Virus record (IMG/VR): IMGVR_UViG_3300046171_000068
Coordinates: 1-64,000 of that record
Strand: one strand, 5' to 3'
DNA from: a virus
Length of the DNA stretch: 64,000 nt
Below are positions 1 to 64,000 of this stretch, in pieces. How positions within the stretch are numbered: position 1 is the first letter of the stretch; every line of letters starts with the position of its first letter. The notes below the pieces were generated by a model. The model saw nothing but the letters and a program-made list of their open reading frames with translations, did not search any database and was not told where the DNA came from. The position numbers and the translations under genes are program-made.

Positions 1-78
1 GATATAATAAGTTCTAATGAAAGAGATAGACACTCAGGTGTAGCACCAACAACAAGAATTGATTACGGATTATATTAA
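1..78 (+). CDS. Head-tail adaptor protein, C-terminal fragment (unit A)
   Basis: Twenty-five codons and a stop remain of a gene cut by the window start. They match the last residues of the complete copy at 36250-36876 (ending DYGLY) with only a few changes. The stop overlaps the ATG of the next gene (TAATG), as in unit B. The product should be the ring protein that joins the portal to the tail. Confidence 0.9.
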   Translation, partial: DIISSNERDRHSGVAPTTRIDYGLY

Positions 79-268
79 TGACAGTTTGGGCAGAACAATC
101 TACAACTAGTACAAATTGGGATTTAGCAGGTACATTTTTATTTAAAACAGAAGATGATTTGTTTTTTTTGCAACAGAAGACAACAATACTTTACAGCAAG
201 AAAACATACCAGTATTAACAGTTGATGATTGGACAGTACAATCGACAACAGCAACCACATGGACATAA
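78..268 (+). CDS. Small tail-module protein, frameshifted (unit A)
   Basis: This is the counterpart of the intact 63-residue gene at 36876-37067. The start overlaps the adaptor stop and the end (TAA 266-268) abuts the tail-fibre ATG at 269. The interval is 191 bases instead of 192, because a run of eight T at 162-169 replaces the nine-base TTCTTTTTT of unit B, which breaks the frame after about 28 codons. The N-terminus (MTVWAEQSTTSTNW) and the C-terminus (WTVQSTTATTWT) each repeat a W-x-x-Q-S-T-T motif. The function is not recognised. The single homopolymer deletion is more likely a sequencing error than a real knockout. Confidence 0.7.
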
Positions 269-1900
269 ATGGCAAATAAGAAATTTTCAGAATTAACAGA
301 AGTTACCACCCCCAATAGTGCATCTATATTTGCTACAGCTTATGATGGGGATAACTTTAAAGTTACACTAACAAACATCGCTGCAAACATGCCATCTATT
401 ACTACGACTGGCACAGTTACAGCTACAACATTTGTAGGTAACGTAACAGGTAATGTTACAGGGTCAATTACAGGTAACGCAGATACAGCTACAGCTTTAG
501 CTACAGGTCGTACAATAGGTATGACAGGTGATATTACTTGGACTTCAGCATCTTTTAATGGCACAGGTAATGTAACAGGTACAGCAGCAATAGGTAGTGG
601 TGTTATTGTCAATGCCGATGTCAATGCAAGTGCTGCAATAGATGCAAGTAAAATACATGATGGCACAGTTTCTAATACAGAATTTGGATATTTAAATGGT
701 GTTTCTTCTGCAATACAAACGCAGATGAACACAAAGATTACAGCTAGTTCTACAGATACTCTAACAAACAAGACTATCAATACAGCTAGTAATACGATTA
801 CAATAGTAGAAGCAGATATATCAGACCTCGGCTCATATATCACAGCATCTTCTACAGACACACTAACTAATAAGACATTTAATGCTAATGGAACAGGCAA
901 TAGTCTTTCTAATGTCGAGGTAGCAGATTTAGCATCAGGTGTTCTTGATACAGATATATCAAGTGTATCAGGAAGTGATGATACACTAGCATCAGCAAAA
1001 GCAATTAAGACTTATGTAGATGCACAAGTTACAGCACAAGACCTAGACTTTCAGGCAGATACAGGTGGTGCATTATCTATTGACCTAGATACTGAAACAC
1101 TAACCTTTACTGGTGGTACAGGTATAGATACAAGTGGTAGTGGTAATGCAGTTACTTTTGCGATTGATTCAACTGTTGCAACTTTATCAGGCACACAAAC
1201 ACTAACCAATAAAACAATCAATAGTTCGTCAAATACAATAACGATTACAGAATCAAACATATCTGATTTAGGTTCTTACATTACTGCAAGTTCAACTAAT
1301 ACTCTAACTAATAAGTCAGGAAGTAACAGTCAATGGACTAACGATGCAGGGTTTATTACAGCTTCATCTACAGATACACTTACCAATAAATCAGGTAACA
1401 TTAGTATGTTTACTAATGATTCATCATACTTAACTGGCAACCAAACAATAACATTAAGTGGTGATGCTAGTGGTAGTGGAACAACAGCTATTACAGTTAC
1501 AGTTGCAGATGATTCGCACAACCACATCATATCTAATGTCGATGGATTACAAACAGCACTAGATGGCAAGGTAACAGAAACTGCTAGTACAGGAAGTGCC
1601 GAAATACCTGTAGGTACAACAGCACAACGAGATGGCTCACCTGCAACTGGTATGTTTAGATTTAACTCTACAACAACAGGATTCGAGGGCTACGATGGTA
1701 GTGCTTGGGGTGCGATTGGTGGAGCAGGTGGTGGTGCTACTGGAGCAGGTGGAGACGAAGTATTCCAAGAAAACGAAAGAGTAGTTACAACCAACTATAC
1801 TTTATCTACTAATAAATCAGCTATGTGCGTTGGACCATTAACGATTAATACAGGGGTTACAGTAACAATCCCATCAGGAGAGAGGTTAGTTATCTTATGA
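269..1900 (+). CDS. Repetitive tail fibre protein (unit A)
   Basis: A 543-residue Thr/Ser/Asn-rich fibre. It contains several copies of a TASSTDTLTNKT-like repeat (residues about 155-390), interspersed with SDLGSYI and DDTLASAKAIKTYVD segments typical of beta-helical or collagen-like marine phage fibres. The N-terminal ~60 residues (NKKFSELTEV) probably anchor it to the tail. The C-terminus carries a glycine-rich stretch followed by a beta segment ending PSGERLVIL. The start abuts the preceding stop, and the stop overlaps the ATG at 1897 of the next gene. The unit B copy is closely related but has two frameshifts. Its role is host recognition or fibre shaft. The exact fold is inferred. Confidence 0.85.
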   Translation: MANKKFSELTEVTTPNSASIFATAYDGDNFKVTLTNIAANMPSITTTGTVTATTFVGNVTGNVTGSITGNADTATALATGRTIGMTGDITWTSASFNGTGNVTGTAAIGSGVIVNADVNASAAIDASKIHDGTVSNTEFGYLNGVSSAIQTQMNTKITASSTDTLTNKTINTASNTITIVEADISDLGSYITASSTDTLTNKTFNANGTGNSLSNVEVADLASGVLDTDISSVSGSDDTLASAKAIKTYVDAQVTAQDLDFQADTGGALSIDLDTETLTFTGGTGIDTSGSGNAVTFAIDSTVATLSGTQTLTNKTINSSSNTITITESNISDLGSYITASSTNTLTNKSGSNSQWTNDAGFITASSTDTLTNKSGNISMFTNDSSYLTGNQTITLSGDASGSGTTAITVTVADDSHNHIISNVDGLQTALDGKVTETASTGSAEIPVGTTAQRDGSPATGMFRFNSTTTGFEGYDGSAWGAIGGAGGGATGAGGDEVFQENERVVTTNYTLSTNKSAMCVGPLTINTGVTVTIPSGERLVIL

Positions 1901-2499
1901 CAGTTAAGATTAATGCAGATACATCAGATGGATTAAAGTTTGTATCAGATACAAGTGGTGCTATAGATTTTCAATCTAATGGTTCTACAAAAATGTCAAT
2001 GGACGCTAGTGGTAATCTTACAGCAAACTCTTTTGTAGGAAGTGCATTAAAATTACTACATGTTCAAGATGAAAAAGGAACAACAACACATGGTGGTTCT
2101 GCTAGTGCAAATACAGATAATATTAGAGATTTAAACACAGTAAAAACAAATGAAATTACAGGAGCTAGTCTTTCATCTAATCAAATAACATTACCTGCTG
2201 GAACGTATTTTGTCGAAGCATTGGCAAGTGGTTTAGCAGTAGACCATCACAGAGCATTTTTATATAACGTAACTGATAGTGATATAGAAGTTTTAGGTAT
2301 GCAGATTTTCAATTCTGCTTGGAACACATTAACTAGTGGATTTTCTCCTGTTTATGGAAGATTTACTATATCAGGCACAAAAGTATTTGAACTAAGACAT
2401 AGAACACAAAGTGCAAAAGCCGATATAGGATTAGGGCATTATATGAATGATACTAGAAGTTCTATATATTCAAGTGTAATTATAAGGAAGATATCATAA
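1897..2499 (+). CDS. Receptor-binding/tail tip protein, 200 aa (unit A-specific C-terminus)
   Basis: The first ~45 residues (KINADTSDGLKF.SDTSGAIDFQSNG) match the N-terminus of the 346-residue unit B gene at 38686, a common phage motif that caps tail fibres. The remainder is unrelated to unit B. It has a compact beta-rich sequence (LPAGTYFVEALASGLAVDHHRAFLYNV ... SVIIRKIS) resembling C1q/TNF-like jelly-roll heads. Start 1897 overlaps the fibre stop by four bases (ATGA). The conserved anchor with a swapped tip fits a host-range determinant. The jelly-roll assignment is inferred from pattern only. Confidence 0.65.
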   Translation: MTVKINADTSDGLKFVSDTSGAIDFQSNGSTKMSMDASGNLTANSFVGSALKLLHVQDEKGTTTHGGSASANTDNIRDLNTVKTNEITGASLSSNQITLPAGTYFVEALASGLAVDHHRAFLYNVTDSDIEVLGMQIFNSAWNTLTSGFSPVYGRFTISGTKVFELRHRTQSAKADIGLGHYMNDTRSSIYSSVIIRKIS

Positions 2500-2765
2500 T
2501 GAAATATGCACTCATAGAAGGTAATGTAGTAAAACAAATATCATATATAGTAGAAGATGGTTATGTCGAGGTAAGTGATGACGTTTTTGCTGACATGGTA
2601 AAAAAAGATGATGGCTCATATGACTACACAGATGAAGTAAAAGCAGTAGCTCAACAAGTAATACAAGAAGAAACAGACAGACAAACAAGCAGAGCAAGTG
2701 GCAAAGCAAAGCTAAAAGAATTAGGATTAACAGATGCTCAAATTAAAGCGTTGGTAGGTGAATAA
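2499..2765 (+). CDS. Small tail-fibre chaperone-like protein, 88 aa (unit A)
   Basis: A short acidic helical protein whose C-terminus (KAKLKELGLTDAQIKALVGE) nearly repeats that of the 95-residue gene at 3900-4187. This ending is common in small proteins next to phage fibre genes, often taken as assembly chaperones. It overlaps its neighbours by one base on each side (TAATG), so it is translationally coupled. Unit B has a different small gene (57 aa) in the equivalent position. The function is inferred from length, composition and context. Confidence 0.6.
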   Translation: MKYALIEGNVVKQISYIVEDGYVEVSDDVFADMVKKDDGSYDYTDEVKAVAQQVIQEETDRQTSRASGKAKLKELGLTDAQIKALVGE

Positions 2766-3289
2766 TGGCATTAACATTACATGGTACAGAATTAGATAAT
2801 GTAGATGTTCTCGTTGATGGGAAAATTGAAGTTGATATGTTTAGACTTACTACTGACACAAGTGGTGGTACTAATGCTGATTTGACTGCAAATCTTGAAA
2901 GATGTGATACTGATGGTTTTGCTAAAATAGGAACAGGTATGACTGAATCTTCAGGTATTTTTACATTTCCACGAACAGGTGTATATGAAGTAAAAGTACA
3001 TGCAATGATAGAAACAGCAGATGGTGATGGCACAGCTGTATTGGCAACTCATGTAACTACAGATAACAGTAGTTATAATCCAAGTGCAGATGCTGTTGGT
3101 GGTGATGACCAAGGAACTAATAGTGTTCAAGTAACAGCATATTCTCAATGTTTTGTAAATGTAACAGACACATCACAAGTTAAAGTAAAATTTGTAACAT
3201 CATCTTTTGGCTCTAACTCGTATATAAGAGGAAATTCAAATAAAAATGAAACATCATTCAGTTTTATAAGATTAGGAGATAGTCAATAA
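2765..3289 (+). CDS. C1q-like tail tip protein, 174 aa (unit A)
   Basis: It begins MALTLHGTELDN, the same opening as the 377-residue unit B gene at 39738. It then carries a beta-sandwich-like domain with the pattern FPRTGVYEVKVHAMIE ... FVNVTDTSQVKVKFV ... SFSFIRLGD, characteristic of C1q/TNF-like receptor-binding heads. The SFIRLGD ending recurs in the next gene, 3289-3900, suggesting two paralogous heads in tandem. The start is coupled to the upstream stop. The fold is an inference; the paralogy is visible. Confidence 0.6.
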   Translation: MALTLHGTELDNVDVLVDGKIEVDMFRLTTDTSGGTNADLTANLERCDTDGFAKIGTGMTESSGIFTFPRTGVYEVKVHAMIETADGDGTAVLATHVTTDNSSYNPSADAVGGDDQGTNSVQVTAYSQCFVNVTDTSQVKVKFVTSSFGSNSYIRGNSNKNETSFSFIRLGDSQ

Positions 3290-3900
3290 TGGCATTAGTA
3301 ATTAAAGGTAGTACAAGTGGGCAAGTAACTATAGATGTTCCTTCTGAAGCAGGTACACGAGCAATTAATTTTCCTGCTGTATCAGGAAATGTTTTAACAG
3401 ATGGCTCGGCTCTACCTGCAATAGATGGTTCTGCATTAACAGGGCTTAGTGGTGGAATAACACAAGCAGATATATGGAGATTGACTACAAATGTAACATC
3501 AGATACAGGTGGTGTTAGTAATTTTGAAAGAGCAGATGACGGAGTAACAGGCAAAGTTGGTAGTGGTGTAAACTTTTCAAACCCTTACTTTTCATTTAAT
3601 GAAACAGGTATATATATGATTGAATCAATGGTTACTTTTGTTCCTACAGATGATAACGATAATATAAATTGGGTTACTGTTGCATACAATAGTGCAACAT
3701 CATCATCAGATACACTTACTACTGCAACAGGTGGAGACCCTATAATTTCAGCTTATTCAACATGTTTTTATGATGTAACAAGCACGACAAATAGCAAACT
3801 TTATTTTCAAGCATTATCAATAGGGTCAGGTAGCTATATACAGGGAGACACAAATGAAAATTTAACTTGTGTAAGTTTTATTAGACTTGGAGATACATAA
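3289..3900 (+). CDS. C1q-like tail tip protein, 203 aa (unit A)
   Basis: The N-terminus (IKGSTSGQVTIDVPSEAGTR) is the phage 'GSTSG-x-T-x-x-x-P' attachment motif, also present in the unit B gene 41041-41604. A short linker (GLSGG) follows. The C-terminal ~120 residues have the jelly-roll pattern FNETGIYMIESMVTF ... FYDVTSTTNSKLYF ... CVSFIRLGDT, shared with the preceding 174-residue protein. Such proteins probably assemble as trimers at the fibre end. The gene is coupled by TAATG overlaps to both neighbours. Confidence 0.6.
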   Translation: MALVIKGSTSGQVTIDVPSEAGTRAINFPAVSGNVLTDGSALPAIDGSALTGLSGGITQADIWRLTTNVTSDTGGVSNFERADDGVTGKVGSGVNFSNPYFSFNETGIYMIESMVTFVPTDDNDNINWVTVAYNSATSSSDTLTTATGGDPIISAYSTCFYDVTSTTNSKLYFQALSIGSGSYIQGDTNENLTCVSFIRLGDT

Positions 3901-4187
3901 TGGCAAAAGATTATCTACAACTATCATTAGCTTATTTTAATACAGATAAAGGTCAATGGTATAAATGGAAAAAAGATTATACTGGTAGTGAAAGAATGGC
4001 ATATGCTAACTTAGAACTTGCAAATGATTCAGCTACAATGCCAAGTGAAGCAGATGTTAATGCAAAAATACAAGAAATTAAAGACGCAGAAACACAAAAA
4101 GCAACTGATAAAACAAATGGCACAAACAAATTAAAAGCATTAGGACTAACTGATGCAGAAATTAAAGCATTAACACAAAAATATTAG
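3900..4187 (+). CDS. Small tail-fibre chaperone-like protein, 95 aa (unit A)
   Basis: A small charged protein with a Trp/Tyr-rich N-terminus (WYKWKKDYTGSERMAYANLEL) and a helical C-terminus KLKALGLTDAEIKAL matching the gene at 2499-2765. The unit B slot holds a 104-residue protein that instead resembles the Phage_tail_APC chaperone pattern. It is placed between the receptor-binding heads and the collar-domain protein. The assignment as an assembly factor rests on context. Confidence 0.6.
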   Translation: MAKDYLQLSLAYFNTDKGQWYKWKKDYTGSERMAYANLELANDSATMPSEADVNAKIQEIKDAETQKATDKTNGTNKLKALGLTDAEIKALTQKY

Positions 4188-4196
4188 AGGTAACTA

Positions 4197-4921
4197 ATGG
4201 GATTAGAAACAGGAACATATATAGACAGTCTTAACAGCTCAAACCCTACAGCAGGTGATGCCGTATCTGAGGGTGATGACCATTTAAGACTTATAAAATC
4301 GACAGTAAAAGCAACATTCCCAAATTTATCAGGTGCTGTAACAAGTACACAGGCAGAATTAAATTTACTAGATGGCGTAACTGCAAACACTACAGAACTT
4401 AATTATGTAGATATAACGACACTTGGTACTGTTCAAGCGTCTAAAGCCGTAACTGCCGATGCAAACAAAGATGTAACAGCAATACGAAACCTAACTATTA
4501 CAGGTGCATTGTCAGCAGGTAGTGGACTTGTAACTATGTCAGACATATATCCTGTAGGATCTATTTATATAAATGCAGCAGTAACAACTAACCCTGCAAC
4601 TTTATTAGGATTCGGCACATGGGCAGCGTTTGGTTCAGGCAGAATGATGGTTGGTTATAACGCAGCAGATAGTGATTTTGACGCATTACAAGAAACAGGT
4701 GGTGCTAAAACTCATACATTGAGTATTGCTGAAATGCCATCTCACAATCACAATAACCCTAAGGGTGTAAACCACCTTTCAACTCTAATGATGTAGATAT
4801 TACAGGTGGTAATGGAACAACTCTTGCTGACAACATAGTAACAGACAATACTGGTGGAGGTGGAGCTCACAACAACATGCCACCATACATCGTTGCATAT
4901 ATGTGGAGAAGAACTGCATAA
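4197..4921 (+). CDS. Tail collar-domain protein, frameshifted near its C-terminus (unit A)
   Basis: The N-terminus carries the HTELNLLDGVTA / TELNYVD fibre motifs, followed by a gp10/collar-type domain: YPVGSIYINA, NPATLLGFGTW, ETGGAKTHTLS and a SHNH metal-type motif. The frame breaks at about 4756-4770. The downstream frame continues through a glycine-rich segment to NNMPPYIVAYMWRRTA, matching the ending of the intact unit B gene (41924-42643), so the real gene runs to the TAA at 4919-4921. The interval is one base short of a whole number of codons. The start at 4197 has AGAGG 10 bases upstream. It probably forms the receptor-contacting tip of a short fibre. Confidence 0.75.
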
Positions 4922-6466
4922 TGGCAACATTTGTAGCACCTGCACCTAAAGGTCTAGTAAAAGATACAAACAATACTGTATTGCCACCTGAATTTTATTC
5001 AGAAGCATCTAACATAAGATTTGCAGATAATGCAGCTAAAAAAATTAAAGGACATGACCAGGTATTCGGCACACCAACAGTAGCCCCATATTTTGTTATT
5101 AACTGGGCAATCAGGCACAAATGTATATTGGTTTATGCAGGTACAGCAAAGATTTACAGACAAAGTGGTAGCTCAACACACACAGACTTTACAAGGTCAT
5201 CAGGTGGAGATTACTCAACTAACTTAACTACATAGGAAACTGGACAGGAACTATTTATAATGGTTTACCTATTCTATGTAATGGAGTAGATGACCCACAA
5301 GTATTAGCAACAACAGGTGCAAGTAATTTTAGCGATTTAACTAATTGGCCATCTAATACAACTTGCAAAACTATAAAAGCATTTGGTAACTATTTAATGG
5401 CACTAATCTTACAGAAAGTGGCACAGAACTTCCTAACAAAGTTAGATGGGGAGATGCAGCAGAAAACTTTGCATTACCTTCTTCATGGACAGCTCAGCAA
5501 CTAATGACGCAGGTTCTGTAACCATAGGTGATGAATCAGATTTTATTGTAGATGGTTTGGCTCTCAAGCAATCATTTGTTATATACAAAGAAAACTCTAC
5601 ATGGTTAGCCTAACTATATAGGGGGAAACCTTGTATTTAGTTTTCAAAAACTATTTAACGATACAGGCGTATTGACAAGAAACTGTATAGCAGAATTTGA
5701 CGGAAACCATTTTGTGGTAACGCAAGGTGATTTAATTGTACACAACGGAGTATCTAAAAAGTCTGTAGCTACTGATTTAATTAAAAGACAGCTATTTGAT
5801 GATATTAATGATGCCTACTACAACTTAACATTTTGCACACACAATGTTCAGCAATCTGAGATGTGGGTGTGTTATCCTAGTATCGGTTCACAATATTGCA
5901 ATAAAGCACTAATTTATAACTATGTTAATAACTCATTTACTTTTCGTGATTTGCCTAATATTTATCACATTGGTCCTGGAATTGTAGACCCTGGGGCAAC
6001 ATCCATAACTTGGAATACACAGACAGCTACATGGACAACTTATGATGGAATATGGGGAGAAAGAACCTATAATCCTACAGAAAGAAGTATATTGATGGCA
6101 GGTGTTGCAGATACTAAATTGTATCGTGGTGATTTTGGCAGACAGTTTGATGGCGAAAACTACATATCTACACTAGAAAGAAAAGGATTAACCTTAGATG
6201 GTAATACGAATACTGTTAAACAAGTAAGAAAACTAACACCTAAAGTAGGTGGTTCAGGTGTTGTCGTTGTATCAGTTGGAAGTTCTATGTCACCTAATGG
6301 CACATATACTTATACAGCAGGACAAAACTTTGACCCAACACTTAATAACAAAGTGGATTGTAGGTCAACAGGTAAATACATCGCAGTAAGATTTCAACAC
6401 ACAGATAACAGTCCATTTGAACTTAATGGCTATGATTTAGAGTATGAAGTTATAGGGGAAAGATAA
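4921..6466 (+). pseudogene. Tail nozzle-like protein with several frameshifts (unit A)
   Basis: This matches the intact 514-residue unit B gene (42643-44187) along its whole length, but the frame changes several times. Two compensating indels lie around 5105-5135. One base is lost near 5234 (premature TAG), further indels lie near 5400 and 5495, and one base is gained near 5611. The reading frame is open from 5672 to the end. The overall length is 1546 bases against 1545 in unit B. Residue-level similarity persists across every break, which argues for read errors in this stretch rather than decay. The protein resembles beta-propeller tail stabilisation proteins of the P22 gp10 kind; that fold is inferred. 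Confidence 0.7.
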
Positions 6467-7188
6467 TGGCACAAGCTCCTAAGTATGTACCTAATCCTGT
6501 ACCTGCTAACTCAGAAGATTTACCTAGATATATCTTTGAAGAACTTACTAAACTACAAGGGGCATTACAAGAAAACCCTATAGCATTTATAGAAGAAAAG
6601 AATGTTGCACCTAGCAGAGTAAAGCAAGGCGATATTGCTTATGCTGATGGTACTAACTGGAATCCAGGACAAGGTGAAAACCTATATTACTATGATGGTA
6701 CTGTATGGAGAGCATTTGCAGGTGGCAGTGGTGCAGGAGATTTTGGTTTCTTTTCATCAACAGTAGACCAATCACCAACATTAGCAGATACAGCTTATGG
6801 AATTACTTGGAATACTACAGGAGATAAACAAGGTATAACTGTAGATGGCACAGATACAACTAAATTAAATTTTACTCATACAGGCAAATACTATATTAGT
6901 TTTCATGCTTCACTAACAGCTGATAGTGCTAGTACAAAAACTGTATATTTTTTTCCAAAGATAAATGGAGCTACATCAGCAGCGTCTACAATTATTAGTA
7001 CACTACATGAGAATGGGCAGAAGAAAGTTGTATCAAGAAATGGAATATTTAGCATAACAGCAGGACAATATTTACAAGCAATGTGGGCATCAGATGACAC
7101 AGATGTTACTTTAAAAAATACTGCAGCTACATCATTTGCTCCATCAACACCATCTGTTACACTCAGTATTATACAAGTAAGTCAATAG
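6466..7188 (+). CDS. Tail protein with conserved N-terminus and C1q-like C-terminus, 240 aa (unit A)
   Basis: Residues 1-85 (AQAPKYVPNPVPANSEDLPRY ... DGTVWRAFAGGSGAGDF) are almost identical to the unit B protein at 44187. Residues 86-240 differ considerably yet keep the jelly-roll pattern FTHTGKYYISFHASL ... GIFSITAGQYLQAMWASDDTDV ... SIIQVSQ. A fixed anchor with a faster-evolving head suggests a tail appendage exposed to the host. It is coupled to the nozzle gene by overlapping TAATG. The receptor-binding role is inferred. Confidence 0.7.
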   Translation: MAQAPKYVPNPVPANSEDLPRYIFEELTKLQGALQENPIAFIEEKNVAPSRVKQGDIAYADGTNWNPGQGENLYYYDGTVWRAFAGGSGAGDFGFFSSTVDQSPTLADTAYGITWNTTGDKQGITVDGTDTTKLNFTHTGKYYISFHASLTADSASTKTVYFFPKINGATSAASTIISTLHENGQKKVVSRNGIFSITAGQYLQAMWASDDTDVTLKNTAATSFAPSTPSVTLSIIQVSQ

Positions 7189-7197
7189 GAGAAAGCG

Positions 7198-7632
7198 ATG
7201 ATTTATGTATCTGGTATACCATCAAGATATATTGATGATGTTTGGGAAGACTGTAAAAAATATGTAGAAATGGGTATTAATAAAGCTCAAGAAGAAATGA
7301 ATACGCATGATATTTACTTCTTTTTAAAAGATGCAGAAATGCAACTTTGGGTTGTTTTTGATGAGGAAAATGGAAAAGAAATTAAAGCTGTAGTTACTAC
7401 ACAAATTATAAACTATCCACAAAAAAAGGTCTGTCGTATTGTTACACTAGGTGGGCAAGGAATGGATGAATGGGTAGAGCAAACACTAGAAATACTGGAA
7501 GAATGGTCAATAGAACAAGACTGTGATGCTATGGAAACAGTATGCAGAAAAGGATTCGTTAAAAAATTAAAAAACTTTGGTTATGAACAAACATACACCA
7601 TAGTCGGAAAAGAACTCACAACCATACATTAG
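7198..7632 (+). CDS. GNAT-like small virion protein, 144 aa (unit A)
   Basis: A mixed alpha/beta protein with the central strand pair MQLWVVFDEENGKEIKAVVTTQI and an ending RKGFVKKLKNFGYEQTYTIVGKEL. This is the typical closing strand-helix-strand of N-acetyltransferase folds. T7 gp13-like virion proteins upstream of ejection genes in podoviruses have a similar length and position. The acetyl-CoA binding loop is not clear, so it may be structural only. SD GGAG lies 5 bases before the ATG. The unit B homologue (44919-45353) is about two-thirds identical by eye. Confidence 0.55.
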   Translation: MIYVSGIPSRYIDDVWEDCKKYVEMGINKAQEEMNTHDIYFFLKDAEMQLWVVFDEENGKEIKAVVTTQIINYPQKKVCRIVTLGGQGMDEWVEQTLEILEEWSIEQDCDAMETVCRKGFVKKLKNFGYEQTYTIVGKELTTIH

Positions 7633-7641
7633 GAGAATATT

Positions 7642-8487
7642 ATGAGTAAAGGTGGAGGGGGAGGCACAACCCAAACACAAAAATCAGAGCCATGGGCAGG
7701 TCAAGCACCTTACCTAACTAATTTATATGAACAAGCACAAAATTTATATGAACAAGGGCCGCAACAGTTCTATCCAGGCAGAACTTATGCTGAAGCTAGT
7801 CCTACAGTTTATCAAGCTGAAAATTTACAAAGACAAGCAGCATTAGCTCAAGCAGGATTAGGATATGGTTCTATTGTTCCAGGATTTCAACAAGCATTAA
7901 TGAGTCCTGCACAAAGGTTTCAAGACCCAATGCTACAAGAAACATTAGCAGCAAATCTTAGACCTATAGAAGAGAGTGGTTCAAGGTTATTACAACAAGC
8001 AAGAAGGGATGCTACAGGAAAAGGCCAATTAGGCGGTACAAGACAAGCTATTTTAGAATCAGAAGTTATAAGAGATATTACTCAGAAACAAGCCGATGTT
8101 GCATCTAAATTGTATGGAGATGTGTATGGAGATGTGTTAAAAACACAAGCTGCAACATTAGGACTTGCACCAAGTATTATGAACACTTTTGCCCTACCTG
8201 CGGCAACACTAGGACAAGTAGGCCAAGCACAAACAGCAAGAGCGCAACAGCCTATAACAGAAGCTATGCAACGATTTGCATTTGAACAGGCAGCGCCAAC
8301 TCAAGCACTACAGCAATATGGAAATATTGTAGCGGGTAATATTCTACCAGGCACAATAACAACATCAGGCCAAAGCAGCAGACCTAGTTTCTTACAAGGT
8401 GCGGCAGGCGGAGCCGCAGCAGGAGCATCAATAGGTGGTGCGCCAGGGGCTGTTATCGGTGGATTATTAGGAGGACTATTTAGATAG
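7642..8487 (+). CDS. Ejection (internal virion) protein with glycine-zipper C-terminus, 281 aa (unit A)
   Basis: Gln/Ala-rich helical protein opening with a glycine run (SKGGGGGTTQTQK). The C-terminus (AAGGAAAGASIGGAPGAVIGG) is a glycine-zipper transmembrane-type segment, as found in podovirus proteins released into the host envelope during DNA injection. The middle contains the conserved MSPAQRFQDPMLQE stretch shared with unit B. A good SD (AGGAG) precedes the start. Position directly before two small virion genes and the 1143-residue protein supports an ejection role; this is inference from context and composition. Confidence 0.65.
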   Translation: MSKGGGGGTTQTQKSEPWAGQAPYLTNLYEQAQNLYEQGPQQFYPGRTYAEASPTVYQAENLQRQAALAQAGLGYGSIVPGFQQALMSPAQRFQDPMLQETLAANLRPIEESGSRLLQQARRDATGKGQLGGTRQAILESEVIRDITQKQADVASKLYGDVYGDVLKTQAATLGLAPSIMNTFALPAATLGQVGQAQTARAQQPITEAMQRFAFEQAAPTQALQQYGNIVAGNILPGTITTSGQSSRPSFLQGAAGGAAAGASIGGAPGAVIGGLLGGLFR

Positions 8488-8497
8488 GAGAAATATT

Positions 8498-8989
8498 ATG
8501 GAACAAGGCGGATTTTTTAACATACCAGGGCTTTTAAATTTTTTTACAAACAATCCTGTAGCCCCATCAGGTATTTTTACTTCACCTGAAGAAGTAAGAA
8601 AATTTCAACAATTGCGTTCTCCCACTTTTGAACAAAATTTAATTAAACAACAAGGAATGGTAAACCCAGTTGCTTCGGTAGACCCTAGCGGTAATGTTGG
8701 GCAAGTAACGCAAGACCAGTTACAACAAGGAATAGGTGGAGCATATAATTTAGAAACTGGGCAAATGCAGCCTGGAGGAATAATGGGTATGCTATCGAAC
8801 CTAGGAGATAATTTTTCTAATATGTCGGCAGATGAAACTATGAATTTAGTACAAGGACTATCAGGACTTTTAGATGCAACTCAACCTGCTCCTATGGATT
8901 TAAGACCGATATCAATGCCTTCTGCATCAGCAGGCCTTAGATTACAGCCAATTGACTTAAATCAATACTATGGCAGTTTATTAAAATAG
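8498..8989 (+). CDS. Small ejection-module protein, 163 aa (unit A)
   Basis: No family is recognised. The protein is rich in Gln, Pro, Met and Gly and ends SAGLRLQPIDLNQYYGSLLK. The unit B counterpart (46253-46723) keeps that ending (TAGLRLDETDLSKYYQGLLR) and a central QETM-x-L-x-x-G-I-Q-G-L-L motif, but diverges elsewhere. It lies between the two ejection-protein genes, each with its own SD (TAGGAGAAATATT before this ATG). It is probably a virion component. Confidence 0.6.
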   Translation: MEQGGFFNIPGLLNFFTNNPVAPSGIFTSPEEVRKFQQLRSPTFEQNLIKQQGMVNPVASVDPSGNVGQVTQDQLQQGIGGAYNLETGQMQPGGIMGMLSNLGDNFSNMSADETMNLVQGLSGLLDATQPAPMDLRPISMPSASAGLRLQPIDLNQYYGSLLK

Positions 8990-8998
8990 GAGATATAG

Positions 8999-9802
8999 AT
9001 GGCAATATTAGGACCAGACGGGAGACCAGTAGAAGAAACAGTTGCTGAACAAGAAGAAAGGAAAAATCGTAAAAATACTGGCGCTCAACAAACGCAACAA
9101 CAAAGGCAAGCTCAAAATAGAATAGAATTTGAAAAAACAGAAAGAGCGCAAGCAAAAATTAGAGAACAACAAAGATTAGCCGCAAGAGGACTAGGACAAA
9201 GAGCATTATCAGGTTTACTTTCGGCAGGTCGTTTTGCTTTAACAAGAAGCCCTTATGGTTTGTTGGCATATGGTGGTTACAAAGGTCTAGAAAACCTAGG
9301 AGTTTTTGGTAACAACGAAGTTCAACCACAACCTACAGTAACTGCTACACCTGTTGGAGTGCAAGAACAACAAGAACCTTCAGCAAGATTTAGTCAAGTT
9401 ATATCTCCAACAACATCTGCTACTAGCAAAGAAGTTTTAAACGCTGCCTTATTAAGAGCGGGTTTAAGTTTATTGCAAGGCGGGTCAGCAAAAGAAGCAT
9501 TAACCGCAGCATCTACTGTATCAGAAGCTAGAACTAAATTTAGAACTGGCGCACAAGCATTAGCAGAAGGACAAAAGAACTTAGGAAGTACTGCTACAAT
9601 ATATGTATCACAAAACAAAGATGGCACATACAGTTATAGCGGTAGAACTGATGCTAACGCTACAGATATTTTAGGAAAGATTATAAGTCAATCGCAAAAG
9701 AAAATAACAAACGAAGTTTTAGAATCAGCTAAAAAAGCTAATCCTAATTTAAGTGATGAACAAGTAATATCCGAACTTAAAAAAGTAGGATACACAGAAT
9801 AA
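8999..9802 (+). CDS. Ejection-module protein, 267 aa (unit A)
   Basis: The N-terminal ~60 residues are highly charged and predicted helical (EEERKNRK, QQQRQAQNR). A Gly/Leu-rich hydrophobic segment follows (residues about 70-95). The conserved C-terminal half contains the motif SKEVLNAALLRAGLSLLQGGSA, also present in the longer unit B protein (46733-47815, 360 aa). The N-terminal halves of the two versions are unrelated. Placement just before the giant internal protein suggests a partner in genome ejection. The SD is AGGAG. Confidence 0.6.
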   Translation: MAILGPDGRPVEETVAEQEERKNRKNTGAQQTQQQRQAQNRIEFEKTERAQAKIREQQRLAARGLGQRALSGLLSAGRFALTRSPYGLLAYGGYKGLENLGVFGNNEVQPQPTVTATPVGVQEQQEPSARFSQVISPTTSATSKEVLNAALLRAGLSLLQGGSAKEALTAASTVSEARTKFRTGAQALAEGQKNLGSTATIYVSQNKDGTYSYSGRTDANATDILGKIISQSQKKITNEVLESAKKANPNLSDEQVISELKKVGYTE

Positions 9803-9811
9803 GGAGTTAAA

Positions 9812-12800
9812 GTGGTAGAATTTGTATTACCTGATGAACTAAAAGATGAAGAAAGTTCTTTTGTATTACCTGAAGACTTGCAAACACCATCTTTATCTGA
9901 TGAAGAACCTGTAAGGCCTACTCCAGGTGGAGATGTAGGTGCGGGTAAAATGGCTCAAGCATTAGCAGCAGAAGTTGCTATATCAGAGGGCGGAAGAACA
10001 GCGTCAGCATTTGGAGGCCCATTAACTTATATTTTTGGAGCTTTAGCTTCAGGTGCAGCAGGTTCATACGCAGCACAAAGAATTACAAATCCTGATGACA
10101 TATCAAAAGGAAGATTAGTAGCCGATGCATTTATAAATTTAATACCAGGGATGAAAGCAACCAAAGGAGTAGGTGCTGTTCAAGATGCTTTAGTAAGACA
10201 AGGCGCACTAGGTGCAGGTATAGGTGCAGCAGGTATTACTGGTGAAGTTGTTATAGATGAAGGCAGGATGCCAACAATAGAAGAATTAGCTAGCGCAGGA
10301 ATAACGGGTGGCGCATTAGGTGGTGCATTAGGTTTAACTGGAGCAGGAATATCTAGACTTCTTACAAAGTATGGTGGAAGCCCTGCTGAATTAATGTCTA
10401 AAGTTATTAGAGAAAACTCTGACCCTGACTTAACAAGAATGTATAGTAAACTTAGAAATCTTGGTGAAGAAGATGAAACAATATATCAAGGCATTGCTAA
10501 AGATAAACTAACAAATGTTAGAGAACAATTATCAGATGAAGCTATACGAGCAAGAAGACTACAAGATACTTCTGCTGATGGTCAATATAATGAAGGTGGT
10601 GTCTTAAAAGTAAGAGAATATCAAAACGAAAAAGGCGTAGCTATGGGAAAAGACCAACAAGATTACTACGCAAAAAGAAGACTACAAGAAGCTAAAATAA
10701 CAAATAACTTAAAAGCGTTATCAGAAGAAAGTCAACTTATAGATGATGAGCTTACTAGAGTAGCGGCAAGAAGAGGAATTTCTCCAAAACAATTAAGCAC
10801 CGACTTAGACAATTATTTACATGCTAAATATGCATTAGATTATAATAAATTAAAAGGCGAAGGAAAATCAGGCATGTCTACTGAGGCTGCAAATGAATTT
10901 GTAAAAGATTTTGAATCTAGAGGTCTTACAGGTTATTTAAACAATTCTATAAACATATTAAGAGACCAAGTAAAAAGAACAAACGACCTTGCTTTAGATA
11001 GTGGCCTTTTGTCAAAAGAAAAACTAGCACAATACAAAAGAGAATATGGAGAAAACTATGTTCCTTTAACAAGAAAGTTAGATGAAGATACACAGCTATT
11101 TTCAGCAGACCCTTATGATGTAAAAGTATCAGGAATCTATGACGACATTGGTAGTGATTTAGAAGTTAAATCTATAAGAGAAAACATTACAGAAAATTTA
11201 GCAAACATTGCAAGAAAAGCAGAACTTAATAAAACTAATTTATCTTTTGTTGATTTAGTGGATAACCCTATAAACAGGGATGCTGCAAAAGGAATATTAA
11301 AACAATTTAATGGAAAAAATTATGCTCAAGGAAAAGGTAATAGAGATACAACATTAAGTTTTTTTAGAAATGGCGAACAGTATCATATGGATTTTGCAGA
11401 CCCACAGCTAGCTAGGGTTTTCAAAGGCGCACCACAAAAAGACATGGGGCCAATAACACAAATGATTTATAATTTTGCATCAGGCGCTAACAGATATTTA
11501 GGTAGTATATATACAAGACTTAACCCTGACTTTGTAATACCTAACTTATTTAGAGATAGAACAGAAGCATTAGTTAATAATACTATAAGATTAGGTTCTA
11601 AGCCTGGGCTAGGAACTATAAACCCATTCAAAGCTATAAATGAAGACATGGGGATTATTAGAAAAAAATTAAACAAAACCCCACCTGAAACTGCAAAAGA
11701 AAGAGAATTATATGACCTTTACGATAAATTTGTAGAAGATGGGGGGAATGTTGGAGGGCTTGGCCTAACAACAAGAACTGAAATTATAGATGAAATAAAA
11801 AATTTACCTAACAATTTGGATGCAGGAAGCGGTAAAAAAACTGCTAATGCTGTTGGTAATTGGATAAACAAAGTTAACACAATGTTTGAAGATGGAACTA
11901 GATTTGCAACATACAAGTTAGCTATACAGTCAGGTAAATCTAGACAAGCAGCAGCAATAGCAGCAAGAGATTCATCTTTTGACCCTACACTAGGTGGTAC
12001 AGAAAAAGGATTAGTTAGAGCAACATTTCTTTTTGCAAACCCTGCGCTACAAGCTAGTAAAGTATTTTTAAAAAACTTAGCAAGTAAACCAAAACTTGCT
12101 GTAGGATTTTTTGGAACTTTGATGGGCTTAAAATATGCAATTAATAAATGGAATACTAGCGTAGACCCTGATTGGGAAGAAAAACTTAAAACAACATCAG
12201 GTAGTGAATTTATAAAAAATAAAACTTTAGTATTTTTAACAGGTGTTAAAGATGACGGAAGCCCACAATATGTATCTATACCCATAGGTTATTCTATGGT
12301 TCCATTCGCTGTTGCAGCAGATTACGCACAAAAGACAATAAATCAAGAAATGACTGTAGATAAAGCAGGAGAAGCAGCAGCAGATATTATAAGAGAGATG
12401 GGAGATACTTATAACCCAACAGGCGGAAGTATAATACCAACTATTGCTAGACCATACTTTGAATTAAAAAGTAACAAAGACGGATTAGGAAGAACTATTA
12501 GGCCTGAATGGATGGAAACAAGACCTATGGCTGCTAAAGAAAGAATGTACTCACATACTATGGATACATATGGTGGCGAGCTTGCATACTCTATGGCAGA
12601 AACTGCTGAAGCATTAGGCATAGAAACATCTCCTGAAAATTTAAAACATTTATTTCAAATGTTTACTGGCGGTATAGGTGGCACTATGGGCAGGTTAGTC
12701 AATGTAACTTCTGATGCATACAACAAAGGATGGGAAGGTATAAAAGAAAAAGATATTCCTATAGCTCGTAGATTCTTTGGTAGCGGTTATAAAAAGAAGT

Positions 12801-13243
12801 TTGAAGATAGAGCGGGTTATCAGTCTGAAATAGAAGAGTTTACAAGAATAGACAATACCGAAAGAGCAAAAGACGGAAGAATAGCTTCTGATATCTTTAG
12901 ACAAATAAGAGATGCAAATGAAGCTAACAAACCTGAGCAAGCTTTGGATGTACTTCAAGAATCAATAGAACTTGGCCAATTAACACCAAGCGTACAAAGA
13001 AGATTAAAAACTAAGTTTGATAACTATAAAAAAGGTTTAACTCAAACAGACGCAAGGGTAAAACAACTTACTGTAAAAGTAAGAGCAAAATATTTATTAG
13101 ACCAAATGAAAACAAAATCATTACCTGAGTTACAAGAATATGTAGCTGACCAAATGAGAAAGGGTGTATTAACTAAAAATGTTCTTACAGAATTATCAGG
13201 CCTAGAAGAGTTTAAAAACTTAACGCTAAGGAAAGTAGAATGA
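9812..13243 (+). CDS. Giant internal virion protein with LPD38-like region, 1143 aa (unit A)
   Basis: It starts at GTG with SD AAGGAG just upstream. An Asp/Glu-rich head (residues 1-40) is followed by a Gly/Ala membrane-like stretch (about 65-165), long helical regions, then a segment with NPDFVIPNLFRDR (about 571), ARDSSFDPTLGG (about 718) and LFANPALQAS (about 740). That segment follows the pattern of large polyvalent protein domain 38 in phage injected proteins. It is the size and position of T7 gp16-like ejection proteins. No lytic transglycosylase motif is obvious. The unit B homologue is about half identical by eye, although its flanks are nearly identical, so this gene evolves fast or was exchanged. 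Confidence 0.7.
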   Translation: MVEFVLPDELKDEESSFVLPEDLQTPSLSDEEPVRPTPGGDVGAGKMAQALAAEVAISEGGRTASAFGGPLTYIFGALASGAAGSYAAQRITNPDDISKGRLVADAFINLIPGMKATKGVGAVQDALVRQGALGAGIGAAGITGEVVIDEGRMPTIEELASAGITGGALGGALGLTGAGISRLLTKYGGSPAELMSKVIRENSDPDLTRMYSKLRNLGEEDETIYQGIAKDKLTNVREQLSDEAIRARRLQDTSADGQYNEGGVLKVREYQNEKGVAMGKDQQDYYAKRRLQEAKITNNLKALSEESQLIDDELTRVAARRGISPKQLSTDLDNYLHAKYALDYNKLKGEGKSGMSTEAANEFVKDFESRGLTGYLNNSINILRDQVKRTNDLALDSGLLSKEKLAQYKREYGENYVPLTRKLDEDTQLFSADPYDVKVSGIYDDIGSDLEVKSIRENITENLANIARKAELNKTNLSFVDLVDNPINRDAAKGILKQFNGKNYAQGKGNRDTTLSFFRNGEQYHMDFADPQLARVFKGAPQKDMGPITQMIYNFASGANRYLGSIYTRLNPDFVIPNLFRDRTEALVNNTIRLGSKPGLGTINPFKAINEDMGIIRKKLNKTPPETAKERELYDLYDKFVEDGGNVGGLGLTTRTEIIDEIKNLPNNLDAGSGKKTANAVGNWINKVNTMFEDGTRFATYKLAIQSGKSRQAAAIAARDSSFDPTLGGTEKGLVRATFLFANPALQASKVFLKNLASKPKLAVGFFGTLMGLKYAINKWNTSVDPDWEEKLKTTSGSEFIKNKTLVFLTGVKDDGSPQYVSIPIGYSMVPFAVAADYAQKTINQEMTVDKAGEAAADIIREMGDTYNPTGGSIIPTIARPYFELKSNKDGLGRTIRPEWMETRPMAAKERMYSHTMDTYGGELAYSMAETAEALGIETSPENLKHLFQMFTGGIGGTMGRLVNVTSDAYNKGWEGIKEKDIPIARRFFGSGYKKKFEDRAGYQSEIEEFTRIDNTERAKDGRIASDIFRQIRDANEANKPEQALDVLQESIELGQLTPSVQRRLKTKFDNYKKGLTQTDARVKQLTVKVRAKYLLDQMKTKSLPELQEYVADQMRKGVLTKNVLTELSGLEEFKNLTLRKVE

Positions 13244-13674
13244 TACCTTTTGAAGTAATAACCATGCTTGGCTCTAGTTTGTTTACTGGGTTACTTTCTA
13301 TATGGTCACAGAAATCTAAAGACGCAGCAGATCAACAAAAGTATCTTATGCAAAGAGCAGAGATAAATCGTGCATCAGTAGAAGATGCAAGAAAAGATAA
13401 CAGTCAATATCAATCTACAACAAGAAGATGGATGGCATTATTAGCTGTGTTCTTTATTATCTGTTTACCTAAATTAGCAGTATTCTTAGACCCATCAGTA
13501 CAAGTACATCTTATGTATCTTGAACAAGTTAAAGAGGGTTGGTGGATATTCGGCAGTATAGAAGAAGTTACAACATTTCAAGGAATATCAGGTGTAGTTA
13601 TTACTACAGCAGACACACATTTTTTAGCAGCGATATCAGGATTCTATTTCGGTTCTGCTGCAACAAGGAGATAA
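13240..13674 (+). CDS. Holin-like membrane protein, 144 aa (unit A)
   Basis: Three hydrophobic segments are visible: residues 5-21, 65-84 (MALLAVFFIICLPKLAVFL) and 127-140. Between the first two lies a basic/polar helix (QKYLMQRAEINRASVEDARKDN). Length and topology suit a holin or other small inner-membrane protein. The ATG overlaps the stop of the giant ejection protein (ATGA). The unit B protein is identical in sequence, a sharp change from the diverged gene just upstream. A lysis role is inferred. Confidence 0.6.
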   Translation: MIPFEVITMLGSSLFTGLLSIWSQKSKDAADQQKYLMQRAEINRASVEDARKDNSQYQSTTRRWMALLAVFFIICLPKLAVFLDPSVQVHLMYLEQVKEGWWIFGSIEEVTTFQGISGVVITTADTHFLAAISGFYFGSAATRR

Positions 13675-13675
13675 C

Positions 13676-13924
13676 ATGGTAGCTAAAAGATATCAAAGCA
13701 AAACTGGTGGATTAAACGAAGCAGGAAGAAAACATTTTAAACGTACTACAGGTGCTAATTTAAAAAGACCTGTAACAGGTAAGGTAAAGCCAGGATCAAA
13801 AGCTGCAGGAAGACGTGCAAGTTTTTGTGCAAGAATGTCTGGTGTTAAAGGTCCTATGAAAGATTCTAAAGGTAGACCAACTCGTAAAGCACTAGCACTT
13901 CGTAAATGGAAATGCCGTGGATAG
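13676..13924 (+). CDS. Small Lys/Arg-rich protein, DUF6321-like, 82 aa (unit A)
   Basis: A very basic 82-residue protein with the pattern GGLNEAGRKHF ... GSKAAGRRASFCARMSGV ... KGRPTRKALALRKWKC, which I recognise as the DUF6321 type found beside phage late genes. Two cysteines are conserved in both units. It may bind nucleic acid, but no function is established. SD AAGGAG is well placed. The 3' end overlaps the next gene's GTG start by eight bases. Confidence 0.7.
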   Translation: MVAKRYQSKTGGLNEAGRKHFKRTTGANLKRPVTGKVKPGSKAAGRRASFCARMSGVKGPMKDSKGRPTRKALALRKWKCRG

Positions 13925-14528
13925 AATATATATAGCACTTGTTATTATAATTGTATTAATCTTAGGGTACGCAATAGAAGATGCTGTGTCAGACACTACA
14001 TCATCAGGTGCTACAACAAATAATCAGACAAATGCTTCAGGCAGTAACACATCTATATCAGGTGGTTACTCGCAAGAGACAACCAATAACTATACTGGTG
14101 GACAAACTAATACCACAAGTAATTCTACAACTAATAACTCTAATCAAGAGACTGCTGTTAATTCTGCAACAGCACCTGCTATGTCAGTATATGGTCAAGA
14201 CAGTTGTGTAATACCCCTTTCTATTGGCATGACTGTTATTGGCTTTAGCACATCTATGGGTACTTATTATCACGATATGGAATGTGAACGCAGAAAGAAA
14301 GCTAAACTACTTAATGGTTTAGGTATGAAAGTCGCAGCGATATCATTGATGTGCCAAGACAAGTCTGTTTGGAAATCCATGATGGATGCAGGTACACCAT
14401 GTCCTATAGATGGATTGATTGGTGAACAAGCTAAACAACGATGGGAAGAACTAGGTAATGAAAAAGTTTTTGATACTGTTAATGCTACCTCTAGTGGCAA
14501 ATTCAGACACCACAGAAAATCTCCTTAA
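13917..14528 (+). CDS. Membrane-anchored Ser/Thr/Asn-rich protein, 203 aa (unit A)
   Basis: GTG start (ATG at the same place in unit B). Residues 4-20 form an uncleaved N-terminal membrane helix. Residues 27-85 are a low-complexity Thr/Asn/Ser/Gly linker. Residues 88-203 are a conserved domain with a second hydrophobic segment (CVIPLSIGMTVIGFS), a basic patch CERRKKAKLLNGLG and four cysteines. The topology suggests an outward-facing domain tethered to the inner membrane, in a probable lysis/export cassette. It overlaps the following signal-peptide gene by 71 bases. Confidence 0.65.
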   Translation: MDRIYIALVIIIVLILGYAIEDAVSDTTSSGATTNNQTNASGSNTSISGGYSQETTNNYTGGQTNTTSNSTTNNSNQETAVNSATAPAMSVYGQDSCVIPLSIGMTVIGFSTSMGTYYHDMECERRKKAKLLNGLGMKVAAISLMCQDKSVWKSMMDAGTPCPIDGLIGEQAKQRWEELGNEKVFDTVNATSSGKFRHHRKSP

Positions 14529-15669
14529 CCAACAAATTTATGATGGCAATAACTTTGCCAATGGTTGGTCTGGAACAAATGACCACAATCATGGTAATAA
14601 TATTGCAGCAGGTGTTGATGGAGAATACATAGAAAATAGTATCTCATTACAAAATGATGCAGGATTATCTAAAGGTATTATTAATAATGGGTTTACATCT
14701 ACGGCAGGTGCAGATATTTGGTTCTGGAATCAGATAGAACAAAACGTAGAGATAACACAAACTTTAGTAGATGATAATGGCAATGTAACTACACAGACTA
14801 AAACTATAAACAACGATGGCTGTTATTATTGCACACATACTGATTCAATTATTATTGGTAACAATAGCCAAGAAGATTACGACATAACAGTTAGATATAC
14901 TTTTAATGAGAACAGTAATTCTATATCTCATTATGGTGCTGACTTAAAAAGTCCTACATTGTTTATCGAGTATGATCCTGTAGTAGTAGATGTTGCAACA
15001 CAATCAGCTATTACAGAAATATCGAATGATATACAAGAGATATATATAGAAGAATTTGTTTACGAAGAACCTATTATTGAAGAAGTAGTTTTTGAAGAAC
15101 CAGTTGTAGAGATAATAGAAGAACCTATTTTTATAGAAGAAGAATTTGTAGAGGAGACTATTGTATTAGCTCCTGCTATGATAGAACCTGAGATAGTAGA
15201 AGAAGTTATAGAAGAACCTGCTATCGAAGAAGTATTTGAAGAAATAGTTGAAGCACCTTTGGAGGAAGTAAATGAAACAGAAGTTGTCGAAGAAACAGAA
15301 AGAGATACGGAAGTGGGTGAAGATACAGGAGGAGCTGTCGAAACAGAATCAGCAGGAGTATCTGAAAGCACACAAGACAACAGTAGGAGTTTTGAAACCG
15401 AACTAACAATAGAAGAAATATCTATTAAAGTAGCAGACAAAATTAAAACAATAGATGGTCAGCTAAAAGCTACACAAATGATAGTAGCTAAAGTCATGGC
15501 TAAAGATAATAAAATATCTTCTTACTCAAAAGTAAACACAGATATATTTATACAACCTGAATTACAAAGTATTGATATAGGTACATACACTAACAGTAAC
15601 TATGTTGATATTAGAAACATTTACCCAAATCAAACTTACGAGGACAGACTATGGACATCAAGACAATAG
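14458..15669 (+). CDS. Exported acidic-repeat protein, 403 aa (unit A)
   Basis: It begins with a clear signal peptide (KKFLILLMLPLVANS, cleavage likely before D17) that is encoded entirely inside the preceding gene in another frame. A beta-rich domain (residues 20-175) with a CYYCTHTDS cysteine pair follows. Then come about 110 residues of Glu/Val/Pro repeats (EEPIIEEVVFEEPVVEI) and a conserved C-terminal domain ending TYEDRLWTSRQ. The repeat block is shorter in unit B (373 aa total). It is probably periplasmic, perhaps acting in envelope disruption or as an exported factor. The function is unknown. Confidence 0.7.
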   Translation: MKKFLILLMLPLVANSDTTENLLNQQIYDGNNFANGWSGTNDHNHGNNIAAGVDGEYIENSISLQNDAGLSKGIINNGFTSTAGADIWFWNQIEQNVEITQTLVDDNGNVTTQTKTINNDGCYYCTHTDSIIIGNNSQEDYDITVRYTFNENSNSISHYGADLKSPTLFIEYDPVVVDVATQSAITEISNDIQEIYIEEFVYEEPIIEEVVFEEPVVEIIEEPIFIEEEFVEETIVLAPAMIEPEIVEEVIEEPAIEEVFEEIVEAPLEEVNETEVVEETERDTEVGEDTGGAVETESAGVSESTQDNSRSFETELTIEEISIKVADKIKTIDGQLKATQMIVAKVMAKDNKISSYSKVNTDIFIQPELQSIDIGTYTNSNYVDIRNIYPNQTYEDRLWTSRQ

Positions 15670-15857
15670 CAGGAATACTAGGACTAGTTATTACATTAGG
15701 TGGTTTGTTTGTTCAAGTTGGGCAGATTTTAAACAGATTAGAGGTGGTTGAGTCCAGAACAGTTCCAGACATAACGCCACTAGAAAAAGAATTATCAATA
15801 CTTAGAACAGAATTAGAGGGTTTAAAAGCTAGAAATAGTAATCCTTTAATGCGATGA
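15651..15857 (+). CDS. Small membrane protein with coiled coil, 68 aa (unit A)
   Basis: One transmembrane segment (residues 5-26, AGILGLVITLGGLFVQVGQIL) is followed by a short coiled coil (EKELSILRTELEGLK), a layout like i-spanins or small holin partners. The gene overlaps the end of the exported protein by 19 bases. Its own stop overlaps the next ATG (GATGATAA). Unit B has a closely related copy. A lysis function is a reasonable inference only. Confidence 0.6.
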   Translation: MDIKTIAGILGLVITLGGLFVQVGQILNRLEVVESRTVPDITPLEKELSILRTELEGLKARNSNPLMR

Positions 15858-15982
15858 TAAAGATAATTAAGTTCTTATTAAGTAAGGTAAGAACGAAATA
15901 TCTAAGACCTGAACTATCAGTCTTAGAGTTTATACTTATATTGGTTATGTCATATTACATCACTAGATGGATATATGCTTAA
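15854..15982 (+). CDS. Short single-TM protein, 42 aa (unit A)
   Basis: The ATG overlaps the stop of the preceding gene. The peptide has a basic N-terminus (KIIKFLLSKVRTKYLRP) and one membrane helix (LEFILILVMSYYITRW). Unit B keeps the same length and near-identical residues, with most base changes synonymous, so it is a real gene. It is probably the last member of the membrane cassette that starts at 13240. Confidence 0.65.
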   Translation: MIKIIKFLLSKVRTKYLRPELSVLEFILILVMSYYITRWIYA

Positions 15983-15999
15983 ACTAATAGGAGATAACT

Positions 16000-16209
16000 A
16001 TGAGTGCAAATATTCCCTACACAAAAAGGGAAATGCAAATCATCAAAGCAATCCATGCGATTGATCCCAAAGCAGAAATCAGCATTAAGTCAAGAATCAA
16101 TAATAGACTTGACTATAAATATGGTGGTATAGTGTTCTTAAATTGTACACCGATAACTTGGGATGAAGTTATGGATAAGATTGATGAAGAAGAAAGAAGA
16201 CCTTATTAA
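16000..16209 (+). CDS. Conserved small protein, 69 aa (unit A)
   Basis: No family is recognised. Helical N-terminus (KREMQIIKAIHAIDPKAEISIKS), then a beta hairpin and an acidic end (DEVMDKIDEEERRPY). A strong SD, AGGAGA, precedes the ATG. Unit B is almost identical, with mostly silent changes. It overlaps the DUF3310 gene, suggesting coupled translation. Confidence 0.65.
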   Translation: MSANIPYTKREMQIIKAIHAIDPKAEISIKSRINNRLDYKYGGIVFLNCTPITWDEVMDKIDEEERRPY

Positions 16210-16396
16210 TCGACCAAGTCATTATACTAAAGGTATAGAGACAATCGAATACATAAGATCATGGGATATGGATTATGTTCGTGGGAACATCGTGAAATAC
16301 GTTACCCGATTCCCTTACAAAGGCACACCTATACAAGACTTAGAGAAAGCTAAGTGGTATCTCGAATATCTAATTAAACAGGAAAAAAACAAATGA
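16184..16396 (+). CDS. DUF3310 family protein, ~70 aa (unit A)
   Basis: The core INRPSHYTKGIETIEYI ... GNIVKYVTRFPYKG ... DLEKAKWYLEYLI is the DUF3310 (SaV-like) pattern widespread in phages, of unknown biochemical role. An upstream in-frame ATG at 16163 would add seven residues. The start at 16184 is chosen because the domain begins there, but the evidence is weak. It overlaps the preceding gene by 26 bases and the following ATG by four. Confidence 0.75.
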   Translation: MKKKEDLINRPSHYTKGIETIEYIRSWDMDYVRGNIVKYVTRFPYKGTPIQDLEKAKWYLEYLIKQEKNK

Positions 16397-17472
16397 CAAA
16401 CCAAATACATAACAATGGTGGTAACTACAGTAGAGTAGGTATCATACAAAGAAATGAAGATGGTAATGCTTTATGTTGCCCTCATTGTAAATCAACCCAC
16501 TTGATTAAAGCAGGTACAGATGGCTCAGAAAAACAAAGAAAGAGATGGAAGTGCAGGACTTGTAATAAGAAAACATCAAACCCTGAAGTTATAAAGAATT
16601 ATGAATTAGAAGAAGCTCAGAATCTTGATTGGTCTACAGAAGAATTAATCAATGCAAGAACAGAAGTATTCAAAAGAAAAGAAGCAAGAGAAAAGTCTGA
16701 AAAGTTTATCAACATAAAGATAAATGATAAGAAACCTATAGGATTATATATTCAAGGCGATCCTCATGTTGATGATGATGGATGTGATTGGGTATCACTT
16801 AGAAAGCACATAGATATAGTCAATGATACAGAGGGTATGTATGCCTGTTCTGTTGGTGACTTATCTAATAACTGGGCTAGACGTGGTAAGTTAGCAGGAT
16901 TATGGGCAGACCAAACAACTAATGGCGAACAACAATGGCAGTTAGTAGAATGGTTAGTCAATGCAACACCTTATATCTTTATCGTTGCAGGAAACCATGA
17001 TATGTGGGCTATGGAGGGTGATCCGATTACTTGGATGTGTAAACCTCTAAAAACTGTATACTCTAACCATAACGCAAGACTTAAAATCAAACTACCTAAA
17101 CACGAAATAAAGGTAAACTGTTCTCATAATTTCAGAGGACATTCCATGTACAATACAGCTCATGGTATTGTTAAACACGCATTGTTCAATGCAAGAGACC
17201 ACTTACTCATAGCAGGTCATACTCATGTATCAGGATATAGCCCTATCAAGGATGCTAACTCAGATAAGATTATGCACTGTGTACAAGTAGGTTCATATAA
17301 GAAGTACGACAACTTTGCTAAACAACTTAATCTTCCATGTAAGATGATGTCAGCTTGTGCTGTTGCTGTATTTAATACTGAACTCACAGAAGATCATCCA
17401 GACTTTATTAAAGTATTTTGGGAAGTACAAGAGGGTGCTGATTATCTTAATTATCTAAGAAACAAAAAATGA
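16393..17472 (+). CDS. Metallophosphoesterase with N-terminal zinc ribbon, 359 aa (unit A)
   Basis: Residues 28-60 hold a four-cysteine zinc ribbon (CPHC ... CRTC) of the kind seen at transposase or DNA-binding N-termini. Residues 115-350 carry the calcineurin-like metallophosphatase motifs in order: GDPHVD, GDLSNN, AGNHDMW and AGHTHVSG. It is likely a metal-dependent phosphoesterase or nuclease acting on nucleic acid. In unit B the same slot, between near-identical neighbours, contains a different metallophosphoesterase (54365-55393) with another N-terminal domain. Substrate unknown. Confidence 0.8.
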   Translation: MTNQIHNNGGNYSRVGIIQRNEDGNALCCPHCKSTHLIKAGTDGSEKQRKRWKCRTCNKKTSNPEVIKNYELEEAQNLDWSTEELINARTEVFKRKEAREKSEKFINIKINDKKPIGLYIQGDPHVDDDGCDWVSLRKHIDIVNDTEGMYACSVGDLSNNWARRGKLAGLWADQTTNGEQQWQLVEWLVNATPYIFIVAGNHDMWAMEGDPITWMCKPLKTVYSNHNARLKIKLPKHEIKVNCSHNFRGHSMYNTAHGIVKHALFNARDHLLIAGHTHVSGYSPIKDANSDKIMHCVQVGSYKKYDNFAKQLNLPCKMMSACAVAVFNTELTEDHPDFIKVFWEVQEGADYLNYLRNKK

Positions 17473-17780
17473 AACCAAAATTAGTAGTGATAAATTGGGA
17501 AGATGCAATCACCCCAACATCAGGGTGGACGAACATAAAAGAATTAGAAAGCACATTAGCTGACTGTATATCAATCGGATTAGTCGTTGAAGAAAACGAC
17601 AAAACTATAACACTTGTTAGTCACATCTCAGGATCTGATACGCAAGTAGATATAGATGGGAGTCTCGTATTGGATAAGTCTTGGATTAAATATAGAAAAG
17701 ACTTACCTCTACCTAAAGAGACAATTAATAAATTAAAGATATGGTTATTGGAGAACGCAGATGCCCAGAAAGATAAGTAA
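17469..17780 (+). CDS. Conserved small protein, 103 aa (unit A)
   Basis: A compact alpha/beta protein (LVVINWEDAITPTSGW ... IGLVVEENDKTITLVSHI) that follows the metallophosphoesterase by a four-base overlap and overlaps small terminase by 20 bases. The unit B copy is almost identical. Its consistent place before the small terminase in both units suggests a role linked to packaging or late control. The family is not recognised. Confidence 0.65.
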   Translation: MKPKLVVINWEDAITPTSGWTNIKELESTLADCISIGLVVEENDKTITLVSHISGSDTQVDIDGSLVLDKSWIKYRKDLPLPKETINKLKIWLLENADAQKDK

Positions 17781-18252
17781 AGAAGACGAACAAAAATTTA
17801 TAGATTATTACCTAGAGGGAGAGACAGCAGGTAATGCAACACAATCAGCTAAAGCTGGATGGAAAGATGATTCTAGACAAATGGGTTACTATCTTAAAAA
17901 CAAATACGTTGCCGAAATCAAACAAAAGAATGAAGAGCGTATAGCATCTACATCAGGACTCGCAATATCTGTATTACAAAACCTATTACATTCCGAGCAA
18001 GACAATGTCAGACTCAACACAGCAAAATTAGTTTTAGAAATGGGTGGTTTTAGTTCTCAGAATATAAATTTAAATGTAGAGAAAGGACAAAATAAAACTG
18101 ACGAGGAGCTAATAGAAGAGTTACAAGGCCTAGTTAGCAAGATTCCTGCTCTAAAACCTAAGTTAGCAGCAATTAAGGACCACACAGAAGAGGAAAAGGT
18201 TGAACAGCCTTCAGAAGCTTCTGAGGTAGACGAGAAGAGACTTACGCATTAG
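17761..18252 (+). CDS. terS: Terminase small subunit, 163 aa (unit A)
   Basis: The N-terminus (KFIDYYLEGETAGNATQSAKAGW) matches the helix-turn-helix of phage small terminases that recognise the packaging site. It is followed by a helical middle and an acidic, low-complexity tail. It is separated from the large subunit (28067) by the whole leftward and early region, about 10 kb away, which is unusual. The first ~45 residues differ from unit B while the remainder is nearly identical, so the DNA-recognition part varies. It is the last rightward gene before a convergent terminator. Confidence 0.75.
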   Translation: MPRKISKEDEQKFIDYYLEGETAGNATQSAKAGWKDDSRQMGYYLKNKYVAEIKQKNEERIASTSGLAISVLQNLLHSEQDNVRLNTAKLVLEMGGFSSQNINLNVEKGQNKTDEELIEELQGLVSKIPALKPKLAAIKDHTEEEKVEQPSEASEVDEKRLTH

Positions 18253-18293
18253 TGGGTTATAATCGTACCAGACACCTTAATTAAATTGGATTA

Positions 18294-18319
18294 CGGGCAT
18301 TCTAGAGCCTGTTTTTTTT
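18294..18319 (+). terminator. Terminator between convergent operons (unit A)
   Basis: A five-pair stem CGGGC/GCCTG (one G-T pair) with an eight-base loop is followed directly by eight T. It lies in the 73-base gap between the stop of small terminase and the stop of the leftward HNH gene. The same structure is at 56218-56243 in unit B. Confidence 0.55.
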
Positions 18320-18325
18320 CATTAA

Positions 18326-19198
18326 TTATTTTTTATTATAATTTTTACAGGCTTCGCTAAAGGTTTCTATAAATTCGTAAAATTTTACAGCTAACGACCC
18401 ATAAGAACATCCTTTTGGATGTTTTTTAGCTAACTTTATCAAATATTCTATTGCTTCCATCTTATCTTTTTTATTATCGAACTGTCTCATAAAGCAACCA
18501 AGGTCTGAAGATAAAGTATAAAGCTCAGAATCCCCAAAATATGAAACTCTATTCCTTACAACACCTCTTAAGTACCCTTTCCTTTTTTCATAATCTGTTG
18601 TTTCTGTGTGATAAATAACAGTATTTATAAACCTTTCTATAACTTCTTTTTTTTCTTCAAAAGTTTCTTTTTCAACAATTTGTTCTAAGATATTTTCTGA
18701 TGTATCTATTGATTCATATATTCTTTCTATAGAATGTTTTTCTGTTAATCTTTTTATAGTATTTAACCCGACTTTATTAATCTTTATTGTTAATCCATAT
18801 TCAGAAAATAATTTTTCCATAAATTTTTTTATCTTTGTTGGAATAAAGTTTTTAGATTTTAATTTTTTTTCTTGTTTTTCTAAATCTTTCTGTATCTTTA
18901 TTTTTTCTTCTTGTAATTTTTTTATGGTTTTCTTTTTTGTTTCTAGTATTTTTATTTCACCAGGCATTTTATCTGATTTACCTTGATTACATGTTTCGCA
19001 AGTGGCTCTTAAATTAGAGAACTCTGATTTGCCTCCATGTTTTACAGGAATTATATGGTCGATTACCAGCTTAACATCAGGGGCCTTAGCTCCGCAATCA
19101 CAACAAGTAAAGTTATCTCTTACTAAAACGTCATGCCTTAACCCAGGCCTAATGTATCTTGGATTACTTTTATTCATCTCCAATCTTAGATAAAGCAC
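18326..19198 (-). CDS. HNH endonuclease with long helical tail, 290 aa (unit A)
   Basis: Residues 32-75 form a complete HNH domain: CCDCG, then IDHIIPVKHGG, then NLRATCETCNQGKS, with the histidines and zinc-binding cysteines in place. A lysine-rich coiled coil (85-120) and a conserved C-terminal helical domain follow. It starts at GTG 19198, overlapping the upstream gene by 29 bases; an internal ATG at 19177 is the alternative but has no usable SD spacing. It occurs at the same place in both units, so it is a resident gene rather than a recent homing insertion. It may act in DNA processing during replication or packaging. Confidence 0.8.
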   Translation of the reverse strand: MLYLRLEMNKSNPRYIRPGLRHDVLVRDNFTCCDCGAKAPDVKLVIDHIIPVKHGGKSEFSNLRATCETCNQGKSDKMPGEIKILETKKKTIKKLQEEKIKIQKDLEKQEKKLKSKNFIPTKIKKFMEKLFSEYGLTIKINKVGLNTIKRLTEKHSIERIYESIDTSENILEQIVEKETFEEKKEVIERFINTVIYHTETTDYEKRKGYLRGVVRNRVSYFGDSELYTLSSDLGCFMRQFDNKKDKMEAIEYLIKLAKKHPKGCSYGSLAVKFYEFIETFSEACKNYNKK

Positions 19199-19712
19199 TA
19201 TTCTCTATATCCTTTATCTTTTCTAAAACTTTCATATATTGTTTTTTAAATTCCATATAACCTTTCTTATCATATCCCATAATTTCATATCGATTATTAT
19301 CATCATATATAAATTGTCCAGTACCTTGGCAATGTTCACACTTCACAATCTTATCACCACTAGTAACCGAACCTCTGCCTAAACAAAAAGGACACACATT
19401 ATCCATAACTTCAGAGATGGCAAGATTAACAAATGCACGCACCAATAACTTATCACTAGATACTAGTTTATCTTTTTTATCCTTAATAAATATATCAGCA
19501 CAATCTGTAAATATATCGTCAAAGAACATTGCTCTTGCGTAATTGTTATCTGTGTACTTTGCTATAAGAAAATCATATTCTTCTGTGGTCAATCCCCTAC
19601 TCCCTAAAAACGCAGCTATGTCCTGTGGGGTAATAGCATCGTGGTTCGCAGAAGATGATACCTCATAATTCATTGATTTGGCAGTTAAAAGTGTTAATAA
19701 TTCAACTTTCAT
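19170..19712 (-). CDS. DnaJ-type zinc-ribbon protein, 180 aa (unit A)
   Basis: Cysteine pairs CPFCLGRGSV and CEHCQGTGQF at about residues 107-134 form a DnaJ-like zinc domain. This arrangement also occurs in lambdoid antitermination Q-type proteins. The start at 19712 is chosen because AGGAGAG lies a few bases upstream; longer in-frame starts would overlap the previous gene by up to 100 bases. It lies within the leftward operon. A regulator role is possible but not shown. Confidence 0.65.
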   Translation of the reverse strand: MKVELLTLLTAKSMNYEVSSSANHDAITPQDIAAFLGSRGLTTEEYDFLIAKYTDNNYARAMFFDDIFTDCADIFIKDKKDKLVSSDKLLVRAFVNLAISEVMDNVCPFCLGRGSVTSGDKIVKCEHCQGTGQFIYDDNNRYEIMGYDKKGYMEFKKQYMKVLEKIKDIENSALSKIGDE

Positions 19713-20001
19713 TCTCTCTCTCCTGTAATCTTTTCTTTTCTGCTGCGGCACGAGATTTAAGGTGTTGTAAATATTTTTCTCCATTCTTTCGATATCTCTC
19801 AATCATATACACTTGCATGGCGTAAGAAACGCCCCAAGGAAAACTACTATCACTTTCTTGATGTGGTTTAGGTAAACTGTCTTCTATCTTATATAGTATA
19901 CTTCTTTCTTCGTTAGTAAATCTAGTAGATGATTTAACAAGAGCGTGCCAATAAATTCTTTCATTACTAATTCCATTCTTAGCCCAATACTTTTTACTCA
20001 T
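19702..20001 (-). CDS. Conserved phage protein, 99 aa (unit A)
   Basis: No family is recognised. The sequence is basic, with a C-terminal charged helix (YRKNGEKYLQHLKSRAAAEKK). Start codon ATG with GGA nearby, overlapping the upstream stop by eight bases. The unit B copy differs at only about ten positions. Confidence 0.6.
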   Translation of the reverse strand: MSKKYWAKNGISNERIYWHALVKSSTRFTNEERSILYKIEDSLPKPHQESDSSFPWGVSYAMQVYMIERYRKNGEKYLQHLKSRAAAEKKRLQERENES

Positions 20002-20230
20002 CAGCTTTCCATATTCTATATTTCTCTCTAGCTAATGTTCTAAATCTACATGGTATACTATTCCTCCAGGCATACTTTCTAACAGAATCTACTATATTGT
20101 AATCGTATACAACAAAAGATTCTCCTTCTTTCATTAATATAAAAGCATCAACATATTCTTTGTACTTCCATGGCCTTCCACCCTGTTTCCCAGGCACAGG
20201 AATATTACTATCTATTTTTATTTCTTGCAT
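19994..20230 (-). CDS. Small basic protein, 78 aa (unit A)
   Basis: It contains IPVPGKQGGRPWKYKEY, a glycine/arginine motif seen at the front of small phage proteins that look like nucleic-acid binders, then FVVYDYN and an arginine-rich end. It overlaps genes on both sides by a few bases in the leftward operon. The function is unknown. Confidence 0.6.
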   Translation of the reverse strand: MQEIKIDSNIPVPGKQGGRPWKYKEYVDAFILMKEGESFVVYDYNIVDSVRKYAWRNSIPCRFRTLAREKYRIWKADE

Positions 20231-20613
20231 CTTTTACCCATGTTTAATAAAAATTCTTGAAATAAATCTACTTTAATTTCTTTATGTTTTTTGTTTGGTT
20301 TTTTATTATCAGCAACTCTTTGCTCATCCACTCTTTTTTCTATTGGCATTCCATGTAATATTTTTAGTGCATCTACAGGCCTTTTAACAATGTAATACCA
20401 TTTATAAAACTTTTTTCTAAACTGATACATGCCATCGGTAATTAAATTGTTCTCAACCAAGAACTTAAACATAGCTATTCTGCCATTGTAATTACAAATG
20501 ATATCTATAAGACAGTCATCGCCTTTGGTAAAGTGAACTATAACTCCTTTATCAGTTAAGTTTTTCTTTACAGACTTCTTTAAACTCTCGAAGTAGTTCT
20601 TGTTGTCTTCCAA
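20218..20613 (-). CDS. Conserved phage protein with TTG start, 131 aa (unit A)
   Basis: The likely start is TTG at 20613, because GGGAGG stands six bases upstream and no ATG follows for 50 codons. This gives a 62-base overlap with the end of the Ref-like nuclease gene, and the overlap is kept in unit B. The protein is basic, with a Trp/Tyr core (KKFYKWYYIVKRPVDALKIL). The family is not recognised. Confidence 0.6.
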   Translation of the reverse strand: MEDNKNYFESLKKSVKKNLTDKGVIVHFTKGDDCLIDIICNYNGRIAMFKFLVENNLITDGMYQFRKKFYKWYYIVKRPVDALKILHGMPIEKRVDEQRVADNKKPNKKHKEIKVDLFQEFLLNMGKRCKK

Positions 20614-20842
20614 ATTTATCCTCCCATGTACGGGTTCCTAGAGTGTGTATACCCTCTCCTCCTTGATGATGATGATGACAAAGGGGTATAAAGTCATCAC
20701 TTTTCAACGCCATGCCAGCACCAGTTATGTGATGAATGCATGGTTGAGTATACACACCATATTTATTCTTACATACAATACAGCCATAATCGACAGCTAG
20801 TTCATATAATCGTCTTGTAGCTTTATTAGGTTTCTTCGCCAT
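20552..20842 (-). CDS. Ref-like (RecA-dependent) HNH nuclease, 96 aa (unit A)
   Basis: The pattern CIVCKNKYGVYTQPCIHHI ... FIPLCHHHHQGG ... GTRTWEDKFGRQQELL is that of the small Ref/RecA-dependent nuclease family related to P1 Ref. The cysteines and the histidine cluster that bind metal are present. Such enzymes cut DNA during recombination and may replace NinG/RusA-type functions. It overlaps the genes on both sides. The unit B protein is identical. Confidence 0.75.
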   Translation of the reverse strand: MAKKPNKATRRLYELAVDYGCIVCKNKYGVYTQPCIHHITGAGMALKSDDFIPLCHHHHQGGEGIHTLGTRTWEDKFGRQQELLREFKEVCKEKLN

Positions 20843-21212
20843 TTATAAAGAAGTCCATAACATCTTTTACTTTTACAAGCATACCTTTAGATGTATTTTC
20901 ATCTCCCCCTTGTATCAACTTACCCTTTCTTGCTATCTTTTTCATGTCTTCAATAGGCACAGTTAGTGTAAAACATAACTTGTTTCCTTTATAAAATGAT
21001 ACTACCCAATGTTCTGCATGTGTTGTAGCAATACCACTTTTCTTACCTCTAGATTCAAACTCAACAAACATGTTGCCAGTCTTGGCCCATTGGTCTCTCT
21101 CAGCTTTACATTCAGTCTTGCCTTCAATTAAGTCATGCATTACTTTCCCATAAAACTTTTCAGATATTACTCCAAAATCTAAATCATATTTAAAGTCGTT
21201 GTTATGTTTCAC
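20826..21212 (-). CDS. PD-(D/E)XK-like nuclease-fold protein, 128 aa (unit A)
   Basis: The segment ECKAERDQWAKTGNMFVEF followed by SRGKKSGIATTHAEHWV resembles a compact restriction-endonuclease-like core with E-x-K and E-x-E elements. Related short phage proteins appear in replication modules. The unit A start is GTG at 21212 with GGAG upstream; unit B uses ATG at the same codon. It is probably a nuclease or a DNA-binding relative; the catalytic set cannot be confirmed by eye. Confidence 0.5.
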   Translation of the reverse strand: MKHNNDFKYDLDFGVISEKFYGKVMHDLIEGKTECKAERDQWAKTGNMFVEFESRGKKSGIATTHAEHWVVSFYKGNKLCFTLTVPIEDMKKIARKGKLIQGGDENTSKGMLVKVKDVMDFFINGEET

Positions 21213-21565
21213 GATAGGTCTCCATATAGTTTTTTCTCTCCCCTGATATTGGCAGAGTTAGTTCTAAATAAATTACAAGCGGTTTCGATACTGCTGATAT
21301 GGTGGCGCAAAGACAAATACTTTTTCTTTTGCTCTTTAATCAAAGGTATATATTTAACTACATCCTTATGTGATTCAGCCATTGATTCTCTATCTCTTAC
21401 AGTTAAACCTTGGCCTTTAGTCTCCAAAAATACTGTAGCTTTAGTTATCTTATGCATAGATTCTAGATATTGATATTGAGCTTCAGCTTCAGCAAGTTCA
21501 GCACCTTTTTCTCTAATCTCTATCACAGCTTTCTCTAATTCTTCTTCACCTAGTCTTATCATTCT
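21209..21565 (-). CDS. Helical replication-module protein, 118 aa (unit A)
   Basis: A mostly coiled-coil protein (GEEELEKAVIEIREKGAELAE). The ATG at 21565 is chosen because AAGGA lies upstream at suitable spacing. The longer in-frame version would start inside the 40-residue gene and add a lysine-rich stretch that is really that gene in another frame. The function is not recognised. Confidence 0.55.
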   Translation of the reverse strand, partial: RMIRLGEEELEKAVIEIREKGAELAEAEAQYQYLESMHKITKATVFLETKGQGLTVRDRESMAESHKDVVKYIPLIKEQKKKYLSLRHHISSIETACNLFRTNSANIRGEKKLYGDLS

Positions 21566-21668
21566 TTTTTTCCTTTTTTTCTTTTTTTCTAAATATATTG
21601 TCGTAGTTATCCCCATATTTCTTTGGGTCAACAGGCCTATATCTATCGCCTTTACCAGCTTGCAACAT
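21546..21668 (-). CDS. Micro-protein of the KGDRYRPVDPKKY type, 40 aa (unit A)
   Basis: The 40-codon frame reads MLQAGKGDRYRPVDPKKYG, then NYDNIF and a lysine-rich end. Very short phage proteins with the same G-K-G-D-x-x-R-P-V ... NYD-x-I-F pattern are common next to replication genes. Its ATG overlaps the stop of the upstream gene. Unit B has the identical peptide with silent changes (codons for Gly and Arg differ), which supports coding. The role is unknown. Confidence 0.65.
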   Translation of the reverse strand: MLQAGKGDRYRPVDPKKYGDNYDNIFRKKEKKEKKNDKTR

Positions 21669-22117
21669 TATTTATTACCTATTAGTTTTGTTTTTAATTT
21701 ATCGGGAAGAGCGGCAAAAGTCTCCTTACTACCTTCTTCTAAATATAGCTGTACAAACTTATCTTCCAGCTTTTTAGTTTGATATTCAGATAACTTATGC
21801 ATCTCTAACCCGCCTAATCTATTGTATATAGCCTTAGCTTTCTCATCTTTAACATCTTTACGTTTGAAGAAATCATTAAACATAACTCTTATGGTATCTT
21901 CTGATGTTTTCAGAAACTTAGATAGATGACATATTTGTGGTTTCCACTCGCCATCATCAGTTTCACAATGCAAAAGAAGGGCAGACATACAATCATCTAA
22001 ATCATACTTTTGTAAACTTAGCCAAAACATACCACGCTGCACGTTATTTATCTTAGCTTGTTTAGGATATGTATTCTCAATCACATCCATGAAAGAATTA
22101 AACTCCCTCTGATTCAT
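21668..22117 (-). CDS. Helicase-loader/replisome-organiser-like protein, 149 aa (unit A)
   Basis: The N-terminal helical domain MNQREFNSFMDVIENTYPKQ ... RGMFWLSLQKYDLDDCMSALLLH resembles the G40P-loader type domain of phage replication proteins, which brings the host replicative helicase to the phage origin. This fits a phage without its own helicase or polymerase. It lies near the start of the leftward operon. Assigned by pattern, with medium certainty. Confidence 0.55.
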   Translation of the reverse strand: MNQREFNSFMDVIENTYPKQAKINNVQRGMFWLSLQKYDLDDCMSALLLHCETDDGEWKPQICHLSKFLKTSEDTIRVMFNDFFKRKDVKDEKAKAIYNRLGGLEMHKLSEYQTKKLEDKFVQLYLEEGSKETFAALPDKLKTKLIGNK

Positions 22118-22337
22118 CTTTCTTTCGCTCCATCATTTCATGCATTCTCTCTATTTCACCATCTATAGATTGTTCAACAATTTGTTCGAATTTATCACAA
22201 AAATAAATAACGAGACTTACTGTACTATTTATAGATTTATCAACAATATCTGTTTCTTTTTTTTGTTTTATTGATTCACAATACTCCTTTACTTCTTTGT
22301 ATGCTTTTATCATTCCATTCATTTCATCTATACTCAT
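22098..22337 (-). CDS. First leftward early gene, 79 aa, unit A-specific
   Basis: A helical acidic protein (MSIDEMNGMIKAYKEVKEYCESIKQ). The ATG at 22337 follows GAGGTACAAA, a leader shared exactly with unit B. There, however, an unrelated 45-residue protein follows (60022-60159). Replacement of the gene directly behind the leftward promoter, with leader and downstream genes kept, marks a small exchange slot. The function is unknown. Confidence 0.6.
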   Translation of the reverse strand: MSIDEMNGMIKAYKEVKEYCESIKQKKETDIVDKSINSTVSLVIYFCDKFEQIVEQSIDGEIERMHEMMERKKDESEGV

Positions 22338-22364
22338 TTTGTACCTCACTTGTTATTTAATGTG

Positions 22365-22393
22365 ATTATATATGTGGTTATTTCAATAATCAA
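22365..22393 (-). promoter_or_regulatory. Leftward early promoter (unit A)
   Basis: Read on the minus strand: TTGATT, a 17-base spacer, then TATAAT, ending about 27 bases before the ATG at 22337. The same sequence and spacing occur in unit B at 60187-60215. It drives the leftward replication block and lies back to back with the rightward promoter. Confidence 0.7.
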
Positions 22394-22394
22394 C

Positions 22395-22423
22395 TTGTTT
22401 TTGAAATAATTTATGATTATAAT
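22395..22423 (+). promoter_or_regulatory. Rightward early promoter (unit A)
   Basis: TTGTTT, a 17-base spacer and a perfect TATAAT (22418-22423). The -10 box touches an in-frame ATG at 22424. This means translation must begin further down, at 22454, where GGAGG lies five bases upstream. The divergent promoters are only two bases apart, so they may compete. Confidence 0.7.
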
Positions 22424-22453
22424 ATGGACATGAAAACAATATTGGAGGTCAAT

Positions 22454-23005
22454 ATGACAAAAAACACATACAAAGAGGTAGCTGACACCTTATCTAAGGT
22501 AGATATAACAGGTATGGTTGAGACTAAAGGTAGATATTCTTATTTACCATGGGCTTACGCAGACCAAATCATGTTACATTTCTATCCTGAATATCAGGTT
22601 AAATGGTTTGCCCCTGAAAAATACGAAGATGGCACAATGCTACTCAAATGCATAGTACATATAGGTAACTTACATAAAGAAGCATTCTTGCCTGTTTATG
22701 ACAATAGTTACAATGCTATATCTAATCCAAATGCAAGTGACATACAAGATAACATGCAACGATGCATGGTAAAAGCATTCGCTAAGTTTGGACTAGGTCT
22801 ATCTTTATATCAGAATGGCTCAACAACACCTAACAAGTTACCATTCTTACCTAAAGAAGAGACTAAAGTAACTGATGACAACCTTGTAGCAATACAAAAT
22901 GCTAAAGATGTTGAGAAAGAAATAGAAAATCAATTAAAAACAGGAGGTATTGCAGATGGTAGAACCGATGAAAAACAGTTCGGCAAAGTCTTACAATCTT
23001 CGTAG
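22454..23005 (+). CDS. Single-strand annealing protein, DUF1071/Sak3-like, 183 aa (unit A)
   Basis: The sequence KGRYSYLPWAYADQIML ... FLPVYDNSYNAISNPNASDIQDNMQRCMVKAFAKFGLGLSLY is the signature of the DUF1071 (Sak3) annealing proteins that pair complementary single strands in phage recombination. The start at 22454 is fixed by GGAGG and by the upstream promoter. It heads the rightward operon, with an exonuclease and SSB behind it: a Red-like recombination set. The unit B protein is nearly identical (one early Asn to Tyr change). Confidence 0.8.
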   Translation: MTKNTYKEVADTLSKVDITGMVETKGRYSYLPWAYADQIMLHFYPEYQVKWFAPEKYEDGTMLLKCIVHIGNLHKEAFLPVYDNSYNAISNPNASDIQDNMQRCMVKAFAKFGLGLSLYQNGSTTPNKLPFLPKEETKVTDDNLVAIQNAKDVEKEIENQLKTGGIADGRTDEKQFGKVLQSS

Positions 23006-23612
23006 CTCAATGTTTAAGGCCTATGCATTTGGCATGGACACTAAACGTGAAGAGCAATTGAAGTTAGACTTGGCTGGCGAGGTCAAAGAAATACCGCAAG
23101 AAATGATGTGCTATGTAAACTACGGCACCGAGCATGAAACATGTGGTATTGGTAAATGGATATTAGTTAACAAGATGGCTGCTAGAGATTATGGCGACAA
23201 TCAACAAAACTATGTTATCCAGGACTGGCTAAACCTAAAAGAAGATACTGTAGTAGATATCAGTACAACGCCCGATGGCATCAGCAAGGACCAATCTACA
23301 TTAATTGAAGTGAAGTGCAGCAACATGGGAAAAACTAATTATAAAGAGTTCCCAAAGCGCTATTTACCACAGATTGCAGGCCAAATGATGATATTGAACA
23401 TGCTAGGCATACCTGTTGAGCAAGTAGATTTAGTCAATTGGACACCAATTAAGACTAAGATATGGAGATTCGAGAAAGATAAAGATTATGAGAGATATCT
23501 TATCGACCACCTAGAAGAGTATAGTCTTGCACTCTTGAGCAAAAAGGATTTGCCTGAGAAGAAAAGAAGGTACACAAAAAAACTAAAATTTGACCTTATC
23601 TACGGAGGATAA
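22956..23612 (+). CDS. YqaJ/lambda-exo type exonuclease, 218 aa (unit A)
   Basis: The PD-(D/E)XK motifs are visible: STTPDGIS (about residue 105), LIEVKC (about 117) and QIAGQMMIL (about 140). The start ATG at 22956 follows AGGAGG by eight bases and overlaps the annealing gene by 50 bases. The enzyme should resect double-stranded ends to supply single strands to the annealing protein, for recombination and concatemer formation. Unit B is nearly identical until its last third, which has scattered changes. Confidence 0.85.
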   Translation: MVEPMKNSSAKSYNLRSSMFKAYAFGMDTKREEQLKLDLAGEVKEIPQEMMCYVNYGTEHETCGIGKWILVNKMAARDYGDNQQNYVIQDWLNLKEDTVVDISTTPDGISKDQSTLIEVKCSNMGKTNYKEFPKRYLPQIAGQMMILNMLGIPVEQVDLVNWTPIKTKIWRFEKDKDYERYLIDHLEEYSLALLSKKDLPEKKRRYTKKLKFDLIYGG

Positions 23613-23613
23613 T

Positions 23614-23955
23614 ATGGCAAAACAATACATAAATATATTTATAAATGACAGGACATATGGAGATGAAACCGATGCTTTTTATAAGAAAATAGAAGGTATA
23701 CAGGCGGTAAAAACATATGCGCCACCTTTTCTAAGCAACCCTAAGTTCGTTGCTAAAGAAGACATAATCATACCTAAAGGTGAGACTATGGATGTTACCC
23801 TATGGTTTAATGAGCGTGATGGCAGAAGAAATGCAAGTATCTGTATTAAACCTGCAGAAGATACAGGCAAATACAATAAGGCCAAGGAAGATATTAAAAC
23901 AATAGAAAGCGTTTTTAATGATGACATCATAAAAGACGAAGACATACCATTCTAA
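23614..23955 (+). CDS. ssb: Single-stranded DNA-binding protein, 113 aa (unit A)
   Basis: A small beta-rich protein ending in an acidic tip, KDEDIPF, the classic C-terminal hook by which SSBs bind partner enzymes. ATG 23614 follows GGAGG. It is third in the annealing-exonuclease-SSB operon, which supports the call. The OB fold itself is inferred. The unit B copy (61436-61777) shows changes concentrated in residues 30-55. Confidence 0.75.
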   Translation: MAKQYINIFINDRTYGDETDAFYKKIEGIQAVKTYAPPFLSNPKFVAKEDIIIPKGETMDVTLWFNERDGRRNASICIKPAEDTGKYNKAKEDIKTIESVFNDDIIKDEDIPF

Positions 23956-23964
23956 GGAGGACAT

Positions 23965-24261
23965 ATGAGTAAATACGACCCTGATTATTATGATAAAAAC
24001 AAAGACAAAATGAAATCTAGTAACAAAATGTGGTACGAGAAAAACAAAGCAGCTATTCTTACCAAAATGCGGGAGAAAAGACTCAACAGAACTGATGAGG
24101 AAATCCAGCAAACAAAAGAAAAGCGCAAAGAGTACTACGAAAAGAATAAGGAATCATTCTTAAATTACAGTAGAAATAAATACCAAGAGCAGAAAGCTAA
24201 GATGGCCGAGCTTGAGGAAAAAGTTAAACAAATGGAGGCAAACAATGCTAGAGAAGATTAG
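23965..24261 (+). CDS. Highly charged helical protein, 98 aa (unit A)
   Basis: Almost entirely Lys/Glu/Tyr/Asn, with repeated YYxKNK segments (DYYDKNKDKMK, YEKNKAAI, YYEKNKESFL) and a coiled-coil C-terminus. YxKN repeats of this type occur in small DNA-associated phage proteins. AAGGAGG lies just upstream. It is conserved in unit B with few changes. The function is unknown. Confidence 0.6.
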   Translation: MSKYDPDYYDKNKDKMKSSNKMWYEKNKAAILTKMREKRLNRTDEEIQQTKEKRKEYYEKNKESFLNYSRNKYQEQKAKMAELEEKVKQMEANNARED

Positions 24262-24346
24262 AGAAATTTGCTACAATGCACCTGACTGGGTACAAGGGAT
24301 ACTAATCATAAGCGTGATAGCTATCTTTTGGGACTTAGTCTTGTAA
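24245..24346 (+). CDS. Tiny membrane peptide, 33 aa (unit A)
   Basis: ATG 24245 follows GGAGG by seven bases. The peptide has an acidic/basic head (LEKIREICYNAPDW) and a single hydrophobic helix (VQGILIISVIAIFWDLVL). The unit B copy is identical at the peptide level and over the whole coding DNA. It is the last gene of the recombination operon, directly before a hairpin. It may act on the host membrane. Confidence 0.65.
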   Translation: MLEKIREICYNAPDWVQGILIISVIAIFWDLVL

Positions 24347-24363
24347 ATCATTTTGTTTATCTC

Positions 24364-24386
24364 GGGGAGGGTGAAATTCCCTTCCC
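24364..24386 (+). terminator. GC-rich hairpin ending the recombination operon (unit A)
   Basis: GGGGAGGG and CCCTTCCC pair over eight positions (one G-T) around the loop TGAAATT. A CCCTTCC-rich pyrimidine tract follows instead of a T run. It lies 18 bases after the stop of the 33-residue peptide and is identical in unit B (62186-62208). Confidence 0.55.
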
Positions 24387-24587
24387 TTCCTTCCCTTCCT
24401 TCCATACAAACACAAATATTAATGCATTAGTATATTAGCAAATACTAATATAGACCTATATTATGCATTAGAATATTCTAATATTCTTATTTAGAATCAT
24501 TCTAGAAATCTATATAAAAATAATTGTTTTTTTTTTATAAAAGTATGCTAAAGTTTCTATATGAAACTTAATAAAGAGGCATACAAA
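24387..24587 (+). other. Gene-free leader with pyrimidine tract, palindromes and promoter-like element (unit A)
   Basis: This holds a CCTTCCCTTCC tract, an inverted repeat ATTAGTAT/ATACTAAT (24426-24449) and the perfect 16-base palindrome ATTAGAATATTCTAAT (about 24468-24483). A TATATAAAAATAA stretch follows, then TTGTTT-N14-TATGCTA (24524-24550) and a leader ATGAAACTTAATAAAGAGG shared with unit B. No gene fits upstream of 24588. Confidence 0.6.
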
Positions 24588-24977
24588 ATGAAAAACAAAT
24601 ATTATATTTTAGATTCACATTATAAAAACGATAACACACCCGAATTTGGGTTCGGTGATTTCCCACAGAAAACAAGATATGTTAAATGTATTGTTTTTGC
24701 GGAAACTAAAAGAAAAGCACAAAACATTTTCAAAAAACATTACGGAAAAGATAAAACTTTTGGCGGCTATTTCGGATATCAAATTGAAGATGAAAGCGAA
24801 AATTTTACCAATATAACATTGAACCGCACGGGCAACGCCTTAACAGATACATTTCCTACATTAAAGGAAGTTTTTACATCTGAGTTTAAGACATTGCCAC
24901 ATACAATAGATTTATCTGTATTGCCTTATGAAATGTCAAAAGAAGTAGAAAAACAATATGAAGGGGGCGAAAAATGA
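24588..24977 (+). CDS. Early accessory protein, 129 aa, unit A-specific
   Basis: An alpha/beta protein (MKNKYYILDSHYKND ... KTRYVKCIVFAETKRKAQNIFKKHYG). The ATG at 24588 is preferred over the in-frame ATG at 24561 because GAGG lies upstream of it. In unit B the same leader precedes an unrelated gene beginning at the matching place. The residue pattern KCIVFAETKRKAQN resembles small phage proteins of unknown function. Its stop overlaps the next ATG. It occupies an exchange slot behind an early promoter, so a host-takeover or anti-defence role is possible but unproven. Confidence 0.6.
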   Translation: MKNKYYILDSHYKNDNTPEFGFGDFPQKTRYVKCIVFAETKRKAQNIFKKHYGKDKTFGGYFGYQIEDESENFTNITLNRTGNALTDTFPTLKEVFTSEFKTLPHTIDLSVLPYEMSKEVEKQYEGGEK

Positions 24978-25721
24978 CAAGTACAATTATATATAAAGGG
25001 CCTAGTTTGATAGATAATAAACCTATAGTTGTTATATATCAGCCGCAAGGACGAAACCCTAAAATTGGTGATATGGCACAAACTTGGATTATTAGAAGTG
25101 ACATTGACCCGATAACCGCAAACCGCACGGGCCAAGATTATTCTATTTGCGGAAATTGCCCACATAAAGGAATAGTTGACCCGCAAAAGAAAAAAGGAAT
25201 GGCTCCAGAGCGTTCATGTTATGTCAATCCAATGGCACCGCTTTCAGTTTATAAAGCTTATAAGAAGGGGAATTATAAAAAGCTCAATTATGGCAGTAAC
25301 TTGCACCCGCTGGCAATGCTGGGGGCTGGCCAGGATATCCGCCTAGGCTCTTATGGTGACCCTGCAGCCGTTCCCGCTAAGGTATGGGAAGGCCTTCTAA
25401 GGTTCGCAAAATCTCACACGGGCTACACTCACCAGGCAAATATAAAAACATCTTCATATGATTACATTAAAAATATATTAATGACATCATGCGAAACACT
25501 AGAGCAAGCCCGCAAGGCGTGGGATAAAGGCCTAAGAACCTTTAGAACCATTCTAGATATATCAGAAATATCAGATAATGAAAAAACTATGCCCCGCAAC
25601 GCTTGAAGGCTCAAAAACAACCTGCGAAAAGTGTAATAAATGCAATGGGGATAATACCTTCAAATCTATTGCCATAGTAGTCCACGGAAACGGGGCAAAA
25701 TACGCAAGGGGGCAAGCATGA
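24974..25721 (+). CDS. Cysteine-rich conserved phage protein, frameshifted, ~248 aa (unit A)
   Basis: Conserved features are an ICGNCPHKG motif, GMAPERSCYV, the basic helix YKAYKKGNYKKLNYG, a GSYGDPAAVPAKVWEGL segment, and a C-terminal CEKCNKC pair that could complete a metal site. The frame breaks at 25579-25584, where six A replace the five needed for ...EKLCPATLEG. After removal of one A the gene reads on to TGA 25719-25721, as the intact unit B gene does (62652-63398). The function is not recognised; a zinc-binding early protein is likely. Confidence 0.7.
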
Positions 25722-25724
25722 CAA

Positions 25725-25787
25725 ATGATTGATATTATATATATGTTACTAGTTATATTATTTATGATATTTCTAGCTACTGATTAA
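25725..25787 (+). CDS. Tiny membrane peptide, 20 aa (unit A)
   Basis: MIDIIYMLLVILFMIFLATD is a pure membrane helix with acidic ends. It lies after the ribosome-binding-like stretch AAGGGGGCAAGCAT that unit B keeps before its own 18-residue hydrophobic peptide at 63529. The sequences differ but length, position and hydrophobicity are the same. This suggests selection for a membrane micro-peptide; expression is unproven. Confidence 0.45.
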   Translation: MIDIIYMLLVILFMIFLATD

Positions 25788-25804
25788 AAAATATATAAAA
25801 ATAA

Positions 25805-25830
25805 ATGTTTTTTTTATAAAAAGTATGGTA
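25805..25830 (+). promoter_or_regulatory. Promoter-like element ATGTTT-N13-TATGGTA (unit A)
   Basis: It belongs to the recurring TTGNNT-N12-14-TATGNTA family in this segment and is preceded by ATATAAAAATAA. It stands just before a short frame and the degenerate gene at 25885. Confidence 0.4.
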
Positions 25831-25884
25831 CTTTAATTATATGAAAACAAACAAAAAGGAAAACAAATTGAAGGAGGCAAGACA

Positions 25885-26025
25885 ATAAAGACCAATAAAT
25901 TAATAGCTAAAAGGTAGATAGTTGTTAGAGATGGTTGGTTATTCTTAGCCCTTGAAAGCCAACAAAACCTGTTCCAAGATGGCTATGTATGGAGGAAAAC
26001 TAACACTTATCTGCCAAGAGTATAA
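25885..26025 (+). pseudogene. Degenerate small gene, ~46 codons (unit A)
   Basis: Eight bases after AAGGAGG a frame begins with ATA instead of ATG, meets an in-frame TAG at codon 11 and then stays open to 26025. The later part reads like a real protein (VVRDGWLFLALESQQNLFQ, then KTNTYLPRV). No equivalent exists in unit B. It could be a decayed gene or a gene with one or two base errors. Confidence 0.4.
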
Positions 26026-26033
26026 AGTAAATT

Positions 26034-26059
26034 AGCCCGCACAAAATAGCGGGCTTTTT
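26034..26059 (+). terminator. Strong intrinsic terminator (unit A)
   Basis: AGCCCGC and GCGGGCT pair fully over seven bases around an eight-base loop and run into TTTTT. The stem is unchanged in unit B (63599-63624), while the loop differs (ACAAAATA against TGAAATAT). This is what a selected hairpin should show. Confidence 0.85.
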
Positions 26060-26286
26060 AGTGCCTATCTATATTAGAATCTACTAATATTCTTATACAA
26101 GTAAAATAAAAATCTGATGGCGGGGAAAAGTCCTAAATGCCTTATTCTATATACACATATACTACTATAGTAAGCAGAAATAGCCTTTTTTGAGGGTTTT
26201 ACAAATCACACGCACACAATACTAGATAAGGAATAGACGTTCCTAATAGCACACACACACGCCTTTTTTAGCCAATTCAGTACATT
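26056..26286. other. Conserved non-coding block (unit A)
   Basis: About 230 bases without a credible gene differ from unit B (63621-63851) at only about half a dozen sites, closer than many coding genes here. It contains a TCTGATGGCGGGGAAAAGTCC stretch, AGGAATAGACGTTCCT (dyad AGGAA/TTCCT), a CACACGCACACAA tract and two T6 runs. Candidate replication origin or packaging signal. Confidence 0.5.
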
Positions 26287-26489
26287 ACCATATACTAATA
26301 TAGCCCTTAGAATAACAATCATAAAAATAAATAAAATACAATCTTGTTTTTTGTATATATTTATGCTAGCCTTCTATTAGTATATTAGGAACTACTAATA
26401 TTATAATATAAGCACATACTAATATTCCCTTCCATTTCCAAGATGGGCTCCCTTCCCTTCATAGGATAGGGGGAAAGAAAAAAAAGATG
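26287..26489. other. Variable gene-free region (unit A)
   Basis: It holds TTGTTT-N12-TATGCTA (26344-26368), the inverted repeat ATTAGTA/TACTAAT (about 26385-26407) and pyrimidine tracts (CCCTTCC). Unit B has only about 55 bases here, so roughly 150 bases including one repeat-plus-promoter set were gained or lost. Confidence 0.45.
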
Positions 26490-26565
26490 CTGGTTAAGGA
26501 ATATTAACACCCGCTAATATTAGTTTATTAGTATATTCAGATATACTTATATATAAAAATAGATG

Positions 26566-26593
26566 TTGACATAACCTTATCCTGTCATATAAT
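26566..26593 (+). promoter_or_regulatory. Consensus sigma-70 promoter followed by G-tract (unit A)
   Basis: A perfect TTGACA (26566-26571), a 16-base spacer and a perfect TATAAT (26588-26593). The G-rich run GGTGGGCGGGCGGG (26595-26608) starts one base later and covers the expected transcription start. The palindromic CTAATATTAG repeat and a TATATAAAAATA stretch lie upstream. Confidence 0.8.
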
Positions 26594-26608
26594 AGGTGGG
26601 CGGGCGGG

Positions 26609-26747
26609 ATAATAGATATATATATATAATAGATATATATCTATATATACGCACACACAATATATATTAAAATAAATACTTGTTATTAATATTATTATTT
26701 GTTATTGTATATACATACCAGCAATAAAGCTGGTGGAGAAAAACAAA
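26609..26747 (+). promoter_or_regulatory. Long AT-rich 5' leader with SD-adjacent hairpin (unit A)
   Basis: After the G-tract come alternating TA repeats and then a hairpin ACCAGC/GCTGGT (26717-26734, six pairs, loop AATAAA). The SD GGAG (26735-26738) directly abuts the stem. The hairpin could limit or tune ribosome access to the ATG at 26748. No gene is seen in the leader. Confidence 0.45.
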
Positions 26748-27173
26748 ATGAACCACAAAATAAAAAACTTTCTTACATTCGGACTATATGACAGATTAGT
26801 CAAAGCTGAATGTGAGGTTATAAATCTTAAAAGTAAAATAAGCGACTTGGACATTCAATCTACAGTTGAAGACATAATACGCAATGATGGCATAGTTGAT
26901 GATGAAATCAGAAACAACTTTAGTCCTAGTGATTATGATTTAGTAACAACTGATGATTATGACTTTGACACCTTCATGAATGATGATGAAGTGGCTAGAG
27001 TTGTTGAAAATGAAATGGAAGATTACAGAGAAAAAATCGACCAAGATATCAGAGACAACATCAGTGAAATGCAAGGACGTTTCATCAAGGACACAGTCAA
27101 GGAGATATGTACTGAAATGCTAGTTGATTGGTGTACCAGGACTGCAGAGGCGGCAAACAAAAACAAGGAGTAA
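26748..27173 (+). CDS. Acidic helical early protein, 141 aa (unit A)
   Basis: A short amphipathic N-terminus (KIKNFLTFGLYDRLV) precedes a helical, strongly acidic middle (SPSDYDLVTTDDYDFDTFMNDDEV) and a C-terminus with two Cys. ATG 26748 follows GGAG by nine bases. Its strong promoter with an unusual leader suggests early, high expression. DNA mimicry is conceivable from the charge, but nothing specific is recognised. Confidence 0.6.
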   Translation: MNHKIKNFLTFGLYDRLVKAECEVINLKSKISDLDIQSTVEDIIRNDGIVDDEIRNNFSPSDYDLVTTDDYDFDTFMNDDEVARVVENEMEDYREKIDQDIRDNISEMQGRFIKDTVKEICTEMLVDWCTRTAEAANKNKE

Positions 27174-27188
27174 TTTTCTCCATCACCC

Positions 27189-27209
27189 GAGCATGTGACT
27201 AAACTGCTC
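27189..27209 (+). promoter_or_regulatory. Hairpin GAGCA/TGCTC with 11-base loop
   Basis: It lies 15 bases after the stop of the acidic protein. The loop TGTGACTAAAC agrees with the loop of a second hairpin at 27805-27827 at eight of eleven positions, although the stems differ in sequence. It could be a terminator, a processing site or a protein-binding RNA element. Confidence 0.4.
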
Positions 27210-27483
27210 AATACTCCCTCCCTCCCTTCAAATAAATAAAAAAAAACAAAACAAAATATCTTATTCTCACGCCCAACTATATTAGTATATTCTGATATTC
27301 TTATCTTCAATATATATAAAAATAATTCTTGACATATTATTGACTAGGATTTATCATAGGTGGGTGGGTGGGACAAAATCCCACTGATATTATCTACATA
27401 TATTCATTTATAAATAATATTGACTTTTATATATAAAATATGCTATGGTGGTGGTGTACAAACAAACAAAGGAGAAAAACAAT
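27210..27483 (+). promoter_or_regulatory. Gene-free region with two stacked promoters and G-tract
   Basis: A pyrimidine tract CTCCCTCCCTCCC and an ATTAGTATATTC repeat come first. Then a promoter TTGACA (27329-27334), 17 bases, TATCAT (27352-27357), followed at once by GGTGGGTGGGTGGG (27359-27372). Further on is TTGACT-N13-TATGCTA (27420-27445). The arrangement copies the one at 26566. SD GGAG lies before the ATG at 27484. Confidence 0.65.
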
Positions 27484-27726
27484 ATGACACATACAATAAT
27501 CGAACCAATGGGTGCTAAACTTAGCTTATTGAAAGCTGGTCTTAAAATGTATCTCAGTGGCTCTAAATTGAGATTAACCAGGACAATGACACCTAAAGCT
27601 ATACTTAACCAAGTAGGCTCAATAACAGGTAAAGAATACAAGCTTAGTAAGAACCAGGCACAGATAGCATTGGCTGATTTACAAGAACTTGTAGAGTTGT
27701 ACAAAAGCAAAGGTTATTCAGTTTAG
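27484..27726 (+). CDS. Small basic early protein, 80 aa (unit A)
   Basis: Basic N-terminal half (GAKLSLLKAGLKMYLSGSKLRL) and a helical end (QIALADLQELVELYKSKG). The ATG at 27484 follows AAAGGAG; the longer in-frame version beginning at 27445 would start inside the promoter. The family is not recognised. It is followed after eight bases by a tiny membrane peptide. Confidence 0.6.
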   Translation: MTHTIIEPMGAKLSLLKAGLKMYLSGSKLRLTRTMTPKAILNQVGSITGKEYKLSKNQAQIALADLQELVELYKSKGYSV

Positions 27727-27734
27727 GAGTTAAT

Positions 27735-27794
27735 ATGCAATACATAACATTAATAATATTATGGACAGCTATTTGGTACATAGCTATCTTATAA
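27735..27794 (+). CDS. Tiny membrane peptide, 19 aa (unit A)
   Basis: MQYITLIILWTAIWYIAIL is one hydrophobic helix. Its SD (AGGAG) is six bases from the ATG, and a hairpin follows 10 bases after the stop. It is the third operon in this segment that ends with such a peptide. The equivalent part of unit B is outside the window. Confidence 0.5.
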   Translation: MQYITLIILWTAIWYIAIL

Positions 27795-27804
27795 ACCAGG
27801 CACC

Positions 27805-27827
27805 TAGGCAAGTGGATAAACTGCCTA
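27805..27827 (+). promoter_or_regulatory. Hairpin TAGGCA/TGCCTA with 11-base loop
   Basis: Six-pair stem, loop AGTGGATAAAC, placed 10 bases after the 19-residue peptide. The loop resembles that of the hairpin at 27189-27209. No T run follows, so it is not a classical terminator. Confidence 0.4.
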
Positions 27828-28023
27828 ACGTTCTAATATTATAATATTCTAATATTCCTGCTCCGCAGTAAACCATCTCGGCCCTGCGGGCCTCGACCCC
27901 CCATGACGTGTGTCCGCATATATATATATTCTCTCCACACAGCGGAGGGGAAATATGTTCTATACTAACACTACTTACTGACACTCATATAGCTAAAAAA
28001 AATTTGAAAAACACAACATATAG
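27828..28023. other. GC-rich island and leader upstream of large terminase
   Basis: CTAATATT repeats come first, then about 60 GC-rich bases, out of character with the AT-rich surroundings. The island contains GGCCC-TGC-GGGCC (about 27874-27886) and CTCCGC (about 27861), whose complement GCGGAG lies at about 27942. No gene is seen. A packaging (pac/cos) site just before the terminase gene is one possibility; a transcript-end structure is another. Confidence 0.4.
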
Positions 28024-28051
28024 TTGCAAAAAGAAAAAAAATCACTATACT
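28024..28051 (+). promoter_or_regulatory. Late promoter for the head module
   Basis: TTGCAA, 16 bases, TATACT, ending 15 bases before the large terminase ATG. It is the only good promoter seen before the chain of head genes, which then run with short gaps or overlaps. Confidence 0.6.
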
Positions 28052-28066
28052 TAGTGGTGGATAACT

Positions 28067-29491
28067 ATGTCTACTGAAACTCAAAGAATAGAAGAGATAC
28101 TATCCACCCTTAAAAAGCGTCAAGAGACTAATCGTCTTAACTACTATCAGCCCTATAGATTTCAGCTTGATTTTCATGAAGCAGGTAAGCAGGCCAATCA
28201 AAGATTATTGATGGCGGCCAACAGGGTTGGCAAATCATTTGTAGGCGCTATGGAGATGTCTATTCATCTCACAGGAGAATATCCTGAATGGTGGAAGGGA
28301 AAAAAATTTAAAGAGCCTATTAAGGCTTGGGTTTGTGGTGCGAGTAATGAAACCACAAGAGACATATGCCAAAAAGAATTGTTCGGGCAACCCGACAACC
28401 CAAGAGACAGGGGAAAAGGTTCCATCCCTAAACATCTCATTGGTGAAACTACAAGGAAACCTGGAGTACCAAATGCACACTCGTCAGTCCTTGTTAAACA
28501 TAAAAGCGGTGGGTGGTCGAGAGTTGCCTTTAAGGCCTATGAAATGGGTGCTGAAAAATTTATGGGGGAGAGTATTGATTTAGTATGGCTAGACGAAGAA
28601 CCACCACAAGACATATATTCGCAGTGTATTACAAGAACATTAGACAGGCGTGGACAAGTTTATTTAACATTCACACCCGAATCGGGAATGACAGAAGTCG
28701 TACAGAACTTTACAAGCGATTTAAAGCCAGCTCAGGCCCTAATCACTGCAGGCTGGAATGATGCAGACCATCTAACAGAAGATATGAAAGAGCAGATATT
28801 AAGTGCTCTACCACCTCATGAAAGAGAAATGAGGTCTAAAGGGATACCTATGGTAGGGTCAGGCTTAGTATTTCCAGTATTAGAAGATAATTTGGCCTGT
28901 GAGCCCTTTACCATACCCCCTCATTTTAGTCGTATTGCAGGCCTCGATTTTGGATATGACCATCCTACAGCAGTTGTATGGATAGCATGGGATAGAGATG
29001 AAGATATTGTGTACGTTTATGATGTCTACAAGATGTCGAAACAAACACCTGACTATCATGCCAGTCATATCAATGAGCGTGAGGGAAGTCATTACATACC
29101 GATTGTATGGCCACATGATGGATACCAGCATGATAAAGGAAGCGGTATAACACTAGCAGAACAATACAGAACGGCACATGTCAACATGTTGCCATTTCAC
29201 TTTGAGAACCCACCTGCATTAGGTGAGAAGAAAGGGGGTAATAGTGTTGAGGCTGGAATCATGGACATGCTGACTCGTATGGAATCAGGCAAGTTTAAAG
29301 TATTTAATACTTGTACTGAATGGTTTCAAGAATACAGATTGTATCATCGTAAAGATGGCAAGATAGTAAAGATTAAAGATGACTTGATGTCAGCAACACG
29401 TTATGCTGCAATGAGTCTAAGACACAGTACAACAGAGACATCTAAGTGGAATAGTAAAGGTAGACTAGGCCCAGATGTAGCGATAGTTTAG
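28067..29491 (+). CDS. terL: Terminase large subunit, 474 aa
   Basis: ATPase part: Walker A AANRVGKS (about residues 49-56) and Walker B LVWLDEEPP (about 170-178). Nuclease part: first acidic motif GLDFGYDHPT (about 291-300), then further acidic residues in the C-terminal third, ending before MSATRYAAMSLR. This is the motor that cuts concatemers and drives DNA into the procapsid. Length is typical for P22/T4-like large terminases. The small subunit is not adjacent but at 17761. Confidence 0.92.
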   Translation: MSTETQRIEEILSTLKKRQETNRLNYYQPYRFQLDFHEAGKQANQRLLMAANRVGKSFVGAMEMSIHLTGEYPEWWKGKKFKEPIKAWVCGASNETTRDICQKELFGQPDNPRDRGKGSIPKHLIGETTRKPGVPNAHSSVLVKHKSGGWSRVAFKAYEMGAEKFMGESIDLVWLDEEPPQDIYSQCITRTLDRRGQVYLTFTPESGMTEVVQNFTSDLKPAQALITAGWNDADHLTEDMKEQILSALPPHEREMRSKGIPMVGSGLVFPVLEDNLACEPFTIPPHFSRIAGLDFGYDHPTAVVWIAWDRDEDIVYVYDVYKMSKQTPDYHASHINEREGSHYIPIVWPHDGYQHDKGSGITLAEQYRTAHVNMLPFHFENPPALGEKKGGNSVEAGIMDMLTRMESGKFKVFNTCTEWFQEYRLYHRKDGKIVKIKDDLMSATRYAAMSLRHSTTETSKWNSKGRLGPDVAIV

Positions 29492-29500
29492 GAGATAAAA

Positions 29501-29722
29501 ATGCCAGGACCATTACTAGGATTAGCAGCTAGAAAAACATTAAAAAAAGCAGCTAAAGAAGTAGGAGAAACATTAGGTGGTATAGGATTAGGTACAGCAG
29601 GACTTTTTGGGGCTTCAGAGATTATCGGCAGAGATATGGAGAAAAAAGCTCGTAAAAAGCTAATGAAAGAGGGTGGTTCTGCAGCTAGAAAACTAAAACA
29701 AAGGTTTAAAAACGCAAAATAA
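29501..29722 (+). CDS. Small basic amphipathic protein, 73 aa
   Basis: A glycine-rich hydrophobic centre (LGGIGLGTAGLFGASEIIG) is flanked by lysine/arginine helices. It could be membrane- or DNA-interacting. An SD AGGAG precedes it. It sits between large terminase and portal, overlapping the next gene by one base. The family is not recognised. Confidence 0.6.
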   Translation: MPGPLLGLAARKTLKKAAKEVGETLGGIGLGTAGLFGASEIIGRDMEKKARKKLMKEGGSAARKLKQRFKNAK

Positions 29723-29889
29723 TGGCTAACTTAATCGCATCACCTACTCAAATGGCTTACAAACTACAAGAAGTAGAAAATAAGCTAGAAGAACTTGACT
29801 TAAAGATAATGAAACTACAAGCTGTGGCTGAAGCACAACTTGAAACACTAAAGGCAAAGAATGGCAAAAAAACCAAGAAAAATGACTAA
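29722..29889 (+). CDS. Short coiled-coil protein, 55 aa
   Basis: It starts at the TAATG overlap and overlaps the portal start by 29 bases. A heptad-like helix (YKLQEVENKLEELDLKIMKL) and a lysine-rich tail are visible. Genes of this kind often sit before portal genes in marine podoviruses. The role is unknown. Confidence 0.6.
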   Translation: MANLIASPTQMAYKLQEVENKLEELDLKIMKLQAVAEAQLETLKAKNGKKTKKND

Positions 29890-31914
29890 AGACGAATTAG
29901 TCGCACAACTTAACTCTGAGATATCAGGAGCTACTGGTTACGCAAATACAGAACTCTCTAATCAAAGAGAAGATGCCATGAAATATTATCTTGGTGAACC
30001 ATTCGGAAATGAGATAGATGGACGTTCAGAAATCGTTACAACCGATGTAAGAGACACAATCGAATACATTATGCCATCATTGATGCGTATTTTTACTACA
30101 CATAACAACACAGCAGAATTCGAGCCACAAGGTCCAGAAGACGTTGAAATGGCACAACAAGCTACTGACTACTGCAACTATGTATTTAATCGCCAAAATA
30201 ACGGGTTTAAGGTCCTTTATGATGTATTTAAAGATGCATTGATATCTAAAACAGGCGTAATTAAACATTATTGGGAAGAAAGAAAAGAAGTCCTGACAGA
30301 GACATACACAAATCTAACTGAAATAGAATATCAATCTATTCTAGCTAATGATGATATGGAAATCATTGAGCACACAGAATCAATAGTACAAAAAGCAGTT
30401 ACTGATGATTATGGAACATTAGTCAGCCCTGAAGTTATAGAACATGATGTTAAGGTTAAATGTTATAAAGATTACGGACAAGTAAAAGTAGTTGCTGTAC
30501 CACCTGAAGAATTTTTAGTTTCACGCAGAGCATCATCATTAGAAGATGCAGACTTTGTCTGTCATAGGGTTAAAAAATCTGTAAGTGATTTAATCGCTGA
30601 AGGATATGACCCCGCCATCGTCAATGAGATACCTAGCTATGCTAATTCAGAGGCAGAACTTAATGAAGAACGATTAGCAAGATTTAGCTATGATGATGAC
30701 TCAGTACCACCATCTGAGGGTGAAGGACCAAACAAAAAGGTTTGGATTGATGAATGTTATATGCGTATTGATTACGATAACGATGGTATAGCAGAACTCA
30801 GAAAGATTACTAAAGGTGGACAATACATCTTAGATAACGAAGAGATTGATATGATTCCTTTCTCTGCTATCTGTCCATTACCTATTCCACATAAATTCTA
30901 TGGCATGTCTATTGCCGATACAGTCAAAGATATTCAACTCATTAAGTCAACAATTATGCGTAACCTGTTAGATAACATGTATCTAACCAATAACGCACGC
31001 TATGCTGTTATGGCTGGCCAAGTAGAACTAGATGATTTATTAACATCGAGACCAGGCGGTATTGTTAGAATGAGAGCACCAGGTGCTGTTACAGCTTTAC
31101 CTACACCACAAATCCAACCTTATGCGTTCCAAATGGTTCAATACCTAGATGGAATTAGAGAAGAAAGAAGTGGTGTATCTAAAATGACACAAGGTCTCAA
31201 TCCTGATGTATTAACTTCACATGTGACATCAGGTGCAGTTTCAGCAGCAACAGAGTCTGCAATGCAACGTGTAGAGTTAATAGCTCGTATATTTGCAGAA
31301 ACAGGTGTTAAAGATTTATTTAGAAACATATACGCACTCGTACAAAGATACGAAGATAGAAAAAAGTATTCTATCTCAATGGTAAATTTGTACCGATTGA
31401 TGTATCAAGATGGAAAGATAAACTTAACTGTACTGTCAATGTAGGTATTGGTAGTGGTTCGCAACAATCTAAAACGCAAACAATGTCTTCTATTATGACT
31501 TTACTAGGTACAGTAGTACAACAAGGCGGTATGGGTAGTTTAGTTACACCTAAGAATTTATATAATGCTATTAGCGAATTTATTGCACAATCAGGATATA
31601 AAAATACAGACCAATTTATATCTAATCCTGAAATGATGCCACCACCTCCTCCTCCTGAGCCAACTCTAGAAGAAAAGGTTGCAGCACAAAAAGCACAAGT
31701 AGAATTACAAAAATTACAATTACAAGCTAAAGAACTAGAGATTGAAACACAACTTAAATCTCAAGAGTTACAACTTAAACAAGAAGAAGCTGCAATTGAT
31801 TTAGCTTTAAAACAACAAGATTTAAAAATTAAGAAATCTCAATTAGAACTTAACGAAGCGGAACTTGCTCTAGAAGCAGTACAAGGAAGACCTGTAGGTA
31901 TAGGGCCAAGATAA
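29861..31914 (+). CDS. Portal protein, P22-like, frameshifted near 31378, ~684 aa
   Basis: The N-terminal part (REDAMKYYLGEPFGNEIDGRS, then DTIEYIMPSLMRIF) and the middle (IPFSAICPLPIPHKFYGMSI ... TIMRNLLDNMYLTNNARYAV) follow the P22-type portal pattern. After residue ~505 the frame changes. The next frame reads KFVPIDVSRWKDKLNCTVNVG, then an SQQSKTQTM segment, and continues to a Gln/Glu-rich coiled coil ending GIGPR. Joined, this gives about 684 residues, near the P22 portal length. The interval has one base too few for a continuous frame. A sequencing error is the likely cause. Confidence 0.85.
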
Positions 31915-32072
31915 TGGCTTATCCTAAGACTTCAGGTTATGGTAAATTACAAAGGCGTAAGTTAATTTCTAAAAAGATTAAAGTATTAAAAAAAGAAGGG
32001 AAGCCACAGAAACAAGCAGTAGCAACTGCTTTATCTATGTACCCTAAAAAGAAAAGGTTACCGCTAGCATGA
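31914..32072 (+). CDS. Small basic protein, 52 aa
   Basis: It starts at the portal stop (TAATG). The sequence has a lysine/arginine-rich front and the helix KKEGKPQKQAVATALSMYP, a pattern seen in very small DUF6496-like phage proteins. First of a row of basic micro-genes between portal and scaffold. Confidence 0.6.
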   Translation: MAYPKTSGYGKLQRRKLISKKIKVLKKEGKPQKQAVATALSMYPKKKRLPLA

Positions 32073-32294
32073 ACGATAAGGATATCAATACAGAATTAGA
32101 ATTGCTTAAAAAAGATGTGACATCTGATTAAGACAAATCATTTAGCACATATTGCATCAGATATAGATGATTTAAAAGACGATATGAAAGATGTTAAAAT
32201 TGAGGTGTTTAGATTTAAATACGTAGCTTATGGAGCTATTGTTGTTTTTGTCTTAATGAGTGATAAATTTACAGAGATATTGAGGTTATTATAA
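32069..32294 (+). CDS. XhlA/holin-like small membrane protein, frameshifted
   Basis: The first 20 codons read MNDKDINTELELLKKDVTSD and stop. In the next frame a matching continuation reads HLAHIASDIDDLKDDMKDVK, then a membrane helix YVAYGAIVVFVLM and a short charged end. A coiled coil followed by a C-terminal membrane helix is the XhlA-like layout. The interval has one surplus base, probably near 32125. Ends are set by ATGA and TAATG overlaps with the neighbours. Confidence 0.6.
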
Positions 32295-32374
32295 TGCCAA
32301 AAGGACCAGGAACATACGGAAAGAAACGTGGTAGACCACCAATGAAAAAAAAGAAGAAGTGTTATGGCAAGTAA
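32294..32374 (+). CDS. AT-hook micro-protein, 26 aa
   Basis: MPKGPGTYGKKRGRPPMKKK contains the AT-hook core KRGRPP, which binds the minor groove of AT-rich DNA, followed by lysines. Both ends overlap neighbouring genes. Very short proteins of this type are frequent near phage head genes. Confidence 0.6.
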   Translation: MPKGPGTYGKKRGRPPMKKKKKCYGK

Positions 32375-32516
32375 AGGGCTATATCACAACATAAATAAAC
32401 GTAAGAAAGCAGGTACTAGTAGACCTAAATCTAAATCTACTATAAGTGCTAAAGCTTATGCGAATATGAAAGCAGGATTTCCAAAATCAAAAAGCAAAAA
32501 AAAGAAGAAGGCATAG
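32364..32516 (+). CDS. Lysine-rich micro-protein, 50 aa
   Basis: It begins MASKGLYHNINKRKKAGTS, a recurrent opening of small phage proteins, and ends in a lysine run. It overlaps the AT-hook gene by 11 bases. The A8 run at its end could hide a frameshift that joins it to the open frame at 32513-32662. Confidence 0.55.
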   Translation: MASKGLYHNINKRKKAGTSRPKSKSTISAKAYANMKAGFPKSKSKKKKKA

Positions 32517-32662
32517 AGCGTAGTAAATATTACAGCGATAGATATGACCATTACACATCTTTAGGACATCCTAATGGTTTATCTGCTAAGTTAGCTCATG
32601 TTGATTTAGCAAAAGAATTTAAACAAAAGAATCCAACAATAGACAAACTTAAACAAATATGA
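32513..32662 (+). other. Open frame without start, possible continuation of 32364 gene
   Basis: The frame IERSKYYSDRYDHYTSLGHP, then a conserved-looking helical end, has no ATG, GTG or TTG start but is protein-like. Loss or gain of a single A in the A8 run near 32495-32507 would fuse it to the lysine-rich protein (about 98 residues). The stop overlaps the next ATG. Confidence 0.45.
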
Positions 32663-32787
32663 CAAGACAAGAATTAGAAAAATTCATGTTACAAAACCGA
32701 CTTTCTGTCGAGGAATTTCATCGTAGGATAGGATACAGTCCTGACAATCATACGCAAGTTTCTCAAAGGCACAAAGAAGATTCCTGA
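32659..32787 (+). CDS. Small protein, 42 aa
   Basis: The ATG overlaps the previous stop (ATGA). It is charged and helical: MTRQELEKFMLQNRLSVEEF. No family is recognised. After it, 126 bases up to 32913 hold no gene beyond a 13-codon frame, but contain CTACAT/ATGTAG inverted repeats. Confidence 0.45.
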   Translation: MTRQELEKFMLQNRLSVEEFHRRIGYSPDNHTQVSQRHKEDS

Positions 32788-32913
32788 CATATGTCACTAG
32801 AATCTTTAAACAAAACCATAAAAGGTGAATAACTCGCCACTACATAAGTAATCAGACTCGCATTGGGCGAACAACTGCTCTTATAAATGTAGAAGAGACT
32901 CACAGGAGAAATA

Positions 32914-33172
32914 ATGGAAGACAAAAAAGAAGCTCAGATTAAAGCTGGGCAAGATGCAAAGCTAATAGCTTGAGAACCCTCAAATGATAGCAGCATTTAA
33001 TACTGTACTTAATAACGGATACCAACAATGGATATCTACAGAGATTAAAGATACAGAAGGTAGAGAGTCCCTTTACCATAAACAAAGAGCCATCCTAGAA
33101 GTTAAAAACACTCTAGTACAAACTGTTGAAAACGGACAGATACTAGAAGAAGAACGTAAAGGAGGCAAATGA
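32914..33172 (+). CDS. Conserved head-module protein, frameshifted, ~85 aa
   Basis: CAGGAG lies before the ATG. The first 19 codons (MEDKKEAQIKAGQDAKLIA) end at a TGA, and the next frame continues ENPQMIAAFNTVLNNGYQQW to the stop at 33172. One extra base near 32970 explains the break. Short proteins with an L-x-E-N-P-x-x-x-A-A-F motif are common just before phage scaffold genes. Confidence 0.6.
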
Positions 33173-34215
33173 TGAGTGAAGATAATAATATACCAACAAA
33201 AGAAAGTAATGTTGGAGGGATTCCTATACAGGATGGCACTGTAAGAAGTGCACAAGAACAGATTCTTCTTAATCAAAGAACTCTTGCAAAAGAACAATCC
33301 GAGGTTAATGAAGAGTCAACAGAAACTCAGGAAGATGTTTCTGCACAGGCAATGGAAGATGCCGAATCAGTTGAAAACGAAGTAGTAAATTCGGAAGAAT
33401 TAACTGCAGAGGACTTAGTTGATGATATTCCTGAACAAGGGCAACAAGACACATCGAAATACTCTATTGATTACAATGGAACAAATCTAGAAGTTGACTT
33501 GGAAGAATTGAAATCAGGATATATGAAACAGGCTGATTACACTAAAAAAGCTCAAGAAATTGCTGAACAACGTCAACAGTTTGAACAAGAACTAGCAGCG
33601 ACTCAGCAAGAGAGACAGCGATATCTTTCGCAACTTGAACAATTTGATACACAATCTGATAAAAAGATTCAGGAGCTCGAGTCTACAGATTGGGCAAAAC
33701 TCAAGGAAGAAGACCCTATGGAGTGGGCCATGAAAAGGGACCAGCTTAGGGAACTTCAAGACAATAAAAGGTTAGTTGCAGAAGAACAAAAAAATCTTCA
33801 ACAGAAACAACAAACTGAAATGCAACAGAAGTGGAATGAAGAACTTCAAAGACAGCAACAAATAATGACTCAAAGACTACCTGAGTTTAATGACCCTGAA
33901 AAAGGGCCAAAGCTTAAACAAACTATTAAAGCTTACGCTCTTACAAAAGGGTTTACTGAACAGGAAGTTGATAGTCTAATTGATGCTAGGTCAGTAGAAG
34001 TTTTACATGAAGCTGCTATGTATCGTAATCTCTTAGATGCAAAGATTGCTAATAAGAAACAAAAGGTTGTTCCTAAAATGCAAAAACCTGGTACACCAAG
34101 TACTAAGTCTGAAGTTAATAGTGAAAAGATAAAGCAAAAACAAAAGAGACTGAAAATGTCAGGAAAAACCGATGATGCAGCAGCAGTAATCGAATCCTTA
34201 CTAAAACAGTCTTAA
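33169..34215 (+). CDS. Scaffolding protein, 348 aa
   Basis: An acidic, disordered N-terminus (EESTETQEDVSAQAMEDAES) is followed by a long Gln/Glu coiled coil (residues about 125-225) and a basic C-terminal helix-rich end (KMQKPGTPSTKS ... KQKQKRLKM). This is the standard layout of scaffold proteins that act directly before the capsid gene. Two adjacent ATG codons (33169, 33172) could serve as start. Confidence 0.8.
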   Translation: MMSEDNNIPTKESNVGGIPIQDGTVRSAQEQILLNQRTLAKEQSEVNEESTETQEDVSAQAMEDAESVENEVVNSEELTAEDLVDDIPEQGQQDTSKYSIDYNGTNLEVDLEELKSGYMKQADYTKKAQEIAEQRQQFEQELAATQQERQRYLSQLEQFDTQSDKKIQELESTDWAKLKEEDPMEWAMKRDQLRELQDNKRLVAEEQKNLQQKQQTEMQQKWNEELQRQQQIMTQRLPEFNDPEKGPKLKQTIKAYALTKGFTEQEVDSLIDARSVEVLHEAAMYRNLLDAKIANKKQKVVPKMQKPGTPSTKSEVNSEKIKQKQKRLKMSGKTDDAAAVIESLLKQS

Positions 34216-34243
34216 TTAACTTTAACACAGAGGTGTAATTCAA

Positions 34244-35185
34244 ATGGCACAATTAGGAAATACATTTGAAACTTATGATGCTGTGGGTAACAGAGAAGAT
34301 TTACAGAACGTAATCTATAATATCTCTCCAACAGATACACCATTTATGTCTTCAATCGGTTCAGGTAATGCTGAATCTACCAAGCATGAATGGCAAACTG
34401 ACTCACTAGCTTCAGCAGCTTCAAATGCTCAAATAGAAGGAGATGATTCTCCAAGTGCTGCGTTATCTGCTACTTCTCGTGTTTTCAACTATACACAGAT
34501 TTCTTACAAACCTGTGATGGTCTCTGGAACACAAGAAGCAGTAAATCACGCAGGTAGAGATTCTGAACTAGCTTATCAAATAGCTAAAGCTGGTAAAGAA
34601 CTCAAAAGAGACATGGAACTTGACCTTACAGGTAAAAACGCAGCTACAGCAGGAAGCGGTAATGGTGCTACTGCTCGTAAATCTGCAGGTTTCGAGTCTT
34701 GGACAACAACAAACAACAGCTATGGTTCAGGTGGTTCTAACTCTAGTGGTACTGTAACAGATGGTACACAAAGGGTTCTTACAGAAGCTATCTTAAAAGG
34801 TGAGTTAAAATCTTGCTTTGATAATGGTGGCGACCCTGACCTACTATTAGTTGGTTCATTCAACAAACAAAAGGTATCTGGTTTTACAGGTAACTCAACT
34901 CGTATGGACATGGCAGAAGATAGAAGCTTAGTAGCTACTATTGATGTTTATGTTTCTGACTTCGGTGAAGTAAGAGTTGTAGCTGACAGATTCCTACGTT
35001 CTTCTGGTAGAAGTGCGTTGGTTGTTGATACAGAAATGTTTGCGACTGGTTTCTTGAGACCTTTCCAAACACAAGAACTAGCAAAAACTGGTGATGCTGA
35101 AAAACGCTTACTACTCGCTGAGTGGACACTCGTTGCTAAAAATGAAGCATCTTCAGCTACTATTGCTGACTTGACAACTTCATAA
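34244..35185 (+). CDS. Major capsid protein, SU10/DUF5309 type, 313 aa
   Basis: The N-terminus (NTFETYDAVGNREDLQNVIY, then SPTDTPFMSSIG) is the signature of the DUF5309/SU10 major capsid family with the HK97 fold. The C-terminal part (DRFLRSSGRSALVVDTEMF) fits the end of that family. SD GAGG stands 10 bases before the ATG. Two hairpins follow the gene, which may raise its transcript relative to downstream genes. Confidence 0.9.
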   Translation: MAQLGNTFETYDAVGNREDLQNVIYNISPTDTPFMSSIGSGNAESTKHEWQTDSLASAASNAQIEGDDSPSAALSATSRVFNYTQISYKPVMVSGTQEAVNHAGRDSELAYQIAKAGKELKRDMELDLTGKNAATAGSGNGATARKSAGFESWTTTNNSYGSGGSNSSGTVTDGTQRVLTEAILKGELKSCFDNGGDPDLLLVGSFNKQKVSGFTGNSTRMDMAEDRSLVATIDVYVSDFGEVRVVADRFLRSSGRSALVVDTEMFATGFLRPFQTQELAKTGDAEKRLLLAEWTLVAKNEASSATIADLTTS

Positions 35186-35193
35186 AAAATATT

Positions 35194-35253
35194 TTTCATG
35201 TAACTTTCTCATCATGAAAGGGGGCAGGTTTTCTCATATTGTTTTCCTGCCCC
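35194..35253 (+). terminator. Two hairpins after the capsid gene
   Basis: First TTTCATG/CATGAAA (35194-35219, 12-base loop), then GGGGCAGG/CCTGCCCC (35221-35253, 17-base loop). There is no T run behind the second stem, so partial termination or transcript protection is more likely than a full stop. Confidence 0.5.
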
Positions 35254-35328
35254 ACCCAAGATACTGATTAATAATGACCTTGAAGAACGTATCGCTTCGG
35301 AACGAGGGTTATTAACTAGGAGACTTTA
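35254..35328 (+). promoter_or_regulatory. Structured leader before head-completion genes
   Basis: It contains the dyad TTAATAA/TTATTAA enclosing ACGTATCGCTTCGGAACG, then AGGAG before the ATG at 35329. No clear promoter is visible. Confidence 0.35.
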
Positions 35329-35676
35329 ATGAGAACATTAAATGATTATTTTGTAACAGCAGAGATAGAAGACGTATCTACTGCATCTAGTACATTCGTT
35401 GCTATCCCAGATGGTGGACGAGTAGTTAAAATTATATCTGCACTACAAGGTGCTATTAGTGGTGGTAATGCTGCAGTTTCTTTTGAAATCGGTGGCACAG
35501 CTATTACTAGTGGTGGTATTACAGTTGCTCACTCAGGTTCAGCAGCAGGTGATGTAGATACATCAGTTCCTACAGCAGCTAACTCAGTTGAAGAAGACGG
35601 AACTATTGAAATGATAACAGATGGTGGTTCTACAGGAACAGCTAAATTATTAGTAACATTTGTAATTAGGAGATAA
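35329..35676 (+). CDS. Head decoration/fibre-like protein, 115 aa
   Basis: A beta-rich, Gly/Ser/Thr-rich protein (VAIPDGGRVVKIISALQGAI ... AKLLVTFVIRR). Its place immediately after the capsid gene and its size suit a decoration or head-spike protein. No motif proves this. Confidence 0.5.
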   Translation: MRTLNDYFVTAEIEDVSTASSTFVAIPDGGRVVKIISALQGAISGGNAAVSFEIGGTAITSGGITVAHSGSAAGDVDTSVPTAANSVEEDGTIEMITDGGSTGTAKLLVTFVIRR

Positions 35677-35678
35677 GC

Positions 35679-35954
35679 ATGTCAAGAATGAGAGTAACAA
35701 ATACTATCGTAAGAGGTGTTACTGCTACATCTCAACAGTCTACAGCTACTGATGCAAATACTGAGTATGTCAGAATCGTATCTGATACAGATGGAGTTCA
35801 TATAGCTTTTGGTGCATCACCAACAGCAACAACAAGTACAACAATACTTGGTGCATATGACCCTGAAATATTTAAGATTGATGGTGGCATGAAAGTCGCT
35901 GCAATACTTGCAAGTGGAACAGGTAATATTTATATAGATGAGTTAAGTGAATGA
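35679..35954 (+). CDS. Small beta-rich head protein, 91 aa
   Basis: The pattern ANTEYVRIVSDTDGVHIAFG ... TTTILGAYDPEIFKIDGG resembles small head proteins that follow capsid genes in marine podoviruses. It overlaps the next gene by four bases. The function is inferred from position. Confidence 0.5.
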   Translation: MSRMRVTNTIVRGVTATSQQSTATDANTEYVRIVSDTDGVHIAFGASPTATTSTTILGAYDPEIFKIDGGMKVAAILASGTGNIYIDELSE

Positions 35955-36250
35955 AACGTAAGATAGGACAAAATCAGATATTTCATTATCATAATCCTAC
36001 TGGCGAGTTCGCTATAGAACACATCGAAGATATACAACCCCTTATTGATTCTAATAAAAAATTACAGAACGAGGACCATCATAAAGCAGATGAGTTTAGA
36101 CTCTCTGCTCGTATTCCTTTGACTGTAGTTTATGAATGGAAAAGACTATTTGGGGTTGATTTATTTAATAAAGACCACAAAGAAGCAGTAAAAAAACTTA
36201 TTAACAGTCCTGATTACAGGTATCTAAAGACAACCAATAGGCGAATATAA
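35951..36250 (+). CDS. Conserved head-tail module protein, 99 aa
   Basis: A mixed, charged protein (GEFAIEHIEDIQPLIDSNKK ... YEWKRLFGVDLFNKDHKEA) with overlaps to both neighbours. It lies between the head proteins and the adaptor. Proteins of this size and position are often unassigned connector or assembly factors. No family is recognised. Confidence 0.5.
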   Translation: MKRKIGQNQIFHYHNPTGEFAIEHIEDIQPLIDSNKKLQNEDHHKADEFRLSARIPLTVVYEWKRLFGVDLFNKDHKEAVKKLINSPDYRYLKTTNRRI

Positions 36251-36876
36251 TGGCAATAACTAATTACTCAGAACTTAAATCAGCTATCGCTGACTGGTTA
36301 GATAGAACAGATTTAACTGACCAAATACCTGATTTTATTACACTAGCAGAAGCTAGACATAAAAGAGATTTTAAACTCAGAAGAATGGAAACAAGGGTTA
36401 CAGCAGATACTATAGCTGATACCGAGTATTATACATTGCCTGATAATTATGTTGCTATGCGTAATATACAACTAAATACTGACCCTAAAACATCTTTAGA
36501 ATATTTAACACCTGAACAAATGGACAGAATTTATGCAGGAAGCAATAAAGGCAAACCTAAAGCATACAGTATCATTGGTAATGATATACAGCTAAGACCA
36601 ACACCTGATAGTGCATACGAAATAGAAATATTATATTTTAAACACTTTGCCGCATTATCAGATTCAGCACCTACTAATGAAATGCTAACTAACCATCCTG
36701 ATGCTTATCTTTATGGAGCATTGGTTGAAGCAGAACCTTATTTACAAAACGATAAGAGAATACAAGTATGGTCTAGTTTCTATGATAGAGCAAAGAAAGA
36801 TATAATAGATTCTAATGAAAGAGATAGACACTCAGGTGTAGCTCCTACAACAAGAGTTGATTACGGATTATATTAA
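36250..36876 (+). CDS. Head-tail adaptor protein, SU10/gp4-like, 208 aa
   Basis: A helical N-terminus (ITNYSELKSAIADWLDRTDL) and the segment TLPDNYVAMRNIQLNTDP ... SIIGNDIQLRPTPDSAYEIEI follow the phage adaptor family that docks under the portal. Its last 26 codons match the first 78 bases of the window, and this match sets the repeat length of 36798 bases. It overlaps both neighbours by one base. Confidence 0.75.
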   Translation: MAITNYSELKSAIADWLDRTDLTDQIPDFITLAEARHKRDFKLRRMETRVTADTIADTEYYTLPDNYVAMRNIQLNTDPKTSLEYLTPEQMDRIYAGSNKGKPKAYSIIGNDIQLRPTPDSAYEIEILYFKHFAALSDSAPTNEMLTNHPDAYLYGALVEAEPYLQNDKRIQVWSSFYDRAKKDIIDSNERDRHSGVAPTTRVDYGLY

Positions 36877-37067
36877 TGACAGTTTGGGCAGAACAATCTA
36901 CAACTAGTACCAACTGGGAACTAGAGGGAACATTTTTTTTTAAAACAGAAGATGATTTGTTCTTTTTTGCAACAGAAAACAATATTATTTTTGAGCAAGA
37001 AAACATACCAGTATTAACAGTTGATGATTGGACAGTACAATCGACAACAGCAACCACATGGACATAA
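36876..37067 (+). CDS. Small tail-module protein, 63 aa (unit B)
   Basis: The intact form of the frameshifted gene at 78-268. Two similar ends (VWAEQSTTSTNW and DWTVQSTTATTW) flank an acidic/aromatic middle (FFFKTEDDLFFFATE). It runs directly into the fibre gene without a gap. The function is unknown. Confidence 0.6.
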   Translation: MTVWAEQSTTSTNWELEGTFFFKTEDDLFFFATENNIIFEQENIPVLTVDDWTVQSTTATTWT

Positions 37068-38689
37068 ATGGCAAATAAGAAATTTTCAGAATTAACAGAA
37101 GTTACCACCCCGAATAGTGAGTCTATATTTGCTACAGCTTATGATGGGGATAACTTTAAAGTTACACTAACAAACATAGCTGCAAACATGCCATCTATTA
37201 CTACAAGTGGCACAGTTACAGGTACAACATTTATAGGTAATGTAACAGGTAATGTTACAGGTTCAGTTACAGGTAATGCAGATACAGCTACAGCACTAGC
37301 TACAGGTCGTACAATAGGTATGACAGGTGATGTTACTTGGACTTCAGCATCTTTTGATGGTACAGGTAATGTAACAGGTACAGCTTCTATAGGAAGTGGT
37401 GTTATTGTTGATGCTGATGTCAATGCAAGTGCTGCAATAGATGCAAGTAAAATACATGATGGCACAGTTTCTAATACAGAATTTGGATATTTAAATGGTG
37501 TTTCCTCTGCAATACAAACGCAGATGGACACAAAGATTACAGCTAGTTCTACAGATACTCTAACGAATAAGACAATTAATACAGCTAGTAATACGATTAC
37601 AATAGTAGAAGCAGATATATCAGACCTCGGCTCATATATCACAGCATCTTCTACAGACACACTAACTAATAAAACATTTGATGCTAATGGAACAGGCAAT
37701 AGTCTTTCTAATGTTGAGGTAGCAGATTTAGCATCAGGTGTTCTTGATACAGATATATCAACTGTTTCTGCATCTGATGATACACTAGCATCAGCAAAAG
37801 CAATCAAGACTTATGTAGATGCACAAGTTACAGCACAAGACCTAGACTTCCAGGCAGATACAGGTGGTGCATTATCTATTGACCTAGATAGTGAAACACT
37901 AACCTTTACTGGTGGTACAGGTATAGATACAAGTGGTAGTGGTAATGCAGTTACCTTTGCGATTGATTCAACTGTTGCAACTTTATCAGGAACACAAACA
38001 CTAACAAACAAAACAATCAATAGTGCGTCAAATACCATAACGATTACAGAATCAAACATATCTGATTTAGGAGCTTACATAACTGCAAGTTCAACTGATA
38101 CTCTAACTAATAAGTCAGGAAGTAACAGTCAATGGACTAACGATGCAGGATTTATTACAGCTTCATCTACAGACACACTTACCAATAAATCAGGTAACAT
38201 CAGTCAATGGACAAATGATTCATCATACTTAACTGGCAACCAAACAATAACATTAAGTGGTGATGCTAGTGGTAGTGGCACAACAGCTATTACAGTTACA
38301 GTTGCAGATGATTCGCACAACCATATCATATCTAATGTCGATGGATTACAAACAGCATTAGATGGTAAAGGTAGCACAAACATCAACAACAGGTAGTGCA
38401 GAGATTCCTGCAGGTACAACAGCTAGAAAGAGATGGCTCACCTAGTGCAGGTTATTTAAGATTTAATACAACTGATTCATCATTTGAGGGCTACGATGGT
38501 AGTGCTTGGGGTGCAATCGGTGGTGGTGGAGGAGCATCAGCAGGTGGTGCTATCTATGAAAACTCAGATGATATAACATCTGACTATACAATAACATCAG
38601 GTAAGAATGGATTTTCAGTTGGACCAATGACCATAGCAAGTGGTGTAACAGTAACAGTTCCTAGTGGACAAAGGTGGGTAATACTATGA
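37068..38689 (+). CDS. Repetitive tail fibre protein, two frameshifts (unit B)
   Basis: Homologue of the 543-residue fibre at 269. It is nearly identical through the TLTNKT repeats up to about 38366. One extra A (AAA for AA) then shifts the frame, and a second extra A near 38425 shifts it again. From there the frame reads SAGYLRFNTTDSSFEGYDGS to PSGQRWVIL. Both breaks are A-run insertions, typical of read errors. The corrected length is about 540 residues. Confidence 0.75.
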
Positions 38690-39726
38690 CATGTAAGGTT
38701 AATGCCGATACAACTAATGGATTAAAACTAACATCAGATACAAGTGGTGAAATAGACCTACAAACCAATGGTACAACTAAAGTACACATGGAGAGTAGTG
38801 GTAATGTAGGGATAGGTACTAGTAATCCATCATATAATTTAGATGTACAATCTAGTGACCAAACTAATATAAGGATTCACAACACAGGTACAGAAAATTC
38901 TTTTTTAAGAATAACGACTAATAGCACATCTGCTTCTTCTGGTATTGTTTTTGGTGATGTTGATGATATTGATGTTGGCACAATGATTTATGACCATGCA
39001 AATAATTATATAACTTGGAAAACAAATGCAGATGAGCATATGAGGTTAAATAATGCAGGTGATTTAATTATTGGAGATACTCTATCAGAAGTACAACCAG
39101 GATTTAATAATAACACACAAGCTATATCTATAAGAGGTGGCACTAACGAACAATTTTTTATTTCATCAAGTTCAAATCCTATGTTTGTAAATAGAACTGT
39201 AGATGGTAGTTTAGTTGTTTTTAGAAGTGCTGGAAATTCAGAAGGAAATATATCAGTATCAGGTTCAACAGTATCCTACAATGGTGGACACTTATCTCGT
39301 TGGGGAAGATTATCGGACAACTCACAACCAACTATCTTAAAAGGCACAGTCATGTCTAACCTAGATGAAATGGTTGTATGGGAAGTAGATGGTGTTGAAG
39401 TAGAAAACGAACAAAGAAACCAACTTAAAATAAGTGATGTTGAGGGTGACATCAATGTTGCAGGATTATTTGTTAAGTGGGATACAGAAGAAGATGGATA
39501 TAACGATATAGATTTAGCAATGACAGGTGATATGATTATCAGAATTGCACAAGGAACAACAGTTCAAAGAGGAGACTTACTCATGTCAGCAGGTGATGGC
39601 ACAGCAAAACCACAAGGAGATGATATAGTAAGAAGTAAAACAATCGCAAAGGTAACATCAACTACAGTAATCAATACATATGATGATGGAAGTTATGTAG
39701 TACCTTGTGTAGTAATGGCTTGTTAG
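38686..39726 (+). CDS. Receptor-binding protein, 346 aa (unit B)
   Basis: ATG 38686 overlaps the fibre stop, as in unit A; a GTG at 38674 is less likely. The N-terminal ~50 residues match the unit A protein. Residues 50-200 (NVGIGTSNPSYNLDVQSSDQ ...) resemble the GIGTS-type fibre domain that often precedes an intramolecular chaperone. The C-terminal part (VEVENEQRNQLKISDVEGDI ... AQGTTVQRGDLLMSAGDG) is like C-terminal domains of phage fibre tips. It probably sets host range. Confidence 0.65.
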   Translation: MTCKVNADTTNGLKLTSDTSGEIDLQTNGTTKVHMESSGNVGIGTSNPSYNLDVQSSDQTNIRIHNTGTENSFLRITTNSTSASSGIVFGDVDDIDVGTMIYDHANNYITWKTNADEHMRLNNAGDLIIGDTLSEVQPGFNNNTQAISIRGGTNEQFFISSSSNPMFVNRTVDGSLVVFRSAGNSEGNISVSGSTVSYNGGHLSRWGRLSDNSQPTILKGTVMSNLDEMVVWEVDGVEVENEQRNQLKISDVEGDINVAGLFVKWDTEEDGYNDIDLAMTGDMIIRIAQGTTVQRGDLLMSAGDGTAKPQGDDIVRSKTIAKVTSTTVINTYDDGSYVVPCVVMAC

Positions 39727-39737
39727 GAGAATAATTA

Positions 39738-40871
39738 ATGGCACTCACTTTACATGGTACAGTATCAGATAACACAGTAGCTTTAGATAGAAAGACTGCT
39801 ACTCCATTGATTATAAATGGTGATATGCAAATTGCACAAAGAGGAACTTCTTTTTCTCCTAGTAGTAGTGTTGATTTTTATTCGATAGATAGATTTGCTT
39901 ATTTTGCTACAAGTGGTGCTACAGGTGATGCTACAATTACACAAGCAACTGATGCTCCATCAAATACAGGACTTGTTAAATCTTTAAAAATAACACCTGA
40001 TGCAACTGAAACACCAACAGGAACTCACAATGTGTGTTTTGCTTATTCTTTAGAGGGTCAAGATGTGCAAGTTTTACAACATGGCTCTACTTCTCCTGAA
40101 TCAGTTACTTTGGCTTTTTGGGTAAAATCAAATAAGACAGGTACTTATTGTGTTCAAATTAAAGAAGAAAATATAACAGATGAAAGTTATGTGCTTTTTG
40201 AGTACACCATAAATAGTTCTAATACATGGGAAAAAAAAGTAATATCATGGACTGGTAATTCAGCTCATACAATTAATAATGATAATGCTCAAGGGTATAG
40301 AATACTGTGGCATTTAGCAACTGGCTCAGATGACCATGCATCAGCAACTACAAGTTGGACTGTATCAACATCATTTAAAGCCACATCAAACCAAGTAAAC
40401 TTTTTTGATAGCACATCTAATGAATTATATATAACAGGTGTTCAACTAGAAGTAGGAACATTTGATGCTAACAGCATACCACCATTTCAGTTTGAAGATG
40501 TAGGTACAAGTCTAGCTAGATGTATGAGATATTACGAAAGAAGTCAAGGAACAGGTAGTAATAGAGAATACTTTTCAATAGGAATTAAAAGAGATGGTTA
40601 TACCAACTCTGACCACACAGTATCAGGAATTATAACTTACAAAGTTAGAAAAAGAGCAATTCCTACAATAGGTTATAATAGTGCAACTAGTTTTGTTTAT
40701 ACCTATGGTATATCAAGTGTTCAAAATTTTAGTAGTGTTAATATTCAAAATATAGGATTAGACCATGCAAGATTTCATGGTGAACTAGGAACTGCAGTTA
40801 CAAATAGTGGTGGCATTATAGCTAGGAGAGAAGAAACTGCATATTATTATGATATAGATTCGGAGTTATAA
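39738..40871 (+). CDS. Tail tip protein, 377 aa (unit B-specific)
   Basis: It opens MALTLHGTVSDNTVAL like the 174-residue unit A gene, then carries INGDMQIAQRGTSFS, a frequent motif of phage appendage proteins. A carbohydrate-binding-like beta domain (SVTLAFWVKSNKTGTYCVQI ... YITGVQLEVGTFDANSI) and a C-terminal CMRYYERSQ segment follow. Glycan binding is inferred from the pattern. Confidence 0.6.
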   Translation: MALTLHGTVSDNTVALDRKTATPLIINGDMQIAQRGTSFSPSSSVDFYSIDRFAYFATSGATGDATITQATDAPSNTGLVKSLKITPDATETPTGTHNVCFAYSLEGQDVQVLQHGSTSPESVTLAFWVKSNKTGTYCVQIKEENITDESYVLFEYTINSSNTWEKKVISWTGNSAHTINNDNAQGYRILWHLATGSDDHASATTSWTVSTSFKATSNQVNFFDSTSNELYITGVQLEVGTFDANSIPPFQFEDVGTSLARCMRYYERSQGTGSNREYFSIGIKRDGYTNSDHTVSGIITYKVRKRAIPTIGYNSATSFVYTYGISSVQNFSSVNIQNIGLDHARFHGELGTAVTNSGGIIARREETAYYYDIDSEL

Positions 40872-41044
40872 TGATTAATACAGTTAAAAAAGTTTATTCA
40901 GATGGAAATTTAGATAATTACCAAGTAACCTATCAAAATTCTAGTGTTATTAAATCAGTACCATTAGATGAAAATAATTCAGATTACCAAGCAATTCAAG
41001 AATGGGTTGCCGAGGGTAACACAATACAGGAAGCAGATGAATGA
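40871..41044 (+). CDS. Small tail protein, 57 aa (unit B)
   Basis: It begins one base before the previous stop ends (TAATG) and overlaps the next ATG (ATGA). Sequence VKKVYSDGNLDNYQVTYQNS ... AIQEWVAEGNTIQEADE. The W-x-x-x-G-N-x-I-x-x-A ending is common in small proteins beside phage fibre genes. The unit A slot has a different 88-residue protein. Confidence 0.55.
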   Translation: MINTVKKVYSDGNLDNYQVTYQNSSVIKSVPLDENNSDYQAIQEWVAEGNTIQEADE

Positions 41045-41604
41045 GTAGTATAAAACTAAAAGGGTCTACGAGTGGCGATATAACAATCTCAGCACCTGCT
41101 GTAGCAGGAACTAATACTCTTACTTTACCTGCAAATTCAGGGGAGATAACTGTAGGTGGAAATAATACTCCTGCTTTTCAAGCAGAATTAAGTGCTGACC
41201 AGACTATAAGTTCTAATGTAATTACAAAAGTACAATTTGATACGGAAATTTTTGATACAGATGGATGTTATGATAACACAACTAATTATAGGTTTACTCC
41301 GACAGTAGCAGGTAAATATTTTGTTTATGCACAAATTAGGTCAGACTCGGCAGGTAATAGTCAAGGTTCATTTATAGCATCTAATATTCAAAAAAATGGG
41401 AGTATTATTGCAGAAAGTGTTATAGATTTTAGAAGTAATAATGGTCGTCAAGCAGGATTATCTCTAAACACAGTAGTAGAAATGAATGGAAGTACAGATT
41501 ACTTAGAGGGTTATGGAAGACTGCTAGACACTAGTGGTAGTCCAAAATTTGAGAGCGTTAATTCTTCTAATTATTTTGGAGCATATAAGCTAATAGGAGT
41601 ATAA
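41041..41604 (+). CDS. C1q-like tail tip protein, 187 aa (unit B)
   Basis: N-terminal attachment motif LKGSTSGDITISAPAVAGTN. The C-terminal ~130 residues have the C1q-like pattern FTPTVAGKYFVYAQIRSDSA ... IQKNGSIIAESV ... YFGAYKLIGV. Parallel in layout to the unit A gene at 3289, but the head differs. Confidence 0.65.
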   Translation: MSSIKLKGSTSGDITISAPAVAGTNTLTLPANSGEITVGGNNTPAFQAELSADQTISSNVITKVQFDTEIFDTDGCYDNTTNYRFTPTVAGKYFVYAQIRSDSAGNSQGSFIASNIQKNGSIIAESVIDFRSNNGRQAGLSLNTVVEMNGSTDYLEGYGRLLDTSGSPKFESVNSSNYFGAYKLIGV

Positions 41605-41605
41605 T

Positions 41606-41920
41606 ATGGCAAGTTTATCAAGCAAAATTAGACAATATGTTAATAAAGAAATAGATTTTACCAAAGAGGTAATTTTACAAGATGATGGTCAAGGTCCATA
41701 TATTAAAAAATGGAATTTAGATATTTCTAAACCTACAGATGCTGAATTAGACGCATTAGAATCACAAGCAAATATTTATGAGAGTAATCTTCAACAAGAT
41801 GAAAAACGCAAATACGAGTATGGCAACTGGGAATATCAGTTAGATGAAATTTATCATCAAGGCATAGATGTTTGGAAAACAAGAATACAATCTATTAAAA
41901 ACAAATACCCTAAGGAGTAA
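41606..41920 (+). CDS. Tail assembly chaperone (Phage_tail_APC-like), 104 aa (unit B)
   Basis: The C-terminal half (YEYGNWEYQLDEIYHQGIDV, then RIQSIKNKYPKE) is the recognisable 'QLD-x-x-Y-H-x-G ... IK-x-KYPK' pattern of phage tail assembly chaperones. It helps fold or attach fibres. It replaces the 95-residue unit A protein in the same position. Confidence 0.65.
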   Translation: MASLSSKIRQYVNKEIDFTKEVILQDDGQGPYIKKWNLDISKPTDAELDALESQANIYESNLQQDEKRKYEYGNWEYQLDEIYHQGIDVWKTRIQSIKNKYPKE

Positions 41921-41923
41921 CGA

Positions 41924-42643
41924 ATGGGATTAGAAACAGGAACATATATAGATAGTCTTAATACTTCAAATCCAGGAGCAACTGATTCTGTTGCTCAAGG
42001 TGATGACCACATAAGATTACTTAAATCAACAATAAAAAATACATTCCCCAATATAACAGGGGCAATGACATCAACACATACAGAATTAAATTTACTTGAT
42101 GGTGTTACGGCAAATACTACAGAACTTAATTATGTAGATATAGCAACACTTGGTACTGTCGAAGCATCAAAAGCTGTTACAGCAGATTCTAACAAAGACA
42201 TAACAGGTATTAGAAACCTAACAGTTACAGGTACTATTACTAACAGTTCAATAATAACTTTAGCTGACGTATATCCTGTCGGTTCTATTTATATAAATGC
42301 ATCAGTAACAACTAATCCTGCAACTTTATTAGGTTTTGGTACGTGGGTAGCATTTGGTGCAGGTCGTGTTCCAGTAGGACAAAATACTAGTGATTCAAAT
42401 TTTAATACTTTAGAAGAAACAGGTGGTGCTAAAACACATACATTGACTACTTCTCAAATACCATCTCACACACATACGCATGATTATTTTGATAATAATA
42501 CAGGTGGACCATCAGCATATGGTTTGAACTTTGCAGGTAATTATAATCCAATTACTCAACAAACAACTGCTACTGGTGGTGGACAAAGTCATAACAACTT
42601 ACAACCATATATTGTTGTTAAAATGTGGAAAAGGACTGCCTAA
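41924..42643 (+). CDS. Tail collar-domain protein, 239 aa (unit B)
   Basis: Intact version of the gene at 4197. Fibre motifs (TELNLLDGVTANTTELNYVD) are followed by the gp10/collar domain: YPVGSIYINA, NPATLLGFGTW, ETGGAKTHTLT, SHTHTH (metal-binding type) and the ending SHNNLQPYIVVKMWKRTA. It probably forms a trimeric tip. Confidence 0.8.
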   Translation: MGLETGTYIDSLNTSNPGATDSVAQGDDHIRLLKSTIKNTFPNITGAMTSTHTELNLLDGVTANTTELNYVDIATLGTVEASKAVTADSNKDITGIRNLTVTGTITNSSIITLADVYPVGSIYINASVTTNPATLLGFGTWVAFGAGRVPVGQNTSDSNFNTLEETGGAKTHTLTTSQIPSHTHTHDYFDNNTGGPSAYGLNFAGNYNPITQQTTATGGGQSHNNLQPYIVVKMWKRTA

Positions 42644-44187
42644 TGGCAACATTTGTAGCACCTGCTCCAAAGGGCATGATAAAAGATACAAACAATACTG
42701 TACTTCCACCTGAGTTTTATTCACATGCAAGTAATATAAGATTTACTGATAATGCAGGAAAGAAAATCAAAGGACATGATGCAGTATTTGGAACACCTAG
42801 TGTAGCTCCATACTTTGTACTTAACTGGTCTACTGGCACATCATCATATTGGTTTTATCCAGGCACAGCAAAGATTTATAGAACTGATGGTACTACTCAT
42901 ACAAACTTTACAAGGACATCAGGTGGCGATTATTCAACTAATTTAACTACAGTAGGTAATTGGACAGGAACTGTCTATAATGGTTTGCCTATTCTTTGTA
43001 ATGGGGTAGATGACCCACAATGTTTAGCTACTACATCAGCAAGTGCATTTAGTGATTTAACTAACTGGCCAGCAAGTACAACTTGCAAAACTATAAAAGC
43101 ATTTGGTAACTACCTAATGGCACTTAATCTTACAGAAAGTGGAACAGAGTTTCCTAACAAAGTAAGATGGGGCGATGCAGCAGAAAACTTTAGTTATCCC
43201 TCTACATGGACTGCAGCTAGTACTAATGATGCAGGTGAAGTAACTATAGGTGATGAATCAGATTTTATTGTTGATGGTTTAGCACTTAAACAATCATTTA
43301 TTATTTATAAAGAAAACTCTACATGGATAGCTAACTATATCGGTGGCAATCTAGTATTTAGTTTTCAAAAGTTATTTAACGATACAGGGGTGTTGACTAG
43401 AAACTGTGTAGCTGAATTTGATGGTAATCATTTTGTAGTAACTCAAGGTGATTTAATCATACACAATGGCGTATCTAAAAAGACTGTAGCTACTGACCTA
43501 GTTAAAAAAGAATTATTTGATAATATAAATGATGAATATTATAATCTCACTTTTGTTGCACATAATGTACAGCAAACAGAAATGTGGGTATGCTATCCTA
43601 GTATAGGGTCGCAGTATTGTAATAAAGCATTAATTTATAACTATGTTAATAACTCATTTACTTTTCGTGATTTGCCTGACATTTATCACATTGGTAATGG
43701 AATTGTAGACCCAGGTGCTACATCCATAACTTGGAATACACAAACAGATACATGGACTGATTATAGTGGGGTATGGGGAGAAAGAACCTATAATCCTACA
43801 GAAAGAAGTATATTGATGGCAGGTGTTGCAGATACTAAATTGTATCGTGGTGATTTTGGCAGACAGTTCGATGGTGAAAACTACATATCGACATTAGAAA
43901 GAAAAGGATTAACCTTAGATGGTAATACCAATACTGTTAAACAAGTACGAAAATTAACACCTAAAGTAGGTGGCTCAGGACAAGTCGTTATATCAGTTGG
44001 AAGTTCTATGTCACCTAATGGTACATATACTTATACAGCAGGACAAAACTTTGACCCAACACAAAACAACAAAGTAGATTGTAGGTCAACAGGTAAATAC
44101 ATTGCAGTAAGATTTCAACACACAGATAACAGTCCATTTGAACTAAATGGCTATGATTTAGAGTATGAAGTTATAGGGGAAAGATAA
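42643..44187 (+). CDS. Tail nozzle-like protein, 514 aa (unit B)
   Basis: Intact reference for the broken unit A gene. The start at 42643 overlaps the collar stop; an upstream in-frame ATG at 42625 lies inside the collar gene. Repeating beta-strand segments (LPPEFYSHASNIRF, GNYLMALNLTESGTEFPNKV, GDLIIHNGVSKKTVATDLV, YPSIGSQYCNKALIYNYVN) suggest a beta-propeller like P22 gp10 tail stabilisation proteins. Fold inferred. Confidence 0.65.
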   Translation: MATFVAPAPKGMIKDTNNTVLPPEFYSHASNIRFTDNAGKKIKGHDAVFGTPSVAPYFVLNWSTGTSSYWFYPGTAKIYRTDGTTHTNFTRTSGGDYSTNLTTVGNWTGTVYNGLPILCNGVDDPQCLATTSASAFSDLTNWPASTTCKTIKAFGNYLMALNLTESGTEFPNKVRWGDAAENFSYPSTWTAASTNDAGEVTIGDESDFIVDGLALKQSFIIYKENSTWIANYIGGNLVFSFQKLFNDTGVLTRNCVAEFDGNHFVVTQGDLIIHNGVSKKTVATDLVKKELFDNINDEYYNLTFVAHNVQQTEMWVCYPSIGSQYCNKALIYNYVNNSFTFRDLPDIYHIGNGIVDPGATSITWNTQTDTWTDYSGVWGERTYNPTERSILMAGVADTKLYRGDFGRQFDGENYISTLERKGLTLDGNTNTVKQVRKLTPKVGGSGQVVISVGSSMSPNGTYTYTAGQNFDPTQNNKVDCRSTGKYIAVRFQHTDNSPFELNGYDLEYEVIGER

Positions 44188-44909
44188 TGGCACAAGCTCC
44201 TAAGTATGTACCTAATCCTGTACCTGCTAACTCAGAAGATTTACCTAGATATATATTTGAAGAACTGACTAAGCTACAAGGGGCATTACAAGAAAACCCT
44301 ATAGCATTTATAGAACAAAAGAATGTTGAACCTAGTAGAGTAAAGCAAGGTGATATTGCTTATGCTGATGGTACTAACTGGAATCCAGGACAAGGTGAAA
44401 ACCTATATTACTATGATGGTACTGTATGGAGAGCATTTGCAGGTGGTAGTGGTGCAGGTGATTTTGCACAGATTGCCGATACAACATCACAGAATATAGC
44501 TACTATAGATACAGCACAAGCTATAACTTGGAATACATTAGTATACTCACAAGGAATAAGCATTAATGGAGTTGATACATCTAAGATAGAATTTAGTCGT
44601 AGTGGTAAATACTATGTAAACTTCTCTGCATTGTTACATTCGCAAAGTGCTAACAACAAAGATATATGGTTTTTCCCAAGAATAAATGGTACAGATATAA
44701 CAGGAGCAGGAATAGCACATACACTTGCAACTAATGACCATAGAAGAACACTATCTAAAGCAGGGATATTTGACATAACTGCAGGTGATTATCTACAAGC
44801 AATGATGGCAGCAGATGACACCGATATAGATATAGACCCATTAGCAGCTACAGCATTTGCACCTGCTACTCCATCAGCTACAATAAGTATTATACAAGTA
44901 AGTCAATAG
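44187..44909 (+). CDS. Tail protein with conserved N-terminus, 240 aa (unit B)
   Basis: Same length as the unit A gene at 6466. Residues 1-92 are almost identical, while the C1q-like head (FSRSGKYYVNFSALLHSQSA ... GIFDITAGDYLQAMMAADDT) is clearly diverged. Host-interaction surface inferred. Confidence 0.7.
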   Translation: MAQAPKYVPNPVPANSEDLPRYIFEELTKLQGALQENPIAFIEQKNVEPSRVKQGDIAYADGTNWNPGQGENLYYYDGTVWRAFAGGSGAGDFAQIADTTSQNIATIDTAQAITWNTLVYSQGISINGVDTSKIEFSRSGKYYVNFSALLHSQSANNKDIWFFPRINGTDITGAGIAHTLATNDHRRTLSKAGIFDITAGDYLQAMMAADDTDIDIDPLAATAFAPATPSATISIIQVSQ

Positions 44910-44918
44910 GAGAAAGTT

Positions 44919-45353
44919 ATGACGACATATTTGTCAGGAGTTCCTGCAGACATGATTGATGATGTTTGGGACGAATGTAAAGATTTTATACAGTTAGCAG
45001 AAAAGAAAGGACAATCAGAAATGAATGCACAAGATATCTACGAGTTTTGTAGAAATCAAGAAATGCAACTATGGATTGTTTATGATGATACCGCAATGGA
45101 TGAAATAAAAGCTGTAGTTACAACTGAAATAGTTAATTATCCTAGAAAAAAAGTATGTAGGATAGTTACATTAGGCGGGAAAGGAATTGATTCATGGATA
45201 CATGCTATATCTACAATTGAAGCATGGGCTGAAGCACAAGGCTGTGAATCAATGGAAACATTTTGCAGAAAAGGATTTATTAAAAAATTAGAGAACTATG
45301 GATATGAACAAACATACACAGTACTCGGAAAAGATTTATCAACCATACATTAA
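44919..45353 (+). CDS. GNAT-like small virion protein, 144 aa (unit B)
   Basis: Homologue of 7198-7632 with the same ending (RKGFIKKLENYGYEQTYTVL). Conserved positions include MQLW, VVTT, NYP and VCRIVTLGG. It lies before the ejection genes and has SD GGAG. Confidence 0.55.
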   Translation: MTTYLSGVPADMIDDVWDECKDFIQLAEKKGQSEMNAQDIYEFCRNQEMQLWIVYDDTAMDEIKAVVTTEIVNYPRKKVCRIVTLGGKGIDSWIHAISTIEAWAEAQGCESMETFCRKGFIKKLENYGYEQTYTVLGKDLSTIH

Positions 45354-45365
45354 AGGAGACTTAAT

Positions 45366-46253
45366 ATGAGTTTAGGTGGAGGCGGTGGTGGAGGTACTAC
45401 CACGCAAGTACAAAAAGCAGACCCATGGGCAGGGCAACAACCCTACCTAACTGACTTATACAGGCAAGCACAAACACAATTTCAAGCAGGACCACAAGAA
45501 TTTTTTCCAGGCAGAACTTATGCTGAAGCTAGTCCTACAGTTTATCAAGCAGAAAACTTACAAAGACAAGCAGCATTAGCTCAAGCAGGATTAGGATTAG
45601 GTTCTATTGTTCCAGGATTCCAACAAGCATTAATGAGTCCTGCACAAAGGTTTCAAGACCCAATGCTACAAGAATCTTTAGCAGCAAGTCTAAGACCTAT
45701 AGAAGAAACTGGCTCAAGGTTATTACAACAAGCTAGACGTGGGGCTACCCAAGCAGGGCAATTAGGTGGCACAAGACAAGCAATACTAGAATCAGAAGTA
45801 ATAAAAGATATTACTCAGAAACAAGCAGATGTTGCATCAAAAATGTATGGTGATGTGTATGGTGACGTTCTTAGGTCTCAAGCTGCAACATTAGGTCTTG
45901 CTCCAAGTATTATGCAAACATTTGCTCAACCTGCAGTAACACTAGGACAAGTAGGTGCAGCAGAAACAGCAAGAGCACAACAACCTATAACAGAAGCTAT
46001 GCAACGATTTGCATTTGAACAAGCAGCTCCAGGTCAAGCACTACAACAGTATGGAAATATTGTTGCAGGTACTATCTTACCAGGAACTGTTACAGCTAGT
46101 GGAACACAGCCAGGCATGAGTCCTTTAGCAGGTGCATTAGGTGGTGGACTTGCAGGAGGAGCACTCGGAGCTAGTTCTCTAGGAGCTACACTAGGAATGA
46201 CAGGACCTATGGGAGCATTAGGTGGAGCAATATTAGGAGGTTTATTATCATAA
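45366..46253 (+). CDS. Ejection protein with glycine-zipper C-terminus, 295 aa (unit B)
   Basis: Close homologue of 7642-8487 over residues 1-230. The C-terminal Gly/Ala/Leu segment (GALGGGLAGGALGASSLGAT) is longer and different in sequence, though still membrane-like. It overlaps the next gene by one base, unlike unit A, where a 10-base gap is present. Confidence 0.65.
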   Translation: MSLGGGGGGGTTTQVQKADPWAGQQPYLTDLYRQAQTQFQAGPQEFFPGRTYAEASPTVYQAENLQRQAALAQAGLGLGSIVPGFQQALMSPAQRFQDPMLQESLAASLRPIEETGSRLLQQARRGATQAGQLGGTRQAILESEVIKDITQKQADVASKMYGDVYGDVLRSQAATLGLAPSIMQTFAQPAVTLGQVGAAETARAQQPITEAMQRFAFEQAAPGQALQQYGNIVAGTILPGTVTASGTQPGMSPLAGALGGGLAGGALGASSLGATLGMTGPMGALGGAILGGLLS

Positions 46254-46723
46254 TGGAAAACTATTTTACAAACTTATTTAACATGCTGGGAGGACAACCA
46301 CAGATTCCAACAATAAGACCCGAAGTGTTAAAACAAGCTCAAAGACAAATGATTCAACCACAAACAAGCACTCAACCAGGAATGTTTTTTGGAGTTGGAC
46401 CCGCTTTTAGTGGACAAGCTGACCCTTTAACACAAACAATGCAGTCAGCAATAAGTTCACAATATGATTTAGGAACAGGCCAAGTAAAAGCACCTGAAGG
46501 TGTTTATATGGGAGATGGAGTAGTTCCTAAAGAACCAGGAATGTTTGACGCATTATCTGATATGTCAGGCCAAGAAACAATGGCATTAATATCAGGCATA
46601 CAAGGGTTATTAGCTGAACCTGAAGCACCACAATTAGCAAGTCTTAGAATCCCATCAGCAACTGCTGGTTTAAGATTAGATGAAACAGACTTAAGTAAAT
46701 ATTATCAAGGTTTATTGAGATAG
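46253..46723 (+). CDS. Small ejection-module protein, 156 aa (unit B)
   Basis: A diverged counterpart of 8498-8989. Shared are the SSQYDLGTGQV-type middle and the ending TAGLRLDETDLSKYYQGLLR. The family is not recognised. Confidence 0.6.
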   Translation: MENYFTNLFNMLGGQPQIPTIRPEVLKQAQRQMIQPQTSTQPGMFFGVGPAFSGQADPLTQTMQSAISSQYDLGTGQVKAPEGVYMGDGVVPKEPGMFDALSDMSGQETMALISGIQGLLAEPEAPQLASLRIPSATAGLRLDETDLSKYYQGLLR

Positions 46724-46732
46724 GAGATATAA

Positions 46733-47815
46733 ATGGCAGTACCAGTATTACTAGGATTATTAGCAACGCAAGGAGCTAGAGCAGGTGTTACTAGAGCAAT
46801 ACAATCAACAGCTTTAACAGGAGCTAGAGCCTCAAAACAACTAGCAAGTAAGTTAAAAAAGAACTTTGATAAACAAACATCTAGAGCAAAAATTCCTAGT
46901 CAATCAAAACTGATAGAAAACCTTACCGCTCAAGAAAAAAATATTATAAAAAGAAGCGGCTTGTTAGATGATGTTCCAACAAGAACAGTAACAATTCCAT
47001 CAGGAGCATATAAGGGAGGAGCAAGTAAAGGATTAAGACCATTAAATATTCCAGCTCAATATTCAAATAAATTTCCAATTCCTTATCAAGCAGCTCCTCA
47101 AGAAGCTTTAAGACAACAGGCTGCAAGACAGGCTCTTTATAGAAATCCAATGGGCAGAAGATTAGAAGGACAAGATTTACCAGTTAATTTAAGACCGAAT
47201 TACGTTCCAGGATTACCACCAACTCCTTATCAAAAAGCTTTAGCACTTGCTGGAAGAAATAAACTTTTGACAGGAGCTGGTTTATTAGGAACTACTGCAC
47301 TAACATCTTCTTTTATGGGCGAAGAAGCTCCACAAGATACTATAGAACCAGTAGTAACTACACCTCCTACTGAAACACAACCAGTAAGATTTAGTCAGTT
47401 ACTTAGACCAGGTTATGACGCTACAGGAAAAGAAGTATTAAATGCCGCTTTATTAAGAGCAGGTATATCTTTGCTTAGAGGTGAAGGGGCACAAGGAGCA
47501 CTAAAATCTGCTGCCTCAGTATCTGAATCACAAAATATATATAAAACAGGCTCAGAAGCATTAGAGGCTGGAAGAAGAGCATTAGGCCCTGAAGCTGCTG
47601 TAGAAGTAGGGCAAAGGTCAGACGGAACATTCTATTACAGAGGAAAGTTTGACCCAACAGATGTACTAATGCAACCAACAACAACTGGTAAAGAAATAAC
47701 AGCAGAACAATATCAAGCTGTTAGAAAAAAAATACTAGAAGCAAAACCTGACGCAACAGAGGAAGATATAAAAGATACTCTTGCTGCACAAGGTCTAGTC
47801 TATACAGGAGTATAA
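46733..47815 (+). CDS. Ejection-module protein, 360 aa (unit B)
   Basis: The C-terminal third (GKEVLNAALLRAGISLLRG ... AQGLVYTGV) matches the unit A protein at 8999. The N-terminal ~200 residues are unrelated, basic and Ala/Gln-rich (LASKLKKNFDKQTSRAKIPS) and make the protein about 90 residues longer. This is a domain-level replacement within a virion protein. Confidence 0.6.
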   Translation: MAVPVLLGLLATQGARAGVTRAIQSTALTGARASKQLASKLKKNFDKQTSRAKIPSQSKLIENLTAQEKNIIKRSGLLDDVPTRTVTIPSGAYKGGASKGLRPLNIPAQYSNKFPIPYQAAPQEALRQQAARQALYRNPMGRRLEGQDLPVNLRPNYVPGLPPTPYQKALALAGRNKLLTGAGLLGTTALTSSFMGEEAPQDTIEPVVTTPPTETQPVRFSQLLRPGYDATGKEVLNAALLRAGISLLRGEGAQGALKSAASVSESQNIYKTGSEALEAGRRALGPEAAVEVGQRSDGTFYYRGKFDPTDVLMQPTTTGKEITAEQYQAVRKKILEAKPDATEEDIKDTLAAQGLVYTGV

Positions 47816-47816
47816 T

Positions 47817-50800
47817 TTGGCAGTAATAGATGTAAACTTAAACGAGTTTAAAAAAGATAAGAAAGGCGTTGATGTTGATTTAACAGATATATTAAATCAA
47901 GTGTCTCCAAGTAATTCATCATTGCTTAACGATAAAATAGAATCTCCTATTAGGTCAAAAAATGATGAAGCTAGTTTAGGTTTAATGGCTGGTGCTATAG
48001 GAACTGAAATAGCTATATCTGAAGCTGGAAGATTTGCTGGAGCTGCAGCTGCAGGTCCATTAGGTTTTGTTATAGGCGGATTAACATCAGGTGCTTATGG
48101 TTCTTTGGTAGCACAAAGAATGATAGACCCTGATAATATATCTTATGGAAGAGTATTAGCTGATGCATTTATCAACTTAATTCCAGGCTCAAAGGCCGCA
48201 AAAGGAACACAAGCGGTAGCTGATGCTGTAGCTAGACAAGGTGCTGTTGGTGCTGGTATAGCTGCTGGTGGAGAAACAATACAGACAGCTTATGATGAAA
48301 AGAGATTACCAACAATAGATGAACTAACTGATGCTGGTATGACTGGTGCAGCTTTAGGTACTGGATTAGGACTTACTGGTGTAATGTTCAATAGAGCATA
48401 TTCTAAAATAGCTGGCTTACCTGAAAGAGATGTAACAAAGCTTATTGAAGAAAATGACCCTGACGTAAAAGGATTATATAACAATCTTTCAGAAGCAACC
48501 AAAAAAAACAGAACAGAGTTTCAACAAGACCTTGATAATAAATTATTAGATATAAGCGAACAGTTTAGTGACGCAAGTGTTAGAACAAAAATTATACAAG
48601 ATGAAGTTGCTGGCGGTCAATATACAAGCGAAAAAGGAATACTAAAAGTAAAAGGAAATGATGAAGCTGATTATTATTTAAATAAAAGATTAGCTACAGC
48701 TAAAATAGATGCACAAACAAAAAAAATTGAAACAGAGGATGCATTAAGCGTTAAGTTTTTAGCGGAACAATCTATACATACAAAAAGAACTCCACAAGAA
48801 TTATCAGAAAGTATCAATGATTACCTACATGCAAAACATGCATTATCTTACAATAAAAATCTAGGTTTAGATGGAGCTGCTGGTAAGACTAAAGATGGTC
48901 TTACTATGACTAACGCACAAGCTAAAGCAATTATTGATAAATTTGAAAAAGCTAATTTACATAATGACTTAAAATTTTCTATAGATTTATTAAAAAATCA
49001 ATCTAAAAGGATATTGGATATTGCTGTTGATGGCGGACTAATATCGACAAAACAAGCTAATGACTGGAGAAAGGTATATCCTGACTATGTTCCTATGTAT
49101 AGGATATTAGATGAGACTAATGTTCAAAAATACTTTAATCCTAGATTTGGAGGATTGAGTTCAGGTGAGGTTAAATCAACAGGATTCTTAAAAGAAAAAG
49201 GAGATGTAGATTTAGAAGTAAGTTCTATTAGACAAAATGTTTATGACAGTTTAACAGATGTTATTAGAAGGGCTGAAACAAACAAAGCAAACTTAGCATT
49301 TAAAAGATTACTAGACCAAAACAGAGATGTAGCTGACCAAATTGTTGCAGTTAATAAAGCAACAAAAGACCCATACTTTAAAGCAGACAATCTTGCAGAT
49401 GATATTAAAAAAGATGATACAGCTTTTAGTATTTTTGAAAATGGTGAACAATTTATTGTTAAATTTAAAGATGCTAAATTAGCTAAAGCTTTTAAAGGTA
49501 CGCCTAAAAAAGAAATGAATTCTGTTGTAGAATCTATATTTAATTTATCAAGTAATATCAACAGATGGTTCGGGCAAGCATACACCAAACTTAACCCTGA
49601 CTTTATCATTCCTAACTTATTTAGAGATAGAACAGAATCTGCTGTAAATAATATGAGAAAACTTGGAGGTAAAGGAGGTAGAACTCTAGACCCTGTAAGA
49701 ACCGCACAAGATTGGAATATTGTTAGAAAAAAACTTTTTGGCGGTAAAGCTGATAACGCAGACGAACAAAGAATATTTGATGAATATGATGAGTTTGTAA
49801 AAGAAGGCGGAAGCACAGGCGGTCTAGCAGCAACAACAATAAAAGAAGCAGACAAAGAAATAGCAAATTTATCTAAAAGATTAGACTCTCCAGTAAGAAG
49901 AACTGCTGATTCATTTAGCAAGTTCATGGATAAAGTTAATGGAATATTTGAAGACTCTACTAGATTTGGAACTTATAGATTAGCTATAGAAGCTGGCCTA
50001 AGTCCTAAACGTGCAGCATTAGCAGCAAGAGATTCATCATTTGACCCATTACTAGGTGGTACAGATGTAGGAACATTAAGAGCATTATACTTGTTTGCTA
50101 ACCCAGCATTACAAGGTATGAAACAATTTACACGCTCAATGTATAATAGCCCTAAAGTAAGATATGGAGTTTTGTCAGGTTTATTTGCAACTACATATTT
50201 ACTAGATAATTGGAATTCTTTACAGGACCCTGAGTGGGAAGAAAAACTAAGAACAACATCGGGTAGTAATTGGCTTAAAAACAAAAACCTAGTTATCGTA
50301 ACAGGTAAAGAAGAAGATGGTTCTTTAGATTATGTAACTATACCTATAGGTTATCCTTTAATCCCATTTAAATACATGGCTGATGTGGCTCAGAAAATGA
50401 GTTTCTTACCTTCTTATGGGCAAGGAATTACTGCAAGTGCAGAAGAAATAGCAAATGAAGCAAGGTCTGAATTAGTAGACGCATACAACCCTATAGGTGC
50501 TAGTTTATGGCCAACACCACTAAGGTCAGTTATTGAAGTTATGCAAAACAAAGATGGTTTAGGTAGAACTATTAGACCTGAATGGTTAGAAGCTAAGAAT
50601 ATGTCTGCGGTAGAAAAAGTTTATCCATGGACAATGCAAACGCAAGGCGGTGAATTAGCTTTTGCTCTTGCAGAAACATTAGAAGGAATGGGCTGGGAAA
50701 CATCACCTGAAAACATTATTCATTACGCTAAGACTGTTACTGGTGGTCCTGGAGCAACATTAAGTAAATTAATCAATATAGCTTCTAAAGTTAAAAACGG

Positions 50801-51299
50801 TAAAGAAATAGATAAAAGAGAAATTCCTATCGTTAGAAGATTCTTTGGTGATTCATATCAAGAAGCATTTGAACTAAGAGGTGGTCCAGCTACCAAGATA
50901 GAAGAGTTTGACTTTGAAGATGAAACATTAAAAGCTAGAGATTCTAGAATAGCATCACAAATATATTCAGAGTATAAAGATAATCCTGAAAGAAGAGGAG
51001 ATATATTAACAGAAGCTTTAGCTGATGGAAGAATAAATACTTCTATAGCTAAAAAACTTATTAGAAAAGAAAAAGAAAGTAGACTTGGTATTACTTCCGC
51101 AGACAGAAGAGCAAAACAACTATCACTACCGAAACGAGTAGAATACCTGATAAGTGAAATGGAAAAAATGGATATACCTACATTACAAAACTATATTATT
51201 GAGCAAAAGAAAAAAGGCATAATAACTAAAGATGTAATTAAATTATTAAAGCAAGATAAAAACTTTCAAAATATAAGACTAGGAAGGCCAGTAGAATGA
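47817..51299 (+). CDS. Giant internal virion protein with LPD38-like region, 1160 aa (unit B)
   Basis: TTG start with ACAGGAG six bases upstream (GTG in unit A). Same architecture: Gly/Ala-rich membrane-like region (about 60-170), long helices, NPDFIIPNLFRDR (about 592), ARDSSFDPLLGG (about 735), LFANPALQG (about 760). It is only about half identical to unit A by eye, while the gene directly behind it is the same protein in both units. Confidence 0.7.
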   Translation: MAVIDVNLNEFKKDKKGVDVDLTDILNQVSPSNSSLLNDKIESPIRSKNDEASLGLMAGAIGTEIAISEAGRFAGAAAAGPLGFVIGGLTSGAYGSLVAQRMIDPDNISYGRVLADAFINLIPGSKAAKGTQAVADAVARQGAVGAGIAAGGETIQTAYDEKRLPTIDELTDAGMTGAALGTGLGLTGVMFNRAYSKIAGLPERDVTKLIEENDPDVKGLYNNLSEATKKNRTEFQQDLDNKLLDISEQFSDASVRTKIIQDEVAGGQYTSEKGILKVKGNDEADYYLNKRLATAKIDAQTKKIETEDALSVKFLAEQSIHTKRTPQELSESINDYLHAKHALSYNKNLGLDGAAGKTKDGLTMTNAQAKAIIDKFEKANLHNDLKFSIDLLKNQSKRILDIAVDGGLISTKQANDWRKVYPDYVPMYRILDETNVQKYFNPRFGGLSSGEVKSTGFLKEKGDVDLEVSSIRQNVYDSLTDVIRRAETNKANLAFKRLLDQNRDVADQIVAVNKATKDPYFKADNLADDIKKDDTAFSIFENGEQFIVKFKDAKLAKAFKGTPKKEMNSVVESIFNLSSNINRWFGQAYTKLNPDFIIPNLFRDRTESAVNNMRKLGGKGGRTLDPVRTAQDWNIVRKKLFGGKADNADEQRIFDEYDEFVKEGGSTGGLAATTIKEADKEIANLSKRLDSPVRRTADSFSKFMDKVNGIFEDSTRFGTYRLAIEAGLSPKRAALAARDSSFDPLLGGTDVGTLRALYLFANPALQGMKQFTRSMYNSPKVRYGVLSGLFATTYLLDNWNSLQDPEWEEKLRTTSGSNWLKNKNLVIVTGKEEDGSLDYVTIPIGYPLIPFKYMADVAQKMSFLPSYGQGITASAEEIANEARSELVDAYNPIGASLWPTPLRSVIEVMQNKDGLGRTIRPEWLEAKNMSAVEKVYPWTMQTQGGELAFALAETLEGMGWETSPENIIHYAKTVTGGPGATLSKLINIASKVKNGKEIDKREIPIVRRFFGDSYQEAFELRGGPATKIEEFDFEDETLKARDSRIASQIYSEYKDNPERRGDILTEALADGRINTSIAKKLIRKEKESRLGITSADRRAKQLSLPKRVEYLISEMEKMDIPTLQNYIIEQKKKGIITKDVIKLLKQDKNFQNIRLGRPVE

Positions 51300-51730
51300 T
51301 ACCGTTTGAAGTCATTACAATGCTTGGTTCTAGTTTATTTACTGGTTTACTTTCTATATGGTCACAAAAATCTAAAGACGCAGCAGACCAACAAAAGTAT
51401 CTTATGCAAAGAGCAGAGATAAATCGTGCATCAGTAGAAGATGCAAGAAAAGATAACAGTCAATATCAATCTACAACAAGAAGATGGATGGCATTATTAG
51501 CTGTGTTCTTTATTATCTGTTTACCTAAACTAGCAGTATTCTTAGACCCATCAGTACAAGTACATCTTATGTATCTTGAACAAGTTAAAGAGGGTTGGTG
51601 GATATTCGGCAGTATAGAAGAAGTTACAACATTTCAAGGAATATCAGGTGTAGTTATTACTACAGCAGACACACATTTTTTAGCAGCGATATCAGGATTC
51701 TATTTCGGTTCTGCTGCAACAAGAAGATAA
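51296..51730 (+). CDS. Holin-like membrane protein, 144 aa (unit B)
   Basis: The protein is the same as in unit A (13240-13674); base differences are silent. Three hydrophobic segments. Here the two units change from diverged to near-identical, which marks a probable recombination boundary close to 51300/13245. Confidence 0.6.
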   Translation: MIPFEVITMLGSSLFTGLLSIWSQKSKDAADQQKYLMQRAEINRASVEDARKDNSQYQSTTRRWMALLAVFFIICLPKLAVFLDPSVQVHLMYLEQVKEGWWIFGSIEEVTTFQGISGVVITTADTHFLAAISGFYFGSAATRR

Positions 51731-51731
51731 C

Positions 51732-51977
51732 ATGGTAGCAAAAAGATATCAAAGCAAAACTGGTGGATTAAATGAAGCAGGAAGAAAACATTTTAAACGT
51801 ACTACAGGTGCTAATTTAAAAAGACCTGTAACAGGTAAAGTAAAGCCAGGTTCTAAAGCAGCAAAAAGACGTGCAAGTTTTTGTGCAAGAATGTCTGGTG
51901 TTAAAGGTCCTATGAAAGACTCTAAAGGAAGACCAACTCGTAAAGCACTAGCACTTCGTAAATGGAAATGCCGATGA
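51732..51977 (+). CDS. Small Lys/Arg-rich protein, DUF6321-like, 81 aa (unit B)
   Basis: Nearly identical to 13676-13924. The stop (TGA 51975-51977) overlaps the ATG at 51974 of the next gene, giving one residue less than unit A. Confidence 0.7.
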   Translation: MVAKRYQSKTGGLNEAGRKHFKRTTGANLKRPVTGKVKPGSKAAKRRASFCARMSGVKGPMKDSKGRPTRKALALRKWKCR

Positions 51978-52588
51978 ATAGAATTTATCTAGCACTTGTT
52001 ATCATAATTGTACTAATTTTAGGTTACGCAATAGAAGATGCTGTATCAGATACTAGTAGCACAGGTGCTACAACCAACACGCAGAGTCATACAGGTTCAG
52101 GAAGTAACACAACCATAAGTGGGGGATATTCACAAGAGACAACCAATACATATTCAGGTGGACAAACTAATACCACAACTAATTCTACAACTAATAATTC
52201 TAATCAAGAGACTGCTGTAAACTCTGCAACAGCACCATCAATGTCAGTATATGGTCAAGATAGTTGTGTTATACCCCTTTCTATTGGGATGACTGTTATT
52301 GGCTTTAGCACATCTATGGGGACTTATTATCACGATATGGAGTGTGAACGCAGAAAAAAAGCTAAACTACTTAATGGTTTAGGTATGAAAGTCGCAGCAA
52401 TATCATTGATGTGCCAAGACAAGTCTGTTTGGAAATCTATGATGGATGCAGGTACACCATGTCCTATAGATGGATTAATTGGGGAACAAGCTAAACAACG
52501 ATGGGATGAACTAGGTAATGAAAAAGTTTTTGATTCTGTTAATGCTACCTCTAGTGGCAAATTCAGACACCACAGAAAATCTCCTTAA
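51974..52588 (+). CDS. Membrane-anchored Ser/Thr/Asn-rich protein, 204 aa (unit B)
   Basis: ATG 51974 is used (unit A has GTG). The N-terminal membrane helix and C-terminal cysteine domain are conserved; the Thr/Ser/Asn linker (THTGSGSNTTISGGYSQETT) shows most of the changes. It overlaps the next gene by 71 bases, as in unit A. Confidence 0.65.
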   Translation: MNRIYLALVIIIVLILGYAIEDAVSDTSSTGATTNTQSHTGSGSNTTISGGYSQETTNTYSGGQTNTTTNSTTNNSNQETAVNSATAPSMSVYGQDSCVIPLSIGMTVIGFSTSMGTYYHDMECERRKKAKLLNGLGMKVAAISLMCQDKSVWKSMMDAGTPCPIDGLIGEQAKQRWDELGNEKVFDSVNATSSGKFRHHRKSP

Positions 52589-53639
52589 TCAAGATTTCAG
52601 CACATGGTCTGGAACAAATAAAGCTAGACATGGTAACGATACAGTTGCAGGTGTTCATGGGCAATATGTAGAGTCCACTATATCACTCAACAATGATGCA
52701 GGTTTATCTAAAGAAGTTATTAATAATGGATTTACATCTACAGCAGGTGCAGATGTTTGGTTCTGGAATAGTTTAGAACAAAATGTAACTATTACACAAA
52801 CATTAACAGATGATAATGGTAATGTAACAACACAATCTAGGACTATAGATAATGATGGTTGTTATTTCTGCACACATACCGATTCAATTATTGTAGATAA
52901 AAACTCACAACAAGATTACAACATAACTGTTAAATATAGTTTTGAAGAATCAAGTCAATCTGCCTATCATGTAGGTGCTGATATTAAAAACCCAACTCTA
53001 TATATCGAATATGACCCTGTAGTTATAGATGCAACAACACAATCAGAGATTGCAGAGATATACGAAGATATAGTTGAAGTAACATTCGAACCTGACTTCG
53101 AAGTTTCTTCGTACAATGAACCCATAATAAACGAAGTTGTCATCGAAGAAACCTTTGTAGAAACATTCGAAGAACCTACAGTTGAAGAACAATTTATAGA
53201 AGATACAATAGTCTTATCTAACGAAATTATAGAGGAAGAAATCTATGAAGAAGAAGTTGTCGAAGAAACAGAAAGAGATACGAGAGTGGGTGAAGATACA
53301 GGAGGAGCTGTCGAAACAGAATCAGCAGGAGTATCTGAAAGCACACAAGACAACAGTAGGAGTTTTGAAACCGAACTAACAATAGAAGAAATATCTATAA
53401 AGGTAGCAGAAAAGATAAAAACAATAGATGGTCAGCTTAAAGCAGTACAAATACTAACTGCTAAAGCTATGCAAAAACCAAGCAAGATTAATAAATATGC
53501 ACAAGTAAACTCAGACATATTTATACAACCTGAATTACAAAGTATTGATATAGGCACATACACAAATAGCACCTATGTCGATATTAGAGACATTTACCCA
53601 AATCAAACTTACGAGGACAGACTATGGACATCAAGGTAA
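52518..53639 (+). CDS. Exported acidic-repeat protein, 373 aa (unit B)
   Basis: The same signal peptide as unit A, encoded inside the previous gene. The N-terminal domain is shortened by nine residues near QDFSTWSG. The Glu-rich tract is shorter and arranged differently (EEPTVEEQFIEDTIVL), and the C-terminal domain is almost identical, ending DRLWTSR. The function is unknown. Confidence 0.7.
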   Translation: MKKFLILLMLPLVANSDTTENLLNQDFSTWSGTNKARHGNDTVAGVHGQYVESTISLNNDAGLSKEVINNGFTSTAGADVWFWNSLEQNVTITQTLTDDNGNVTTQSRTIDNDGCYFCTHTDSIIVDKNSQQDYNITVKYSFEESSQSAYHVGADIKNPTLYIEYDPVVIDATTQSEIAEIYEDIVEVTFEPDFEVSSYNEPIINEVVIEETFVETFEEPTVEEQFIEDTIVLSNEIIEEEIYEEEVVEETERDTRVGEDTGGAVETESAGVSESTQDNSRSFETELTIEEISIKVAEKIKTIDGQLKAVQILTAKAMQKPSKINKYAQVNSDIFIQPELQSIDIGTYTNSTYVDIRDIYPNQTYEDRLWTSR

Positions 53640-53830
53640 TTGCAGGGATACTAGGTATAGCTATCAGTCTTGGTAGTCTATTTGTTTTCCAAGGTCAATT
53701 AATTCAAAGGGTTGAGGTGCTAGAATCTAAATCAGTACCTGATATTACACCTTTAGAAAAAGAATTATCAATATTAAAAACTCAGGTAGAGGACTTAAAA
53801 GCTAGAAATAGCAATCCTTTAATGAGATGA
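53624..53830 (+). CDS. Small membrane protein with coiled coil, 68 aa (unit B)
   Basis: Same layout as 15651-15857. The membrane segment has many substitutions (GILGIAISLGSLFVFQGQLI) yet stays hydrophobic, and the PDITPLEKELSIL motif is kept. It overlaps both neighbours. Confidence 0.6.
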   Translation: MDIKVIAGILGIAISLGSLFVFQGQLIQRVEVLESKSVPDITPLEKELSILKTQVEDLKARNSNPLMR

Positions 53831-53955
53831 TAAAGATAATTAAGTTCTTATTAAGTAAGGTAAGAACGAAATATCTAAGACCTGAAATATCAGTCTTAGA
53901 GTTTATACTAATATTAGTTATGTCGTACTACATCACAAGATGGATGTTCGCTTAG
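53827..53955 (+). CDS. Short single-TM protein, 42 aa (unit B)
   Basis: Homologue of 15854-15982 with three or four residue changes, e.g. ITRWMFA at the end. The ATG overlaps the upstream stop. Confidence 0.65.
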   Translation: MIKIIKFLLSKVRTKYLRPEISVLEFILILVMSYYITRWMFA

Positions 53956-53972
53956 ACTAATAGGAGATAACT

Positions 53973-54182
53973 ATGAGTGCAAATATACCTTATACAAAAA
54001 GGGAAATGCAAATCATCAAAGCAATCCATGCGATAGACCCAGGGGCAGAAATCAGCATAAAGTCAAGGATTAATAATAGACTTGATTATAAATATGGTGG
54101 TATAGTGTTCTTAAACTGTGAAGCAATAACTTGGGATGAAGTTATGGATAAGATTGATGAAGAAGAAAGAAGACCTTATTAA
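53973..54182 (+). CDS. Conserved small protein, 69 aa (unit B)
   Basis: Nearly identical to 16000-16209, with two or three residue changes. Strong SD AGGAGA. It overlaps the DUF3310 gene. Confidence 0.65.
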   Translation: MSANIPYTKREMQIIKAIHAIDPGAEISIKSRINNRLDYKYGGIVFLNCEAITWDEVMDKIDEEERRPY

Positions 54183-54381
54183 TCGGCCAAGTCATTATAC
54201 TAAAGGTATAGAGACAATCGAATACATCAGGTCCTGGGATATGGATTATGTTCGTGGGAACATCGTGAAATACGTTACCCGATTCCCTTACAAAGGCACA
54301 CCTATACAAGACTTAGAGAAAGCTAAGTGGTATCTCGAATATTTAATTACACAGGAAAAAAAACATGCCAAGCACAAATAG
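54157..54381 (+). CDS. DUF3310 family protein, ~74 aa (unit B)
   Basis: Identical to the unit A protein except for its end (QEKKHAKHK). Similarity to unit A stops at about 54361, where the following metallophosphoesterase gene is different. It overlaps that gene by 17 bases. Confidence 0.75.
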   Translation: MKKKEDLINRPSHYTKGIETIEYIRSWDMDYVRGNIVKYVTRFPYKGTPIQDLEKAKWYLEYLITQEKKHAKHK

Positions 54382-55393
54382 GTCTAGCATATCGCTAGCC
54401 ACAGCACATGACATCGTAAGAGCCTGGAACCTGCCAGGAATGAAAAAACAAAAAGACGTTTTTGAATATCTAGGATTATCTACAGATTCAGGAACAATGT
54501 CTTTTTACAGACAGCAAGCAGAAGAATTAACTGGCGTAAGATTAGCTCCGCATTCAGATGGAAACTGTAATGAGATTATTAGAATAGAAAGGGCAAACTT
54601 ACCACCACTAACTAATCATGTAAAAATAACTAACACTCCATATTGTATGTTGGTATTTAGTGATGCACATTTTGAAGGACACGAAACAGTATCTTTTAAA
54701 ATTATGTGCGAGGTGTTAAAAGATTTACTTAAAACAAGACAACTTAAATTAGTTGTAGCTAATGGTGATATTATGGATTTATCTATTCTATCTTCGTTTG
54801 CAAAGTTTCACACAGAGATAAGGCCAAAAGAAAGAACAGTACAAAAAGAGATTTATGATTCTCAAGCTCAAATAAATAAAATACAAAAGATTATTGATAA
54901 AGCTAAATATCCTGTAAAACAAATAGCAACCTTCGGTAATCATGAAACTAGATTATCTAAAGTAGCTATGTCTTGGGGTAGAGCATTTGAAGATTTAGAA
55001 GCATTTAAAATACAAAGTTTATTTCCTGACTGGGAATGGGCAATGTCACACCTAGTTGATGATACTGTAATGATTAAACACAGAATGAGAGGTGGCGTAC
55101 ATACCGCTTATCAAAACGCTATGCGTGGTGGAATACATATTGTAACAGGCCACACACATCAATTAAATGCTAGAACATTTAATACTTATTCAACTACATC
55201 AATGGCAATACAAACAGGACATTTGTCAGAAGCATATCATCCATACTTAGAAGACAATGTAGCTAATGATTGGAATAACGGATTTGCTGTTATTACTGTA
55301 GACCCAAAAGAAAAGACAGTTCATCCTGAATTAGTACAGGTTAGTAACTATCACAGGTCAGCATTCTTTAGAGGTAAAAAATATACAGTATGA
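54365..55393 (+). CDS. Metallophosphoesterase with N-terminal helical domain, 342 aa (unit B)
   Basis: Residues 10-55 (LATAHDIVRAWNLPGMKKQK, then DVFEYLGLS and a SFYRQQAEEL helix) look like a helix-turn-helix or small helical DNA-binding domain. Residues 90-290 hold the metallophosphatase motifs FSDAHF, NGDIMD, GNHETR (Glu for the usual Asp) and TGHTHQ. It is not alignable by eye with the zinc-ribbon enzyme of unit A outside these motifs. It occupies the same slot, so one enzyme was exchanged for another of the same class. Confidence 0.8.
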   Translation: MPSTNRSSISLATAHDIVRAWNLPGMKKQKDVFEYLGLSTDSGTMSFYRQQAEELTGVRLAPHSDGNCNEIIRIERANLPPLTNHVKITNTPYCMLVFSDAHFEGHETVSFKIMCEVLKDLLKTRQLKLVVANGDIMDLSILSSFAKFHTEIRPKERTVQKEIYDSQAQINKIQKIIDKAKYPVKQIATFGNHETRLSKVAMSWGRAFEDLEAFKIQSLFPDWEWAMSHLVDDTVMIKHRMRGGVHTAYQNAMRGGIHIVTGHTHQLNARTFNTYSTTSMAIQTGHLSEAYHPYLEDNVANDWNNGFAVITVDPKEKTVHPELVQVSNYHRSAFFRGKKYTV

Positions 55394-55701
55394 AACCAAA
55401 ACTAGTAGTGATAAATTGGGAAGACGCAATCACCCCAACATCAGGGTGGACAAATATAAAAGAATTAGAAAACGATTTAGCCGATTGTATATCAATCGGA
55501 TTAGTCGTTGAAGAAAACGACAAAACTATAACTCTTGTCAGTCACATCTCAGGAAGTGATACACAAGTAGATATAGACGGGAGTCTCGTATTGGATAAGT
55601 CTTGGATTAAATATAGAAAAGACTTACCTCTACCTAAAGAGACAATTAATAAATTAAAGATATGGTTATTGGAGAACGCAGATGCCCAAAAGAATAGATA
55701 G
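55390..55701 (+). CDS. Conserved small protein, 103 aa (unit B)
   Basis: Nearly identical to 17469-17780; similarity to unit A resumes exactly at its ATG. It overlaps small terminase by 20 bases. Confidence 0.65.
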   Translation: MKPKLVVINWEDAITPTSGWTNIKELENDLADCISIGLVVEENDKTITLVSHISGSDTQVDIDGSLVLDKSWIKYRKDLPLPKETINKLKIWLLENADAQKNR

Positions 55702-56176
55702 AGAAAAAGAATTAAAATTTATAGAGTATTACACAGAAGGTGATACAGCTGGAAACGCATCAGCTAGTGCAGCTAAAGCTGGATGGAAAGATGATTCTAG
55801 ACAGATGGGCTACTATCTTAAAAACAAATATGTTGCCGAAATCAAACAAAAGAATGAAGAGCGTATAGCATCTACATCAGGACTCGCAATATCTGTATTA
55901 CAAAACCTATTACATTCCGAGCAAGACAATGTCAGACTCAATACAGCAAAATTAGTTTTAGAGATGGGTGGTTTTAGTTCTCAGAATATAAATCTAAATG
56001 TAGAGAAAGGACAAAATAAAACTGACGAGGAGCTAATAGAAGAGTTACAAGGCCTAGTTAGCAAGATTCCTGCTCTAAAACCTAAGTTAGCAGCAATTAA
56101 GGACCACACAGAAGAGGAAAAGGTTGAACAGCCTTCAGAAGCTTCTGAGATAGACGAGAAGAGACTTACGCATTAG
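55682..56176 (+). CDS. terS: Terminase small subunit, 164 aa (unit B)
   Basis: The first ~45 residues (RIDREKELKFIEYYTEGDTA, then GNASASAAKAGW) differ from unit A at many positions and include one extra residue. From KDDSRQMGYYLKNKYV on, the proteins are practically the same. The variable part is the likely DNA-recognition end. Confidence 0.75.
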   Translation: MPKRIDREKELKFIEYYTEGDTAGNASASAAKAGWKDDSRQMGYYLKNKYVAEIKQKNEERIASTSGLAISVLQNLLHSEQDNVRLNTAKLVLEMGGFSSQNINLNVEKGQNKTDEELIEELQGLVSKIPALKPKLAAIKDHTEEEKVEQPSEASEIDEKRLTH

Positions 56177-56217
56177 TGGGTTATAATCGTACCAGGTACC
56201 TTAATTAAATTGGATTA

Positions 56218-56243
56218 CGGGCATTCTAGAGCCTGTTTTTTTT
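56218..56243 (+). terminator. Terminator between convergent operons (unit B)
   Basis: Same CGGGC/GCCTG stem, eight-base loop and T8 as at 18294-18319. Confidence 0.55.
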
Positions 56244-56249
56244 CATTAA

Positions 56250-57122
56250 TTATTTTTTATTATAATTTTTACAGGCTTCGCTAAAGGTTTCTATAAATTC
56301 GTAAAATTTTACACCTAACGACCCATAAGAACATCCTTTTGGATGTTTTTTAGCTAACTTTATCAAACATTCTATTGCTTCCATCTTATCTCTTTTATTA
56401 TCAAACTGTCTCATAAAGCAACCAAGGTCTGAAGACAAGGCATAAAGCTCAGAATCCCCAAAATATGAAACTCTATTTCTTACAACACCTCTTAAGTACC
56501 CTTTCCTTTTTTCATAATCTGTTGTTTCTGTGTGATAAATAACAGTATTTATAAATCTTTCTATAACTTCTTTTTTTTCTTCAAAAGTTTCTTTTTCAAC
56601 AATTTGTTCTAAGATATTTTCTGATGTATCTATTGATTCATATATTCTTTCTATAGAATGTTTTTCTGTTAATCTTTTTATAGTATTTAACCCGACTTTA
56701 TTAATCTTTATTGTTAATCCATATTCAGAAAATAATTTTTCCATAAATTTTTTTATCTTTGTTGGAATAAAATTTTTAGATTTTAATTTTTTTTCTTGTT
56801 TTTCTAAATCTTTCTGTATCTTTAGTTTTTCTTCTTGTAATTTTTTTATGGTTTTCTTTTTTGTTTCTAGTATTTTTATTTCACCAGGCATCTTATCTGA
56901 TTTACCTTGATTACATGTTTCGCAAGTGGCTCTTAAATTAGAGAATTCTGATTTGCCTCCATGTTTTACAGGAATTATATGGTCGATTACCAGCTTAACA
57001 TCAGGGGCTTTAGCTCCGCAATCACAACAAGTAAAGTTATCTCTTACTAAAACGTCATGCCTTAACCCAGGCCTAATGTATCTTGGATTACTTTTATTCA
57101 TCTCCAATCTTAGATAAAGCAC
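56250..57122 (-). CDS. HNH endonuclease with long helical tail, 290 aa (unit B)
   Basis: About seven residue changes from unit A; the HNH motifs (IDHIIPVKHGG, CETCNQGKS) are unchanged. GTG start at 57122, overlapping the zinc-ribbon gene. Confidence 0.8.
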   Translation of the reverse strand: MLYLRLEMNKSNPRYIRPGLRHDVLVRDNFTCCDCGAKAPDVKLVIDHIIPVKHGGKSEFSNLRATCETCNQGKSDKMPGEIKILETKKKTIKKLQEEKLKIQKDLEKQEKKLKSKNFIPTKIKKFMEKLFSEYGLTIKINKVGLNTIKRLTEKHSIERIYESIDTSENILEQIVEKETFEEKKEVIERFINTVIYHTETTDYEKRKGYLRGVVRNRVSYFGDSELYALSSDLGCFMRQFDNKRDKMEAIECLIKLAKKHPKGCSYGSLGVKFYEFIETFSEACKNYNKK

Positions 57123-57636
57123 TATTCTCTATATCCTTTATCTTTTCTAAAACTTTCATATATTGTTTTTTAAATTCCATATAACCTTTCTTGTCATATC
57201 CCATAATTTCATATCGATTATTATCATCATATATAAATTGTCCAGTACCCTGGCAATGTTCACACTTCACAATCTTATCACCACTAGTAACCGAACCTCT
57301 GCCTAAACAAAAAGGACACACATTATCCATAACTTCAGAGATGGCAAGATTAACAAATGCACGCACCAATAACTTATCACTAGATACTAGTTTATCTTTT
57401 TTATCCTTAATAAATATATCAGCACAATCTATAAATATATCGTCAAAGAACATTGCTCTTGCGTAATTGTTATCTGTGTACTTTGCTATGAGAAAATCAT
57501 ATTCTTCTGTGGTCAATCCCCTACTCCCTAAAAATGCAGCTATATCCTGTGGGGTAATAGCATCGTGGTTCGCAGAAGATGATACCTCATAATTCATAGA
57601 TTTGGCAGTTAAAAGTGTTAATAATTCAACTTTCAT
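57094..57636 (-). CDS. DnaJ-type zinc-ribbon protein, 180 aa (unit B)
   Basis: Nearly identical to 19170-19712, with both Cys pairs kept. The start at 57636 is set by AGGAGAG upstream. Confidence 0.65.
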   Translation of the reverse strand: MKVELLTLLTAKSMNYEVSSSANHDAITPQDIAAFLGSRGLTTEEYDFLIAKYTDNNYARAMFFDDIFIDCADIFIKDKKDKLVSSDKLLVRAFVNLAISEVMDNVCPFCLGRGSVTSGDKIVKCEHCQGTGQFIYDDNNRYEIMGYDKKGYMEFKKQYMKVLEKIKDIENSALSKIGDE

Positions 57637-57925
57637 TCTCTCTCTCCTGTAATCTTTTCTTTTCTGTTGCGGAACGAGATGTAAGGTATTGTAAATATTT
57701 TTCTCCATCTTTTTGATATCTCTCAATCATGTACACTTGCATGGCGTAAGAAACGCCCCAAGGAAAACTACTATCACTTTCTTGATGTGGCTTAGGCAAA
57801 CTGTCTTCTATCTTATATAGTATACTTCTTTCTTCGCTAGTAAATCTAGTAGACGATTTAACAAGAGCGTGCCAATAAATTCTGTCATTACTAATTCCAT
57901 TCTTAGCCCAATACTTTTTACTCAT
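57626..57925 (-). CDS. Conserved phage protein, 99 aa (unit B)
   Basis: Homologue of 19702-20001, with changes clustered in the C-terminal charged helix (YQKDGEKYLQYLTSRSATEKK). Confidence 0.6.
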   Translation of the reverse strand: MSKKYWAKNGISNDRIYWHALVKSSTRFTSEERSILYKIEDSLPKPHQESDSSFPWGVSYAMQVYMIERYQKDGEKYLQYLTSRSATEKKRLQERENES

Positions 57926-58154
57926 CAGCTTTCCATATTCTATATTTATCTCTAGCTAATGTTCTATATCTACATGGTAAACTATTCTTCCATGCATACC
58001 TTCTAACAGAATCTACGACATTATAATCATATACAACAAAAGACTCTCCTTCTTTCATTGATATAAAAGCATCAACATATTCTTTATACTTCCATGGCCT
58101 TCCACCCTGTTTACCAGGCACAGGAATATTATTATCTATTTTTATTTCTTGCAT
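57918..58154 (-). CDS. Small basic protein, 78 aa (unit B)
   Basis: Homologue of 19994-20230 with the GKQGGRPWKYKEYVDAF motif unchanged and a few changes in the second half. Confidence 0.6.
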   Translation of the reverse strand: MQEIKIDNNIPVPGKQGGRPWKYKEYVDAFISMKEGESFVVYDYNVVDSVRRYAWKNSLPCRYRTLARDKYRIWKADE

Positions 58155-58537
58155 CTTTTGCCAATGTTTAATAAAAACTCTTGAAATAAATCTACTTTAA
58201 TTTCTTTATGTTTTTTGTTTGGTTTTTTATCATCAGAAACTCTTTGCTCATCTACTCTTTTTTCTATTGGCATTCCATGTAATATCTTTAGTGCATCTAC
58301 AGGCTTTTTAACAATGTAATACCATTTATAAAACTTTTTTCTAAACTGATACATGCCATCAGTAATTAAATTGTTCTCAACCAAGAACTTAAACATAGCT
58401 ATTCTGCCATTGTAATTACAAATGATATCTATAAGACAGTCATCGCCTTTGGTAAAGTGAACTATAACTCCTTTATCAGTTAAGTTTTTCTTTACAGACT
58501 TCTTTAAACTCTCGAAGTAGTTCTTGTTGTCTTCCAA
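58142..58537 (-). CDS. Conserved phage protein with TTG start, 131 aa (unit B)
   Basis: Homologue of 20218-20613. The same TTG start with GGGAGG and the same 62-base overlap with the Ref-like gene are kept. Confidence 0.6.
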   Translation of the reverse strand: MEDNKNYFESLKKSVKKNLTDKGVIVHFTKGDDCLIDIICNYNGRIAMFKFLVENNLITDGMYQFRKKFYKWYYIVKKPVDALKILHGMPIEKRVDEQRVSDDKKPNKKHKEIKVDLFQEFLLNIGKRCKK

Positions 58538-58766
58538 ATTTATCCTCCCATGTACGGGTTCCTAGAGTGTGTATACCCTCTCCTCCTTGATGATGATGAT
58601 GACAAAGTGGTATAAAGTCATCACTTTTCAACGCCATGCCAGCACCAGTTATGTGATGAATGCATGGTTGAGTATACACACCATATTTATTCTTACATAC
58701 AATACAGCCATAATCGACAGCCAGTTCATATAATCGTCTTGTAGCTTTATTAGGTTTCTTCGCCAT
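58476..58766 (-). CDS. Ref-like HNH nuclease, 96 aa (unit B)
   Basis: Same protein as 20552-20842, including the LCHHHHQGGEG cluster; DNA changes are silent. Confidence 0.75.
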   Translation of the reverse strand: MAKKPNKATRRLYELAVDYGCIVCKNKYGVYTQPCIHHITGAGMALKSDDFIPLCHHHHQGGEGIHTLGTRTWEDKFGRQQELLREFKEVCKEKLN

Positions 58767-59136
58767 TCATAAAGAAGTCCATAACATCTTTTACTTTTAC
58801 AAGCATACCTTTAGATGTATTTTCATCTCCTCCTTGTATTAGCTTACCCTTTCTTGCTATCTTTTTCATGTCCTCAATCGGCACAGTTAGTGTAAAACAT
58901 AACTTGTTTCCTTTATAAAATGATACCACCCAATGTTCTGCATGCGTTGTAGCAATACCACTTTTCTTACCTCTAGATTCAAACTCAACAAACATGTTGC
59001 CAGTCTTGGCCCATTGGTCTCTCTCAGCTTTACATTCAGTCTTGCCTTCAATTAAGTCATGCATTACTTTCCCATAAAACTTTTCAGATATTACTCCAAA
59101 ATCTAAATCATATTTAAAGTCGTTGTTATGTTTCAT
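58750..59136 (-). CDS. PD-(D/E)XK-like nuclease-fold protein, 128 aa (unit B)
   Basis: One residue change from unit A (Ile to Met near the end). ATG start at 59136 with GGGAG upstream, confirming the GTG start call in unit A. Confidence 0.5.
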   Translation of the reverse strand: MKHNNDFKYDLDFGVISEKFYGKVMHDLIEGKTECKAERDQWAKTGNMFVEFESRGKKSGIATTHAEHWVVSFYKGNKLCFTLTVPIEDMKKIARKGKLIQGGDENTSKGMLVKVKDVMDFFMNGEET

Positions 59137-59489
59137 GATAGCTCCCCATATAGTTTTTTCTCTCCCCTGATATTGGCAGAGTTAGTTCTAAATAAATTAC
59201 AAGCGGTTTCGATACTGCTGATGTGATGTCGCAAAGACAAATACTTTTTCTTTTGCTCTTTAATTAAAGGTATATACTTAACTACATCCTTATGTGATTC
59301 AGCCATTGACTCTCTATCTCTTACAGTAAGTTTTTGACCAGCGGTCTCTAAAAATACTGTAGCTTTAGTTATCTTATGCATAGATTCTAGATATTGATAT
59401 TGAGCTTCAGCTTCAGCAAGTTCAGAACCCTTTTCTCTAATCTCTATTACAGCTTTTTCTAATTCCTCTTCACCTAGTCTTATCATTCT
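59133..59489 (-). CDS. Helical replication-module protein, 118 aa (unit B)
   Basis: Homologue of 21209-21565 with three changes. The ATG at 59489 is chosen by AAGGA upstream. Confidence 0.55.
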   Translation of the reverse strand, partial: RMIRLGEEELEKAVIEIREKGSELAEAEAQYQYLESMHKITKATVFLETAGQKLTVRDRESMAESHKDVVKYIPLIKEQKKKYLSLRHHISSIETACNLFRTNSANIRGEKKLYGELS

Positions 59490-59592
59490 TTTTTTCCTTT
59501 TTTTCTTTTTTTCTAAATATATTGTCGTAGTTATCCCCATATTTCTTTGGGTCAACAGGCCTATACCTATCTCCTTTACCAGCTTGCAACAT
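59470..59592 (-). CDS. Micro-protein of the KGDRYRPVDPKKY type, 40 aa (unit B)
   Basis: Peptide identical to 21546-21668, with silent base changes, which supports real translation. Confidence 0.65.
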   Translation of the reverse strand: MLQAGKGDRYRPVDPKKYGDNYDNIFRKKEKKEKKNDKTR

Positions 59593-60041
59593 TATTTATT
59601 ACCTATTAGTTTTGTTTTTAATTTATCGGGAAGAGCGGCAAAAGTTTCCTTACTACCTTCTTCTAAATATAGCTGTACAAACTTATCTTCCAGCTTTTTA
59701 GTTTGATATTCAGGTAACTTATGCATCTCTAACCCGCCCAATCTATTGTATATAGCCTTAGCTTTTTCATCTTTAACGTCTTTACGTCTAAAGAAATCAT
59801 TAAACATACCTCTAATGGTTTCCTCTGATGTTTTTAGAAACTTAGATAGATGACATATCTGTGGTTTCCACTCGCCATCATCAGTTTCACAATGCAAAAG
59901 AAGGGCAGACATACAATCATCTAAATCATACTTTTGTAAACTTAGCCAAAACATACCACGCTGTACGTTATTTATCTTAGCTTGTTTAGGATATGTATTC
60001 TCAATCACATCCATGAAAGAATTAAACTCCCTCTGATTCAT
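59592..60041 (-). CDS. Helicase-loader-like protein, 149 aa (unit B)
   Basis: Homologue of 21668-22117 with about four changes (for example EETIRGMFNDFFRRK). Its start overlaps the preceding small gene. Confidence 0.55.
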   Translation of the reverse strand: MNQREFNSFMDVIENTYPKQAKINNVQRGMFWLSLQKYDLDDCMSALLLHCETDDGEWKPQICHLSKFLKTSEETIRGMFNDFFRRKDVKDEKAKAIYNRLGGLEMHKLPEYQTKKLEDKFVQLYLEEGSKETFAALPDKLKTKLIGNK

Positions 60042-60159
60042 TCTCTTTTTCCTCTACCTGTTTCTCAAATGCAATAATAGCATTCTCATTAGCAATCTCT
60101 TCTAAATCTTTATAGTTTCCTTGCTCCTCATCATATAATAGTTCTTTTACTTTACTCAT
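60022..60159 (-). CDS. First leftward early gene, 45 aa, unit B-specific
   Basis: MSKVKELLYDEEQGNYKDLE and an acidic helical end. It uses the same GAGGTACAAA leader as the unrelated 79-residue unit A gene. It is too short to classify. Confidence 0.55.
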   Translation of the reverse strand: MSKVKELLYDEEQGNYKDLEEIANENAIIAFEKQVEEKENESEGV

Positions 60160-60186
60160 TTTGTACCTCACTTGTTATTTAATGTG

Positions 60187-60215
60187 ATTATATATGTGGT
60201 TATTTCAATAATCAA
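60187..60215 (-). promoter_or_regulatory. Leftward early promoter (unit B)
   Basis: Minus-strand TTGATT-N17-TATAAT, same as in unit A. Confidence 0.7.
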
Positions 60216-60216
60216 C

Positions 60217-60244
60217 TTGTTTATAAAGTTATTTATGGTAATAT
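60217..60244 (+). promoter_or_regulatory. Rightward early promoter (unit B), weaker -10
   Basis: TTGTTT, 16 bases, TAATAT. Unit A has a perfect TATAAT with a 17-base spacer here, so the two units may differ in rightward early strength. Confidence 0.5.
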
Positions 60245-60275
60245 TATGGACATGAAAACAATATTGGAGGTCAAT

Positions 60276-60827
60276 ATGACAAAATACACATACAAAGAGG
60301 TAGCTGACACCTTATCTAAGGTAGATATAACAGGTATGGTTGAGACTAAAGGTAGATATTCTTATTTACCATGGGCTTACGCAGACCAAATCATGTTACA
60401 TTTCTATCCTGAATATCAGGTTAAATGGTTTGCCCCTGAAAAATATGAAGATGGGACAATGCTACTCAAATGCATAGTACATATAGGTAACTTACATAAA
60501 GAAGCATTCTTGCCTGTTTATGACAATAGTTACAATGCTATATCTAATCCAAATGCAAGTGACATACAAGATAACATGCAACGATGCATGGTAAAAGCAT
60601 TCGCTAAGTTTGGACTAGGTTTATCTTTATATCAGAATGGGTCAACTACACCTAACAAGTTACCATTCTTACCTAAAGAAGAGACTAAAGTAACTGATGA
60701 CAATCTTGTAGCAATACAAAATGCTAAAGATGTTGAGAAAGAAATAGAAAATCAATTAAAAACAGGGGGTATTGCAGATGGTAGAACCGATGAAAAACAG
60801 TTCGGCAAAGTCTTACAATCTTCGTAG
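60276..60827 (+). CDS. Single-strand annealing protein, DUF1071/Sak3-like, 183 aa (unit B)
   Basis: Differs from unit A by one residue (TKYTYKEV). The start is fixed by GGAGG at 60264-60270. It heads the recombination operon. Confidence 0.8.
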   Translation: MTKYTYKEVADTLSKVDITGMVETKGRYSYLPWAYADQIMLHFYPEYQVKWFAPEKYEDGTMLLKCIVHIGNLHKEAFLPVYDNSYNAISNPNASDIQDNMQRCMVKAFAKFGLGLSLYQNGSTTPNKLPFLPKEETKVTDDNLVAIQNAKDVEKEIENQLKTGGIADGRTDEKQFGKVLQSS

Positions 60828-61434
60828 TTCAATGTTTAAGGCTTATGCATTTGGCATGGACACTAAACGTGAAGAGCAATTGAAGTTAGACTTGGCTGGC
60901 GAGGTCAAAGAAATACCGCAAGAAATGATGTGCTATGTAGACTATGGTACCGAGCATGAAACATGTGGTATTGGTAAATGGATATTAGTTAACAAGATGG
61001 CCGCTAGAGATTATGGCGACAATCAACAAAACTATGTTATCCAGGACTGGCTAAACCTAAAAGAAGATACTGTAGTAGATATCAGTACAACACCCGATGG
61101 TATCAGCAAGGACCAATCTACATTAATTGAAGTGAAGTGCAGTAACATGGGAAAAACTAATTATAAAGAGTTTCCTAAGCGTTATTTGCCACAGATAGTG
61201 GGTCAAATGATGATATTAAACATGTTAGGCACACCCGTTAAACAAGTAGATTTGGTTAATTGGACACCATTGGCTACTAAAATATGGAGATTTGAGAGAA
61301 ATAAAGACTATGAAAATTATCTCATTGACCATTTAGAAGAGTATAGTCTTGCCTTGTTAGGTAAAAAAGAACTACCTGAAAAGAAAAGAAGATACACAGC
61401 AAAATTAAACTTTGACCTTATCTATGGAGGATAA
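60778..61434 (+). CDS. YqaJ/lambda-exo type exonuclease, 218 aa (unit B)
   Basis: Motifs STTPDGIS, LIEVKC and QIVGQMMIL present. Changes versus unit A cluster after residue 140 (TPVKQVDLVNWTPLATKIW), where similarity becomes lower at the DNA level too. It overlaps the annealing gene by 50 bases. Confidence 0.85.
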   Translation: MVEPMKNSSAKSYNLRSSMFKAYAFGMDTKREEQLKLDLAGEVKEIPQEMMCYVDYGTEHETCGIGKWILVNKMAARDYGDNQQNYVIQDWLNLKEDTVVDISTTPDGISKDQSTLIEVKCSNMGKTNYKEFPKRYLPQIVGQMMILNMLGTPVKQVDLVNWTPLATKIWRFERNKDYENYLIDHLEEYSLALLGKKELPEKKRRYTAKLNFDLIYGG

Positions 61435-61435
61435 A

Positions 61436-61777
61436 ATGGCAAAACAATACATAAATATATTTATCAATGACAGGACATATGGTGATGAAACCGATGCTTT
61501 CTACAAGAAAATAGAAGGTATCAAGGCGGAAAAACCATTCGCACCACCTTTCTTAAGCAATCCTAAGTTTGTAGCTAAGGAAGATATACACATTCCAGCT
61601 GGCAAAGTTATGGATATAACGTTGTGGTTCAATGAGCGTGACGGCAAAAGAAACGCAAGTATCTGTATTAAACCTGCAGAAGATACAGGCAAATACAATA
61701 AGGCCAAGGAAGATATTAAAACAATAGAAAGCGTTTTTAATGATGACATCATAAAAGACGAAGACATACCATTCTAA
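61436..61777 (+). CDS. ssb: Single-stranded DNA-binding protein, 113 aa (unit B)
   Basis: The C-terminal KDEDIPF hook is conserved. Residues 30-55 differ from unit A (KAEKPFAPPFLSNPKFVAKE, HIPAGKVMDITLW). Confidence 0.75.
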   Translation: MAKQYINIFINDRTYGDETDAFYKKIEGIKAEKPFAPPFLSNPKFVAKEDIHIPAGKVMDITLWFNERDGKRNASICIKPAEDTGKYNKAKEDIKTIESVFNDDIIKDEDIPF

Positions 61778-61786
61778 GGAGGACAT

Positions 61787-62083
61787 ATGAGTAAATACGA
61801 CCCTGATTACTATGATAAAAACAAGGACAAAATGAAAGCTAGTAACAAAATGTGGTACGAGAAAAACAAATCAGCTATTCTTACCAAGATGCGGGAGAAA
61901 AGACTCAACAGAACTGATGAGGAAATCCAGCAAACAAGAGAAAAGCGTAAAGAGTACTACGAAAAGAATAAGGAATCATTCTTAAAGTACAGTAGAAATA
62001 AATACCAACAGCAGAAAGCTAAGATGGCCGAGCTTGAAGCAAAGGTTAAAGAACTGGAGGCAAACAATGCTAGAGAAGATTAG
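61787..62083 (+). CDS. Highly charged helical protein, 98 aa (unit B)
   Basis: Homologue of 23965-24261 with the YYxKNK repeats and few changes. AAGGAGG upstream. Confidence 0.6.
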   Translation: MSKYDPDYYDKNKDKMKASNKMWYEKNKSAILTKMREKRLNRTDEEIQQTREKRKEYYEKNKESFLKYSRNKYQQQKAKMAELEAKVKELEANNARED

Positions 62084-62168
62084 AGAAATTTGCTACAATG
62101 CACCTGACTGGGTACAAGGGATACTAATCATAAGCGTGATAGCTATCTTTTGGGACTTAGTCTTGTAA
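62067..62168 (+). CDS. Tiny membrane peptide, 33 aa (unit B)
   Basis: Identical in DNA and peptide to 24245-24346, with GGAGG seven bases before the ATG. Absolute conservation is stronger than for the gene before it. Confidence 0.65.
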   Translation: MLEKIREICYNAPDWVQGILIISVIAIFWDLVL

Positions 62169-62185
62169 ATCATTTTGTTTATCTC

Positions 62186-62208
62186 GGGGAGGGTGAAATT
62201 CCCTTCCC
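62186..62208 (+). terminator. GC-rich hairpin ending the recombination operon (unit B)
   Basis: GGGGAGGG/CCCTTCCC with loop TGAAATT, as at 24364-24386. Confidence 0.55.
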
Positions 62209-62406
62209 TTCCTTCCCTTCCTTCCATACAAACACAAAGATTAATGCATTAGTATATTAGCAAATACTAATATAGGCCTATATCAGTAAATTAGAACATT
62301 TTAATATTCATTGATTCTTATATATAAAAATAAACATCAAATATTTGTATATTCATAAAAAATTATGATAATGTACTTATATGAAACTTAATAAAGAGGT
62401 AAAAAA
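62209..62406 (+). promoter_or_regulatory. Gene-free leader with repeats and promoter-like element (unit B)
   Basis: Pyrimidine tract, inverted repeat ATTAGTAT/ATACTAAT, a TATATAAAAATAA stretch, TTGTAT-N13-TATGATA (62345-62370) and the conserved leader ATGAAACTTAATAAAGAGG, which is not followed by a long frame. Layout as in 24387-24587. Confidence 0.5.
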
Positions 62407-62652
62407 ATGACTAAAAAATACATATATGAAGCAAGCGAACAAAGTGTTGATGTTCGTTCATGGACTATAGAATCTGATAGACAACTAACAGAAGATGAAG
62501 TAACGAATATTTATCAAGATTCACAAATAGATGATGTGGGAGAAGAACAAGAATATTCAACAGGTATAACAGTAACTTTCGATGGCACTGAATATGGTGA
62601 TGATGCCATACCAGATATTCAAGGTGATTTTAAAGAAGAGGAGGAAGAGTAA
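62407..62652 (+). CDS. Acidic early accessory protein, 81 aa, unit B-specific
   Basis: MTKKYIYEASEQSVDVRSWT, a short beta-rich body and a Glu-rich end (FKEEEEE). It sits behind the same leader as the unrelated 129-residue unit A gene. Small acidic early proteins can mimic DNA, but no specific family is recognised. The stop overlaps the next ATG. Confidence 0.6.
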   Translation: MTKKYIYEASEQSVDVRSWTIESDRQLTEDEVTNIYQDSQIDDVGEEQEYSTGITVTFDGTEYGDDAIPDIQGDFKEEEEE

Positions 62653-63398
62653 TGACAAGCACAATTATATATGAAGGGCCAAGTTTAATAGATAATCAAC
62701 CAATAGTGGTTATATATCAACCACAAGGCCGAAACTCTAAAATAGGAAACATGGGGCAAACATGGATATTATTATCTGAAGTTGACCCGATAACCGCAAA
62801 CCGCACGGGCCAAGATTATTCTATTTGCGGAAATTGTCCGCACAAAGGCAAAATTGACCCGCAAAAGAAAAAAGGAATGGCTCCAGAGCGTTCCTGCTAT
62901 GTTAACCCAATGGCACCGCTTGCCGTTTATAAAGCTTATAAGAAGGGCAACTATAAAAAACTTAATTATGGTGATAATTTATATCCGCTTGCAATGCTTG
63001 GAGCTGGGCAAGATATAAGAATAGGTTCTTATGGAGACCCTGGAGCGGTTCCCGCTAAGGTATGGGAAGGCTTGCTAAGGTTCGCAAAATCTCATACAGG
63101 ATATACTCATCAAGCAAATATTAAAACTTCATCATATGAATATATTAAGAAATTTTTAATGACATCATGCGAAACGCTAAAACAAGCTAAAACCGCCTGG
63201 CGTGAAGGGCTAAGAACATTCAGAACTATTTCAGATATATCAGAAATATCAGATAATGAGAAACTATGCCCCGCAACGCTTGAAGGCTCAAAAACTACAT
63301 GCGAGAAGTGCAATAAATGCAACGGTGAAAACTCATTCAAATCGATTGCCATAGTAGTACACGGAAACGGGGCAAAATACGCAAGGGGGAAAGCATGA
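62652..63398 (+). CDS. Cysteine-rich conserved phage protein, 248 aa (unit B)
   Basis: The intact form of the frameshifted gene at 24974. Motifs: ICGNCPHKGK, PERSCYV, KKGNYKKLNYG, a YGDPGAVPAKVWEGL segment and the C-terminal CEKCNKCNG ending in GAKYARGKA. It has a possible zinc site. The function is unknown. Confidence 0.7.
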   Translation: MTSTIIYEGPSLIDNQPIVVIYQPQGRNSKIGNMGQTWILLSEVDPITANRTGQDYSICGNCPHKGKIDPQKKKGMAPERSCYVNPMAPLAVYKAYKKGNYKKLNYGDNLYPLAMLGAGQDIRIGSYGDPGAVPAKVWEGLLRFAKSHTGYTHQANIKTSSYEYIKKFLMTSCETLKQAKTAWREGLRTFRTISDISEISDNEKLCPATLEGSKTTCEKCNKCNGENSFKSIAIVVHGNGAKYARGKA

Positions 63399-63544
63399 AA
63401 ACTAGAGAGGAAATGTTAAAAGACTACTTGGACCAATTCAAAGAGGGTAGTTTTGATATTATAGTTAATCCTGATGGCAGTACTATCAAAATACCAGCAG
63501 AAAAAGATGAAGGGGGCAAGCATAATCAATGTTCGAAATCTTAA
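63395..63544 (+). CDS. Small early protein, 49 aa, unit B-specific
   Basis: MKTREEMLKDYLDQFKEGSF, then a short beta end. It lies between two copies of AAGGGGG(A/C)AAGCAT (63383-63396 and 63510-63523). Unit A has a single copy of that sequence and no such gene. Confidence 0.55.
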   Translation: MKTREEMLKDYLDQFKEGSFDIIVNPDGSTIKIPAEKDEGGKHNQCSKS

Positions 63545-63585
63545 TAGCAACCATATTAATTATGTTTTGTATTTATGAATCATAA
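63529..63585 (+). CDS. Tiny membrane peptide, 18 aa (unit B)
   Basis: MFEILIATILIMFCIYES: hydrophobic, after AAGGGGGCAAGCAT, overlapping the 49-residue gene. Positional equivalent of the 20-residue unit A peptide; a strong terminator follows. Confidence 0.45.
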   Translation: MFEILIATILIMFCIYES

Positions 63586-63598
63586 TTAGCAACTAACT

Positions 63599-63624
63599 AG
63601 CCCGCTGAAATATGCGGGCTTTTT
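63599..63624 (+). terminator. Strong intrinsic terminator (unit B)
   Basis: AGCCCGC/GCGGGCT stem with loop TGAAATAT, then TTTTT. Same stem as 26034-26059, different loop. Confidence 0.85.
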
Positions 63625-63851
63625 AGTGCCTATCTATATTAGAATCTACTAATATTCTTATACAAGTAAAATAAAAATCTGATGGCGGGGAAAAGTCCCG
63701 AATGCCTTATTCTATATACATATATACTACTATAGTAAGCAGAAATAGGCTTTTTTGAGGGTTTTACAAATCACACGCACACAATACTAGATAAGGGATA
63801 GACGTTCCTAATAGCACACTCACACGCCTTTTTTAGCCAATTCAGTACATT
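63621..63851. other. Conserved non-coding block (unit B)
   Basis: Nearly the same 230 bases as 26056-26286, with no gene. Candidate origin, packaging or regulatory region. Confidence 0.5.
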
Positions 63852-64000
63852 AACACATACTAATATTCCCCTCCCTTCCTACCATTTTATTTATTTTTTT
63901 TTTTTTGCTGGTTAAGGAATATTAACGCCCGCTAATATTAGTTTATTAGAATATTCAGATATACTTATATACAAAAATATATGTTGACATAAGCTTATCC
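63852..64000 (+). promoter_or_regulatory. Gene-free region with repeats and the start of a strong promoter (unit B)
   Basis: About 55 variable bases with ACATACTAATATTCC and a long T run, then a block equal to 26490-26583 with CTAATATTAG. The -35 box TTGACA is at 63984-63989; the -10 box lies beyond the window. Confidence 0.5.

Follow-up and report, generated by a model that had tools for sequence, protein, structure and literature searches.

Layout of the record and its internal repeat

The IMG/VR record is linear and 64,460 bases long, and the window analysed here is its first 64,000 bases. Along the plus strand it is laid out as an arm of one strain (A), a single head module (terminase, portal, scaffold, capsid) and an arm of a second strain (B), about 1.75 laps of a genome. 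The arm of strain A (1-29079, +), delimited by exact matches to contigs of sample 3300017741, carries the tail, ejection and replication/recombination genes and the first two thirds of the terminase gene. The terminase large subunit gene (28067-29491, +; Pfam Terminase_6N and Terminase_6C, PHROG 2) is the sole copy in the record, and so are the scaffold and major capsid protein genes (33169-35185, +), with scaffold at 33169-34215 (PHROG 3927) and capsid at 34244-35185 (PHROG 1328). Between terminase and scaffold lies the portal gene (29861-31914, +), which is split by a one-base deletion at 31359-31360 into two ORFs, both assigned to PHROG 1216. The arm of strain B, homologous to 1-27918 by self-alignment, occupies 36799-64000 (+) and runs on to 64460 in the full record. 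Each arm has genes of its own version, such as an exonuclease-type gene in A (16393-17472, +; PHROG 7339, DNA repair exonuclease) and a metallophosphoesterase gene in B (54365-55393, +; Pfam Metallophos, PHROG 221). Tail fibre genes were also identified with PHROGs and Pfam, and these phages encode Sak and YqaJ-type recombination proteins. No tRNA was found in the window, and a DNA-level search of the phage collection gave no match.

Does the record really hold one genome twice? The original prediction described two diverged copies joined head to tail, with base 1 aligned to 36799 and the gene order repeated over at least 27 kb. Self-comparison of the window agrees with the alignment and the extent: base 1 corresponds to 36799 (1-2016 against 36799-38805, 88.7% identical), and a collinear chain covers about 27.7 kb of gene order at an offset of 36.8-38.1 kb, ending in the window with 26488-26582 against 63906-64000 (94.7%). 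Identity between A and B along the chain is 66-97%, i.e. the units are 3-34% different, with the lowest values (66-75%) in the tail and large virion genes, the highest (96.5%) at 17469-22125, and a longest exact run of 246 bases. Genes have been replaced at several loci, including about 2.0-4.2 kb and 16.4-17.5 kb, so the swapped genes and the divergence were also rightly noted. Since the units are non-identical, they are not the identical repeated units of an ordinary replication concatemer. The repeat is thus real, but its second copy is not complete. The end of the record (64343-64460) aligns to 27801-27918. The last base of unit B, 64460, thus corresponds to 27918, some 150 bases short of where terminase begins (28067), and unit B lacks only the terminase-portal-scaffold-capsid stretch. 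Both contig ends flank the head module, which is the most conserved module and the only one present in single copy.

One-base indels at 31359-31360 (portal), 25581, 5231, 5426 and 166 interrupt genes whose counterparts in relatives are whole. Consensus errors in the record are probable, because the portal homopolymer is A6 in the window and A7 in two relatives, one of the A contigs described below (L182) and the B-like genome G001. A long-read origin was also considered from these indels and is suggestive only, as 38506-43654 has none against a contig of the B haplotype (L292) while 17846-29079 has two.

Strains A and B as separate genomes

The window equals contigs of sample 3300017741 without mismatch at 209-1617, 1951-4011 and 5999-8004, and is near-exact to them at 17846-29079, where the exceptions are a patch at 23351-23832, three SNPs and two homopolymer indels. 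The patch diverges within a long stretch that apart from it is the same as in a contig of another sample, and is a natural recombination mosaic. Three contigs of that sample, L182 (17,759 bases), L122 (6,105) and L183 (13,347), have exact 123-base end-to-start overlaps and together form a closed ring of 36,842 bases, which comes from another sample than the window. The ring has no internal duplication, and no off-diagonal self-match longer than 150 bases was found in it. Its own head module, 2-3% different from that of the window, leads back into the tail genes of A, and L122 and a further contig, L123, each pass from a head module into the first bases of A. Elsewhere, in parts of 4-17 kb that include the tail region, the ring is a diverged mosaic relative to the window, at about 76-90%.

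The B haplotype occurs in a third sample: 38506-43654 matches L292 (3300047358) at 99.98%, with one difference in 5,149 bases and no indel. This contig is too short for closure, and single-unit closure on the B side is that of a relative, G001 (3300046170_000115), not of B. G001 has 37,155 bases and aligns once round the window as a single unit, its ends abutting exactly at window positions 21068|21069 and 58992|58993. It is 94-98% identical to B over most of B and 97% identical over the head, but its large virion gene is A-like and the HNH gene of 18.3-19.2 kb is absent. The component genomes are thus found as separate single units, as the A ring, the B-like G001 and the B haplotype in L292. 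The original prediction held that a joined molecule would be contradicted if each unit closed alone at 37-38 kb. For unit A this is what was observed, the A haplotype forming the 36,842-base ring in sample 3300017741; for unit B it was observed in the B-like G001 at 37,155 bases, and closure of B itself lies beyond the reach of L292.

The passage from A to B

Where does A pass to B? The original prediction put the junction at 36799. This position merely reflects where the contig starts, and it is not the junction: the exact match to A reaches 29079, and the sequence does not become clearly B-specific until about 38.0-38.8 kb. The interval of passage, 29080-38800 (+), consists largely of the conserved head module. 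In 500-base steps between 29.0 and 36.5 kb, the similarity of the window to the A ring and to G001 is 91.8-99.6% in each case, which leaves no finer placement for the switch. By these alignments, the switch is bounded by 29079 on one side and by about 38.8 kb on the other, and 29079 is a lower bound only, because the end of the exact match there may be a natural change of haplotype. The switch thus falls in a region of high identity between strains, the A-exact match ending in the terminase gene.

The last 62 bases of the record equal 27857-27918, which suggested a join at 27.9 kb by way of a shared terminal repeat. This was rejected as the A/B junction, as contig L182 (also G008) is collinear through 27.9 kb at nearly 100%.

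Origin of the record

Why, then, is the record so long? It has 64,460 bases against 36.4-40.7 kb in nine full-length relatives. We consider it very probable that it is a strain-chimeric metagenome contig that goes about 1.75 times round a circular strain graph. An assembler passing round such a graph was the third explanation in the original prediction and is the best supported, though the laps are about 1.75 and not two. There would be at least two related marine podoviruses, A and B, with single-copy genomes of about 37 kb, each assembling as a circle. In the sample of the window, the assembler's walk would begin on A and, by way of the replication genes, reach the head module. This module is about 97-99% alike between the strains, and within it or just after it the walk would cross to B, continue round the arm of B and halt just short of re-entering the head module. 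The product would be an A-arm, one head module and a B-arm, and no molecule of 64 kb would be necessary. Such an assembly would account for why the record is so long, why it has one head module, where both contig ends fall and why A and B occur separately. It is favoured because the A haplotype closes singly as a ring, the B-like G001 does likewise and B is found in another sample, and because only the most conserved module is single and the contig ends flank that module. An imperfect consensus fits as well, because one-base indels break conserved genes such as portal. Some points count against it. The A ring is from another sample, with a head module 2-3% different and parts of the tail region only about 76-90% like the A arm, and the closed genome on the B side is that of a relative, G001, with a different large virion gene. 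When the contig ends were tested for exact k-mer overlap, the start had its first mismatch at base 10 and the end matched over 62 bases, so that, save for this end match, neither end repeats the k-mers of the other's strain exactly. Furthermore, with Sak/YqaJ-type proteins and mosaic patches such as 23351-23832, a real crossover between A and B could occur.

Such a crossover would underlie a mixed concatemer or cointegrate, formed by head-module recombination between two co-infecting relatives as they replicated, and sampled from the cell ahead of packaging. The switch sits in a conserved module, the easiest place for homologous recombination, and the genes for Sak-type annealing and YqaJ-type recombinase proteins and the mosaic haplotypes point the same way. 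However, nothing observed requires this event or sets it apart from a switch in assembly, A and B-like units close singly elsewhere, a molecule of 64 kb exceeds the one-genome size of close relatives (about 37 kb), and a rare recombinant intermediate would need to be abundant enough to assemble; we regard it as improbable. A stable element of about 64-75 kb that carries two diverged gene sets, be it a multimeric or duplicated-genome phage or something plasmid-like, is far less credible still. Divergence of 3-34% and swapped genes would fit a long-lived duplication, but the ring of the A haplotype holds one set only, B occurs in a different sample, and no close relative listed is long enough for two sets, the longest among these contigs having at most 40.7 kb; the full-length relatives carry one set. 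The long-lived multimer that the original prediction had also entertained is thus not supported. It is just as hard to believe in two prophages integrated in tandem, which would account for the head-to-tail order, given that no tRNA was found, that both arms are phage genes throughout the aligned chain, that no capsid relative in cellular genomes exceeds 59% identity, and that the original prediction saw no integrase.

Related genomes and recurrence of strain-mixed closure

The nearest isolates are single-unit genomes, Pelagibacter phage HTVC106P (MN698244; 36,945 bases) and Methylophilales phage Venkman EXVC282S (MT375522; 38,624 bases). HTVC106P has the order terminase, portal, scaffold, capsid and tail as in the window, with 51% identity in the capsid and 45% in the portal, but it is distant and single-copy, and its matches at E<=1e-6 comprise only about a dozen ORFs of the window. 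Venkman shares the order of the head module and has annotated Sak-like and YqaJ genes; it differs in being single-copy, and its proteins are distant from those of the window. The phages of the window resemble both in having a collinear terminase, portal, scaffold and capsid module in a genome of 35-39 kb, with the unit length taken from G001 and the A ring.

Is the window alone in mixing strains? Nine full-length relatives (G001, G002, G013-G016, G019-G021) were compared with themselves, and in four of them the sequence continues for 67-404 bases beyond a full lap, into a copy that is not identical; this is a biased rate, as all nine are classed as linear by IMG/VR, which selects non-identical ends. 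The overruns are 404 bases at 93.8% in G015 (L278-L279), 268 bases at 86.2% in G002 (L104-L105), 121 bases at 99.2% in G020 (L285-L286) and 67 bases at 97.0% in G019 (L282-L284). These four are called linear despite a full lap because their end overlaps are only 86-99% identical. Judged from these overlaps, strain-mixed closure is recurrent in the group, usually over short distances, and the window is its extreme case.

As biology, the record is most likely of no consequence, each phage being an ordinary genome of 37 kb. As a matter of data quality it is instructive. Among IMG/VR contigs, the authors of CheckV reported 290 that hold repeated genomes and exceed twice the expected length, and they considered these to be probable assembly artefacts (PMC8116208). 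They also stated that chimeras of closely related viruses are not yet detected and that the tool could be adapted to find them (PMC8116208). Concatemer contigs of small phages have likewise been removed and attributed to misassembly at terminal repeats (PMC10747093). Like the CheckV contigs, the window is longer than expected and holds a genome more than once, but its copies are diverged strains (66-97%), so a filter on k-mer copies would likely miss it. Joins of diverged strains probably slip past repeat filters based on identical k-mers, and such contigs can make genomes in virus catalogues look too large and too rich in paralogues. If the mixed concatemer were the true reading, the record would capture recombination between strains in progress in the ocean.

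Further features

The 62-base block at 27857-27918 (+), upstream of the terminase gene, is GC-rich amid an AT-rich genome and identical in A and B, and three other contigs share a 30-base core of it exactly. The block could be a packaging site or a terminus. For the 1160-aa virion protein of B (47817-51299), the IMG/VR search gave no close relative, whereas one was found for its counterpart in A. An HNH endonuclease gene lies in both arms, at 18326-19198 in A and 56250-57122 in B, and the corresponding site in G001, from which it is missing, has about 6 bases. This gene is likely a mobile insertion of the homing-endonuclease type.
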